40,772 bases of DNA, from the NCBI RefSeq assembly GCF_017940685.1, contig NZ_JAGAYD010000034.1, forward strand, positions 1 to 40,772. Reading direction: 5' to 3'. Below the pieces are notes generated by a model. It was not told where the DNA came from. It worked only from the letters and a program-made list of their open reading frames with translations, and searched no databases. This stretch comes from Butyrivibrio sp. GTDB lineage: Bacteria; Bacillota; Clostridia; Lachnospirales; Lachnospiraceae. The position numbers and the translations under genes were made by a program. This document shows positions 1 to 40,772 of this stretch, piece by piece; position 1 is the first letter of the stretch; every line of letters starts with the position of its first letter.

Positions 1-203
1 AGCTCTGCAATAAAAGGCATTCTAAAGTGCTTGGCATCCTCTATCTTTATGTCGGACTTATCGGAGATAAACTTCTCTGCATCGCTCCTTAGATAAAAGA
101 GATAACAAGCACCTTTTTCGTCGATATATGGTTTTAGTGTCTTTTCTGACGTAAGCAAGTGATATTCCTGCAAGGTCAGAACATTCATTAGTTTTTCGTC
201 CAT
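1..203 (-). CDS. Hypothetical protein of the partition operon (C-terminus off window)
   Basis: Reading leftwards from an ATG at 203, an open frame of about 67 codons runs off the left edge without a stop. It begins MDEKLMNVLTLQEYH. The visible part is hydrophilic, with no membrane segment or motif I recognise. The start follows the stop of the preceding gene by four bases, so translation is probably coupled; the ribosome site is weak. It appears to be the fourth gene of the unit that starts with the ParM-like actin. Function unknown. Confidence 0.6.
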   Translation of the reverse strand, partial: MDEKLMNVLTLQEYHLLTSEKTLKPYIDEKGACYLFYLRSDAEKFISDKSDIKIEDAKHFRMPFIAE

Positions 204-207
204 GGCG

Positions 208-531
208 TTATCCTGGTATTGAGCGGAGCATAGCCAAAATGGCTTCTTTGTCATTCACAGCATCCTTTTTCTGCTCCTGCTTTTTTGTTTCGGTCTTCTT
301 TTCTGCTCTTTGCTGAATGGGTCTTATATTTTCGCTCTGAGGCTTAGCGTTGTTTTCTGTACAGAGGATTTCTTCTGTCTTTTTGTCTGTCTCAGTGTCA
401 AGGGATTGTACTGGGACTGCATTTTTAACCTCAAATTTCTTAAAGGACAGATACTCTTCTACGGAAATGGTTGCCATCGGGCGACCTGTTATTTGTGTGT
501 ATTCTTCCAAAAGAGACCTTATATCACTCAT
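208..531 (-). CDS. Hypothetical low-complexity protein of the partition operon
   Basis: A 107-residue protein. The first 35 residues look folded (MSDIRSLLEEYTQITG, then SVEEYLSFKKF). From about residue 45 to 90 it is rich in Lys, Glu, Gln and Thr and probably disordered, ending in a short helix-like tail (EAILAMLRSIPG). Its start overlaps the end of the upstream membrane protein gene by eight bases, which implies coupling. A CTGTACAG palindrome at 357-364 lies inside the frame (Cys-Thr-Glu codons). A partition adaptor or membrane-linked accessory is possible from position only; I recognise no family. Confidence 0.6.
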   Translation of the reverse strand: MSDIRSLLEEYTQITGRPMATISVEEYLSFKKFEVKNAVPVQSLDTETDKKTEEILCTENNAKPQSENIRPIQQRAEKKTETKKQEQKKDAVNDKEAILAMLRSIPG

Positions 532-1087
532 TGATATCCTTTCTTAAATGGATCTCATATCTTAAAGTCGAGAGTTCCTTAAACATTTTGGCTGTCTTTT
601 TATAGCCCCTGCTCATGTTTATAAATTGTTGACCTAAAAAGGCTGACGTAATAGCCATTGCGGGCGGAACATATAGATATAAAGTTCCTATCTCAGCAGG
701 AGCTTTTGATAAAACCATGCATCCTACAACAAATGCTGCCGCTGATATGGCAAACTGTGTGCGGAAATATTTTTTATCCGCTGTGGATATTGCAAGGCCA
801 GACGATGCAAAATAGAATATCAAGCTTGCAATAAGCGACTGGAAGCTGAGTCTGTATGATGTGATAAAAGAGATTATCCCGAGAAGGAGTGATGCCATAC
901 AGAGCATATCGCATATACCTTTTAAAAGACGGTCTGTTTTTGCCCTGTTAGCAAATATCCTTCTCATATCCCTCTCGAAAGTTTCAATATTGATGACCTT
1001 TCTTGCGCTTTCTTCCATTTCTATGATTGCCCGCCCGTCATCACTCTTCATGATCACGATGTTATTTGCAAGCCTTTTCTTTATCAA
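524..1087 (-). CDS. Multi-pass membrane protein of the partition operon
   Basis: A 187-residue protein with a soluble N-terminus of about 55 residues, then three or four hydrophobic segments between about residues 58 and 150 (around GICDMLCMASLLLGIISF, LIASLIFYFASSGLAIS, FAISAAAFVVGCMVLS and LYVPPAMAITSAFL), and a basic C-terminal tail. The start overlaps the end of the ParM-like gene by four bases (ATGA type), so the two are coupled. I do not recognise a family. Being encoded directly behind a plasmid actin it could be a membrane partner for segregation or conjugation, but that is inference. Confidence 0.65.
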   Translation of the reverse strand: MIKKRLANNIVIMKSDDGRAIIEMEESARKVINIETFERDMRRIFANRAKTDRLLKGICDMLCMASLLLGIISFITSYRLSFQSLIASLIFYFASSGLAISTADKKYFRTQFAISAAAFVVGCMVLSKAPAEIGTLYLYVPPAMAITSAFLGQQFINMSRGYKKTAKMFKELSTLRYEIHLRKDINE

Positions 1088-2169
1088 CCCGCCTTTTTCT
1101 CCTTTACCTCTGTTTTTTCTGTTTTTACGACTTTTGGAGTATCAGATATGTCTATGAGCTCTCCAAGAACTTCTTCCTTTGCACACATCATGCGGAGATA
1201 TCCAAGAACATTACAATATTGTGCATTCGGAAGCACCGTAATGTCGCCAAATACCTCTTCGAGCTCTTCCTTAAGGTCTTTGGAAGTACCGCCGATGGCA
1301 ACGATCTTTGTAACGTCAAGCGACCATCCCTTTGTCCTGCATACGCTCTTTACCTGCGCTGCGTGTTCACGGAGTACCTTCTTGATAAGGTTTCTTGACT
1401 CATTCACCATATCCTCAGTGACCTTCGGTCCTCTGGGAAGCGCCCTGTCGCTGCTCTTTAAGATATTTGCAGTAATAAGTTCATTACACGGAGTAATGCT
1501 TGTTGAAATATCCTGTGAGAGTTTCTGGATAAGGATTGCTCCGCCAAGCTCTGCTGTTGCAGAATAATCAAGGAGAGGCTCTTTTCCCTGCCATAATGTG
1601 GCATTAAGATTAAGGTTTCCGATGTCGAGCACACCGGTAATAGTTGTGGGTGTAAGAGTCTCAACAACACCGTCCTGCGCGAGCGCACCGTATGACTCCG
1701 GGAACACGAATCTGTTTTTGATAGTGAAGGTCTTTTTAAGAACATCGCTCTTTGAGTCCTTCTTGATCTCAACCGTTACTTCTCCCTCTGGGAGAATAAA
1801 AGCCTTAAAATCCTCACGTTTTGAAACGCTGGCCCATTCTGATGCAGGGAGCCCTACTGCAACATTGATAACATCCTTTTCATTTGCAGATGCCAGGGTT
1901 GCAAGTGCTGTAAGGACGCATATCCTATGCATTTCGCTCTTTTTGTCTGTATCAAGAGGAGCGCCCTGCCCTCTTGCCCCGTTGCCTACCTTATGTACCT
2001 TATCGCCGATCTTGACGATTACTGTATTTTCCTCGATAGCATCATCCCTGAAATCACCTTCTGATACCGCTGTGCGGATAGAAAATGATCTTACAGACTT
2101 CTTTGCTGCATTATACTCTGCTACCTTTGTTGCGAATTTTCCAGAATCTACTGCAATATATCTTTCCAT
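1084..2169 (-). CDS. parM: ParM/StbA-like plasmid segregation actin
   Basis: A 361-residue actin/Hsp70-fold ATPase of the ParM/StbA type, which forms filaments that push plasmid copies apart. Visible signatures: the phosphate-1 loop near residues 6-14 (AVDSGKFAT, Asp8), the phosphate-2 motif near residues 180-190 (GVLDIGNLN), and an adenosine-loop AIGGTS motif near 290. The length is normal for the family. The C-terminal 20 residues are a Lys/Glu/Thr-rich tail. It heads a four-gene unit with overlapping genes and has a CTGTACAG-box promoter at 2211-2250. No obvious adjacent adaptor (ParR-like) gene or repeat-type centromere is seen; the downstream small genes may fill the adaptor role. Family assignment is solid; the gene name is generic. 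Confidence 0.85.
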   Translation of the reverse strand: MERYIAVDSGKFATKVAEYNAAKKSVRSFSIRTAVSEGDFRDDAIEENTVIVKIGDKVHKVGNGARGQGAPLDTDKKSEMHRICVLTALATLASANEKDVINVAVGLPASEWASVSKREDFKAFILPEGEVTVEIKKDSKSDVLKKTFTIKNRFVFPESYGALAQDGVVETLTPTTITGVLDIGNLNLNATLWQGKEPLLDYSATAELGGAILIQKLSQDISTSITPCNELITANILKSSDRALPRGPKVTEDMVNESRNLIKKVLREHAAQVKSVCRTKGWSLDVTKIVAIGGTSKDLKEELEEVFGDITVLPNAQYCNVLGYLRMMCAKEEVLGELIDISDTPKVVKTEKTEVKEKKAG

Positions 2170-2210
2170 AAGACCTCCAAATAATCTAAACGATGTTGTT
2201 TCTTATATTA

Positions 2211-2250
2211 AATATAGGATAATTGCAGTGGTAATCCGTTTTCTGTACAG
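2211..2250 (-). promoter_or_regulatory. CTGTACAG-box promoter for the parM operon
   Basis: Read on the minus strand: CTGTACAG at 2250-2243, exactly 22 bp, ATCC, then the -10-like TATATT at 2216-2211. The box lies only about five bases after the stop of the NlpC/P60 gene, with no clear terminator between, so read-through from the transfer operon is possible. Confidence 0.7.
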
Positions 2251-2254
2251 CGTC

Positions 2255-5200
2255 TTAGCCTGTGTGCACAACATAATCATAGCCTGCAATTCTTGTGCTG
2301 GTCCCCTTGGTGAGCTGAGTGCCTTTTGACTTACCAGATGTCGTACACTCTACGAAATAGTCTACCGGTTCAGAATCACCTTCAAGTTGCAGCTTTCCGA
2401 CATACATAACAACGTGGTTGCTTGATCCTTCGGCTGTTCCCCATGATGCGTTTTTAACAACAAGATCGCCAGGGACAAGGGAACTTGGGTCCCCACTATA
2501 ACTTGTCACCGGATACCCCATCGCTCCGCTCACCATAGCTCCGCATGAATAATATGCTCCATTTGGTATCTTACCCATTGCCTGGAGAAGATATGAGATA
2601 TAACCAGAACAGTCAAAACCTCTTCCATTGTATGCAGCCCAATCGCCAGTATTGTGCATTCCGTATATATATCCGTATCTGCCTATGGTCGAAAGGATAA
2701 ACTGCATGTATTCTTCAAGGCTTGCAAACTGTGACATATCAAGCCCCTGTTCTTCATACCATTTCTGCATATTGTTCATAATACGAAGGATCTGCGTCTG
2801 TGTAAGCGTGGCCGCCCATCCGGATGGGAATGATAATTCCCCAAATAGTACATCAAGATCTTCCGGGTCGAGGTCAAAGTATGCTATGCAGTTATCCATT
2901 ACCTCGGAGTACATTCTTGGGAGTCCGTCTGCGTCATAGGCTCTTTCTCTTAACATCGACCTGTCAGCATTTTCATATTCCGTCATTCCCCAAAGAGGCA
3001 GAGTATTTTCTCCCTGCGACTCCGTATACCATGCCCTATATCCATTATCGGAACGGTCTTTTGTAATATATACATATTCAGATTCTACGGTTACTATCTC
3101 GTCAAGGAGTCTGCTTTCAATGTTGTAGAAAGGATGCGATGAGTGAGCCCATTCATTACCCACTTCTCCGTTGTGCACCCAATTTGTTCCGTCAAGTTCT
3201 TCCACTTCTAAAGTTGCATCTCGGTACATCATATCGACAAGCCCTGTGTCCTCAAGGAATACGTCTACATGCACCTTGCATCTGTAGTAGTCATTCGTGT
3301 ACAAGGGAATTTCATTGCCATCTATATGCATGTTCGCCTTCATTGAGTTTGACTTGTCTTCTTTTAGATATTCATATGTAAGTGTTACCGTCGCATGATC
3401 CATGATGTCGTCAAACACTTCTTTCGTATACAGAGTTGAGAAAGTTGCATCTGACCCGTCATTATTCTGAAAGCCCATGGCAAAAATAAGGAAAGCCTTA
3501 TAGAACTGGTCTATTCCATATTTCTGGAGATCTCCGTTTGTGTCATAAAACTGAGTATACTTTTCGTTTGTCACGGCATAAGAGTATCTTGAACCGAGGT
3601 ATGTAAATGTACATTCAACATCCGGATTTAAATAGGACGGATCTTCCCATGCTTCATATGCTTCGCTCCATGTGCCGGGGTTTTCTGAATTACCATTTAT
3701 ATTAAATTCAAGTTCGTCAATACCTGCGTTATAACAATCTCTTACAGAGGGCATGTCGTAATCACCGATATCGCCAACAAGTCCTGCATTTCCATAGAAT
3801 TTAAGGTGTACAGTATGGGTTTCATAGTCAGTATATCCATCTTCGCCGCCTATTTCCCATGTATCACTTATTGATGTTTCGTAGACAGGCTTTGCTCCAA
3901 CAGCGTCTTCTCCACCACCCCACTTCCAAGCCCTTTGGCCCCAGTATTTACCAAAGTTAAAGCCTGCGATATCGCCGTCGTAGTAGACAGAAGCCACGTT
4001 TTCGTCTGCCATAAGAGTTGGGTCTGAAGCTCTTATCTGGTCAAACCATGACTCGGGCAACCTCTTTGCGGCCCATATACGCCCCTGTTCTGTATCTACT
4101 GAACACTCAAAAACATTTTCTGTATAGGCTTCCTGCCATGAGTACAGATAGTCTATCATCTTTTGTGCAGCAGAGTCAGCTATTGTTTCTGTCTCAGAGT
4201 CAAACCCCGTCCCCCGGTCGCCTGTCATGCCAACGATACACATGGCAATTACCCATATAAGGACCAGTATTAAGAGAATGCCGCCTATAACAATCGCAAT
4301 TTTTACCGCTGCCCTTTTTAGGAAGTTAAGTAGTGAAAATGGTGATCTTACTACCCTTGATACAATATTATTCCTCAGTTTATCCTGCAAAGGGCGCAGC
4401 CATGGAAGCCTTTTATTTATAAAGGCATTGTACCTTGTTTTTATATTGAATTTTGCAGTGCTGATAGGCGATGCGTACCTGTCTACGCTTGCCTTATAGT
4501 TCATTTTTTTAACACGAAGCTCTTTAGTCTTCTCTGTTATCTTTATGCCTTTTTCTTTCAGCTCTTCTATACTTTTAGCAGATGCGCCTTTCTTTTCAAG
4601 GTCTTTAAGCTTTGCCTTATTTACGACGCTCTGGGCGCCAAGGCCCACTCTTTTTGCGTCATAAGCAATACCGCCTACGCCCTTTATTGTACCGACGACA
4701 CCCGTTTTACCAACTGAGAGTCCCGCAGAGCCGATCTTCCCTACCTTTTTTGCAAAATCATATCCTGTGGCGGTATCAGAGTCTCCATACATTTCTTTGA
4801 CCCACGCCTTGGATGTGTCTTTAAGGCCGCCATGGGACTTCTGGAGCTGCTTAACCCTTCCTTCCTGTCTTCTTAAAAATTGCAGTTCCTTAAGAAGCTC
4901 CCTGCTTTCTTTTGTCAGTTCTACCTTCTGGCCAAGGTGCGCCATACCTCCCACATGTCCTTTTGCAAGGGACATATCTATTTCTCTTAAATTGAGGTTT
5001 TTACCATTTATGGCAAAGTTGTTTCTAAGGGCGTCCTCTACGATCCTTACATTGTTGTTATAATCGCTCAGTATATTTCCGCCGTGTACCTTGCCAACAG
5101 CGTATTTTTCACCCACATAAGTTTTGACGGTATCGTTAAGATTTCTGCTGTACAGAACTCTTTGGAGATCTGCGTTTGATGTCCCCTTTGTAATTCCGCC

Positions 5201-5692
5201 TGCACCGGAGAGTTCCACCCATTTGTTTATCTGGTTATAGCCCTGTTTGGCTTCTGTTTGCTCGTACTGTCCCTGTACGGTCTGGTTTGTGACCTCAGAT
5301 ATCCTATCTGTCTTTACTTTTGCATGGCCCTGGTAATAACCGGTGTTCACATTGTTAACCTCGGCTTTGCTCTGACTGGTACCTTCGCTCGTATTTCCTC
5401 CACCGATATTAACTTTTGCGTCTTTCCTCCCGCCCAGGTTCCCCTGTTCGATGGTGAGTTTGTCCCCGTTTACCGTATTATTCACGGCAGAACCGGAGTA
5501 AGCATCACCTACTCTGAACTCATTGCCACCCTTCCCGGTAAACTTATACTCTTCTCTTACGTCCTTTGGGGCTGCGTCGCTCTTTTTTACCAGAGATTCC
5601 CGATAGTTGGGGTTAAGGCTCTTACTCCCGCCTTCTCCTCTCTGGGCCTTTACCATGTCTTCAGTTATCCTGTTCTGGTCTAGCTTTGCCAT
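2255..5692 (-). CDS. Membrane-anchored NlpC/P60 peptidoglycan hydrolase of the conjugation module
   Basis: An 1145-residue protein. Residues 1 to about 460 are hydrophilic, Gly/Lys/Asn-rich and without a signal peptide. One strong membrane segment lies at about 463-489, followed by a roughly 500-residue Asp/Tyr-rich region expected outside the membrane. A C-terminal NlpC/P60 domain starts near 1000, with catalytic Cys1028 in GFDCSGY and His1093 in NHVVMYVG. Such enzymes open the cell wall for the mating channel (VirB1/CwlT role). Known CwlT-type proteins are far shorter and join a lysozyme-like domain to NlpC/P60; I see no clear lysozyme motif here. It is the last gene of the transfer unit, behind a hairpin terminator. 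Confidence 0.8.
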   Translation of the reverse strand: MAKLDQNRITEDMVKAQRGEGGSKSLNPNYRESLVKKSDAAPKDVREEYKFTGKGGNEFRVGDAYSGSAVNNTVNGDKLTIEQGNLGGRKDAKVNIGGGNTSEGTSQSKAEVNNVNTGYYQGHAKVKTDRISEVTNQTVQGQYEQTEAKQGYNQINKWVELSGAGGITKGTSNADLQRVLYSRNLNDTVKTYVGEKYAVGKVHGGNILSDYNNNVRIVEDALRNNFAINGKNLNLREIDMSLAKGHVGGMAHLGQKVELTKESRELLKELQFLRRQEGRVKQLQKSHGGLKDTSKAWVKEMYGDSDTATGYDFAKKVGKIGSAGLSVGKTGVVGTIKGVGGIAYDAKRVGLGAQSVVNKAKLKDLEKKGASAKSIEELKEKGIKITEKTKELRVKKMNYKASVDRYASPISTAKFNIKTRYNAFINKRLPWLRPLQDKLRNNIVSRVVRSPFSLLNFLKRAAVKIAIVIGGILLILVLIWVIAMCIVGMTGDRGTGFDSETETIADSAAQKMIDYLYSWQEAYTENVFECSVDTEQGRIWAAKRLPESWFDQIRASDPTLMADENVASVYYDGDIAGFNFGKYWGQRAWKWGGGEDAVGAKPVYETSISDTWEIGGEDGYTDYETHTVHLKFYGNAGLVGDIGDYDMPSVRDCYNAGIDELEFNINGNSENPGTWSEAYEAWEDPSYLNPDVECTFTYLGSRYSYAVTNEKYTQFYDTNGDLQKYGIDQFYKAFLIFAMGFQNNDGSDATFSTLYTKEVFDDIMDHATVTLTYEYLKEDKSNSMKANMHIDGNEIPLYTNDYYRCKVHVDVFLEDTGLVDMMYRDATLEVEELDGTNWVHNGEVGNEWAHSSHPFYNIESRLLDEIVTVESEYVYITKDRSDNGYRAWYTESQGENTLPLWGMTEYENADRSMLRERAYDADGLPRMYSEVMDNCIAYFDLDPEDLDVLFGELSFPSGWAATLTQTQILRIMNNMQKWYEEQGLDMSQFASLEEYMQFILSTIGRYGYIYGMHNTGDWAAYNGRGFDCSGYISYLLQAMGKIPNGAYYSCGAMVSGAMGYPVTSYSGDPSSLVPGDLVVKNASWGTAEGSSNHVVMYVGKLQLEGDSEPVDYFVECTTSGKSKGTQLTKGTSTRIAGYDYVVHTG

Positions 5693-5711
5693 ATAAACTC
5701 CTTATAAAAAT

Positions 5712-5739
5712 AAAGCCAAAGGGCTAACCCTCTGGCTTT
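5712..5739 (-). terminator. Hairpin terminator before the NlpC/P60 gene
   Basis: On the minus strand, AAAGCCAGAGGG, a four-base loop, then CCCTTTGGCTTT followed by ATTTTTA. It lies between the small membrane protein gene and the NlpC/P60 gene, so expression of the large hydrolase may be reduced relative to the genes upstream. Confidence 0.7.
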
Positions 5740-5745
5740 TACTAC

Positions 5746-5967
5746 TTATTCATCGTAGTTGTCGTAATCATCGCTTGAAGCCATATATTCATCAAGGCTT
5801 TCATTGTCACGCTGCTGGCGCTTAAGCTCCCGCAGGCGTTCTTCTTCTTTCGCCTTGAAAGTAGGGTCTTTCTGATGGTTAATACAAACCACCTTATATA
5901 CTAAATATGAAATAACGAGACCCAAAATTAAAACTATATTGATGATCATGGTAACAGAAAGTGTCAT
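5746..5967 (-). CDS. Small single-pass membrane protein of the conjugation module
   Basis: About 73 residues: one N-terminal membrane helix (roughly residues 5-25, MIINIVLILGLVISYLVYKV), then a charged helix (KAKEEERLRELKRQQ) and an acidic tail (DDYDNYDE). I chose the ATG at 5967 because AAGGAGG sits seven bases before it; the ATG two codons upstream almost touches the ribosome site. It lies between VirB4 and the hydrolase. A small inner-membrane subunit of the secretion channel is plausible from position; no family is recognised. Confidence 0.65.
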   Translation of the reverse strand: MTLSVTMIINIVLILGLVISYLVYKVVCINHQKDPTFKAKEEERLRELKRQQRDNESLDEYMASSDDYDNYDE

Positions 5968-5979
5968 AGGCATACCTCC

Positions 5980-8574
5980 TTAAGCAAATAGCGACTCTTC
6001 AACGTCGTGTGCTGTGGTCAGGAGGCTGTAAAGCTTAGTGTTTTTCGGGAAATCAAACCCGAAAGGAACTGCAATCTTTCCTGTATAGATAAGCCCGTGA
6101 CCTTTTTCTGCATTATTTATGTATTCTACCTGCGAATTTGACAGTGATAAAAGCTCCTGCAAATTCTGTCTATCCATCAATGGCTCATTTAAAATGATTA
6201 TCATGGACGAGTTATTTATGATTGCTCTTGTATCTGCTGTACGGAGAAGATCCTCTGTATTCTGCATGATGCCGGTAGGGACACCCATCCACTTTCGGGC
6301 CATTTTCCATACACGGCGCAGGAACTTTGTTGTGCCATCTGACTCAAGAAGGATATGGAACTCGTCGATATAAAACCACGTCCAGACATTTCTCTTTGAG
6401 TTGATGATCATTCTGTTCCAGATATCGTATGTGCAGATGTGGAGTCCAAGTTCTCTCATGCCTGCACCAAGGTACTTTGTGTTGTAGACAACAAATCTTG
6501 CATTAGTCTCTACATTGGTTCTGTGAGCGAATGTGTCAAATGTGCCCGCTGCATAAGGGTATATTTTATCTGCAAGTCCTCTTGCCTCATATCTTTCCCT
6601 TGAATATTCTCTGAGCTCCTGGTACAGGTCTCCAAGTGTAGGGCACTGTAAAAGGTCAGAAGTCTTTCCGGATGCCTGAAGCATGTAAAGGTATGGCTGA
6701 TAAATTTTTCTTACGCACTGGTCAAGGATTGAGACTTCCGCAGGGTCAAGTTCTCCCCTTGTGCCGTTTACAATCTCAAAAATCGAGATGATAAAGTCTA
6801 CCTTCATGGAAATAGGGTCGTCTTCATCGTCAACATTTTCGGATATATCAAGATCAAGAGGATTGATGTAAACCCTTGAACCGGGTCTTAGTTCAATCTC
6901 CTGCCCTCTTAGTGCCTTTGCGAGCGGATAATACTCGCCCTGCGGGTCAATTACAAAGACCTGCGCGTTGGCTTTTCCTAAAAGGACAGACACCATTTCA
7001 AGCTTTGCTGTAAATGATTTACCAGAGCCAGCCATACCAAAGATAAGTCCGTTATAGTTATCTCCGGATGTCCTGTCATAGAGGATCATCGACTTTGTTA
7101 TCTGATTAAGCCCATAGAAGATGGCGTTCTTCTGATTGATCTCCTGTGAAGAGAAGGGAATGAATACCGCCGCTGACTCTGTTGTATATAGTCTTGATAA
7201 AGATACATCGTTTCTGCAAAGAGGAAGTGCTGAATTAAGTGCCTTTTCCTGCTGATAACGAAGATCCTGTATAGGACAGAGGTACTTTCCTCCCACTTCT
7301 TTTACAAGCTTTACATTCTCCTCAAGCTGATCCAGTGTCCTTGCAAATACAACGATAAGGAATGTCATATCAAAGAGGTTCTGGTCTCTTTCTGTAAGGT
7401 CTTTTAACAGCTCTCTTGATGTTTCCTGCTTCCTTTCAAGCTCCGGAGGAAGAGCGGCGAACACACCGCCGTCGTTATTTCTCTTATTAACTGCTGTTGC
7501 AGAAGCCTCGATAGATGAGAGCTTGTTCTTTACAAGTTTTATTGCCTTTTCTGAGTTGATCCTCTCAGAATATGTGCTGATAAGGAGATTACACTGGATA
7601 TCCGATAGTTCCTCAAGAAATGCTGTGCTTAAGGATGAAGGGACATTCTTAAGATACATTGCCTGTCCGTATGTGTCTCCAAGCATGAAATTCTTTCCGC
7701 CAGACCAGTCCATGGATGTAGGGCCGATAATATCCTTTACAGAAAGACCACACTTTTCAACGTATCTTAAGTCAAACACGCCCTCGTTTTTAGGGTCATT
7801 ATTAAGAAAACCTGTCTCAAGCCTGTAGTCGGAATCCTGGTTATAGATCTGATAAAGTACGTTAAGCCTCTCCTGGCTTGTCATAGGCACGGTATCTACC
7901 TTGCATATAGGACGGAGCTTTCTTGAAATCTCAGCATCCATTCTTCTGAGTACAGACACGGCATGTTCGGCATTTATGTCGTCAATAGCAACGGTAAGGA
8001 TCTTATCCTGCTTAATGGAATTATTACCCATCTTAAGGTTATCAAGAAGAACATTGTTCATTTCCTGCCTGTATGGGTTAAGACCATCCTTCTGAGCTGC
8101 GATCCTTATGTTCGCCATAGTCCTTTTCTTATTTATTTCGTGGTTGTAGATATTAAACTGCCATCTGGTCTTCTCGTTAAAAGTGTTGAGGAACGACGCA
8201 AATGCGTTGAATATCTGGAACTGCTCCTGCTCTGTTGCAATAGAAAATGATACGTCGTGGAGAAGATAGCTCTTTGTAAATGTCCCAGGAGTTGTTTCAA
8301 TAATGCCTGCGGGCATGACTCCCCTTATCGGGATGGACTCTGATACAGTCTTGGGAAGGGTGTCGATCTTAGCGAGCTTTTTTATCATCTGTCTTGCAAT
8401 GCCGGATTCAACCACCTTCTTTTTCTTATTATCTGTGACAAGAGTAGTCTGACCACCGCTTCTTACTCTGTCTGCCCTTGCAGGAGAAGTGCTTTGCGGC
8501 TGGCTCGGAGCGTTCTTTTCGCTTCTCTTCATTGCTGCTTGTCTCTGTTTCATTGCTAAATCTTTGTTTGCCAT
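5980..8574 (-). CDS. virB4: VirB4/TraE-type conjugation ATPase
   Basis: An 864-residue cytoplasmic ATPase that powers assembly and substrate transport of a type IV secretion system. Walker A is at residues 513-520 (GMAGSGKS) and Walker B at about 732-738 (WFYIDE, Asp737/Glu738). Residues 1-90 are basic and disordered; 90-480 resemble the VirB4 N-terminal domain. The length fits Gram-positive VirB4/TcpF-like proteins. It follows PrgI, the usual order in Firmicute integrative elements (PrgI-VirB4-NlpC/P60). The ribosome site is GAGG shortly before the ATG. Confidence 0.92.
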   Translation of the reverse strand: MANKDLAMKQRQAAMKRSEKNAPSQPQSTSPARADRVRSGGQTTLVTDNKKKKVVESGIARQMIKKLAKIDTLPKTVSESIPIRGVMPAGIIETTPGTFTKSYLLHDVSFSIATEQEQFQIFNAFASFLNTFNEKTRWQFNIYNHEINKKRTMANIRIAAQKDGLNPYRQEMNNVLLDNLKMGNNSIKQDKILTVAIDDINAEHAVSVLRRMDAEISRKLRPICKVDTVPMTSQERLNVLYQIYNQDSDYRLETGFLNNDPKNEGVFDLRYVEKCGLSVKDIIGPTSMDWSGGKNFMLGDTYGQAMYLKNVPSSLSTAFLEELSDIQCNLLISTYSERINSEKAIKLVKNKLSSIEASATAVNKRNNDGGVFAALPPELERKQETSRELLKDLTERDQNLFDMTFLIVVFARTLDQLEENVKLVKEVGGKYLCPIQDLRYQQEKALNSALPLCRNDVSLSRLYTTESAAVFIPFSSQEINQKNAIFYGLNQITKSMILYDRTSGDNYNGLIFGMAGSGKSFTAKLEMVSVLLGKANAQVFVIDPQGEYYPLAKALRGQEIELRPGSRVYINPLDLDISENVDDEDDPISMKVDFIISIFEIVNGTRGELDPAEVSILDQCVRKIYQPYLYMLQASGKTSDLLQCPTLGDLYQELREYSRERYEARGLADKIYPYAAGTFDTFAHRTNVETNARFVVYNTKYLGAGMRELGLHICTYDIWNRMIINSKRNVWTWFYIDEFHILLESDGTTKFLRRVWKMARKWMGVPTGIMQNTEDLLRTADTRAIINNSSMIIILNEPLMDRQNLQELLSLSNSQVEYINNAEKGHGLIYTGKIAVPFGFDFPKNTKLYSLLTTAHDVEESLFA

Positions 8575-8583
8575 GATTTATCC

Positions 8584-9033
8584 TCACCTGTAAACTTTAA
8601 ATTCTTCTCTGGAACTGTATGTTATCTTCTTTTTAGGTCCGTGTGTTGCCATATATTTCGTCTTTGTGGCTGCATCCATTTTAGATATCTTTATCTGTTC
8701 TTCTCTCTTTAAAAGCTCTTTATACTCTTCCGCAAAGGTATTTTTTTGTATGTTCTTTCTCTTTCTTGGCGTGAGAACATATAAATAGAGCATGTTTATC
8801 GCAATCGTCTCAAAATATGCTCCATCGAGTTTGACAAATCCGCAAAGGAAAAACGGGATCATCAGAATAAGACCAATAGTGATCTTATTGCCCGTATCCA
8901 CGGGGATAAGAAGTGCTATGACACCTGCCACTAAAACCCCAAGACCGATGCATACTGCCTGTCTTGTCGTAAACGGACCCCAGGACTTATTTTCGTATTT
9001 TCTGATATCATCAGACATTTCAACTGTGATCAT
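8584..9033 (-). CDS. PrgI-family membrane protein
   Basis: A 149-residue protein with an N-terminal segment (VEMSDDIRKYENKSWGPFT), two closely spaced membrane helices at about 27-46 and 50-68, and a basic C-terminal half. This layout and the position immediately before VirB4 match the PrgI family of Gram-positive conjugation systems, thought to sit in the inner-membrane channel. The start is one base after the stop of the VirB6-like gene, so the two are coupled; the GGGAGC ribosome site lies inside the upstream gene. Confidence 0.85.
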   Translation of the reverse strand: MITVEMSDDIRKYENKSWGPFTTRQAVCIGLGVLVAGVIALLIPVDTGNKITIGLILMIPFFLCGFVKLDGAYFETIAINMLYLYVLTPRKRKNIQKNTFAEEYKELLKREEQIKISKMDAATKTKYMATHGPKKKITYSSREEFKVYR

Positions 9034-9034
9034 A

Positions 9035-9994
9035 TTAAGCTCCCATTATATCGTTGGTGTATTCTCCTGCTTTAAGCATTACTGCTATGGCCGAGAAGTT
9101 TACTGCAATCAGTGAAAAGCAAAAATCAAGAGCATTGCTCGCTCCGCCACCAGATATGCTTCGCGTCATCATTGTTCCTGCGATATTGCTTATAGCGAGG
9201 CATATGACTGCGCACACTGCCATCTTGAAATATGCTCCAAAGTATCTTTTTATATATCTCATTCCAGGGGAACGGAGTCCCTCATGGTAAATATCTGCTA
9301 CTGCAATCGGAGCAAATGCCTTCCTTACAATGATTTCAAGACATATCTGGATTACCACGAACTTTGCTGCAACAATGATGAGCTGTGTCAAGATCCACGG
9401 CACCGCAAGGGATATCCATGCCTGTATCATCCAGAAAAAATTTCCAGATGTGTGTCCCGTGAGTGCCTTTAAAAGATCCTCGGGACTTGCAGTTGCATTC
9501 GCAAGGCCGCCTGACGTAATACTACTTATAATGGCAGTCATAAATTCGCCTGCCTTGTCAAGAATAGTGGGGATGTTCATAAGGATAAGGAATGTGGCAA
9601 AAAGCTCTACAAGTCCTTTCCAAACCGCCTCAACAGGGTTTTGTTCTCTCTGTATTCCTTCAAAAATATGAGCCATCGTAATAGCAATAGCGAGAAGTGC
9701 TCCAAGGCCCTTTATGTAATTGAAGATGGTCTCAAGCCACGGTTCCATAGAACCGGTGCACTGGGCCCACAGATTTATGAGCACGTCGCTTGCTGCCGCA
9801 CCGCCGGTAAGAGTATCGGTAACGATATTCATTGGCCCTGTAAGGATGGTCTGTGCCATATCCACAACCATTGCGTTGTCATTGTTTACTGCAAAAGCGC
9901 CAGGAAGCAGGAATATAATTATGAAAGATATAACAAGGAACATATTTGTTCCTCTTATGATCTGATTTTTCTTATTTAATGTAATTGAATCCAT
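9035..9994 (-). CDS. VirB6/TrbL-like polytopic conjugation membrane protein
   Basis: A 319-residue protein with an N-terminal hydrophobic segment (about 17-36, MFLVISFIIIFLLPGAFA) that could be a signal anchor, and further membrane segments near 95-115, 135-160, 195-235, 255-280 and 290-305. Size, topology and gene order (pilin-like, this gene, PrgI, VirB4) fit the TrbL/VirB6 proteins that form the inner-membrane pore. There is a good AAAGGA ribosome site upstream. Sequence-level family evidence is weaker than for VirB4. Confidence 0.8.
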   Translation of the reverse strand: MDSITLNKKNQIIRGTNMFLVISFIIIFLLPGAFAVNNDNAMVVDMAQTILTGPMNIVTDTLTGGAAASDVLINLWAQCTGSMEPWLETIFNYIKGLGALLAIAITMAHIFEGIQREQNPVEAVWKGLVELFATFLILMNIPTILDKAGEFMTAIISSITSGGLANATASPEDLLKALTGHTSGNFFWMIQAWISLAVPWILTQLIIVAAKFVVIQICLEIIVRKAFAPIAVADIYHEGLRSPGMRYIKRYFGAYFKMAVCAVICLAISNIAGTMMTRSISGGGASNALDFCFSLIAVNFSAIAVMLKAGEYTNDIMGA

Positions 9995-10017
9995 ACCATT
10001 TTCCTTTAAAAATAACA

Positions 10018-10040
10018 GGGCTGGCTTTTAAACCAGCCCC
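10018..10040 (-). terminator. Attenuator-like hairpin between pilin and VirB6 genes
   Basis: On the minus strand, GGGGCTGG, a TTTAAAAG loop, then CCAGCCC, followed by TGTTATTTTT. The T tract is interrupted, so partial termination is likely. This would leave the pilin-like gene in excess over the channel genes behind it. Confidence 0.55.
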
Positions 10041-10057
10041 TTATGTTTTGCTTACCG

Positions 10058-10426
10058 TCAGGTTGTTGTAAGCATTCCCGCAAGTGTACTCTTAGATGCG
10101 ATAAGGATAACACTTAAGATTACAAGCATGATCGCTGCCGCAAGGGTCATTTTCGCCTTGTTTAGAGCAGGGCCGTCACCTTCTGAGTTTGCCTGTGCCC
10201 AGGAAACAAGTCCCATAACTGCCATGATAACAGCCATTGCAAGGATCAGCTTACCGATAACGTCAATGATGAACTTAAGAAGGCTTGATGCGGAATCCGC
10301 TGATGCCATATTCATCATCATCATTGTTCCCATTGTTGTAAGAGCTGTTCCAACGGGGATGCCCTTCTCAATGAGAAAGTGGTTACATCTTGCTTTGAGT
10401 GTGTTGATATTTTCCTTCATATACAT
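10058..10426 (-). CDS. VirB2-like pilin / Maff2-type small membrane protein
   Basis: A 122-residue protein with a short charged N-terminus and two hydrophobic helices, at about 55-80 (IGKLILAMAVIMAVMGLVSW) and 93-115 (AAAIMLVILSVILIA). They are joined by a polar loop with NSEGDGPALNKAK. Two-helix proteins of this size with a GDGPA-like loop, encoded just upstream of VirB6, are the VirB2/Maff2-type subunits of Firmicute transfer systems. It is the first gene of the 10426-to-2255 transfer unit. AAAGG precedes the ATG at 10426 by seven bases. Confidence 0.75.
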   Translation of the reverse strand: MYMKENINTLKARCNHFLIEKGIPVGTALTTMGTMMMMNMASADSASSLLKFIIDVIGKLILAMAVIMAVMGLVSWAQANSEGDGPALNKAKMTLAAAIMLVILSVILIASKSTLAGMLTTT

Positions 10427-10449
10427 TTAGGTCCTTTCTTGTATATTGT

Positions 10450-10474
10450 TTTTTACTATCTAAAATAAATATGG
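10450..10474 (-). promoter_or_regulatory. Box-less promoter for the pilin-to-hydrolase transfer unit
   Basis: Minus strand: TTCCATATTTATTTTAGATAG. The -10-like CATATT is at about 10473-10468, followed by an AGATAG block also seen before 20187 and 21216. There is no CTGTACAG at the expected distance. Bases 10475-10612 are AT-rich and show nothing else I can support. Confidence 0.5.
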
Positions 10475-10612
10475 AAGAGCGGATGTCTTTTTTGGCTTAA
10501 AAACAATATTTTTCCATAAATATTTTTTATCTTGTTGGTTTTTTATGTATTTTACCCATAAAATTCATATAAACAGTGGTTTGCTATATCAGGTAGTTCC
10601 GAACAAAAAGAA

Positions 10613-10639
10613 AAGAAGAGGCTTTTTAAACCTCTTCTT
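10613..10639 (-). terminator. Terminator after the VirD4 gene
   Basis: On the minus strand a nine-base stem, AAGAAGAGG/CCTCTTCTT, followed by TTCTTTTTG. A near-match to the box (CTGTACAC, 10647-10654) lies between the VirD4 stop and this hairpin, and no promoter follows it. Confidence 0.75.
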
Positions 10640-10663
10640 AATTTTTCTGTACACGGTTTTTAC

Positions 10664-13045
10664 TTAATCCGTTGCTGCGTATGTGAGTTTACTACCCTGC
10701 AATACGTTTATTGTAACCAGCGTATCTATTGTCTCTTTTATGGATTGTGATGACATACCGGGCTTTATGCCAAGAGCATCTTCAAGCCCTTTGGTTATCA
10801 TCTCGTCTGTCTCTGGCGAGTATGCTTCAAATCCGGAAAGGGCTTCCTGCGCTTCTTTTGCTTCTGCTTTTCTTGCGGCATTCTTTACTTCTGTTGCAGA
10901 AGGAGCTGAATGAGGCTGTACAGAATTTTCCGGATTGTCCTTCTCAGCCTTCGCAAGCGGCGTATTATCATCCGCAAACTTATCCGGCTCAAGAAGATGG
11001 AGCGGGCCACGCTGCCTTATCTCAACGCCCTTTGCAAGAGGGATGACAAATTGTCCGCCTTTTGCATGGGCATATTTATAATTTGGATGGTTTGTCAGCT
11101 CATATTTCTTGCCGTAGTATGGTCTTACTCCTCTTATTCTTACAAGACACTCATCATCCTGCATCATGGTGATCTGATCTATTGTCATAATCTCGATAGA
11201 GGATTTGTTAAGAGAGGTAGACCCTCCTCCGTTCACCTGCCAGGATGTATTCTGTACAGTAGTTGTTTTCTTTCCGAGCATCTTGAGCATCCACTCGATT
11301 GTCTCTGAGTCATCACATCCAAGGAAGAGCTTTGTGTCGCAGTTTGCCACGATTGTATTCCACTTATCCTTGTAAATATCTTTGAGCTGTGAAAGAGCTT
11401 GTAAGATGATTGAACAACTTATCTCATACTTACGCATTGTGGCAAGCTTCTCGTTGAAGTCCGGGATCTGCCCAATGTTAGCGAACTCATCCAAAATTAG
11501 ACGTACATGAATGGGGCATCTTGCATCGCAAGCTTCTATCTTGACGTTCTGAAGTTGTGCTTTGAACTTTTCAAGCTCTGCCTTGTTACCTCGCCATCCC
11601 ACGAGTTCATTTGTATCTTTCGTATAAACCTTATAGAGCCTCTTCTCCTTATCGGGTCTGACTACGATGCCTTTTTTAACTTCATTTACGAATGCTTCGA
11701 GCTCTTTTTTTGCCTCGGCAGACTCTTTTTTATTTTTTGCATGTACCACTTTTATATTATTGGCAGCTCCGATAGATGCCTTCCATCCAAATTCTGCTTC
11801 TGTTTCAGCATAAGTATATAAAGAAGAGAATAACTGGCTGTACAGAAGAGATACGATAAAGTTGAATGTTGTATCTGCCGTAGGGATGATTACGAAGATG
11901 GCTTGTTTTGTATCACTGAAGCTCTCAAATTCAAAATCATCTGCGCCTGTAAGGTACTGCATGTCTGCAAGCTCAAATGTCTGGAGACGTACACCTACGG
12001 AAATAAGGATTGATTTAAGGGTCTTGCCTGCACCCATCTTGAATTTTTTATACTGTCTTATGGCAAGCTCTGCTGTCCTGTTGGTGTCTCTCTTCTCAAG
12101 ATCTTCAAAGAGTCTGTCAAGATCCGATACTGCCGTTGCATCGTTCTCATCAATCTGTGCAAGAGTCAGCATTTTAACCACGTTTGCAAAGGTCTGGTTT
12201 TTTTCTTCCTCTGTATGCCACAGATACAGGATAAGTGCTGTAAGGAGAAGTTTTTCTGAGTTCTCCCAGAAAGGATCTCCTGCCTTTCCCTCTGACGGAG
12301 TTGTGTTCTTGATCAGAGTGTTTACCAATGTAAATACATCCTTTTCCTCTTTGATATAGTGGAAAGGATTGTATCTGTTACTTCTGTACACGTCGGTAAG
12401 ATTAAATACCTTTACGTTATACCCTACATCTTCAAGGGCTTTGCCATAATCACGGAGCATTTCTCCGGAAGGGTCTGTGATGACGAAGTTACAGTTGTAC
12501 TGAAGGATATTGGGAGCTGCAAAGAAACGTGATTTACCTGCACCAGATCCGCCGATTACAAGGATATTGCAGTTTCTTCTTGTACCCCTGTTATCAATGG
12601 CAAGTCTTATATCCTTACTGATGATCATATTGTTTTCGCCATTTATCTCGGGTTTTCCAAGGGGCGATGCGTATTTTAGGTTGTATTTTTCAAGCTCATC
12701 CTGGTTCATAAGGTGAGCCTCACCGTTTACTGTATCCGGATTGTCATGTTTCTTGAGCGCTTTTTCGGCGCCGAGCATGATAAGGACTGTCCCTGCGGCA
12801 ATCGTAAAAAGCACACTGTACAGAATTGTCATACCGCTGATAGGAAATATCTCCAGGGGGTGTATAAACACATTTGTCATGCCTTCATTAAAGGCTTCCA
12901 TGAAGCTCGCCCTCGGGTTGTTTCGCATGATCGCGGCCGAATGGAGATATGTCAATAACAGATAGACATAAAATATTGAACCAAGTATTATATATACCTT
13001 GGCGTTTGACTTACGCCTTCTTTCTTTTTCTATTGCTGTTGCCAT
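10664..13045 (-). CDS. virD4: VirD4/TraG-type coupling protein ATPase
   Basis: A 793-residue coupling protein that links the relaxase-DNA complex to the secretion channel. Two N-terminal membrane helices lie at about 17-38 and 62-92. Walker A is at residues 165-172 (GGSGAGKS) and Walker B at about 515-520 (LILDEF, Asp519/Glu520), followed by ANIGQIPDF, typical of TraG/VirD4. A charged insertion (about 410-480, Lys/Glu-rich) separates the two motifs, and the C-terminal 130 residues are low-complexity. The gene starts five bases after the upstream accessory gene. No relaxase gene is visible in the window. Confidence 0.92.
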   Translation of the reverse strand: MATAIEKERRRKSNAKVYIILGSIFYVYLLLTYLHSAAIMRNNPRASFMEAFNEGMTNVFIHPLEIFPISGMTILYSVLFTIAAGTVLIMLGAEKALKKHDNPDTVNGEAHLMNQDELEKYNLKYASPLGKPEINGENNMIISKDIRLAIDNRGTRRNCNILVIGGSGAGKSRFFAAPNILQYNCNFVITDPSGEMLRDYGKALEDVGYNVKVFNLTDVYRSNRYNPFHYIKEEKDVFTLVNTLIKNTTPSEGKAGDPFWENSEKLLLTALILYLWHTEEEKNQTFANVVKMLTLAQIDENDATAVSDLDRLFEDLEKRDTNRTAELAIRQYKKFKMGAGKTLKSILISVGVRLQTFELADMQYLTGADDFEFESFSDTKQAIFVIIPTADTTFNFIVSLLYSQLFSSLYTYAETEAEFGWKASIGAANNIKVVHAKNKKESAEAKKELEAFVNEVKKGIVVRPDKEKRLYKVYTKDTNELVGWRGNKAELEKFKAQLQNVKIEACDARCPIHVRLILDEFANIGQIPDFNEKLATMRKYEISCSIILQALSQLKDIYKDKWNTIVANCDTKLFLGCDDSETIEWMLKMLGKKTTTVQNTSWQVNGGGSTSLNKSSIEIMTIDQITMMQDDECLVRIRGVRPYYGKKYELTNHPNYKYAHAKGGQFVIPLAKGVEIRQRGPLHLLEPDKFADDNTPLAKAEKDNPENSVQPHSAPSATEVKNAARKAEAKEAQEALSGFEAYSPETDEMITKGLEDALGIKPGMSSQSIKETIDTLVTINVLQGSKLTYAATD

Positions 13046-13050
13046 GTTTC

Positions 13051-14427
13051 TTATGCCCTTTCTCTCTCGCCATCGTCCTTAGACTTATCTTCTTTTGGCG
13101 GAGTCTGCCTTTCTTCTTTCTTTGCCGGAGCTTTTCTTTCCTTCGCATCGTGGTTTTCTATGTCGTATTTTCTAAAACCACGGACAGTAAGCTGATAGTT
13201 ATTGGGGTCTACATCGGCTCTCACAAACTCATCTTTGATGCTCTCTATATCTGCGCCTGAATATCCCTCAAGTTCTTTCCCTGTGATCGCAGCGTCAATG
13301 ACATCTATCATCTCATTCTGGTAGAGGATAAACGCTTCCTTTGGTGGAAGCCTAAAGAGCTCTTCTTTCTTCGGCCCTGTTTTGACAAGAAGGTTCGCCT
13401 TGTCAACGACGCCTTTTTCCATTCTCGAAATCTTTTCCTGCACCTGGTCTTTTTCTGGGCGGGCAGTCTCGAAGTTTCTTTTTGGGGACATCAGATGCTC
13501 GGCAATCCTATTGTCGTCGTTTATGATGGTCTTGTTATATATCTTATCCATGCACTTCTGAAGCTCTATTTCGTAGTCCATCTGATCCTTACTTACCGTA
13601 AGCTCCTGCATGTTCTTTATTTTCCCGTCTTCAAACTTTACCCTGTGAAACTCAAAGCCCTGCGAGTTTATCTCGATATACTTAGACGTATCATCTACAC
13701 CAATGACATAATGGGTTGACTCACACCCCTTTAAGGAAGCTACTTCCCTATCAAGCCTTTCATCAGCATCTACCTGCTGGCGCTTTAGGATTGAATTTTC
13801 CCCGTTAAGGGAGAGCATCGACTCTGCAAAAGCCTTACACAGGTCCATCTTTTCGGGGTCTTTCACTATTACCTTCTGGGCGTGTACAGAAAGAGAAATC
13901 GTGCCGTCGGGCTCTTCTTCCTTGCCTACCATAAAACCTCTGGTTATATCGTTGCATTTATTCTTGAGAACCTCATACTGGTACTTATCAAGGCCGTGGA
14001 GGGTTATAATCTCCTTGTCCTTTATTCTGTCGGTCTTTGCAATGGCTGTTTCGAGCTTTGCAGCATCTATTTCCTGGTAATAATTGCCCTTTGCAGTAAG
14101 GACTCTTTCGTTAAGGCTTGTTACCAGCTCAAGGTCCGGCTGCTTAATGATGATCTTTGTATCATCTGCCGTACTTATAAAGGCAACTCCCTTGTTTGCA
14201 AGTTCCCTCTTAAGCTCGTCTCCACATTTTCCCTGTATAGGATAGGCAATGCATTCCCCGTCATTTTTGATCCATTTTGCCATTTCTCTCTGAGGAGCAT
14301 ATTTTGCCCTGCTCTCAAGCTGTTCTGAGAGCATCTTAAGGAACATGTTTATCTCATCAATGGTCGCTGCCATGAATTTAGTTGTGCTATCAAACTGCTG
14401 TTGGTCTTCAAAATACTGTTTAGCCAT
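13051..14427 (-). CDS. Hypothetical accessory protein upstream of VirD4
   Basis: A 458-residue soluble protein without membrane segments. An N-terminal helical part (about 1-60) leads to a stretch around GVAFISTADDTKIIIKQPD (about 80-100). The C-terminal 45 residues are Lys/Glu/Arg-rich and probably disordered. In many Firmicute elements a DUF3801/PcfB-type protein sits directly before the coupling protein; the position and the cited stretch are compatible, but I cannot confirm the family by eye. It has a good ribosome site (GGAGGG). It forms a two-gene unit with virD4, ending at the 10613-10639 terminator. Confidence 0.6.
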   Translation of the reverse strand: MAKQYFEDQQQFDSTTKFMAATIDEINMFLKMLSEQLESRAKYAPQREMAKWIKNDGECIAYPIQGKCGDELKRELANKGVAFISTADDTKIIIKQPDLELVTSLNERVLTAKGNYYQEIDAAKLETAIAKTDRIKDKEIITLHGLDKYQYEVLKNKCNDITRGFMVGKEEEPDGTISLSVHAQKVIVKDPEKMDLCKAFAESMLSLNGENSILKRQQVDADERLDREVASLKGCESTHYVIGVDDTSKYIEINSQGFEFHRVKFEDGKIKNMQELTVSKDQMDYEIELQKCMDKIYNKTIINDDNRIAEHLMSPKRNFETARPEKDQVQEKISRMEKGVVDKANLLVKTGPKKEELFRLPPKEAFILYQNEMIDVIDAAITGKELEGYSGADIESIKDEFVRADVDPNNYQLTVRGFRKYDIENHDAKERKAPAKKEERQTPPKEDKSKDDGERERA

Positions 14428-14428
14428 T

Positions 14429-14460
14429 GTCTTATCCCTCCATAATATAAATATGGGTTA
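14429..14460 (-). promoter_or_regulatory. Box-less promoter and short leader for the VirD4 unit
   Basis: Minus strand: AACCCATATTTATATTATGG, with the -10-like CATATT at 14455-14450, then GGAGGG and the ATG. No CTGTACAG lies 22 bp upstream. A variant, CTATACAG, is found farther off at 14499-14506. The intergenic region 14428-14634 is shared with the divergent plus-strand gene. Confidence 0.5.
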
Positions 14461-14549
14461 TAGCTCTTCTTTTTTTAATCAGGCACCATATCTATGAGCT
14501 ATACAGAGAGCCGTTTTGTCTGTCATGCATAAAAAGAGTATAAAATTTG

Positions 14550-14589
14550 CTGTACAGAAATTCCTTGTGGCAGGCAAATATCCTATACT
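14550..14589 (+). promoter_or_regulatory. CTGTACAG-box promoter for the lone plus-strand gene
   Basis: Plus strand: CTGTACAG at 14550-14557, exactly 22 bp, ATCC at 14580-14583, then TATACT at 14584-14589. It is the only plus-strand member of the family, showing that the arrangement is directional and travels with the gene. Degenerate copies follow: CTATACAG at 14610-14617 (exactly 60 bp downstream, same flanks TTGC and AAA) and CCGTACAG at 14660-14667. Confidence 0.7.
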
Positions 14590-14634
14590 ATATATAGAAA
14601 AGCAAATTGCTATACAGAAAGTTGAGACGATGAT

Positions 14635-15267
14635 ATGTTTGGATTTAAGAAGAAAAACTCCGTACAGAAAGATCCTGTACTGTATAACTTTGATAAACAG
14701 CCTGTACTGAACACTGAGACGGGTGAGTTTTTAATGGATTTTGATGTTGAACAGCAAAAGATACTCAGAAGACTTGTTGACCTGATGGTTCCGATTGGCT
14801 CTTTTGCCTACAAGGGTCTTCCTGCAAATCTCATGGCTGTGATCGAGGAATGGATAGGTACACTGATTGTCGTACTTGCTAACGGGTCTGTAGCTCCGAC
14901 TCACCATGACTCTTTCCGTAATAGAGATATTGTTTCCTTTAAAGACCCTTCCCACTTTAATGAGAACATTATTTATAACATTGTTCATACGGACTTTGAT
15001 CCAGAGCAGATGAAGTATGCTCTTATTGCCTCAGAGTATGGGGTGGACGTATGTGCCGAGATAGAAGATGTTGCAAGTTTTAGTGCTCTTGCGCTGGCCC
15101 TTGTTTCGGAAGGTGCTAAATATGGTCTCAATATCTGCGATAAGATACATCAAGGGACAAATATATTTGAGCTCAGTGATTATGTTGATAAGCATAGGCA
15201 GAAATATTTAAAAAAGGAACAGCAAAAAGATAAATGGGATGAATTTGAGTGGAAGCTTTTCCATTAA
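14635..15267 (+). CDS. Hypothetical protein, the only convincing plus-strand gene
   Basis: A 210-residue soluble, acidic protein with no membrane helix. The N-terminus is basic (MFGFKKKNSVQKD), and residues 20-35 repeat a PVLYN/PVLNT pattern. No family is recognised. The start at 14635 lacks a convincing ribosome site; a downstream ATG (about 14734, MDFDVEQQ) is an alternative. It is divergent from the VirD4 unit, convergent with ssb, and closed by a two-way terminator. A box-type promoter lies upstream. Opposite orientation and tandem degenerate boxes suggest possible autoregulation; whether it binds the box is open. Confidence 0.75.
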   Translation: MFGFKKKNSVQKDPVLYNFDKQPVLNTETGEFLMDFDVEQQKILRRLVDLMVPIGSFAYKGLPANLMAVIEEWIGTLIVVLANGSVAPTHHDSFRNRDIVSFKDPSHFNENIIYNIVHTDFDPEQMKYALIASEYGVDVCAEIEDVASFSALALALVSEGAKYGLNICDKIHQGTNIFELSDYVDKHRQKYLKKEQQKDKWDEFEWKLFH

Positions 15268-15280
15268 AGCGAAGAAAAAA

Positions 15281-15311
15281 GGGCTTGCCGTTATGGCAAA
15301 CCCTCTTTTTT
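15281..15311. terminator. Bidirectional terminator between the plus-strand gene and ssb
   Basis: Stem GGGCTTGCC/GGCAAACCC around GTTAT (15281-15303), with AAAAAA to the left and TTTTTT to the right. It can therefore end both converging transcripts. Confidence 0.8.
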
Positions 15312-15319
15312 ATGAACTT

Positions 15320-15739
15320 TTAGTTGAAGGGGAGCTCCTCTTCGTCGATGTCAACATTGGCAAAGCCATCGCCATCAGTAGGCGCTTCGGCGGAGGCGCC
15401 AGTTGCACCTGCGGCAGCGTTCTTTGACTCGGCAAACTCCTGCTCTTCTACAACAACCTCGGTTGTGTAGACCTTCTGACCGTCCTTGTTGGTATAGTTT
15501 CCAGTCTGGATACGACCAACAACTGCGATCTTAATACCCTTCTTAAGGTACTTCTCAACAAATTCCCCGGCCTTTCCAAAGGCAACGCAGTTGATGAAAT
15601 CAGCAGTCTGTCCGTCGTTGGACTTAAATCTGCGATCAACAGCCAGTGTGTAGCGACCGATGGCAGTTGGCTTCTCTCCCTGGGAGTATCTAACCTCTGG
15701 GTCCTTTGTTAAGCGTCCGATTAACTGTACTTTGTTCAT
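15320..15739 (-). CDS. ssb: Single-stranded DNA-binding protein SSB
   Basis: A 139-residue SSB. The OB fold covers about residues 1-105 (MNKVQLIGRLTKDPEVRYS, then FINCVAFGKAGEFVEKYLKKG). It is followed by a short Ala/Gly-rich linker and the acidic tip DIDEEELPF that recruits replication and repair partners. I chose the ATG at 15739, not the upstream ATG at 15799, because GGAGG precedes it and the family starts with MNKV. It is driven by a box-less promoter with the conserved leader. Confidence 0.95.
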   Translation of the reverse strand: MNKVQLIGRLTKDPEVRYSQGEKPTAIGRYTLAVDRRFKSNDGQTADFINCVAFGKAGEFVEKYLKKGIKIAVVGRIQTGNYTNKDGQKVYTTEVVVEEQEFAESKNAAAGATGASAEAPTDGDGFANVDIDEEELPFN

Positions 15740-15788
15740 GTTCAATTTCCTCCATTTCAATATATGATTAGTTACATAATAAGTATGG
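15740..15788 (-). promoter_or_regulatory. Leader-type (class II) promoter for ssb
   Basis: Minus strand: CCATACTTATTATGTAACTA, then TTGAAATGGAGGA before the ATG. The -10-like CATACT is at about 15788-15783, and the conserved TGTAACTA block is at 15776-15769. No CTGTACAG box. Confidence 0.55.
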
Positions 15789-15810
15789 CAGAATGGCACC
15801 CAAATAAAAT

Positions 15811-16068
15811 TTATGTCAGTTTTATTCTGGATAAGACATCCTTACAATACTTTACTGTCGCCTTATATTCATTAGGGTTGTCCGGTTTTATATTCATTCT
15901 TTTAAACGGATCTGAAGCATAATATGCCAGGATGGGTAAAAACAGATCTATATCCTGCTCCACTTTATATTCCTCAAGATCCGCAATAGTCGGATAATAT
16001 CCTTTTGTAGTGTCAACGTCTATCTCTTCCATCTTGTCAATAACATCGTAAAAAGCTGATTCTTTCAT
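15811..16068 (-). CDS. Small hypothetical protein
   Basis: An 85-residue acidic, soluble protein (MKESAFYDVIDKMEEIDVDTT; later ILAYYASDPFKRMN). It has an AAGGAG ribosome site and its own box promoter, and no terminator separates it from ssb. No motif is recognised. The dedicated promoter and ribosome site make it a real gene. Confidence 0.65.
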   Translation of the reverse strand: MKESAFYDVIDKMEEIDVDTTKGYYPTIADLEEYKVEQDIDLFLPILAYYASDPFKRMNIKPDNPNEYKATVKYCKDVLSRIKLT

Positions 16069-16098
16069 AAAGGACTCCTTTCTGGGCTTTATATATTA

Positions 16099-16138
16099 AA
16101 TATAGGATTGCAGAGTTTTGATTTTAATTTCTGTACAG
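16099..16138 (-). promoter_or_regulatory. CTGTACAG-box promoter for the 85-residue protein
   Basis: Minus strand: CTGTACAG at 16138-16131, 22 bp, ATCC (16108-16105), TATATT at 16104-16099. Confidence 0.7.
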
Positions 16139-16167
16139 AGAAATTTCTTAATTTTGGCAAAGAAAAA

Positions 16168-16187
16168 GAAGCGGTAAAACCGCCTCT
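16168..16187 (-). terminator. Terminator after the HU gene
   Basis: On the minus strand GAGGCGGT, loop TTT, ACCGCTTC, followed by TTTTTC. It lies about 90 bases past the HU stop; the box of the next promoter begins about 30 bases later. Confidence 0.75.
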
Positions 16188-16278
16188 TTTCTTGTAATCG
16201 CTTTAGCTTTAGCTTCCCAAACGTTTTAATGTACGTTTTTAAGGGTGTTTACAAAAAATTTTTTTTGGTTATCATAAA

Positions 16279-16563
16279 TTATTTCTTCTTGCCGTTAACA
16301 GCTTCCTTCAAAGCAGCCCCTGCCTTGAATTTTGGAGCAACGGTAGCCGGAATCTTGATAGCGGCGCCAGTCTGAGGGTTCTTGCCTGTTCTTGCAGCTC
16401 TCTTAGCTGTCTCGAATGTTCCAAATCCTACAAGCTGTACCTTGCCCTTTTTCTTAAGCTCCTTGGTTACGGCTTCTGTAAACGCATTAAGTGCGTTTGT
16501 TGCATCTTTCTTGGAAAGATTTGCTGACTTTGCAATAGCTTCGATTAGTTCTGTCTTGTTCAT
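16279..16563 (-). CDS. hup: HU-family histone-like DNA-binding protein
   Basis: A 94-residue HU/IHF-fold protein. It has the typical N-terminus (MNKTELIEAIAKSANLSKKDA), the GFGTFE motif in mid-protein, and the flexible arm (AARTGKNPQTGA, then IPATVAPKFKAG). It bends and compacts DNA and probably acts on the element's own chromatin or replication. The ATG at 16563 is preferred over the upstream in-frame ATG at 16644 because AAAGGAG lies seven bases before it. Its promoter region does not match either of the element's two promoter families. Confidence 0.93.
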   Translation of the reverse strand: MNKTELIEAIAKSANLSKKDATNALNAFTEAVTKELKKKGKVQLVGFGTFETAKRAARTGKNPQTGAAIKIPATVAPKFKAGAALKEAVNGKKK

Positions 16564-16587
16564 ACACAAACTCCTTTGTCTTACTGA

Positions 16588-16613
16588 CCTGCAAAGGTGT
16601 TGTCTTTTGCAGG
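16588..16613 (-). promoter_or_regulatory. Hairpin in the 5' leader of the HU gene
   Basis: On the minus strand CCTGCAAAAG pairs with CTTTGCAGG across a loop of about seven bases, about 25 bases before the HU start codon. There is no T tract, so it is not a terminator. It may stabilise the transcript or bind a regulator. Upstream, around 16625-16645, are GTTAAC-type palindromic bases that could hold the promoter. Confidence 0.5.
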
Positions 16614-16689
16614 CGTTATATTTGCTACGTTTTAACGTTAACACATCTTAAAACCCAGTTCAATACTGCAATTATTAAATAAAAAGAAA

Positions 16690-16709
16690 CAGCCCCCAGA
16701 TGGGAGCTG
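16690..16709 (-). terminator. Terminator after the exonuclease gene
   Basis: Minus strand CAGCTCCC, loop ATCT, GGGGGCTG, then TTTCTTTTT. Confidence 0.75.
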
Positions 16710-16729
16710 ACTTCTTTTATATGGAGTTT

Positions 16730-17503
16730 TCAGACAACGCGCAAAAGCTCTGCTGTATCACTTACACCCATGAGAGAATATACTTTCGAGGTCACATCTT
16801 CTTCCTCATAATCTCCGCCTATCACCCATTTCTCTTCGTTAACATCGAAATAGATCGAGGCGTTATTTTTGTTATTCACGTATATTCTATCGAAGGAGTA
16901 TTTCTTCCATCTGGTACAGCCAGTTACCTCAAGGGCATCCTGCGGAGCATCTATCTGATAGTCAGAAAGAAGCTTCTTAAATACCTCCAGGGTAGCTTTC
17001 GCATCGTCTATAGATCTGTGGAACTGAAATCCCGATAAGGAGAGCGTCTCGCAGACATTGATGAGTTTGTGGGGTTTAGGGAGCATACATCTTGCAAGCT
17101 TTAAGACATCAAATGCAGTGGTGTATGAAAAGGATTCTCCAACCTTATCATAAAGAGCACTTACAAAAGAGATGTCAAAGCCTACATTGTAGCCGACAAT
17201 AACAGGAAGATCGCCCATGAAAGACTTGATCTTCATTACAGCTTCTTCTCTGCTAATTCCCTTTTCCTCAAGCTCCTTATCTGTGATACCTGTAATCTCA
17301 ACGATCTTTTCCGGGAGCGGATATCCAGGATTGATATAAATATCAATCTCGTCTATCATATTTCCATCCTTGTCGGCCTTTACCGCAGAGAACTCGATAA
17401 CGTCGCACTCTGATGGCTTAAGCCCTGTTGTCTCGGTGTCAAATACCACATAAGAGCCCACGCTTTCTACATGGGCTCTGAAATCTTTAACTTCTTTTCG
17501 CAT
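16730..17503 (-). CDS. DnaQ-like 3'-5' exonuclease (DEDDh)
   Basis: A 257-residue protein of the DNA polymerase III epsilon/PolC-exonuclease superfamily. The DEDDh residues are visible: FDTETTG near residue 20, YNVGFD near 105, and FHRSIDDAKAT near 160. Residues beyond about 180 form an extra C-terminal part of about 80 residues with no recognised motif. The ATG at 17503 overlaps the stop of the Rad52-like gene (TGATG), so both are made together. The window's DnaE lacks an internal exonuclease, so this may supply proofreading or trim ends for annealing. Confidence 0.88.
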   Translation of the reverse strand: MRKEVKDFRAHVESVGSYVVFDTETTGLKPSECDVIEFSAVKADKDGNMIDEIDIYINPGYPLPEKIVEITGITDKELEEKGISREEAVMKIKSFMGDLPVIVGYNVGFDISFVSALYDKVGESFSYTTAFDVLKLARCMLPKPHKLINVCETLSLSGFQFHRSIDDAKATLEVFKKLLSDYQIDAPQDALEVTGCTRWKKYSFDRIYVNNKNNASIYFDVNEEKWVIGGDYEEEDVTSKVYSLMGVSDTAELLRVV

Positions 17504-18336
17504 CAAACTGCCTCCTTTGCCATTTCCTTGAAGATATCAAACTGCCTCTGCTGTTCAGGTGAGTCATACTTCGTGGTGGATGTTCTCATCCATCTGAGGA
17601 ATGACTTGAACTGAGCTGTTCCCTTTACTTCGCCGTACTTCTTGTTACGGCAGTTGCCGATCTGGATGATCGTATCATCCGTGATTCCGGCAGGAGTTAC
17701 CTCGGGTGCTGTTTCCGGTGTCTTTGCAGCAGTTTCCTTAACAGGGGCGCTCTTTACAGAGGCCGCAGTGGGAGCAGAAGCTTTAGCGGCAGGTTTTAAA
17801 GCAGCCACATCATTGCTAAATACCAGGGTCTTTTTAACATCTCCATAATACAGGACTTCGATGGTGACGGATTTGATCGCCTTCTCATCTTCTGTATAGG
17901 AGATATCTTTTACCCTAAAAGTATTATTGCACTTTGGCTTATCACCGTCGTCCTTATATCCGCAAAGGTCTTCCTTCTTGATAAAGATATTCGGAGCTGT
18001 GTAAAGGGCTCTGCCGATTCCAAGATTGAAGCAGGCTCTCTTGAATGAGTCAGATGCCTGTCCTTTCTCTTTTTCTGTATAGCTTTCTGTTCCGACATCC
18101 TGCTTGGTGATCCATTCACCTGTATCCGGATTTTTTACTGATACTGTGCAGTACAGCCTGTCTCCGATAAGCTCATGCTTTCTCTGCCACCCGAAGATGG
18201 TAAAGGTCTCGTCAAGAATGTTCTGGTCTACCCTGGCGTCCTTGTACAGAAGTATCTGTGCACCGCCCTTATTGACCTGTGCTACTCTTGCCTCGATCTC
18301 TGATGCGTAAAGTGGTCTGAATTTCATGTTGTCCAT
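17503..18336 (-). CDS. Rad52-type single-strand annealing protein
   Basis: A 277-residue protein. Residues 1-140 match the phage/plasmid Rad52/Rad22-like annealing family. The key stretch runs from KQDVGTES (about 79) through a charged TEKEKGQASDSF segment to KRACFNLGIGRALY (about 112). This family anneals SSB-coated single strands in recombination. The middle is Ala/Pro/Thr-rich (about 185-225), and the C-terminal 50 residues resemble a small folded domain. GGAGG lies seven bases before the ATG. It is coupled to the exonuclease behind it, an annealase-exonuclease pair as in phage recombination modules. Confidence 0.75.
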   Translation of the reverse strand: MDNMKFRPLYASEIEARVAQVNKGGAQILLYKDARVDQNILDETFTIFGWQRKHELIGDRLYCTVSVKNPDTGEWITKQDVGTESYTEKEKGQASDSFKRACFNLGIGRALYTAPNIFIKKEDLCGYKDDGDKPKCNNTFRVKDISYTEDEKAIKSVTIEVLYYGDVKKTLVFSNDVAALKPAAKASAPTAASVKSAPVKETAAKTPETAPEVTPAGITDDTIIQIGNCRNKKYGEVKGTAQFKSFLRWMRTSTTKYDSPEQQRQFDIFKEMAKEAV

Positions 18337-18339
18337 ATT

Positions 18340-18380
18340 GTTTCCTCCATTTCAAATTAGTAGTTACATTCAAAACATGG
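18340..18380 (-). promoter_or_regulatory. Leader-type (class II) promoter for the annealase-exonuclease unit
   Basis: Minus strand: ATCCCATGTTTTGAATG, then TGTAACTA at 18368-18361, then TTTGAAATGGAGGA before the start. The -10-like CATGTT is at about 18379-18374. Confidence 0.55.
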
Positions 18381-18409
18381 GATAAATAAGGGGTTGTGAA
18401 ATTTTACGT

Positions 18410-18564
18410 GTGGATTTATATGTGAAAATAAGAATAGAGTTTTAGAAAGGAGCCCTCTGCCGATATCTTTCACTCCTACAAAGGGTGGGCGGCGCTACCA
18501 CGCGGCGCGACAGGAGATGTATCGTTCTCAAATTCATATGAATAAAAATACTTATATCATATAG
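18410..18564 (-). ncRNA. Candidate small RNA (or 31-codon peptide) with its own box promoter
   Basis: A complete box promoter (18565-18604) fires into a stretch with no normal gene. The stretch contains a GC-rich island (about 18450-18520) that stands out from the AT-rich surroundings. CTCCT (18516-18512 read on minus) can pair with AGGAG (18477-18473), enclosing GCGCC repeats. A 31-codon ORF (18442-18537, MNLRTIHLLSRRVV...) lies within but has no ribosome site. No clear terminator precedes the next promoter, so this could also be a long leader of the annealase transcript. Confidence 0.4.
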
Positions 18565-18604
18565 AATATGGGATATTAGATTGTTAAATAAGTTTTCTGT
18601 ACAG
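18565..18604 (-). promoter_or_regulatory. CTGTACAG-box promoter with no obvious protein gene
   Basis: Minus strand: CTGTACAG at 18604-18597, 22 bp, ATCC (18574-18571), CATATT at 18570-18565. It directly follows the terminator of the upstream gene. The nearest minus-strand gene starts at 18336, beyond a second promoter. Confidence 0.65.
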
Positions 18605-18611
18605 CAAAAAA

Positions 18612-18629
18612 CCCATACTTTCGTATGGG
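18612..18629 (-). terminator. Terminator after the DUF932-like gene
   Basis: Minus strand CCCATAC, loop GAAA, GTATGGG, then TTTTTT. The T tract abuts the CTGTACAG box of the next promoter. Confidence 0.85.
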
Positions 18630-18664
18630 CTTCCTGCTTTGGAATGTTAGATTGGAATGGAGTT

Positions 18665-19948
18665 TTATGCGGGAAGAAGAGCAATCTCTTCTTCATCCGC
18701 GGTAGCTGGCTTTTTACTGAGCTTATACGGGGTCTGTCCGCAAGCTTTCTGGAGTCTTGCAACAGTATCCCTGTCAAGTCCTGTTATCCTTGCAGGCACT
18801 CCCATGAAGATCATGGCAATGTCATAGTAAGTGTAGCAGAGCTCTTCATTGATCTCAGCTTCAAGACATTCGAGAAGTTCCTTCTCCTTCTTGCCGGAAA
18901 CCTTTGCCTCGCGGCATACTCTCTTCAGCTCCTCCGATATAACCTTAAGAACGGCTTTTTTGTTCTTAGCCTGATCTTTTGGTTTTGACAAGTCAAGAGA
19001 TGAGTAATTCATAACCTCTGTCCCCATGAGCTCGGCAAGAGCCTCCGGAAGCTTTCTGATGGAAGAAAAGATCTTTTCATCTGCCAGCCCCAGAATAACT
19101 TCCGGGGTCAGATTCTTACCCACATGCTTTATCACCACCTCGTCAGTAATGACGGTTGAAGCGCCTTTGTTATAAACGCCTCTGATGATGACACTTGACT
19201 GTCCTATATCTGATGTTGAGAGATACAGACCGGGGATTACCTCTCCGCTGAGCTTATACTCTTCTGCGATCTCCTCCCCAATTTCCGGAAGGATAACATG
19301 TGCAGATGTGTACCCGTGGTCAATCTCAAAGGATGAAACAACAGGCGCCCCCATTGTCCCATCTTCGGAAAGCTTCTCTACAGAATTGGCGATAATAGTC
19401 TGCGGAATGAGCTTATACGCACTTCCGAGACCCGCAAAGACTTTACGGACCGTTACGCCGCCGATCTCTTCCTCTCTGTAAACAAGGTGTATATCCTCGT
19501 TTTTTCTGTACACAGCATCCGCAAGGTGCATGTCACGAACGACATTATTTACCTGGATCGTCATATCCCCCTTAACCTCCGCACGAAGCGTAAAGGTTGG
19601 GATGGCGATTGTGGATACTATGTAGAGCCTTCCGTCAATAAGAAGACACAGCCCAGAAGTCTTTTTTACTTCTTCAAGAAGTTCTTCGCTTCCAAAAAAC
19701 TCGTTTGGTACTGTGCCCGTAGGAAGTGGGCTTCCGTTAAGGAAATCTTCGATTGTTGGCTTTGTGATCTTCCAGAACGGGGTCTTACCCTCCTTCTGCT
19801 TAGCCTCAATAGGGCAGTATGAAAGAAATGTGATGTTAAATGGCTTAACCACAGCATCTTTTGTTGCCTCTTCCATCTTCACTGTCTCTTCCTTAAGAGA
19901 TGTGATTCCGTCGCCTACTTTTCTATAATTGTCAAGTAATATACTCAT
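18665..19948 (-). CDS. Hypothetical protein, possibly DUF932-like
   Basis: A 427-residue soluble protein. A central stretch (KVFAGLGSAYKLIPQTIIANSVEKL, quoted here in part as GSAYKLIPQ, about residue 175) recalls DUF932 phage/plasmid proteins, which often sit beside SSB and recombination genes; I am not sure of this match. The C-terminal third is helical and rich in Lys/Glu. It is the second gene of a unit with the 67-residue protein (gap of about 35 bases), with AAGGAGG before the ATG, and its own strong terminator. Probably a DNA replication or recombination accessory, by context only. Confidence 0.6.
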   Translation of the reverse strand: MSILLDNYRKVGDGITSLKEETVKMEEATKDAVVKPFNITFLSYCPIEAKQKEGKTPFWKITKPTIEDFLNGSPLPTGTVPNEFFGSEELLEEVKKTSGLCLLIDGRLYIVSTIAIPTFTLRAEVKGDMTIQVNNVVRDMHLADAVYRKNEDIHLVYREEEIGGVTVRKVFAGLGSAYKLIPQTIIANSVEKLSEDGTMGAPVVSSFEIDHGYTSAHVILPEIGEEIAEEYKLSGEVIPGLYLSTSDIGQSSVIIRGVYNKGASTVITDEVVIKHVGKNLTPEVILGLADEKIFSSIRKLPEALAELMGTEVMNYSSLDLSKPKDQAKNKKAVLKVISEELKRVCREAKVSGKKEKELLECLEAEINEELCYTYYDIAMIFMGVPARITGLDRDTVARLQKACGQTPYKLSKKPATADEEEIALLPA

Positions 19949-19983
19949 AATCGTCCTCCTTGCCCCGCAGGGCTATCTATTGG

Positions 19984-20187
19984 TTATATGTACTGTTTTA
20001 CCTTATCCAAAAGTGGGGATAAGTTGTTTGGCATAGTCGGATCATTTACAAAGACCTTTAACCTTTCGGTGTTTCCTTCTTTGTATGAATCGACTATAAG
20101 TTTTGCGTCAGACGCAGTAATGCGTCCGAGCTGAGTAAACGGCTGAAGTACAGCCATCAGCTTGACACTCTCCATTCTCCTGTTCAT
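19984..20187 (-). CDS. Small hypothetical protein
   Basis: A 67-residue helical protein beginning MNRRMESVKLMAVLQPF. The ATG at 20187 is chosen because GGAGG lies just before it; an in-frame ATG seven codons upstream at 20208 is part of the ribosome-site block itself. It leads a two-gene unit with the DUF932-like protein. No family is recognised. Confidence 0.65.
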   Translation of the reverse strand: MNRRMESVKLMAVLQPFTQLGRITASDAKLIVDSYKEGNTERLKVFVNDPTMPNNLSPLLDKVKQYI

Positions 20188-20236
20188 TCTATTGTCCTCC
20201 ATTTCCAATAAAAACTATCTAACAACTAAAATATGG
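20188..20236 (-). promoter_or_regulatory. Leader-type (class II) promoter, variant
   Basis: Minus strand: TTCCATATTTTAGTTGTTAG, then ATAG and TTGGAAATGGAGGA before the start. The TGTAACTA block is degenerate here (GTTGTTAGATAG). Confidence 0.5.
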
Positions 20237-20259
20237 AAAAACGGGAGGGAAACAACAAA

Positions 20260-20291
20260 ATAGACAGAGATACAACGTACCCCTGTCTATT
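20260..20291 (-). terminator. Terminator after the OB-fold zinc protein gene
   Basis: Minus strand: ATAGACAG pairs with CTGTCTAT across a 16-base loop, followed by TTTGTTG. The stem is shorter and the loop longer than in other terminators here. Confidence 0.55.
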
Positions 20292-20307
20292 ATATGACGA
20301 TTTTTCG

Positions 20308-21216
20308 TTATACGGTGTCAGATGACTGTAAATTTTCCTCAAGCTCGTCCTTATATCCTGTCTCAAAGAGCATCTGCTTAAGCTCTTCTACACTCTTGCC
20401 CTGCGCTTCAGCTTCAACCTGCTCCTTTGATTTGTAGCCATTTACATACTCAACGTCGTATGCAGCCACTTCCATGGAATTATCCTTCCACTCATAGAGC
20501 TTGCCGCAATGAGGACATATCATCTTTCTTGTTACAGTTCTTGCCTGTACAAAGCCGTCAATAAGTACATCCGACTCATACTGAAGGTACAGCTTGTCAT
20601 CCCTTGCTCTCTCACCATAACTCTTTACGATAGGCCAGTCTGTTCTGATAGACGGGTCATCTGTTCTTATGGTGAATTTTCTGTTGAGGGCGATAGGGTA
20701 CTGTGTTATCTGGACGTTTTTCTTTGTTGTAAAGAGCTTCGGGTCTTTAAGCACCCTTCCCATTACATAGAGCTGATTTGAAATCTCCCGGTGGTCAACG
20801 AGGTCTTCCCTTGCTGCTGTTTTATCCTCTCCGTAGCTCTTTAATTTCTCTACAAAGATGGGCGTGATGTAAACAAGGTTACTCTTTACTTCGTTTTTCC
20901 AGTGATTTCCATTTTCGTCAGTGCAGTGAGGACAGTAAGACGCCTTCATAATAGCCTTTGATGTGATAACGCCCTTTACAAGGACGATATCATTTTCCTT
21001 CCATTCGGCCATCTTATCAAGCTGTTCTTTTTCCCTTGATACAACAAGAGGAAATTCGTGCTTTACATACTTAAGGTCATCCTCAACCTCACGAAGTCCC
21101 CTCACAGTATCGAGATATACTGTCCCAAACAGATACTCTCCTGTTTCGACATCCTTATTGATCTGTGGGGGCTTATGCACTCTTGCATACAGAAAAGCTA
21201 TATTCTGCCTACCCAT
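20308..21216 (-). CDS. Probable double OB-fold, zinc-finger single-strand DNA-binding protein
   Basis: A 302-residue protein that looks like two SSB/PriB-type domains in tandem. The second (about 145-260) shows SSB-like order: NQLYVMGRVLKDPKLF, ITQYPIALNRKF, a GE/RA turn, then a DVLIDGFVQAR strand. The first (about 1-130) has a similar strand order. Each domain carries a CPHC motif (about residues 93 and 233), probably half of a zinc site. The C-terminal 45 residues are acidic but lack the SSB tip. A second, non-canonical SSB or primosome protein is the best reading; this is inference from pattern, not a named family. Confidence 0.6.
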   Translation of the reverse strand: MGRQNIAFLYARVHKPPQINKDVETGEYLFGTVYLDTVRGLREVEDDLKYVKHEFPLVVSREKEQLDKMAEWKENDIVLVKGVITSKAIMKASYCPHCTDENGNHWKNEVKSNLVYITPIFVEKLKSYGEDKTAAREDLVDHREISNQLYVMGRVLKDPKLFTTKKNVQITQYPIALNRKFTIRTDDPSIRTDWPIVKSYGERARDDKLYLQYESDVLIDGFVQARTVTRKMICPHCGKLYEWKDNSMEVAAYDVEYVNGYKSKEQVEAEAQGKSVEELKQMLFETGYKDELEENLQSSDTV

Positions 21217-21261
21217 ATTATTAGTCTCCTTTTTAATGCTTGATGAATGATTTTACTTAAC

Positions 21262-21280
21262 TATCTTTAATATGGGATAG
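21262..21280 (-). promoter_or_regulatory. Box-less promoter for the OB-fold zinc protein
   Basis: Minus strand: TATCCCATATTAAAGATAG, with CATATT at 21274-21269. An AGATAG-type block replaces TGTAACTA, then an AAGGAG ribosome site. Confidence 0.5.
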
Positions 21281-21329
21281 CGGATTTAAAATTTTGAATA
21301 ATTGTTTTGCGAAAACGAAAAACTCATAA

Positions 21330-21357
21330 AAAGGCCACCCCGGAGGGCAGCCTTTAA
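21330..21357 (-). terminator. Terminator after the DNA polymerase gene
   Basis: Minus strand: AAAGGCTGCCC, TCC loop, GGGGTGGCCTTT, then TT. Strong GC stem. Confidence 0.75.
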
Positions 21358-21362
21358 AGTGA

Positions 21363-24300
21363 TTATAAGTTAACTTCCTTCACTAAGGGAAGAAGTTTTA
21401 CATCCTCGGAAACGGTATAGTTCATCCGTCTTACCTCTCCAAGCGCTTCGTCATAGACAAGAAATCTATAGCCGCCCTCTTCCTGGTACTTTCCCTTGAA
21501 TGTCTCTTCCTCTGTGATGTGGAATACAGCATAGCTGCTTACACCCATCATAAGAGCGCCACGTCTCTCCTTAACGGGAGAAATGCTTTCGACAATGAAC
21601 TTAAGTGTCTCGTTGTCGTCGTCATCGCTTTCTACGTTTACCTTACCGAATATCTTGAATACGCTTCCCTCTTTTAAGAGTTTTTCACATCTTGAATATG
21701 CCTTGGTAAAGCAGGCGCAGTTTATACGGCCCGATCTGTCCTCTACGTCAAAGAACGCCATCTTTGCTCCATCTGACTTTCTGTTCTTTATCACAAGATT
21801 AGTGACAAGGCCATAGATGGCTGTTGTCTCTTCTGAAGTATCAGATACAGGAAGGAGTGAAACTTCTTCTGCCTTCGGGTAGATATCCATGGGATGAGAT
21901 GATACATAAATGCCAAGAGCTTGCTTTTCAAGTTCAAGCCTCTCTTTTGCATCCTCATAAACCCCATTTAAGTGAACAGCCTTGATCTCATCATCAAACT
22001 TGATGAGAGATTTTTCAGCATTATCTATCCTTTTCTGAAGCTTATCTGCCGTTGTGAGCTCCTTGACCTCTGCCTTAAGCCCATTATCTTTCTGGATAGC
22101 GATAAGCTCGTCATCAGATGAAAGCTTTTCGATAACAGGAAGTGCAAAATTTGCGCTCTCAATAAATGAGAGCTTTTTGTCCCTGTCGGATAGAGGCTTT
22201 TTGATGTCCTCGACAAAAGCTTTCATGGAACTTCTGTTATCTGAGAATGCATCAAAAGCTCCTGCTGAGATAAGGTTTTCGATAACAGCGGCTGATGGAT
22301 GTACCCTTACAATGAAGTCCTTAAGATCCTTAAATGCTCCGTTTTTCACTCTCTCTTTTATTATTACATCGCCTGCCTTACTTATGCCTTTTACGGCTGT
22401 AAGGCCAAAGCGGATCGAGCCGTCTACTGTCGTAAAATCAGCCCGTGAGAGGTTTATATCCGGAGTAAGAACTTTGATCCCGACCTCAGAAGCATCGTAG
22501 ATGAGCTTTGAAACTGCCTCCTGCGGCTTTGCATCTACTGTAGCCCAGTTAAGAGCTGCCATAAAGAACTCAGACGGGTAGTAGAGCTTAAACCATGCAG
22601 TAAGATATGCATTGTGAGCATAAGCCGCAGCATGTGACTTGTTGAATGCGTAGGAAGCAAAGTCCATCATCTGGTCAAAAAGCGTGTTGGCGACATCTTC
22701 AGCAATGCCATTGTTTTTGCATCCCTCGACGAATGCATCACGCTCATGTGCCAGCTTATCAGCCTTCTTTTTTGACATGAAACGCCTTACGTTGTCGGCA
22801 TGTCCCAGAGTAAAACCTGCAAGTTCCTGACATATCGCCATAACCTGCTCCTGGTATACAATAGCACCGTAGGTTTTGCCAAGGATTGGCTCAAGCTGCG
22901 GACAAAGGAATGTCATAGGCTTTCTTCCGTTCTTTACCTCGATAACGTCGTCAAGATACTGTAAAGGGCCTGGTCTGAACATTGAAACCAGAATAATAAG
23001 GTCTTCAAAGCATGTAGGCTTAAAGCGCTTTAACATGCTCTTCATTCCGTTTGACTCGAACTGGAATACAGAGTTCGTTCTTCCCGTTGAGAAGATCTCC
23101 TTATAAACCCTTTCATCGTCAAGTGGAATTGACAGAGGATCTATCACCTTGCCTGTGTTCTTTTCGATCTCAAACATGGTCTCTGTGATGACATCAAGTG
23201 TCTTAAGGCCAAGGAAGTCGAATTTAAGAAGTCCCTGTTCTTCTACCTGCACCATGTCGCACTGGGTTGTGAACATCTTTAATGTAGTGTTATACCTAAG
23301 TGGAATATACTCTGATACATCACTATTATCAGATATTACGATACCTGCTGCATGTGCGCCATAGGCTGTGAATGCTCCTTCTGTTACGAGGGCCCAGTGA
23401 AGAATGGCTTTTGCATCTTCTGAAGGATTTTTCTTTACGAGATACTCATAAAGGCTTGTGCCCTCATCAGATACATTTCCCTGTGCATCTACGGTTGTTG
23501 CAAATGATACCCCGACATCAGAAGGAACCATCTTGATGATGGATGCTCCAACTTCATTGAGCAGGCTCCTTCCATATTTCTTAAGCCCGTAAAACTTGGA
23601 AGCTGTTCTCAGAGCTCCTTTGGGAGCAAGTGCATTTGTGGTCATGATGCCACATACAGCACCCTCACCGTATCTTCCCTGTACATACTCGATAACCTTA
23701 CCTCTGGTATCAGCACTGATATCACTGTCGATATCAGGCATAGATACTCTTTCTGGATTAAGAAATCTCTCAAAAAGAAGCCCGTATTTTATAGGATCAA
23801 GGTTTGTTATTCCAAGAAGATAGCAGACAAGCGAACCTACTGCACTTCCTCTGCCAGGTCCGATGCGAAGCCCTGGATTTTTCCATCCGTTGGTCTCTAT
23901 AAATTCCTTAAGCTCTGCGATAGATAGCGGTGCTTCTGAAATCTTCTCCTTCGGTACTGCTCCAAGAAGGCGACCATACTCAAGGAAATCCTTAACAACA
24001 AGGTGATAGTCTGCATAACCCATGTCTTTAATGATTTTTGTCTCATACTCAAGACGGGCCTTGTGCTCCTCATCCATCCCTTCGGGATATCTCCAGGCAA
24101 TGCCTTTTTCGATCTCCTTATCAAGGATGTCGTTTGCATCTTCTGTCTGTGAAAACTTAGGATAGTGCTTTCCTGTCTTAAACTCCACATTACATCTGTC
24201 AAAGATAACGTCGATATTGTTTATCGCCTCTTCAACATCTGCTTCTGGAAGGATTTTAAGGAGTGCATCTGCAAGCTCGTAATTATCCTTAAGATAAAGC

Positions 24301-25463
24301 TCTGCATCTCCTGTATTTTCCTCCTGAAAGGTAGCATCAGTGTTCTTTCCATAACGAAGTGAGCGTAGGATGCATCTGCGAAGCCTGTCATCCTCAGAAT
24401 TGGTGAGAATGTGAACATCGTTTGTTGCCACAAGAGGGAGCCTTAACTTTTTTGCAAGCCTTACTACCTTTGTAAAGACAAGAGCCTCTTCCTCAATGCC
24501 GTGATACTGGACTTCGATATAGAAGTTGCCCTCTCCGAAAGCGTCCATATATCTTACTGCAAGAGTTTCTGCCATGGCGTCAAGCTCTTCATCGGATTTG
24601 AGCTGAGCTTTCAAACCGTCAATCTCAGCCTCAATTTCCATGAATTTATCAGCTGACTCATTAAGAGCCTTAAGCTCTTTTTCAGCCTCAGAAAGACGCT
24701 TTTTAGCATCTTCCACAGCTTTTTTAGCTTCTGGCAGGCGCTTCTTTGCATCTTCAGCATCCGCTTTATCTTTTTCAAGCTCTGCTCTTGCCTCTTTTGC
24801 GCCCTCATCGCCTTTTGCCTCAAGTTTTGATACAGACTTTTCTCTTGCTACAAACTTGCTTTCTGCCATTCTCTTACACTCATCTCTTTCGATAATGAGG
24901 TTTTCTACAGAGTCCTTAAGGTCAGATACGAGATGTCCCATATCAACAAAATCATTTGATGACGGTGAAGCATACCCTTCCTGCTTTTTAAGGGCCTTGT
25001 CGATAAGCTTCTGTACAGCGCTGTTTTGCAGATAAACCGCATTGATCACACCGTACATACACGCTGACAGAGCAATGATATCTCCCTTGTAGAGAGATGT
25101 AAGTTCAAGGAGCTTTTCTTCTCCTATTACAGGAAAAGTATTTACTACATTATAGTTACTTTCTGTAACTACTTTGCAGATGCCCTTCCATCCATTGTCG
25201 TTTGCCGCAAGAAGGATAAGGTGTTTTCTTCCAAGAATGCCTCCGTCAACATAGACTTCACATCCGGGGATGAGTTTAAGGCCGCTATCTGCAAATACCG
25301 GTCTGTAATCTTCGATTGAAGATACAACGCCATGGTCTGTGATAGCACAGCCCTTTCCACCCAGCTCTTTAATCCTCTCTGCAAGTGCCTTTGCATCAAT
25401 CTGTGCGTCAAACAGACTTCTTACATGCGTGTGTAAACTAGCTGTAAATTTTCTTATATTCAT
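21363..25463 (-). CDS. dnaE: DNA polymerase III alpha subunit (DnaE type) with coiled-coil insertion
   Basis: A 1366-residue replicative polymerase. The N-terminal PHP domain starts SLHTHVRSLFDA and contains ITDHG. The polymerase core shows GRGSAVGSL near 535. The catalytic aspartates are in MPDIDSDIS (Asp579/Asp581) and KFDFLGL (Asp749). A helix-hairpin-helix region follows, and an OB domain from about 1210 (GLVTNLVIKNRKS). Between the PHP SACMYG strand and the FGEGNFYIEVQYHG strand is an extra segment with a heptad-like Ala/Glu/Lys coiled coil (about 185-290), where family members have a short linker. The ATG at 25463 follows GGAGG; the ATG at 25478 belongs to the leader block. No internal exonuclease domain. 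Confidence 0.95.
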   Translation of the reverse strand: MNIRKFTASLHTHVRSLFDAQIDAKALAERIKELGGKGCAITDHGVVSSIEDYRPVFADSGLKLIPGCEVYVDGGILGRKHLILLAANDNGWKGICKVVTESNYNVVNTFPVIGEEKLLELTSLYKGDIIALSACMYGVINAVYLQNSAVQKLIDKALKKQEGYASPSSNDFVDMGHLVSDLKDSVENLIIERDECKRMAESKFVAREKSVSKLEAKGDEGAKEARAELEKDKADAEDAKKRLPEAKKAVEDAKKRLSEAEKELKALNESADKFMEIEAEIDGLKAQLKSDEELDAMAETLAVRYMDAFGEGNFYIEVQYHGIEEEALVFTKVVRLAKKLRLPLVATNDVHILTNSEDDRLRRCILRSLRYGKNTDATFQEENTGDAELYLKDNYELADALLKILPEADVEEAINNIDVIFDRCNVEFKTGKHYPKFSQTEDANDILDKEIEKGIAWRYPEGMDEEHKARLEYETKIIKDMGYADYHLVVKDFLEYGRLLGAVPKEKISEAPLSIAELKEFIETNGWKNPGLRIGPGRGSAVGSLVCYLLGITNLDPIKYGLLFERFLNPERVSMPDIDSDISADTRGKVIEYVQGRYGEGAVCGIMTTNALAPKGALRTASKFYGLKKYGRSLLNEVGASIIKMVPSDVGVSFATTVDAQGNVSDEGTSLYEYLVKKNPSEDAKAILHWALVTEGAFTAYGAHAAGIVISDNSDVSEYIPLRYNTTLKMFTTQCDMVQVEEQGLLKFDFLGLKTLDVITETMFEIEKNTGKVIDPLSIPLDDERVYKEIFSTGRTNSVFQFESNGMKSMLKRFKPTCFEDLIILVSMFRPGPLQYLDDVIEVKNGRKPMTFLCPQLEPILGKTYGAIVYQEQVMAICQELAGFTLGHADNVRRFMSKKKADKLAHERDAFVEGCKNNGIAEDVANTLFDQMMDFASYAFNKSHAAAYAHNAYLTAWFKLYYPSEFFMAALNWATVDAKPQEAVSKLIYDASEVGIKVLTPDINLSRADFTTVDGSIRFGLTAVKGISKAGDVIIKERVKNGAFKDLKDFIVRVHPSAAVIENLISAGAFDAFSDNRSSMKAFVEDIKKPLSDRDKKLSFIESANFALPVIEKLSSDDELIAIQKDNGLKAEVKELTTADKLQKRIDNAEKSLIKFDDEIKAVHLNGVYEDAKERLELEKQALGIYVSSHPMDIYPKAEEVSLLPVSDTSEETTAIYGLVTNLVIKNRKSDGAKMAFFDVEDRSGRINCACFTKAYSRCEKLLKEGSVFKIFGKVNVESDDDDNETLKFIVESISPVKERRGALMMGVSSYAVFHITEEETFKGKYQEEGGYRFLVYDEALGEVRRMNYTVSEDVKLLPLVKEVNL

Positions 25464-25513
25464 TTGTATGTCCTCCATTCCATAATCTAGGTAATAATTA
25501 CACTTTAAATATG
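25464..25513 (-). promoter_or_regulatory. Leader-type (class II) promoter for dnaE
   Basis: Minus strand: TTCCATATTTAAAGTGTAAT, then a GGAATGGAGGA block before the ATG. CATATT is at 25513-25508. It is one of two promoter-like sites for this gene. Confidence 0.5.
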
Positions 25514-25534
25514 GAAAATCGGTCCTTTAACATA

Positions 25535-25570
25535 AACATGGGATTTGATATCTTTGAAATTGCTGTACAG
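25535..25570 (-). promoter_or_regulatory. CTGTACAG-box promoter-like site for dnaE, spacing 18
   Basis: Minus strand: CTGTACAG at 25570-25563, but only 18 bp to ATCC (25544-25541), then CATGTT. It is the single exception to the 22-bp rule, upstream of a complete class II promoter. It may be a weak or regulatory copy. Confidence 0.45.
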
Positions 25571-25600
25571 AAAATTTGATTTCTTCTGGCGTCAGATTAA

Positions 25601-25622
25601 GGGAGCAGCTTTACCTGCTCCC
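25601..25622 (-). terminator. Terminator after the methylase-like gene
   Basis: Minus strand GGGAGCAG, six-base loop, CTGCTCCC, then TTAATCT. Strong stem, weak T tract. Confidence 0.7.
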
Positions 25623-25629
25623 TCTAAAA

Positions 25630-26373
25630 TTATGCGATATTTTCCCTTTTTAGGGCTTTTAATTCTTCTATCCGTCTCTTATTCCATTCGCTCATAAAAA
25701 GCGCAGGAGTGTACCAAAAACGGCTGTTTTCATCAACAAATAAGGGGTTGCCTGTGTAAGGCTCTGTAAGGGTATTTCCCTCTACGATAAGAGCCGCACA
25801 TCCAATGAGAGATAACTGGATATATGCCATATTTGCGGCTGTCTGGTCAAGGTCCTGTCCGAAAAAGAGTGCCCCTGTTGACACATCCACGCCTTTTTCT
25901 CTTATCACATCGGCTGCGGCAATGAGCATAGCCCCTGCTCCCACACATGAATCAGCAATAGTTGTGTATTCTTTTCCATTGAGATCCTTGTCGATATCAT
26001 TAAGACTCAGTTCAGCCATAAGATGGCTTACATGGTACGGGGTAAAGAACTGTCCCCAACCTTCTTCGCCCATGGATAATGTCATATAAAGATTTCCAAG
26101 AAAATCCTGTGAAGGGTTGTTACTTAATGCTTCCATTGTGATAGCAAGGAGTCTTATCGGGATTTCCACTCCGCCAAGTCTGTCTGCACATTCCTTAAAT
26201 GCAGCCAATCTTTCCTTTTTTACATCACTCCTTACTTCAGTTATGTTGCTTATATCACATGCAAACATCAGCATAAGATCGCTCCATGCTGACCTTTTGC
26301 TTAGCCCATGCCTGTAACAGAGCTCACTCTCAAAAATCTTTACAAACTCTTTGATGTAATCCTTATCACTCAT
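25630..26373 (-). CDS. N6-adenine DNA methylase-like protein, catalytic motif not seen
   Basis: About 247 residues. It matches the HsdM/N6-methylase fold: GQFFTP near residue 95, the SAM-binding DSCVGAGAML motif near 130, and GQDLDQTAANMAYIQLSL near 165. The expected NPPF/NPPY catalytic motif after EGNTL is absent; the sequence there reads EPYTGNPLFVDE. It has no target-recognition domain and no restriction partner. It may bind SAM without methylating, or use a divergent motif. I chose the ATG at 26373 (GGAGAAG before it), which overlaps the upstream gene by eight bases. Confidence 0.75.
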   Translation of the reverse strand: MSDKDYIKEFVKIFESELCYRHGLSKRSAWSDLMLMFACDISNITEVRSDVKKERLAAFKECADRLGGVEIPIRLLAITMEALSNNPSQDFLGNLYMTLSMGEEGWGQFFTPYHVSHLMAELSLNDIDKDLNGKEYTTIADSCVGAGAMLIAAADVIREKGVDVSTGALFFGQDLDQTAANMAYIQLSLIGCAALIVEGNTLTEPYTGNPLFVDENSRFWYTPALFMSEWNKRRIEELKALKRENIA

Positions 26374-27004
26374 CTTCTTCTCCGCTTTCTGCAAAGTCTC
26401 GCAACGCATCCTCAAGGATTTTTCTCGTTACGTCCTTCATAAGGTCAAAGTCATAATCGACATAACCATCAGTTTTGTATTCCATGTATCTTGCCGATGT
26501 CATTCGGGTAAGAAAGTTCCAAGCATCATCAGTGAACAGATCACTGTTCTCATCATCACCCATGCATCTTTCGATACTGGATCTGAGATAGTTTTTTGCT
26601 GTCTGCCACCCATATCGGGGAACGTCCCGCATGAGGATGTCTCTTATATAGTCATAATCTTTATCCGACAGTACGGGACCATCAGCAAAGTATACCTCTT
26701 CGCCCGTTTTCTTATTCTGGATGTCAAAGTGGATTGATGGGTGGTTTTTAAGGTGTTTGTATCTTGAGACGAACTGCATTATCTTTATGTCATATTCAGA
26801 CAGCGGGAAAATATCCGTAAGTTCATGCAGGAAATCATAACTCTCTGATATCAGTTCTATCTCCCTATTTTTCTCATCTCCGCATTCCTTCGCTCTTAAT
26901 CCAGCGTCAGCAAAGTTTATGATAATGTCTTTTTCTATGTCGGTGCTGTATTCAACCCCATCTACTGTTATTGTTTTTTCGCACTTAACGTGAAATATAC
27001 TCAT
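26366..27004 (-). CDS. Hypothetical protein coupled to the methylase-like gene
   Basis: A 212-residue acidic soluble protein beginning MSIFHVKCEKTITVDGVEY. The N-terminal 100 residues look like mixed strands and helices; the rest is helical, ending in an acidic tail. No family is recognised. A GGAGGG ribosome site precedes the ATG. It is the first long gene after a box promoter at 27118-27157 and is co-translated with the methylase-like gene, so the two may work together. Confidence 0.65.
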   Translation of the reverse strand: MSIFHVKCEKTITVDGVEYSTDIEKDIIINFADAGLRAKECGDEKNREIELISESYDFLHELTDIFPLSEYDIKIMQFVSRYKHLKNHPSIHFDIQNKKTGEEVYFADGPVLSDKDYDYIRDILMRDVPRYGWQTAKNYLRSSIERCMGDDENSDLFTDDAWNFLTRMTSARYMEYKTDGYVDYDFDLMKDVTRKILEDALRDFAESGEEDE

Positions 27005-27018
27005 ATTCCCTCCGAATA

Positions 27019-27084
27019 TTACTCAACCCATTCAAGGCCGTAAACGCTTACATAGTATTCTCTGGTCGCACTTGGGTTGTTCAT
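27019..27084 (-). CDS. Possible 21-codon leader peptide
   Basis: Between the box promoter and the 212-residue gene lies a short frame, ATG at 27084 to TAA at 27019, beginning MNNPSATREYYVSV. It ends about 14 bases before the next ATG. No good ribosome site is seen. It could be a leader peptide or chance. Confidence 0.3.
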   Translation of the reverse strand: MNNPSATREYYVSVYGLEWVE

Positions 27085-27117
27085 ATAAAAACTAGATTTT
27101 ATCGGCTCTGTACTATA

Positions 27118-27157
27118 AATATGGGATATTCCGGCTTTCGGACAGTTTTCTGTACAG
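27118..27157 (-). promoter_or_regulatory. CTGTACAG-box promoter for the methylase-like unit
   Basis: Minus strand: CTGTACAG at 27157-27150, 22 bp, ATCC (27127-27124), CATATT at 27123-27118. Confidence 0.7.
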
Positions 27158-27159
27158 AA

Positions 27160-27186
27160 AAATAGCCCGGTTTCCCCGAGCTATTT
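27160..27186 (-). terminator. Terminator after the primase gene
   Basis: Minus strand AAATAGCTCGG, loop, CCGGGCTATTT, then TTC. The box of the next promoter starts within three bases. Confidence 0.8.
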
Positions 27187-27192
27187 CTTTTC

Positions 27193-28422
27193 TTATGCAG
27201 TTTTAGTCTGTGGCTGTAAAAGGCTTGCCTTGATCTTTTTAAGATAGGTAATGAACTTCTCTCTTCCGCTTTTTGTCTTCACATAATCACAGAGGAAGTC
27301 ATCAAGCCCCTTATAGTTTTTTTGCCACTGTCCGTTTTTGGTGTCCCATGTCAGTGTATGCGCCTTAAAGCCATTTTTTTCAATCTCTCTTAGGAGATTT
27401 TGCTGAGCCTGCTTTACCACTTTGTTTTCATCGACTTTATCCATGTCATAAGCCTCTACAAAACAAATGTTAAGCCCCGCCTTTTTCTTCATGAACTCTT
27501 TAAAGCCGCCGATTGTGCCAACACCGGGCACTCCTATCACAGACACTTCTTTGCCGAGAAGGCAATAGATGATGAGGGCTTTGAGTATTCCTTCTGTCAC
27601 GATCCAGAGAGATGTATCTTTCCCTGGAAGGATTGTCGGAAGTGCTCCGGAAGATGCTCCGTCGTGCTTTCTTGAAGATGAGAGCCAGATGTACTTACCG
27701 CCTTTTTGTGGGTTATCAGCTCTTATCTGCATACCTGCGATCTGGTTTGTTTCCCCATCAAATGCAGGACAGTAATACCCTTTGGTGTCATCCACCATCG
27801 TATATATACTGTAATGACCGTAAGTATAAAACCCTGGTACTTTTGCGGGGAAGATGCCGGAAGACACTATCTCTCCTGCGGCTTCCTTACCACTATCGGG
27901 TACAGAACAGAACCTAAAACGCTTTATGTCTTCTTCAGACAGGCCACGCCTTAACAGATCCTTTTTGTGCTCCTCTTTAAGCTTCGTGCATTTAAGCTTT
28001 GTAAGCCTGTAGTACACTTTAGAGCACAGTTCGTCTTCTGCCCTTTCTGGGAGCTTATACTCATCTGGAGGATTTATCTCTCTCCAGTTTGCGGGGATCT
28101 TTAAATCCTCATCATTTTCTTCCTGTCCCAAGAGACCAAAAATCTCGCATCCTTTTTTGAATTTCTCATTAAAGTCTGTGAGTCCATACTCAATGCCTAT
28201 AAGGTCGAATGTATCATAGCGAGCACCGCAATGACACGCACATGAGTTGGATGGGCGATGATAACTCATGTCACCATGGGTATCGTCGTGGTTTGGATTA
28301 AGGCACTTGAAGTTCCTTTCCGGATTGATACCTTCTCTCTCAAGGTACTGGGGAAGATGAGCCTTGATATACTCTTTTGCCTCATTTCTCTCGGCTTTAC
28401 TTGCCCTTATTTTCGCTGCCAT
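27193..28422 (-). CDS. DnaG-like primase (CHC2 zinc finger plus TOPRIM)
   Basis: A 409-residue protein. An N-terminal zinc-finger region of CHC2 type has Cys40, His45 and the Cys61/63/65 cluster (CACHCGARYDTFDLI). A central region follows, and a TOPRIM-like domain has WIVTEG near residue 275 and YDMDKVDE near 326, the acidic metal-binding residues of DnaG-type primases. It is shorter than chromosomal DnaG (about 600) and lacks a clear helicase-binding C-terminus. With the polymerase, SSB and helicases it probably makes primers for the element's own replication. Class II promoter, GGAGGA ribosome site. Confidence 0.8.
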   Translation of the reverse strand: MAAKIRASKAERNEAKEYIKAHLPQYLEREGINPERNFKCLNPNHDDTHGDMSYHRPSNSCACHCGARYDTFDLIGIEYGLTDFNEKFKKGCEIFGLLGQEENDEDLKIPANWREINPPDEYKLPERAEDELCSKVYYRLTKLKCTKLKEEHKKDLLRRGLSEEDIKRFRFCSVPDSGKEAAGEIVSSGIFPAKVPGFYTYGHYSIYTMVDDTKGYYCPAFDGETNQIAGMQIRADNPQKGGKYIWLSSSRKHDGASSGALPTILPGKDTSLWIVTEGILKALIIYCLLGKEVSVIGVPGVGTIGGFKEFMKKKAGLNICFVEAYDMDKVDENKVVKQAQQNLLREIEKNGFKAHTLTWDTKNGQWQKNYKGLDDFLCDYVKTKSGREKFITYLKKIKASLLQPQTKTA

Positions 28423-28466
28423 AACTGTCCTCCTATTTATTTTGAATGATTACATCCTAAATATGG
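28423..28466 (-). promoter_or_regulatory. Leader-type (class II) promoter for the primase
   Basis: Minus strand: ATCCCATATTTAGGATGTAA, then TCATT and an AGGAGGAC site. CATATT is at 28465-28460. No CTGTACAG upstream; the terminator of the HAD gene occupies that place. Confidence 0.55.
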
Positions 28467-28485
28467 GATTTTTGCTCCAACTAAA

Positions 28486-28508
28486 AAAGCACCCCACCGG
28501 AGTGCTTT
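28486..28508 (-). terminator. Terminator after the HAD-like gene
   Basis: Minus strand AAAGCACTCC, loop GGT, GGGGTGCTTT, then TTT. Strong. Confidence 0.85.
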
Positions 28509-28515
28509 ATCTTAG

Positions 28516-29031
28516 TTATGCCGCAGCTTTTTCAAGGGACAGTAATATTCCTTTGAGTGTTGCATAGATTACGTTGTTTGTGGCAGTGCTATGCACAGAA
28601 TAGCCTCTCCACGTACCATTGTTGCCGTTGATCCCATTGTAGACCTTGATGCCTATGCCGCCGAAACGCTCCCATTCGTGCAGGTTAAATGAAAAGTCAT
28701 CCAGAAGGATGTTTCCGCCCTCGGCATATGTAGCCTTAGACATTCCATACTCAACAAAGACTGACTTTTCAGCAAATGCGCTTCCAAATCTTTTTGTGAG
28801 CATGGTCTTCTTATCCTGTACAGAATATTCGTTAAGGACGGCGGAGAGAAGCCTAAAGTCGTACCCAGACAGCTCATCATCATTCATAAGCATATCTATG
28901 GCAGTGCAGAAAGATTCCACCATCGGAACCGTCAGAGTATATCCTTTCTGTGCGACTTCTTCAAGGCTCTTGTCTTTAAGGAAATATGCAAGTGTACCAT
29001 CGTAATCTATAAAAACTGTTTTCTTTGTCAT
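28516..29031 (-). CDS. HAD-superfamily phosphatase-like protein
   Basis: A 171-residue protein. HAD motif I is at residues 9-15 (DYDGTLA, Asp9 nucleophile, Asp11) and motif IV around 108-118 (ILLDDFSFNLHEW). It resembles 5'(3')-deoxyribonucleotidase-type HAD proteins of phages and plasmids, which would act on nucleotides; the substrate is not provable here. The ATG at 29031 follows GGAGG; an upstream in-frame ATG at 29046 is part of the leader block. Confidence 0.7.
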   Translation of the reverse strand: MTKKTVFIDYDGTLAYFLKDKSLEEVAQKGYTLTVPMVESFCTAIDMLMNDDELSGYDFRLLSAVLNEYSVQDKKTMLTKRFGSAFAEKSVFVEYGMSKATYAEGGNILLDDFSFNLHEWERFGGIGIKVYNGINGNNGTWRGYSVHSTATNNVIYATLKGILLSLEKAAA

Positions 29032-29075
29032 AGCTATGTCCTCCATTTCTGATTTAAGTTACATATAGAAAATGG
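29032..29075 (-). promoter_or_regulatory. Leader-type (class II) promoter for the HAD gene
   Basis: Minus strand: ATCCATTTTCTATATG, then TGTAACTT and a CAGAAATGGAGGAC block. The -10-like CATTTT is at 29072-29067. Confidence 0.5.
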
Positions 29076-29099
29076 ATTATTGGCACGGCCATGAAAAAA

Positions 29100-29864
29100 C
29101 TATCTCAACAGTTCTTTAGCCAGTGCATGGACTTTTCTTTCCTGTCTTGTCGCCTCATATGTCTTGAGTTTTTCTGTTATCTGCTCTACTTCTTTTTCTG
29201 TAAACACATCCGGAAGTGAATTTATATCCTCCTTTAGGAGTTTGAGCCCGTTTGTAAAACCCCATTGCCTTACAAGAGCCATTTTTTCGGTGCTGTTTTT
29301 CAGCATACCGACGTATGGTTTATTTAAGCTCTTTCTCTTGACTCCGCAGTAAGTGAACTCGAAATCAGAGTTGGTTATTACAATATTATATATATTAGTA
29401 AATCCATGGTCTTTAAGCGCCATCACATGTTTATAGTTCTGGTTAAACGGATTCTGCATCTGATATGTTCCTGCATATTCTTGCCTTGTCCAGACCTTTT
29501 GATTTAATGATCCCTGTAGGGGAATATCTCTATTCTTAAAGGATTTACATTCTATACAGAAGATGCCCTTTGTGCAGACAAATGCCATGTCGGCTTCTGT
29601 CTCTTTTGCCATGGCTTCATATCCTATCTCCATGGGACGTTTTTTAAGTTCCTTATATGATGTCTTTATCTTGTAGAATATAAGGTTTCTTACAACATCG
29701 GCATTGAATGTTTTTTTGAACTTAGAGGCTACCATGTCTTCAAATTCGTCGCCTCTTCTCTTTACCCTTACAGCTCCGATACCACCAAAGATGAAGCCAG
29801 ATATTATCGAGATAAGTGTCACTGCCGCCCCGATGATAACCAGGGCTATAAAAATCTTAAACAT
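29100..29864 (-). CDS. NERD-domain membrane-anchored protein
   Basis: A 254-residue protein. An N-terminal membrane helix (about 3-30, IFIALVIIGAAVTLISII) is followed by a NERD (nuclease-related) domain of PD-(D/E)XK type. In that domain GDEFEDMV lies near 38, TEADMAFVCTKGIFCIECKSFK near 88-109, and a QNPFNQNYKHVMAL segment near 140. The Asp, then Glu-x-Lys (IECK), pattern matches nuclease active residues. NERD proteins occur on plasmids and are linked to DNA processing; function unproven. It has its own box promoter with a short leader. Confidence 0.8.
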   Translation of the reverse strand: MFKIFIALVIIGAAVTLISIISGFIFGGIGAVRVKRRGDEFEDMVASKFKKTFNADVVRNLIFYKIKTSYKELKKRPMEIGYEAMAKETEADMAFVCTKGIFCIECKSFKNRDIPLQGSLNQKVWTRQEYAGTYQMQNPFNQNYKHVMALKDHGFTNIYNIVITNSDFEFTYCGVKRKSLNKPYVGMLKNSTEKMALVRQWGFTNGLKLLKEDINSLPDVFTEKEVEQITEKLKTYEATRQERKVHALAKELLR

Positions 29865-29890
29865 AAGTCAGATCCTGCCTTTCTGATATA

Positions 29891-29930
29891 AATATAGGCG
29901 AAAGCTTTTAGATATATGATTTCTGTACAG
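29891..29930 (-). promoter_or_regulatory. CTGTACAG-box promoter for the NERD gene
   Basis: Minus strand: CTGTACAG at 29930-29923, 22 bp, CGCC (29900-29897), TATATT at 29896-29891. Confidence 0.7.
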
Positions 29931-29934
29931 TAAA

Positions 29935-29958
29935 AAAGAGCCGATTTCTCGACTCTTT
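29935..29958 (-). terminator. Terminator after the 93-residue membrane protein gene
   Basis: Minus strand AAAGAGTCGA, loop GAAA, TCGGCTCTTT, then TTT. It abuts the next box. Confidence 0.85.
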
Positions 29959-29971
29959 GGTTTACTTTCTG

Positions 29972-30253
29972 TTATTCCCAGCTTGTCAGATCCTTATGCA
30001 CCTTATACAGAGAAAACCCGTATATCCCGAGTCCCCCTACAAAACATGCAGTTCCAAGAATGGTGAGCTTTTTCATAAGATCTGCCATCTCCACGAACAT
30101 GAAACTGAAAAGGCTGCCCGCCTGGTTCATCTGCTCGGGGCCTATGGCCTTGCCGATCATTACGACCGAGAAAAAGCAGGCAAAAGAGATAAACAAAAGG
30201 CTGAAGCTTAATGCGATGACTGCGCCTGAATTGTTTTTGTGTTCGTTGTACAT
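29972..30253 (-). CDS. Small two-helix membrane protein
   Basis: A 93-residue protein with membrane helices at about 10-35 (AVIALSFSLLFISFACFFSV) and 60-85 (LTILGTACFVGGLGIYGFSL), and polar ends. The ATG at 30253 (MYNEHKNNSG) follows AAGGAGG by eight bases and is preferred to the ATG at 30280. Own box promoter and terminator, so an independent unit. No family recognised. Confidence 0.65.
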   Translation of the reverse strand: MYNEHKNNSGAVIALSFSLLFISFACFFSVVMIGKAIGPEQMNQAGSLFSFMFVEMADLMKKLTILGTACFVGGLGIYGFSLYKVHKDLTSWE

Positions 30254-30299
30254 ATCATTATCCTCCTTGAAAATACACAATACTTTTACTCCTACATAT

Positions 30300-30339
30300 A
30301 ATATGGGTTATTTTGCTTACAAAAATAATTTCTGTACAG
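30300..30339 (-). promoter_or_regulatory. CTGTACAG-box promoter for the two-helix membrane protein
   Basis: Minus strand: CTGTACAG at 30339-30332, 22 bp, AACC (30309-30306), CATATT at 30305-30300. Confidence 0.7.
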
Positions 30340-30345
30340 CAAAAA

Positions 30346-30371
30346 AAGAGAACGGTTTTCGCCGCTCTCTT
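30346..30371 (-). terminator. Terminator after the sigma-like gene
   Basis: Minus strand AAGAGAGCGG, loop CGAA, AACCGTTCTCTT, then TTTTT. It abuts the next box. Confidence 0.85.
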
Positions 30372-30384
30372 TTCAGGATTGTTT

Positions 30385-31344
30385 TTAGAACAGATCGCCA
30401 AGATCAAATGCCTTTTTCAGATCCTCGTCGGATGCAAGTACGGGACTCTCAATAAGGACATTGTTCTCCTTTACCGGAGCAAACTTCTTGAGTGAGCTGT
30501 AAAGCTTCTGCTTAAGAAGTGATGACCTTGAGTTGACGTACTGAGAATTGAAACTTCTTACGTCCATTCCAAACACCTCGTCGTCGGGATAATCCTTGGC
30601 ATAATCTCTGAGATAACGGATGACCTCTTTTGTTTTAAGCCTTAAACCATCGTCCTTGATGTGGTTTTCAATGAGGAACTCCTCAAAAGATGTAAGATGC
30701 AAACGCTCTACCGCACTGGAGACTTCCTCGGACTGTTCGTTCTTGAGATATATAACAGCCGGGTCCTTATAAGGAGATTCAAAATCGTGGTTTTCTGTCA
30801 CGTCATCAAGTGATGATACAGAATTGCCGATCAGATATTTCCTCGTCTCAATAACGGTCTTCAGTGAATGCTCTTTTGAACCTGCGAGCTTCGAGAGCTT
30901 CTCGGGTGTGAGCCTTGGATCAAGGATTCCGTCGTAGCCATATTGCTGCGCTACCCTTGTAAGGTACTTGATCTGCTTCTCGTAGTGACGCGAATTAGCC
31001 TTACCACTGTCTTTCTGTACAGTGTTGAACGCCTCAAGGAACTTAGTCTTAAAAAATGTTGTAAGAGTTGACTTTCTGGCGTCATACTTGTCAATCTCTT
31101 TACATATCATCTCAAGACACTGCTGTTCGTAGTCCTCATGCTCAACATATCCTGCCATGTGGTTGAGACGGTACAGGCTCTCGTAATAGCCCTTTATCTT
31201 GGCTGCCACAAAGAGAATCCAAGAGTCCTTGTCGATGATGCCTGCCAGATACTTGTCCTGCATGGCGATCACTTCAGTGTTGTCTTTCTGTTCTGTCTGT
31301 TCTGTTGTTTCTGCGTTGATGTTTAATTCCTGGTCGTATCCCAT
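30385..31344 (-). CDS. Divergent sigma-70-like factor
   Basis: A 319-residue protein whose domain order resembles a sigma-70 factor. About 70-108 looks like region 2 (YEQQCLEMICKEIDKYDARK, aligning with the helix that ends in a KFD-type turn). About 144-181 looks like region 3 (LTPEKLSKLAG, then SVSSLDD). About 235-290 looks like a region 4 helix-turn-helix (DVRSFNSQYVNSRSSLLKQ). Identity is low, so this is pattern-based. It would direct RNA polymerase to special promoters, and the element has two unusual promoter families. Its start overlaps the 56-residue ORF upstream. A non-sigma DNA-binding regulator remains possible. Confidence 0.65.
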   Translation of the reverse strand: MGYDQELNINAETTEQTEQKDNTEVIAMQDKYLAGIIDKDSWILFVAAKIKGYYESLYRLNHMAGYVEHEDYEQQCLEMICKEIDKYDARKSTLTTFFKTKFLEAFNTVQKDSGKANSRHYEKQIKYLTRVAQQYGYDGILDPRLTPEKLSKLAGSKEHSLKTVIETRKYLIGNSVSSLDDVTENHDFESPYKDPAVIYLKNEQSEEVSSAVERLHLTSFEEFLIENHIKDDGLRLKTKEVIRYLRDYAKDYPDDEVFGMDVRSFNSQYVNSRSSLLKQKLYSSLKKFAPVKENNVLIESPVLASDEDLKKAFDLGDLF

Positions 31345-31493
31345 GATAAAACCCTCCTTGTAAGGTCAAGGGACACAGTTCGGACTTTCGTGAGAGCTTC
31401 GAGCTCTTTTACAACTTCCTCAAGGGGCTTTCCTTGCCCGCCGTAGGACGCGTTGTAAGCTTCGATTGCCTCATCGTTAGATATCTTATGCAT
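31323..31493 (-). CDS. Small ORF coupled to the sigma-like gene
   Basis: A 56-codon frame, ATG at 31493 to TAA at 31323, beginning MHKISNDEAIEAYNAS. It overlaps the first 22 bases of the sigma-like gene in another frame. AGGAGG lies about ten bases before its ATG, and the class II promoter lies just upstream. The overlap suggests translational coupling, perhaps an anti-sigma-like or leader peptide; that is speculation. Confidence 0.55.
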   Translation of the reverse strand: MHKISNDEAIEAYNASYGGQGKPLEEVVKELEALTKVRTVSLDLTRRVLSWDTTRN

Positions 31494-31543
31494 TTATCCT
31501 TGTCCTCCTGTGCTGTTGTTAATGATTACACAGTAAATATGGA
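31494..31543 (-). promoter_or_regulatory. Leader-type (class II) promoter for the sigma-like unit
   Basis: Minus strand: TTCCATATTTACTGTGTAAT, then CATTAACAAC and AGGAGG. CATATT is at 31541-31536. The sigma-like gene is thus driven by class II, not by the CTGTACAG class. Confidence 0.55.
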
Positions 31544-31555
31544 AGAAGGACAGGG

Positions 31556-31895
31556 GAATAAAAATCGTTAGGGGGATTTGTGTTGGAAAGGAACTGCTTA
31601 TTGAATCGCTACACAATTATCATAACGCAGATTTTTAGGTTTTCAAGTGCCGAAAAACAACATAAAACGATATGTCTTGTTCTCAGGTATTCAAAATCGT
31701 AATTTTAAATTATTAAATTTTTGAGACACCAGTATTTATACGGCTTTTGGTGTGATTTATTGTTTCGTTTTATCCCATCATACGGTGAAATTTATTTGTC
31801 AGTTTATAAAAAATTTATGATTTAACGTCTTTGTTTTTATTTGTTTATTACTCTAAAGGACGAATGTGTGTTCGCATTTTTCAGAAATCTGACAT
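31556..31895. other. AT-rich gap of about 340 bp without a gene
   Basis: No supported ORF. Long AT runs lie at about 31700-31840. A small inverted repeat CGAA/TTCG flanks TGTGTG near 31861-31874. There is no CTGTACAG box and no iterons by eye. It could hold a replication start, a centromere or a regulatory region; I see nothing decisive. Confidence 0.4.
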
Positions 31896-31900
31896 AAAAA

Positions 31901-31924
31901 ATCCCTGGCGGTTAAACCAGGGAC
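31901..31924 (-). terminator. Terminator after the SMC-like gene
   Basis: Minus strand GTCCCTGG, eight-base loop, CCAGGGAT, then TTTTTA. Strong. Confidence 0.85.
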
Positions 31925-31934
31925 TTTTAAGGAA

Positions 31935-33761
31935 TTAAGCCGCAGCGGGCGCTTTAACGTCAATCTCGACCATAGGAATACCGTGTGCCTTGATGGCGGC
32001 TACGGTCTCCATATGGTTTACAGCTGCGAATACAACGTGATCATATTCTGAACTGTATGTGCAGATGATATCAAGAAGTGCATTAAAGTTCTCTGCGTCC
32101 ATTACTGAGAGCTCGTCAATGAAGAGAATACGTGTACCAGAGAGGGAATTGAGCATATCCATGATCATAAAGAGCATGTAAGCTTTTTCTCCGCCGGAGA
32201 GGTTCTCATACGGAAGGAACCCGTTGCCCGTATCCATAAGGATTTTTATGCCATCCTCCGGAATGATGGAGAACGACACATCTCCTCTTATCTTCTGTGA
32301 CCTTTCGTTGATAAGATCCTCGAAGACTTTCACATACTTGGCGATAATGGCTACTCTTACGCAGCCCTTTTCTCCAAATACCTTTACCAGATATTCAAGG
32401 CACTCAAGCTCTTCTGTCATGGCCTCGATATTACCAGAGATTTTGATGCCTTCCTCATACTCCTCGATGATCGAAAGGAGCTTTTTGCAATTCTCGATTT
32501 CTTCTGCCACTCCGGCATCTTCCGGTACTTCCATCTCGGGCTTTTCAGGGATCTCGATCTTGCGGTCCTCAAGTTCCTTGATACGTCTTGCAAGGTCTAC
32601 TTTCTTCTCGTAGGCTATTCTGCCCTTGTTGTACTCCTCTATCTGAGCCTCAACAAGAGCTATCTTCTCGTCGAGCTTCTTCGACTCCTCATCGAAAGCC
32701 TTAAGCCCTTCCTTTGTTGCCTCAATGGAGTCCATGATTTCTTCTTTGGCAACACTCTTATCTGTGTGGCATGTGATAAGAGGGGAGATGGGGCATACAG
32801 AAGTCTCGATGGCTGCAAGGGTTGTTTCAAGTCTCTTTAAGGCGCTTGTCATTCCTGTAAGCTGGATGTCCTGATTGCGCCTTGAAGCATTAAGCTCTGC
32901 CCTCTTTTCGTTAAGGGAATGAAGCTCTGCGGGATTTGGTCTTGCCGCCGTGATAGAGTCATATTCTGACTTTAACGATGCGATGACCTCTTCCTGCTTC
33001 TTTGCGTTCTCAACCGCCGTGTTATATGCCTTCTTCTTAACCTCCAACACCTCTCTCTTATTTGCGATCTCGGTATAGAGAGAAAGCTTTCCTTCAACCT
33101 CTGACTTTATTGCTGGCATATCCTTTGGCTTGGTCTCGTAGAGCGCCTTCTTCTCAGCAATGCGGGCTTTAAGCTCTTTTCTTGAGCTCTTGAGCATATC
33201 CAGAAAAGCGTCGATATCGGACATGTCGATATTCTCCTCGGGGAGATTAGCCGCGATAGTATCAAGTATGCGGGGGTTTGTCTTATCCAGATGGTCGATG
33301 ATGAACTCAATATTTACCTTTTCCGGAATATAATCCAAGATAAACTTTGAGAACTCCTGTGGCTTCATATTAGCCACAACCTCGGCTGAAGACAGCACCT
33401 TGATCTTGTCTATCGGGATGCCGCACACATCCTGTATCTTCTCGTTAAGCTTTGTTGCTGTTGTTGCAACTCCGTCGATCTTAAACTTTGACGGCTTTGA
33501 GCGATGCTTAGAACGGGAAAACACAATGTCTGACCCGTCAACGGGATCTACAAGCGTAACATCAACCCTGCACTCATCAGCATCATTATTGATGATAGAC
33601 CCGTCTGGCTCTTCTCCTGCAAGTGCGTAGCGGATCGCATTAAGGATGGATGTCTTTCCGATACCGTTTCTTCCAACAAGCGCAGCAATCGAGGGTACAT
33701 CGAACTCTGTAGCGCCCTTATAGCCCATAAAATTGACTACTCTTAAGTGTTTGATTACCAT
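31935..33761 (-). CDS. Rad50/SMC-like coiled-coil ATPase
   Basis: A 608-residue ABC-type ATPase. Walker A is at about 30-38 (GRNGIGKTS). There are two coiled-coil arms, roughly 190-300 and 340-470, with a Cys-bearing turn between (SVCPISPLITCH) that may be a hook-like tip. The signature LSGGEK is near 519 and Walker B ILFIDEL near 545. Related proteins work with a nuclease (SbcD/Mre11, gp46/47) in DNA end processing, but no such nuclease gene is visible here. The N-terminus is RecF-like. Class II promoter; ribosome site GGAGGA. Confidence 0.85.
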   Translation of the reverse strand: MVIKHLRVVNFMGYKGATEFDVPSIAALVGRNGIGKTSILNAIRYALAGEEPDGSIINNDADECRVDVTLVDPVDGSDIVFSRSKHRSKPSKFKIDGVATTATKLNEKIQDVCGIPIDKIKVLSSAEVVANMKPQEFSKFILDYIPEKVNIEFIIDHLDKTNPRILDTIAANLPEENIDMSDIDAFLDMLKSSRKELKARIAEKKALYETKPKDMPAIKSEVEGKLSLYTEIANKREVLEVKKKAYNTAVENAKKQEEVIASLKSEYDSITAARPNPAELHSLNEKRAELNASRRNQDIQLTGMTSALKRLETTLAAIETSVCPISPLITCHTDKSVAKEEIMDSIEATKEGLKAFDEESKKLDEKIALVEAQIEEYNKGRIAYEKKVDLARRIKELEDRKIEIPEKPEMEVPEDAGVAEEIENCKKLLSIIEEYEEGIKISGNIEAMTEELECLEYLVKVFGEKGCVRVAIIAKYVKVFEDLINERSQKIRGDVSFSIIPEDGIKILMDTGNGFLPYENLSGGEKAYMLFMIMDMLNSLSGTRILFIDELSVMDAENFNALLDIICTYSSEYDHVVFAAVNHMETVAAIKAHGIPMVEIDVKAPAAA

Positions 33762-33813
33762 AATTAAATTCCTCCTGCTCCATTTCCAATAAAATAGTTA
33801 CATAGAGAATATG
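33762..33813 (-). promoter_or_regulatory. Leader-type (class II) promoter for the SMC-like gene
   Basis: Minus strand: CTCCCATATTCTCTATG, then TGTAACTA at 33802-33795, then a TTGGAAATGGAG block. CATATT is at 33813-33808. One of the clearest class II copies. Confidence 0.6.
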
Positions 33814-33847
33814 GGAGAAAGATGAATGTTTGAAAATATAGAAAAAA

Positions 33848-33867
33848 GGCTCAGTTTTCACTGAGCC
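33848..33867 (-). terminator. Terminator embedded in the end of a coding sequence
   Basis: Minus strand GGCTCAGT, loop GAAA, ACTGAGCC, then TTTTTT. The stem starts inside the Trp codon and includes the codons Leu-Ser-Glu-Asn and the stop of the 68-residue membrane protein gene. Confidence 0.9.
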
Positions 33868-34057
33868 ACTCCTTCTTCTGGAACAACGTATCTGATATTA
33901 CACCTACTATCACACTTACAACAGGCATTGTGAACGCTATCCAACAGAACATTGTGACCGTTCCAACAACTCCGCCATATCCTGCGGCAATGTGAGTTAC
34001 AATGCTGTAAACCGTGTAGATAAGTAGCATTATCACAAACGCAATTTTTTTCTTCAT
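33851..34057 (-). CDS. Small two-helix membrane protein
   Basis: A 68-residue protein: a lysine-rich start (MKKKIAFVIMLLIYTVYS), membrane helices at about 4-25 and 33-57, and a short polar end. The ATG at 34057 follows GGAGGG; the ATG at 34081 is part of the leader block. Own class II promoter and a terminator that overlaps the last codons. No family recognised. Confidence 0.65.
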   Translation of the reverse strand: MKKKIAFVIMLLIYTVYSIVTHIAAGYGGVVGTVTMFCWIAFTMPVVSVIVGVISDTLFQKKEWLSEN

Positions 34058-34105
34058 ATTGTCCCTCCAACTCCATTTCAATAATAGCTACATTTAAAAT
34101 ATAGA
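34058..34105 (-). promoter_or_regulatory. Leader-type (class II) promoter for the 68-residue membrane protein
   Basis: Minus strand: CTATATTTTAAATGTAGCTA, then TTGAAATGGAG and GGAGGG. TATATT is at 34103-34098. No terminator separates it from the RecD-like gene upstream. Confidence 0.5.
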
Positions 34106-34127
34106 TAAGAGGAGGTATAACAATATT

Positions 34128-36482
34128 TTAGACCGCTTCTCTGAGCCTTTCTGAAAGGGCTGTGTTCCTTTCATTGTCATCGGTTTTGCCAACTGCGATG
34201 TCAAATGCCGAGAGCATACGACCATACTGGAACTTTTCTTCCCCGTAGAAGCGGAACTCCTTCTTTGCTCTGGTCTCTCCTGTATAGAAAAGTGAGCGGT
34301 TTAAAAGGATGTAGTCTCCGAAGGTATAAGCCATCATCATGCAGACCGCTTCTGACCCCTGGCATTTATGGAGGGTTGTTGCGTAGGCAAGTGTAAGGTT
34401 AAGAGCAGTGGCCTTTGTATACCCACCAACAGAGCCGTCATCGAATTTTACGATCATCTTGTATGAGTCGTTTTCTTCGTCCGGCATAATCTTCTGTACA
34501 GTTCCTTTTTCGCCATTAAAGATACCCTGTACCATTTCGCCGCCTCTTCGCATCTCAAAGTTATAGTCGTTCTTTGTCTGCATTACCCTGTCGCCGACTC
34601 TGAACTTAAGGGTTGGTGAATACACAGCCTCATCCTTGCCCTTGGTAAACTCGTCCTGCAAAAGGCTGTTGAGCTTGTTTACTGCAACACAGCCCCTTTC
34701 CCTCATTGCTGCGCAGAGCATTACATTTGTGATACCGTACTGCTCCACCTTTTTCTTGTAATCAGCAACAATAAGGTCGGCGATATTATCTGAATTTGCA
34801 GGGATATAGACAAAATGCTCGTCATAGCAATACTTATCTATCTTCATTCCTGCATTTATAAGTTCTGAATTATGGGCTATCGTACCGGAGTTTCTATGTC
34901 CCTGCTTGAGCAGGATGCACGGAATTACCTCTGAGTCGATCATGTCTTTTAAGACCTTGCCAGGACCTACGGATGCGATCTGGTCAACGTCACCAATGAA
35001 GATGATATTACAGTCCCTTGCGTACTTAAGGATCTTATGCATAAGGAAGATATCGACCATTGAGGACTCATCGCAAAGTATGAGCTTTCCCTCGGGTGCC
35101 TGTCCTGTCTTTTCCATCGAAAAGATTGCCCTGTGGGCTGTCATTGCGTCATAGCCTGTGCTTTCCGTCATTCTCTGTGCAGCTCTTCCAGTTGGTGCAA
35201 GCATGATGATATCTTTTTTGTCGTATCTTTTACCTGCATTTAAGAAGCTTTCTGCGATGATCTCGGCAATAGCGGTCTTTCCTCTACCGGGGCCTCCGGA
35301 TATGATAGACACTCTGTTCATAAGACCAAGATATACTGCTTTTCTCTGCTCTTCTGTAACTACGAAAGTTCCAAGGGAGGACTTCTCCATCTCCTTAGTC
35401 TTTCTTGCTTCCACATTCTTAATGGACTTTTCTATCACGTCTTTTTCGATAAAGCGGACGCTGTGCTCTGAAAGCATATCCTTGAGCATCTTTGCACAGG
35501 ATGTCTCAACGTTATACATCTTTGCGGTGTAGATCCTGCCATAATCATTTACCAGAGTCCCGTTTTCAACCGACTGTGAAATTGCGTCAGCCAGAGTGTC
35601 AAGAATAAGAGTCCTTGACTCTACCGTTCTGTCAATGAGCTCTAATGTCTCTGCGCAGGGATCGTACTTTTTGATAAACTTTTCCCTGTTTACAGCCCAG
35701 TTCTTTGCGGCGTTTTCAGCGGTCTTTTCTGTTGTGTCATCGGGAAATTTAGGCATCGGGCAAAGAATGTGCACGATCTGCTCCCTTATCTCTTCCATGG
35801 TCTGGAAGCAGTGCCCGCCTGCCTGCTGTGCATTTTCGATAACATAGTAAACCGCTGCCTGCAATCTGTATATGGAGTCGGGCTTAATGCCACACCCCAT
35901 AGCAAGGTTGTCTGCCTTGATAAATCCAAAGCCGTCAAGATCTGTCTGAAGGACGTATGGATTTTTTTTGAGCGTCTTTACTGCATCATCGCCGTATTTA
36001 TCATATATCTGCTGTACCTGGAGCTTTGTGCCTGTCCCGTTAAGGAACATGACAATATCCATGTACTTTTTATTCTCTTCAAATGAAGGAAGCGCCTTCT
36101 CGATAGTGGCTGTCCCAAGCCCCTTTACCGTAGAGAGCATTATCCTTCCTTCTTCTGTCTCGAACATTTTGAGGGCATCTCTGCCAAAGGCGTTCGCAAT
36201 AGCCCTAGCTTTGGCAAGGCCAATGTACTTTACATATCCGTCTGCAAGAAAGCGCACTACGCCCGCATTCTTATCGGCTTCCACATTGATGACAGAGCTT
36301 ATCTTAAACTGTCTTCCATACTTATTTACTTCTTCTCCGCCCTCAAGGGTTACAAGCATACCGATGGAAGCGTTTGGTATAACACCAACCGCCAGGGTTT
36401 TCTTTCCGGCATTTAAAAGCTCATATCTACCCCAATCATTGTCTTTCTGAGTGAGGATTTTCTTTATCTCGCCTGTGATCAT
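34128..36482 (-). CDS. RecD2-like DNA helicase (first copy)
   Basis: A 784-residue superfamily 1 helicase of the RecD/TraA type. A helix-hairpin-helix-rich N-terminal part (about 80-330) precedes Walker A near 395 (SGGPGRGKTA), Walker B LCDESSMVD near 475, GDVDQIASVGPG near 500, and C-terminal motifs LHKCQGSE and YTGETRAK near 710-740. It unwinds DNA 5' to 3' in recombination or replication. It is similar in layout to the helicase at 38289-40403, so the element carries two. A box promoter drives it; ribosome site GGAGGG. Confidence 0.9.
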   Translation of the reverse strand: MITGEIKKILTQKDNDWGRYELLNAGKKTLAVGVIPNASIGMLVTLEGGEEVNKYGRQFKISSVINVEADKNAGVVRFLADGYVKYIGLAKARAIANAFGRDALKMFETEEGRIMLSTVKGLGTATIEKALPSFEENKKYMDIVMFLNGTGTKLQVQQIYDKYGDDAVKTLKKNPYVLQTDLDGFGFIKADNLAMGCGIKPDSIYRLQAAVYYVIENAQQAGGHCFQTMEEIREQIVHILCPMPKFPDDTTEKTAENAAKNWAVNREKFIKKYDPCAETLELIDRTVESRTLILDTLADAISQSVENGTLVNDYGRIYTAKMYNVETSCAKMLKDMLSEHSVRFIEKDVIEKSIKNVEARKTKEMEKSSLGTFVVTEEQRKAVYLGLMNRVSIISGGPGRGKTAIAEIIAESFLNAGKRYDKKDIIMLAPTGRAAQRMTESTGYDAMTAHRAIFSMEKTGQAPEGKLILCDESSMVDIFLMHKILKYARDCNIIFIGDVDQIASVGPGKVLKDMIDSEVIPCILLKQGHRNSGTIAHNSELINAGMKIDKYCYDEHFVYIPANSDNIADLIVADYKKKVEQYGITNVMLCAAMRERGCVAVNKLNSLLQDEFTKGKDEAVYSPTLKFRVGDRVMQTKNDYNFEMRRGGEMVQGIFNGEKGTVQKIMPDEENDSYKMIVKFDDGSVGGYTKATALNLTLAYATTLHKCQGSEAVCMMMAYTFGDYILLNRSLFYTGETRAKKEFRFYGEEKFQYGRMLSAFDIAVGKTDDNERNTALSERLREAV

Positions 36483-36512
36483 AAATATCCCTCCGCAAAT
36501 TGTCCTATTTAT

Positions 36513-36552
36513 AATATAGGTTATTGGAAGGTATAATAGCTTTTCTGTACAG
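36513..36552 (-). promoter_or_regulatory. CTGTACAG-box promoter for the first RecD-like gene
   Basis: Minus strand: CTGTACAG at 36552-36545, 22 bp, AACC (36522-36519), TATATT at 36518-36513. Confidence 0.7.
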
Positions 36553-36573
36553 GATATTTGCCCAAATAATATA

Positions 36574-36601
36574 AAAGCCCCGAAGCGTGCTCCGAGGCTT
36601 T
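36574..36601 (-). terminator. Terminator upstream of the RecD-like unit
   Basis: Minus strand AAAGCCTCGGAGC, short loop, GCTTCGGGGCTTT, then TATATT. It probably once ended the unit starting at 40772 and is now separated from it by the IS-like element. Confidence 0.65.
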
Positions 36602-36669
36602 ATATTCACATTATAAATAACTTGCGAGAAAACCCCTTCCGATAAAGTCGGGTGTGGAATGAATCGCAC

Positions 36670-36698
36670 TTTACACGAACAACTGTTCGTGATAAAAT
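36670..36698 (+). promoter_or_regulatory. Sigma-A promoter with a LexA-type operator in its spacer
   Basis: Plus strand: TTTACA (36670-36675), exactly 17 bp, TAAAAT (36693-36698). The spacer begins with CGAACAACTGTTCG (36676-36689), a perfect fit to the Gram-positive LexA/DinR pattern CGAAC-N4-GTTCG. A repressor bound there would block the promoter, so transcription should rise on DNA damage. No plus-strand protein gene follows. Confidence 0.7.
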
Positions 36699-36704
36699 AA
36701 GTAT

Positions 36705-36907
36705 ATCGGAACCTTGAAAACTGTATATAGGGTTGTACCACGAATCTAACAAACCAAGAACCTGTGGTGCGTAAAATATACAAGGTGTTAGTTCCCAAGC
36801 GCCACAAGCGCACTAAACTACAATTTCAAGTATGCCGAAGGGTTTTGCCCGACGGAGTAGTGGCACCGTGAACGTGCCTTACTATACCGCATGGTATTGT
36901 TGAAATC
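36705..36907 (+). ncRNA. Candidate structured RNA, possibly an orphan TnpB-type guide scaffold
   Basis: Downstream of the LexA-controlled promoter, the plus strand has GGG/CCC inside CCG/CGG inside ACTAC/GTAGT (36817-36861), then the hairpins GGCAC/GTGCC (36862-36878) and ATACC/GGTAT (36884-36897). ATTTCAA (36823-36829), in the first stem's loop, can pair with TTGAAAT (36900-36906), giving a pseudoknot. RNA scaffolds at the right ends of IS605 elements have such features. No ORF of size lies on this strand. Function is inference. Confidence 0.4.
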
Positions 36908-36934
36908 ATTTCCGATGTTGTCGGTCATGGTAGT

Positions 36935-37231
36935 TCATGCCTGTATAAATGTCACCTTGTCCTCTCCGCAATCAAATTCTACTTCAGGACTACTAATGTT
37001 ATTAGGATAGAAGATATCGGTGACAGCATTCCCCTCAATAAATCCCGTATAGTTCTCTCCATCAACTCTAATTTCTATGCCGTCATACATAACTGTTTTA
37101 AGAGTGCTGTAAAAACTAAAATCTAACTTGTCACGGTTTTGAACTAAAATGCGTGTTCTAGTCCCTATTAAATTAGTCTTGATATAATCTACTGCCTTGT
37201 TGATAGCTTCATTTGATACTGTTTTTCCCAT
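36935..37231 (-). CDS. Hypothetical protein
   Basis: A 98-residue soluble protein (MGKTVSNEAINKAVDYIKTN; C-terminal half strand-rich and acidic). The ATG at 37231 follows AAGGGGGG at a suitable distance. It is the last gene before the IS-like element. No family recognised. Confidence 0.55.
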   Translation of the reverse strand: MGKTVSNEAINKAVDYIKTNLIGTRTRILVQNRDKLDFSFYSTLKTVMYDGIEIRVDGENYTGFIEGNAVTDIFYPNNISSPEVEFDCGEDKVTFIQA

Positions 37232-37278
37232 ACTTGTTACCCCCCTTAAAACCAATAATTGTAGTTGCGATAATTACA

Positions 37279-37566
37279 TTATACCATCGCATTTTCAAGG
37301 CTCTCAACTATCCGAGCAAACTGCAAGCCATAAGAATGCTCCACAGGGTTATTATTTTTTGGATCAAATACCAGGTATTTGGGTAACATCTTAAGGTCTG
37401 CCATGCATAAACCTTTCCCTGCGCTTAACCTGTTCACAACGGAGTCTACCGCATTACAGTTCGGACATAGCTCTGAACTTGCCATTTCTTTGTATTCTTC
37501 AAGACATACCTTGTTATAATATTTTTTGTTATTGATGATGTTATCGCCGCATTTTCTACACTTCAT
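37279..37566 (-). CDS. Small zinc-ribbon protein
   Basis: A 95-residue protein with two CxxC pairs, CRKC near residue 3 and CPNC near residue 34, and an extra Cys (KVCLEEY), forming a likely zinc ribbon. The C-terminal half has a short segment PKYLVFDPKNNNPVEHSYG. It overlaps the end of the preceding small gene by 11 bases, with a GGGGGAAGG ribosome site. A nucleic-acid-binding role is possible; no family named. Confidence 0.6.
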   Translation of the reverse strand: MKCRKCGDNIINNKKYYNKVCLEEYKEMASSELCPNCNAVDSVVNRLSAGKGLCMADLKMLPKYLVFDPKNNNPVEHSYGLQFARIVESLENAMV

Positions 37567-37738
37567 AGCCCTTCCCCCTTCCTATAGCCTCGCCTGTATC
37601 AGATGCATGGTTGGCGGCATTTCTTACTTCCGTTATTCTTTTGCTGATTTCTTCCATCTGAATTCGGAGCATCGCCTCCTGCTCGCTTGCAAGACAGGAC
37701 AACGCACATATCCATGCTTCTTTTTGCTCCATAATCAT
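37556..37738 (-). CDS. Small helical protein
   Basis: A 60-residue protein, mostly one amphipathic helix (EQEAMLRIQMEEISKRITEV). The start overlaps the upstream stop (ATGA), and the end overlaps the zinc-ribbon gene. Tight coupling on both sides supports a real gene. No family recognised. Confidence 0.5.
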   Translation of the reverse strand: MIMEQKEAWICALSCLASEQEAMLRIQMEEISKRITEVRNAANHASDTGEAIGRGKGYEV

Positions 37739-38289
37739 TCCTCTTCAAAAGGCAATATTGTCTTTTGTTCCATTTCTTTGAGCCTGTGCTCCAGCCTCTT
37801 TATCTCTTTGTTAAGAGCGCGTATATCGTCGTCTTTCTGGCTTATGATCTTCTCATAGCGCGCTACTTTTCCCTCTGTCAAAGCCTTAAGCTTATCCATT
37901 TCATCTTCGGTCTGTTTTAGCTTTTGGCTTAGTTTTTTGTTCTCTGTCTCCATGTCTTGAAGGCTATCGAGTTTATTGCACTGCTCGGTCAAGGCTCTTA
38001 GCTCACGGGAAGACGTGTTGATGACGGCTTCTCCCTTGTCCCCCATTTTGGCATATTGTAGCAGCTTTATGCCTTCATCATATGGGACATTTAGTGTTTG
38101 GAATGCATCGTTAATAAGAGGAACTAACATAAGCATAAGATTCTTCCTTGATTCACCCCTTATTACGCCCGAGTAGCGTCCATGCTTCATTGTTGCCTGG
38201 ATAAAGGATTCGCTTTGATCGGGATATATTGTGGTTATGGGATCTTTTTCTTTACTCGCAAACAAGTTGCTTATTATAGTCTTTTTCAT
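37735..38289 (-). CDS. Coiled-coil protein coupled to the RecD-like helicase
   Basis: A 184-residue protein. An N-terminal folded part (about 1-85) is followed by a long coiled coil from about 90 to 175 (heptad-like Lys/Glu/Leu, for example ENKKLSQKLKQTEDEMDKL) and an acidic end. The ATG at 38289 overlaps the helicase stop (TGATG) with AAGGAG inside the helicase gene, so both are made together. It may be a helicase partner. No family recognised. Confidence 0.65.
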   Translation of the reverse strand: MKKTIISNLFASKEKDPITTIYPDQSESFIQATMKHGRYSGVIRGESRKNLMLMLVPLINDAFQTLNVPYDEGIKLLQYAKMGDKGEAVINTSSRELRALTEQCNKLDSLQDMETENKKLSQKLKQTEDEMDKLKALTEGKVARYEKIISQKDDDIRALNKEIKRLEHRLKEMEQKTILPFEEE

Positions 38290-40403
38290 CACGCACTCCT
38301 TAATTTTTCAATAAGTCCTGTATTTCTCTCAAATTCAAATTTAGAGCTTATAGCTTCTTCCAGAGCATTGCCCTCGGAAAGTATCATCACGTTTTCTTTT
38401 GCCCTTGTAATCTCCACGTAAAGGAGCTGACGCTTAAGCATTGACATGGGCTTTTTAGGGATGATGATTACTGCATTTCTGCATTCAGAACCCTGCGCCT
38501 TGTGAGCGGTTATGGCATAGGCAAGCTCGATGTCCGAAAGCTCTGTGCCCTTTAAAAAGATCGCACCGTCATCTGTCAGTATCTTAATATTGATATCCGC
38601 CGAGTTCTTCTGGATATATGTTATCTTACCTTCCTCACCATTAAAATAGCCCTTGTCGTAGTTGTTCCTGTTAAAGATGACCCTATCCCCAACAGAGAAA
38701 GTGTACGGCCCGTAGGTGATGGACTCATCGGATGCTTTTATCTTAAGCATCTGATTTAGTCTTATAGTGCCTGTTGCAAACTTCCTATTCCTTGAAGGCG
38801 TATAAAACTTAATGTCGGTTATACCCCTGGCCCTGCACTTATCTGAGATGGATTTAGCCTTTTCGACCATCTGACCTTCGTTTTCGTATCTGAGGATAGA
38901 AAAGCTCTTGTCTGTATCAAGGTCTGGATCTCCGTTTATAACCTTTCTTGAATTGGAAACAATAAGACTCTTTCCTTTTTGTCTGAATATCTTCTTAAGC
39001 TCATAGCTTTCTACCTCTCCAGACTCAATCATGTCGGCAAATGAGTTGCCTGCATTTACCGGAGGGAGCTGGTCCTTGTCTCCGAGCATAAGTACAAGTG
39101 CATCTGATTTTACGGACTTAAGGAGCAGTGCCATGATCTCATTATCTATCATGGAGCACTCATCAACCACAATGCAGTCTGCCGTGAGCATATCTACCCT
39201 TGATTTTGTCTCTTCGCCATCGTAGGGGCATATTCCAAGGAGTTTGTGGATGGTAAGTGCCTGCCTTCCGGTGTGCTCACTCATCTTTCTTGCCGCGCAT
39301 CCCGTGGGCGCACAAAGGACTATCTCCTTGTTCTTGTTGTCTGCTTCATATTTCTTTAAAAGCCCGTTTTCAAGAGTTGTCTTGCCTGTACCTGGCCCGC
39401 CTGTGATTATCTTGATACCGGTGGTCTTTATGGCGTCAAAAGCCTGCCTCTGCTCATCTGAATACTCTACACAAAGCTCAGCCTCAATATCCCTTATCGG
39501 GGTGATATCATTAACAGCTCTGCTTCCAAGGCTGATGCGTCTTATATTCCTTATTATCTCCATCTCGTTGTCATAGTCGCTTTTCTTGTAGACAAAAAGA
39601 TCCCTGTTATCCTCAAGGATGTATCTGTCGGAGACTATCTCTTTGGCAACGAAGAGCTTTTTTGTCTTATAAAATCCGCCCTTGTTTTCAAGCTTTTCTG
39701 TCAGCTCGCACAATTTATCAAAAGGCATCCTTGTGTTACCGCTGTCATGGTTGTAATCCATGGCAGTCTCGACAAGCGCCCTTATCCTCTTGTCATCATA
39801 ATACTTTATCCCTTCTCTTTTTGCTATCTCCTCGCATTTTTCAAAAGATGTGTCTGCATATCTGAGTATGTAGGGATTGTTTAAGATCCTTTCTTTTGAG
39901 TCCTTACCGAATTTTTCATAGATTACAAATGCATTATAGTAAGAACATCCAAGGGTTTTCAGATAATCATGCACTTCCTCGAAGTCAACGATGTTCTTGA
40001 TCTGTAAAAGGCATCTGTATATAACATCCCTGTTGCTCTTAAAAAGATCCATGGCATCAGATAAAGAATTGTTCTTAAGGGAGTATATTACGCCTTCGTC
40101 GAGCGTAGATGTGATGATGTTTGCCACTGCGCTGCCTACGCCATTAAATTTCCCGTCAGAAAGGAATGTGTGTATGGATGAACCTTCTCCGTCCTCTATA
40201 TGGCAATCGGATATCCTAAAGAGCTTCTTGCCATCTACGGTCTCATATTCCCCTGTAAGGGAAAGAGGGGCATTCTTTGGATATGAAAAGACTTCTCCGC
40301 AGCATTTAACAGGATGAGCCTTTATCCTTGCGATAAAAGTGCTCTCCCCTGTTTTTTCATTTCTCTGTATGAACTTGTCAAAGATAACCGATATCCTCTC
40401 CAA
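38289..40403 (-). CDS. RecD2-like DNA helicase (second copy)
   Basis: A 704-residue SF1 helicase. Walker A is near 333 (TGGPGTGKTT), followed by VVDECSMID near 400, GDKDQLPPVNAG near 430, and C-terminal AHKAQGSEC and YVEITRAKEN near 650-680. The N-terminal 300 residues are divergent, with an OB-like start and helix-hairpin-helix-like repeats. The start codon is TTG at 40403, seven bases after AGGAG. It lies directly behind the DUF1064 gene (11-base gap). Compared with the first copy it is more similar to canonical RecD2. Confidence 0.9.
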   Translation of the reverse strand: MERISVIFDKFIQRNEKTGESTFIARIKAHPVKCCGEVFSYPKNAPLSLTGEYETVDGKKLFRISDCHIEDGEGSSIHTFLSDGKFNGVGSAVANIITSTLDEGVIYSLKNNSLSDAMDLFKSNRDVIYRCLLQIKNIVDFEEVHDYLKTLGCSYYNAFVIYEKFGKDSKERILNNPYILRYADTSFEKCEEIAKREGIKYYDDKRIRALVETAMDYNHDSGNTRMPFDKLCELTEKLENKGGFYKTKKLFVAKEIVSDRYILEDNRDLFVYKKSDYDNEMEIIRNIRRISLGSRAVNDITPIRDIEAELCVEYSDEQRQAFDAIKTTGIKIITGGPGTGKTTLENGLLKKYEADNKNKEIVLCAPTGCAARKMSEHTGRQALTIHKLLGICPYDGEETKSRVDMLTADCIVVDECSMIDNEIMALLLKSVKSDALVLMLGDKDQLPPVNAGNSFADMIESGEVESYELKKIFRQKGKSLIVSNSRKVINGDPDLDTDKSFSILRYENEGQMVEKAKSISDKCRARGITDIKFYTPSRNRKFATGTIRLNQMLKIKASDESITYGPYTFSVGDRVIFNRNNYDKGYFNGEEGKITYIQKNSADINIKILTDDGAIFLKGTELSDIELAYAITAHKAQGSECRNAVIIIPKKPMSMLKRQLLYVEITRAKENVMILSEGNALEEAISSKFEFERNTGLIEKLRSA

Positions 40404-40414
40404 ATCGCCTCTCC

Positions 40415-40772
40415 TTATATCTCAACGATCTTTATTCCGTGGGTATAGAGCATGAGCTTTCTCTTTATCACATATTCTGTGGTCCGCATTCCCTTGGTGT
40501 CTTCCACTACTTTCTGTCCCGTGCTGTTTTCTGTATAGACAAAATCAGCAAAGTAGTCGCATTCCCTTTCAAGAAGCTTTCCCTTGTGAATACCGCCTCT
40601 TTTCCCAACGGTGTCGGGCTCTCTCTGCGCAGGGATAAGAACAAACTTTACCTGCATCTGAAGATCGCTTATCTCCCCCGCCTGTTCAAGAAGTTTTAGC
40701 TCTTTATAGCGCCTTGCTTCCCTTTTTGAGTCGAAGGTGTGACCGTCTACTTCAATCTTGTGATTTTGATAT
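40415..40772 (-). CDS. DUF1064-type nuclease-like protein (N-terminus off window)
   Basis: The frame continues to the right edge of the window without a stop, giving at least 118 residues. The visible sequence has FDSKREARRYKEL near the start, then a CDYFADFVY segment, and VVEDTKG. These are the E, D and E-x-K residues of a PD-(D/E)XK nuclease fold, matching DUF1064 proteins of phages and plasmids, sometimes called resolvase-like. An internal ATG at 40657 is not the true start, because the upstream frame carries the conserved FDSKREA motif. It leads into the RecD-like helicase. Confidence 0.75.
   Translation of the reverse strand, partial: YQNHKIEVDGHTFDSKREARRYKELKLLEQAGEISDLQMQVKFVLIPAQREPDTVGKRGGIHKGKLLERECDYFADFVYTENSTGQKVVEDTKGMRTTEYVIKRKLMLYTHGIKIVEI

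Follow-up and report, generated by a model that had tools for sequence, protein, structure and literature searches.

A box at fixed distance from a distinct -10: a candidate private promoter class on a predicted conjugative element of Butyrivibrio

The element and its box promoters

The window, i.e. the whole stretch of 40,772 bases that was analysed, is part of what its predicted proteins identify as a large conjugative plasmid or integrative element. Together with four further contigs of the same genome, which were taken whole, it makes up 85,739 bases (the window's contig C143, and C33, C103, C138 and C246), and we infer from the shared motif and the gene content that these five contigs are one element, with binning errors being possible. 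The Pfam matches of the element comprise transfer functions (VirD4, a VirB4-like TraG, PrgI, a T2SSE ATPase and a Mob_Pre relaxase), DNA metabolism (DNA polymerase III alpha, SSB, RecD2-like helicases, a Rad52-like protein, HU, RecJ, a topoisomerase and NrdD), and furthermore ParA, an actin-like ParM relative and an integrase.

The box CTGTACAG occurs 19 times in the window, as compared to 0.31 occurrences expected from dinucleotide shuffles. The initial annotation had described nine intergenic boxes ahead of a YATATT-like hexamer, and all nine positions proved correct, as did the gap of exactly 22 bp between the box and the four bases before the hexamer in eight of them and of 18 bp in the ninth, at 25563. 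Nine is the intergenic count only, and the remaining ten of the 19 boxes lie within genes and have no such -10. Its statement that the promoters occur on both strands holds across the five contigs, but within the window the distribution is eight to one, with 14550 as the sole plus-strand site. The promoters and their surroundings are as follows:

2204..2250, minus strand: box promoter of the ParM-like actin gene 1084-2169, with CTGTACAG at 2243-2250, TATATT at 2216-2211 and the predicted start at 2204
14550..14596, plus strand: box promoter of gene 14635-15267, with the hexamer TATACT at 14584-14589, one of the eight 22-bp sites
14499 and 14610: CTATACAG variants of the box beside the promoter at 14550
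16092..16138, minus strand: box promoter of gene 15811-16068, the SSB-like ORF 15320-15799 being next
18558..18604, minus strand: box promoter of the Rad52-like gene, with a leader of about 220 nt
25528..25570, minus strand: outlier upstream of dnaE, the box being followed after an 18-bp gap by ATCCCATGTT
27111..27157, minus strand: box promoter upstream of gene 26366-27004, with a leader that holds a possible 21-aa ORF (by eye)
29884..29930, minus strand: box promoter of the NERD gene 29100-29864
30293..30339, minus strand: box promoter of the small gene between the sigma-like gene and the NERD gene
36506..36552, minus strand: box promoter of the RecD2-like gene 34128-36482

At two of these sites, a second, boxless -10 lies between the box promoter and the gene. 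The predicted start of the 18597 site is some 220 nt ahead of the next gene, which itself has a boxless -10 (hexamer 18379-18374), and dnaE has one (hexamer 25513-25508) that is nearer to the gene than the site with the 18-bp gap. A structured RNA after 18597 was considered and rejected, as part of the leader folds no better than shuffles (z 0.09).

In the genome to which the window belongs (3.67 Mb, 281 contigs), the exact pattern CTGTACAG-N20-24-CCYATATT has 15 matches, all on the five contigs, and there is no sign of it on the chromosome, an absence that the initial annotation had named as support for its proposal. The five contigs carry 39 of the 144 CTGTACAG sites of the genome; 19 of the 39 are of the promoter type, 18 of these at gap 22, and as CTATACAG contributes three more promoters at gap 22, the total at this gap is 21, plus the one site at 18. 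A chance origin, by which the same spacing should be equally frequent at random positions, is excluded by gap, control-contig and shuffle tests. On the five contigs, the exact box and exact CCYATATT form 15 pairs at the true gap and none at 79 other gaps, and no such pair exists at any gap in the 175,053 bases taken as control from 20 further contigs of this genome. If up to two mismatches are permitted in the box, 18 pairs in the element have the true gap and 7 another one, as compared to 1 and 4 in the control contigs. When exact YATATT is counted after all 78 box orientations, gap 26 (22+4) reaches 16 and the runner-up gap 3, and none of 2000 shuffles reached 16.

The arrangement is rare elsewhere. 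Among 146 relative genomes searched, three have a match, namely the own genome (G000) and, with a single match at a different gap in either case, G008 and G028. A wider collection of genome contigs, which may exclude records of the own genome, contained 13 stretches with one match each to the promoter pattern, distributed over gaps 19 to 23 as 4, 1, 2, 5 and 1, the true gap in that pattern being 21; with gaps so scattered, these matches were taken as chance and not as members of the family. Four scans of viral contigs found no relative and no match to the promoter of the window.

Alignment of 19 sites (25563 padded by four bases, and position 6628 of C103 added by eye) gives the order box, AAA, AWCC, YATATT-like hexamer, six bases and start signature. 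As the box and a loosely defined -10 served to select the sites, these columns are partly imposed, and the columns free of selection are the AAA, -16, -12 and the start columns. The A at -37 is present in 19 of 19 sites and those at -38 and -36 in 18, while in AWCC the C at -13 is found in all 19 and the C at -14 in 18. Position -1 is a pyrimidine and +1 a purine in 18 of 19 sites each. No -35 hexamer is conserved among these sites. The start, which is throughout a prediction from sequence, is the seventh base past the hexamer, and because of this start signature and the six-base distance the centre of the box is placed at -42.5, in agreement with the position near -42 proposed before. The box consensus CTRTACAGAAA is palindrome-like and stands at one fixed distance at the 21 sites.

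A -10 with and without the box, and its candidate reader

The sequence AWCCYATATT is an extended -10 that is enriched in its own right and stands before many genes. The element has 24 matches to WWCCYATATT, of which 17 carry a box at the true gap, as against 3 matches in 175 kb from other contigs. For the looser WWYCYATRYT, the counts are 48 in the element and 25 in the other contigs, where matches were counted regardless of their position relative to genes. Outside genes, the element has 37 matches to the looser pattern, 20 boxed and 17 others, with the boxed site 29923 not fitting the pattern. One of the 17 is the site with the gap of 18, three have no same-strand gene within 320 bases ahead, and the remaining 13 are boxless and stand ahead of a gene, with a purine at +1 in 12. 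Genes served in this way are the SSB-like one (21278), the primase-like one (28469) and those of the transfer operon (14459), among others:

14443..14459, minus strand: boxless private -10 AACCCATATT of the conjugation operon, gene 13051-14427
18367..18383, minus strand: boxless private -10 ATCCCATGTT of the Rad52-like gene
20223..20239, minus strand: boxless -10 TTTCCATATT ahead of gene 19984-20208
21262..21278, minus strand: boxless private -10 of the SSB-like gene 20308-21216
25501..25517, minus strand: boxless -10 TTTCCATATT of dnaE
28453..28469, minus strand: boxless private -10 of the primase-like gene 27193-28422
31529..31545, minus strand: near-match to a boxless -10, CTTCCATATT followed by TACTGT G, ahead of the sigma-like gene; seen by eye, outside the WWYCYATRYT pattern
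33828..33844, minus strand: boxless -10-like TTTCTATATT ahead of gene 31935-33761; +1 is not a purine, the weakest of the set
34091..34107, minus strand: boxless -10 TATCTATATT ahead of gene 33851-34081

When 49 upstream regions of the element were searched without any preset motif, TATCCCATATTTa emerged and was estimated in 0.47 of them, with a log-likelihood of 186.8 versus 70.3 in one shuffled control with fewer seeds. The same unaided search in 65 host upstream regions yielded only a weak motif resembling a ribosome-binding site (79.4 versus 65.0). As this gives about half of the upstream regions, we speak of many, and not of nearly all, genes of the element.

Which sigma factor could read such a -10? 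It could in principle be the housekeeping sigma factor of the host, for which YATATT, one or two bases off TATAAT, would be a weak -10; a class-II activator alone would then define the promoter class, and the sigma-like protein described below would do something else. We regard this as rather unlikely, as private -10s without any box stand ahead of genes, and as the CC conserved at -14/-13 is not known as a housekeeping motif. The element itself encodes another candidate:

30385..31344, minus strand: diverged sigma-70-like protein of 319 aa, candidate reader of the private -10

Taken alone, this protein has no Pfam match; with a sigma HMM it reaches E 0.19, a score that 1 of 500 shuffles exceeded, and a single-sequence structure prediction gave a mean pLDDT of 38.7. 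In a search of 392 genomes, the best relative outside its own genome is a 313-aa protein (E 3.7e-9) in G669, a genome of the same family but of another genus, followed by two weaker matches (E 0.005 and 0.006). Another search, of 299 genomes, led to G173 (E 1.8e-4), where the matching protein is clearly a sigma-70 factor and no private promoter was seen by eye in the surrounding 40 kb. The gene in G669 is flanked, as in the window, by homologs of the AAA/SMC-like protein and of the NERD nuclease, and the two orthologs match by BLASTP with 1e-10. The G669 ortholog has a Sigma70_r2 match with E 3.3e-4 and 20.8 bits, under the curated cut-off of 24. In profile comparisons with a sigma family (32 sequences), the aligned pair scored 96.3% (E 1.7e-9, 178 columns), the window protein singly 59% and the G669 ortholog singly 95%, with 30 column shuffles at or below 0.44% and 25 other pairs at or below 2.75%. 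The alignment spans region 2 to the start of region 4 and ends at residue 251 of 319. Judged by these comparisons, the 319-aa protein shares homology with sigma-70 region 2. By tblastn, neither plasmids (E up to 1) nor phages (E up to 5) gave a match to it, and plasmids gave none to its G669 ortholog either (E up to 0.1).

Two related elements

The SSB-like protein leads to two plasmid records, pCY360 of Butyrivibrio proteoclasticus and, more distantly, pRUMAL01 of Ruminococcus albus. In pCY360 (NC_014389), 38 of the 90 predicted ORFs of the element have a tblastn match with E up to 0.01 (one of them a spurious ORF in a repeat), and both have homologous DnaE, SSB-like, VirB4, ParA (70%), HU (77%) and NrdD (57%) proteins. 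The top motif found unaided in 160 sampled upstream regions of pCY360 contains TGCAGAAA. Of its 44 TGTGCAGAAA sites, 17 have TATAAT (up to one mismatch) exactly 26 bp from the CAG, which is the distance of the window; the runner-up gap has 5, and none of 2000 shuffles exceeded 7 at any gap. Sites resembling ATCCATAATA are upstream-biased as well (10 of 23). The pCY360 box carries a G where that of the window has its central A and is no palindrome, and the -10 is TATAAT-like.

The pCY360 box looks private to that plasmid. TGTRCAGAAA-N22-24-TATAAT has matches in four of 80 genomes of the genus, five in G061 and one in each of three others, and all five in G061 lie on one contig, C3, at the coordinates of pCY360; nine of 80 genomes of the family have one match each, at mixed gaps. 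No TGTGCAGAAA is present in 50 kb of pCY186 from the same strain. Single matches of the pCY360 type in seven viral contigs all have a distance one base longer than that of pCY360 and were taken as unrelated. The plasmid has an annotated sigma-70 factor (Sigma70_r2 8.7e-4 and r4 1.5e-4, both below the cut-off), between which and the 319-aa protein BLASTP finds no similarity. The excerpted text of PMC2914790 mentions pCY360 and has nothing on promoters. By the predicted starts, a site centre near -41.5/-42.5 is a feature of many promoters in both plasmids, with 21 gap-22 sites in the element and 17 of 44 in pCY360. As the TATAAT-like -10 of pCY360 could be read by the host sigma factor, the box and a private sigma factor need not belong together, and the 17 fixed-gap sites within one mismatch of TATAAT count in favor of a host sigma factor also at the promoters of the window.

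The sister element in G669 points in the other direction. Its contig C16 has matches for 24 of the 90 predicted ORFs, 20 of which are ORFs of the window in nearly the same order, with the SSB-like gene displaced; more homologs are found on the contigs C21 and C26. VirB4, VirD4, DnaE, the SSB-like protein and RecD2 are 52-59% identical between window and G669, as opposed to 23% for the sigma-like pair, a degree of divergence that a few other pairs share. The promoter of this element is TC(T/A)TATATATTT. At 26 sites (outside genes, with a gene at most 200 bases off), +1 is a purine in all and -16 a C in 25, nothing upstream of -17 exceeds the information cut-off, and there is neither a conserved -35 nor a box. 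The search imposed the A/T core, and the free columns are the C at -16 and the start columns; the promoter logos of both elements are partly circular in this sense, since the sites were chosen by the box and parts of the -10 or, in case of G669, by the A/T core. TCTTATATATTTA occurs 33 times in the G669 genome (2.9 Mb), 31 times on C16 (22), C21 (6) and C26 (3), and a reversed-pattern control gave 0. An unaided motif search recovered the promoter from 44 regions (205.3 versus 58.9). In 73 kb of C16, CTGTACAG is absent and CTATACAG occurs 3 times. By its sequence, the G669 element uses a different, boxless private promoter alongside a diverged sigma-like ortholog, and an orthologous sigma-like gene that goes along with a different private -10 argues against the housekeeping sigma factor as reader.

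A regulatory model and its alternatives

The reading that we prefer, with a probability of roughly 0.58, is an element-wide transcription by an own sigma factor together with a class-II-type regulator, with many genes on the private promoter class. The sigma-70-like protein (30385-31344) would read the private -10 without a -35, and a separate dimeric DNA-binding protein on the box would contact the holoenzyme as class-II-type activator. Boxless promoters, including that of the transfer operon, would be expressed by the sigma factor only. The parallel divergence of sigma-like protein and promoter in G669 speaks for this reading, as do the fixed spacing and the start signature, while the dissimilar sigma factor of pCY360 and the lack of a visible private promoter around the sigma gene of G173 speak against it.

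Alternatively, the box could be the operator of a repressor over a promoter driven by the sigma factor. Boxless promoters of the same class show that the -10 may not need the box, and the G669 element does without such a box. A position at -42.5 is typical of class-II activators, and repressor sites usually vary in position. The single exact phase at -42.5 in two plasmids, in keeping with the class-II activation described for AcaCD (PMC4207636), makes a repressor quite improbable.

An activator that works only at promoters would not explain the boxes within genes, as it would not need them. In the window, these are:

357..364, and further starts at 5148, 10916, 11252, 11838, 12816, 25011, 28816, 31015 and 34494: the ten in-gene boxes

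The coding sequences of the element (64 of at least 100 aa, 70,875 bases, eight spurious ORFs dropped) contain 21 CTGTACAG, one of which is a promoter box at a gene end, versus 2.4 by synonymous shuffling (0 of 300), and 14 CTATACAG versus 4.67 (0 of 200), while four other palindromes of the same composition are absent. In the predicted coding sequences of pCY360, TGTGCAGAA occurs 19 times versus a mean of 5.3, with at most 11 in 40 shuffles. This suggests that the box protein would also bind along the whole element. One may go further and see in the box mainly a plasmid-wide architectural, partition or segregation site, with the promoters as one subset. The enrichment of CTGTACAG, CTATACAG and TGTGCAGAA in genes is in line with this, but the fixed distance between box and -10 needs a transcriptional reason, and upstream of the operon of the ParA/ribbon-helix-helix pair AT-rich repeats of another kind were seen by eye, so that we consider a mainly architectural role unlikely. 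Because of these repeats, the ribbon-helix-helix protein linked to ParA was not retained as a candidate for the box binder. A weak candidate is a small ribbon-helix-helix protein on contig C246 (3636-3833; RHH_3 with E 2.5e-4), which has a match in pCY360 and for which the stretches of G669 that were searched gave none with E up to 0.01.

Parts of the sigma-plus-activator model have precedents. In late transcription of phage T4, a diverged sigma-family protein reads a -10-only promoter. This system (gp55/gp33/gp45; PMC7892883, PMC2988020) involves a sliding clamp, whereas the element has a fixed upstream box and is probably a conjugative plasmid. The closest precedent is SigN of plasmid pBS32 in Bacillus subtilis, a plasmid-encoded sigma factor with a plasmid-borne regulon, as proposed for the element, that includes replication and nucleotide-metabolism genes; SigN activates its own expression, and its authors found no chromosomal promoters of its class (PMC6751061, in the excerpted text). 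SigN promoters have a -35 and a -10, and no upstream box is mentioned in these excerpts, whereas the element, which belongs to another plasmid family, has the box at -42.5; the -35 plus -10 consensus of the SigN type is found neither in the 19 element sites nor in the 26 G669 sites. In the excerpts on AcaCD of IncA/C plasmids (PMC4207636), an element-wide regulon with a motif at class-2 distance upstream of the starts is described, which is like the element, and AcaCD cannot be exchanged with SetCD, its counterpart among related elements. AcaCD resembles FlhDC and acts as activator of tra promoters, whereas in the element the transfer operon is boxless and no FlhDC-like CD protein was recognized by Pfam in the 61 ORFs scanned of 90 predicted. 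Among the matches listed in searches of the literature on sigma factors of plasmids and integrative elements, on pCY360 and on the box sequence, which cover a minority of the subscription papers, no description of the promoter class was found.

Plasmid-encoded sigma factors and plasmid master activators are already known. If the preferred reading is true, the element would come near to a conjugative plasmid with its own transcription program, with DNA polymerase and SSB under the private -10, and with a box at -42.5 that is kept in a second plasmid, pCY360. Orthologous genes with different private promoters make the co-evolution of sigma factor and promoter directly testable, the candidate orthogonal sigma/promoter pairs may serve the genetics of gut anaerobes, and the promoter is a sequence tag by which contigs can be assigned to such plasmids. 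More tentatively, and with considerable doubt on our side, the conjugative megaplasmids of this family might carry their own transcription code, consisting of a fast-diverging sigma factor and a matching private -10. In the Butyrivibrio type, a single box protein, bound at -42.5 of promoters and at dozens of in-gene sites, would couple DNA organization and transcription, and sister plasmids would switch the code with the sigma factor, which would insulate co-resident plasmids from each other.

Boxes beside the transfer operon and on other contigs

Three boxes of the plasmid-like element are grouped in the gap that separates the divergent transfer operon from the gene at 14635-15267:

Window 14499: box variant CTATACAG
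Window 14550: box CTGTACAG
Window 14610: box variant CTATACAG

Elsewhere in the same Butyrivibrio genome, contig C100 carries at least three CTGTACAG within its first 6 kb, contributing half of all six copies counted across the control set of 20 other contigs, and at least ten are present on contig C96 among the matches listed.

For the more distant Ruminococcus albus plasmid pRUMAL01 (positions 1-49900, locus L126), a motif search of 28 upstream regions returned the common motif CTGCTATAA with a score of 106.3, versus 61.7 for shuffled sequence; this motif is possibly another plasmid-specific promoter, or else an extended -10 of the host.

Leader and shared repeat

Window 18367-18558: leader with GC-rich core, between the box promoter at 18597 and the Rad52-like gene
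Window 36610-36938: stretch of about 330 bp, shared with the B. proteoclasticus plasmid pCY360

When the leader part 18440-18560 was folded, its stability did not exceed that of shuffles. The shared stretch occurs as a single copy across the five element contigs and as 14 long copies in pCY360 (83-88% identity); no copy was found within the searched stretches of G669, the genome with the syntenic sister element, and an Rfam search returned nothing scoring near the gathering threshold.

Candidate partition site

Contig C103 of the same genome (locus L019), about 6142-6600: visually recognized AT-rich repeats, ATGTAA/TTACAT, preceding the ParA/ribbon-helix-helix operon

The ParA encoded on C103 is 70% identical to that of pCY360, and the repeats ahead of its operon likely constitute a partition site.
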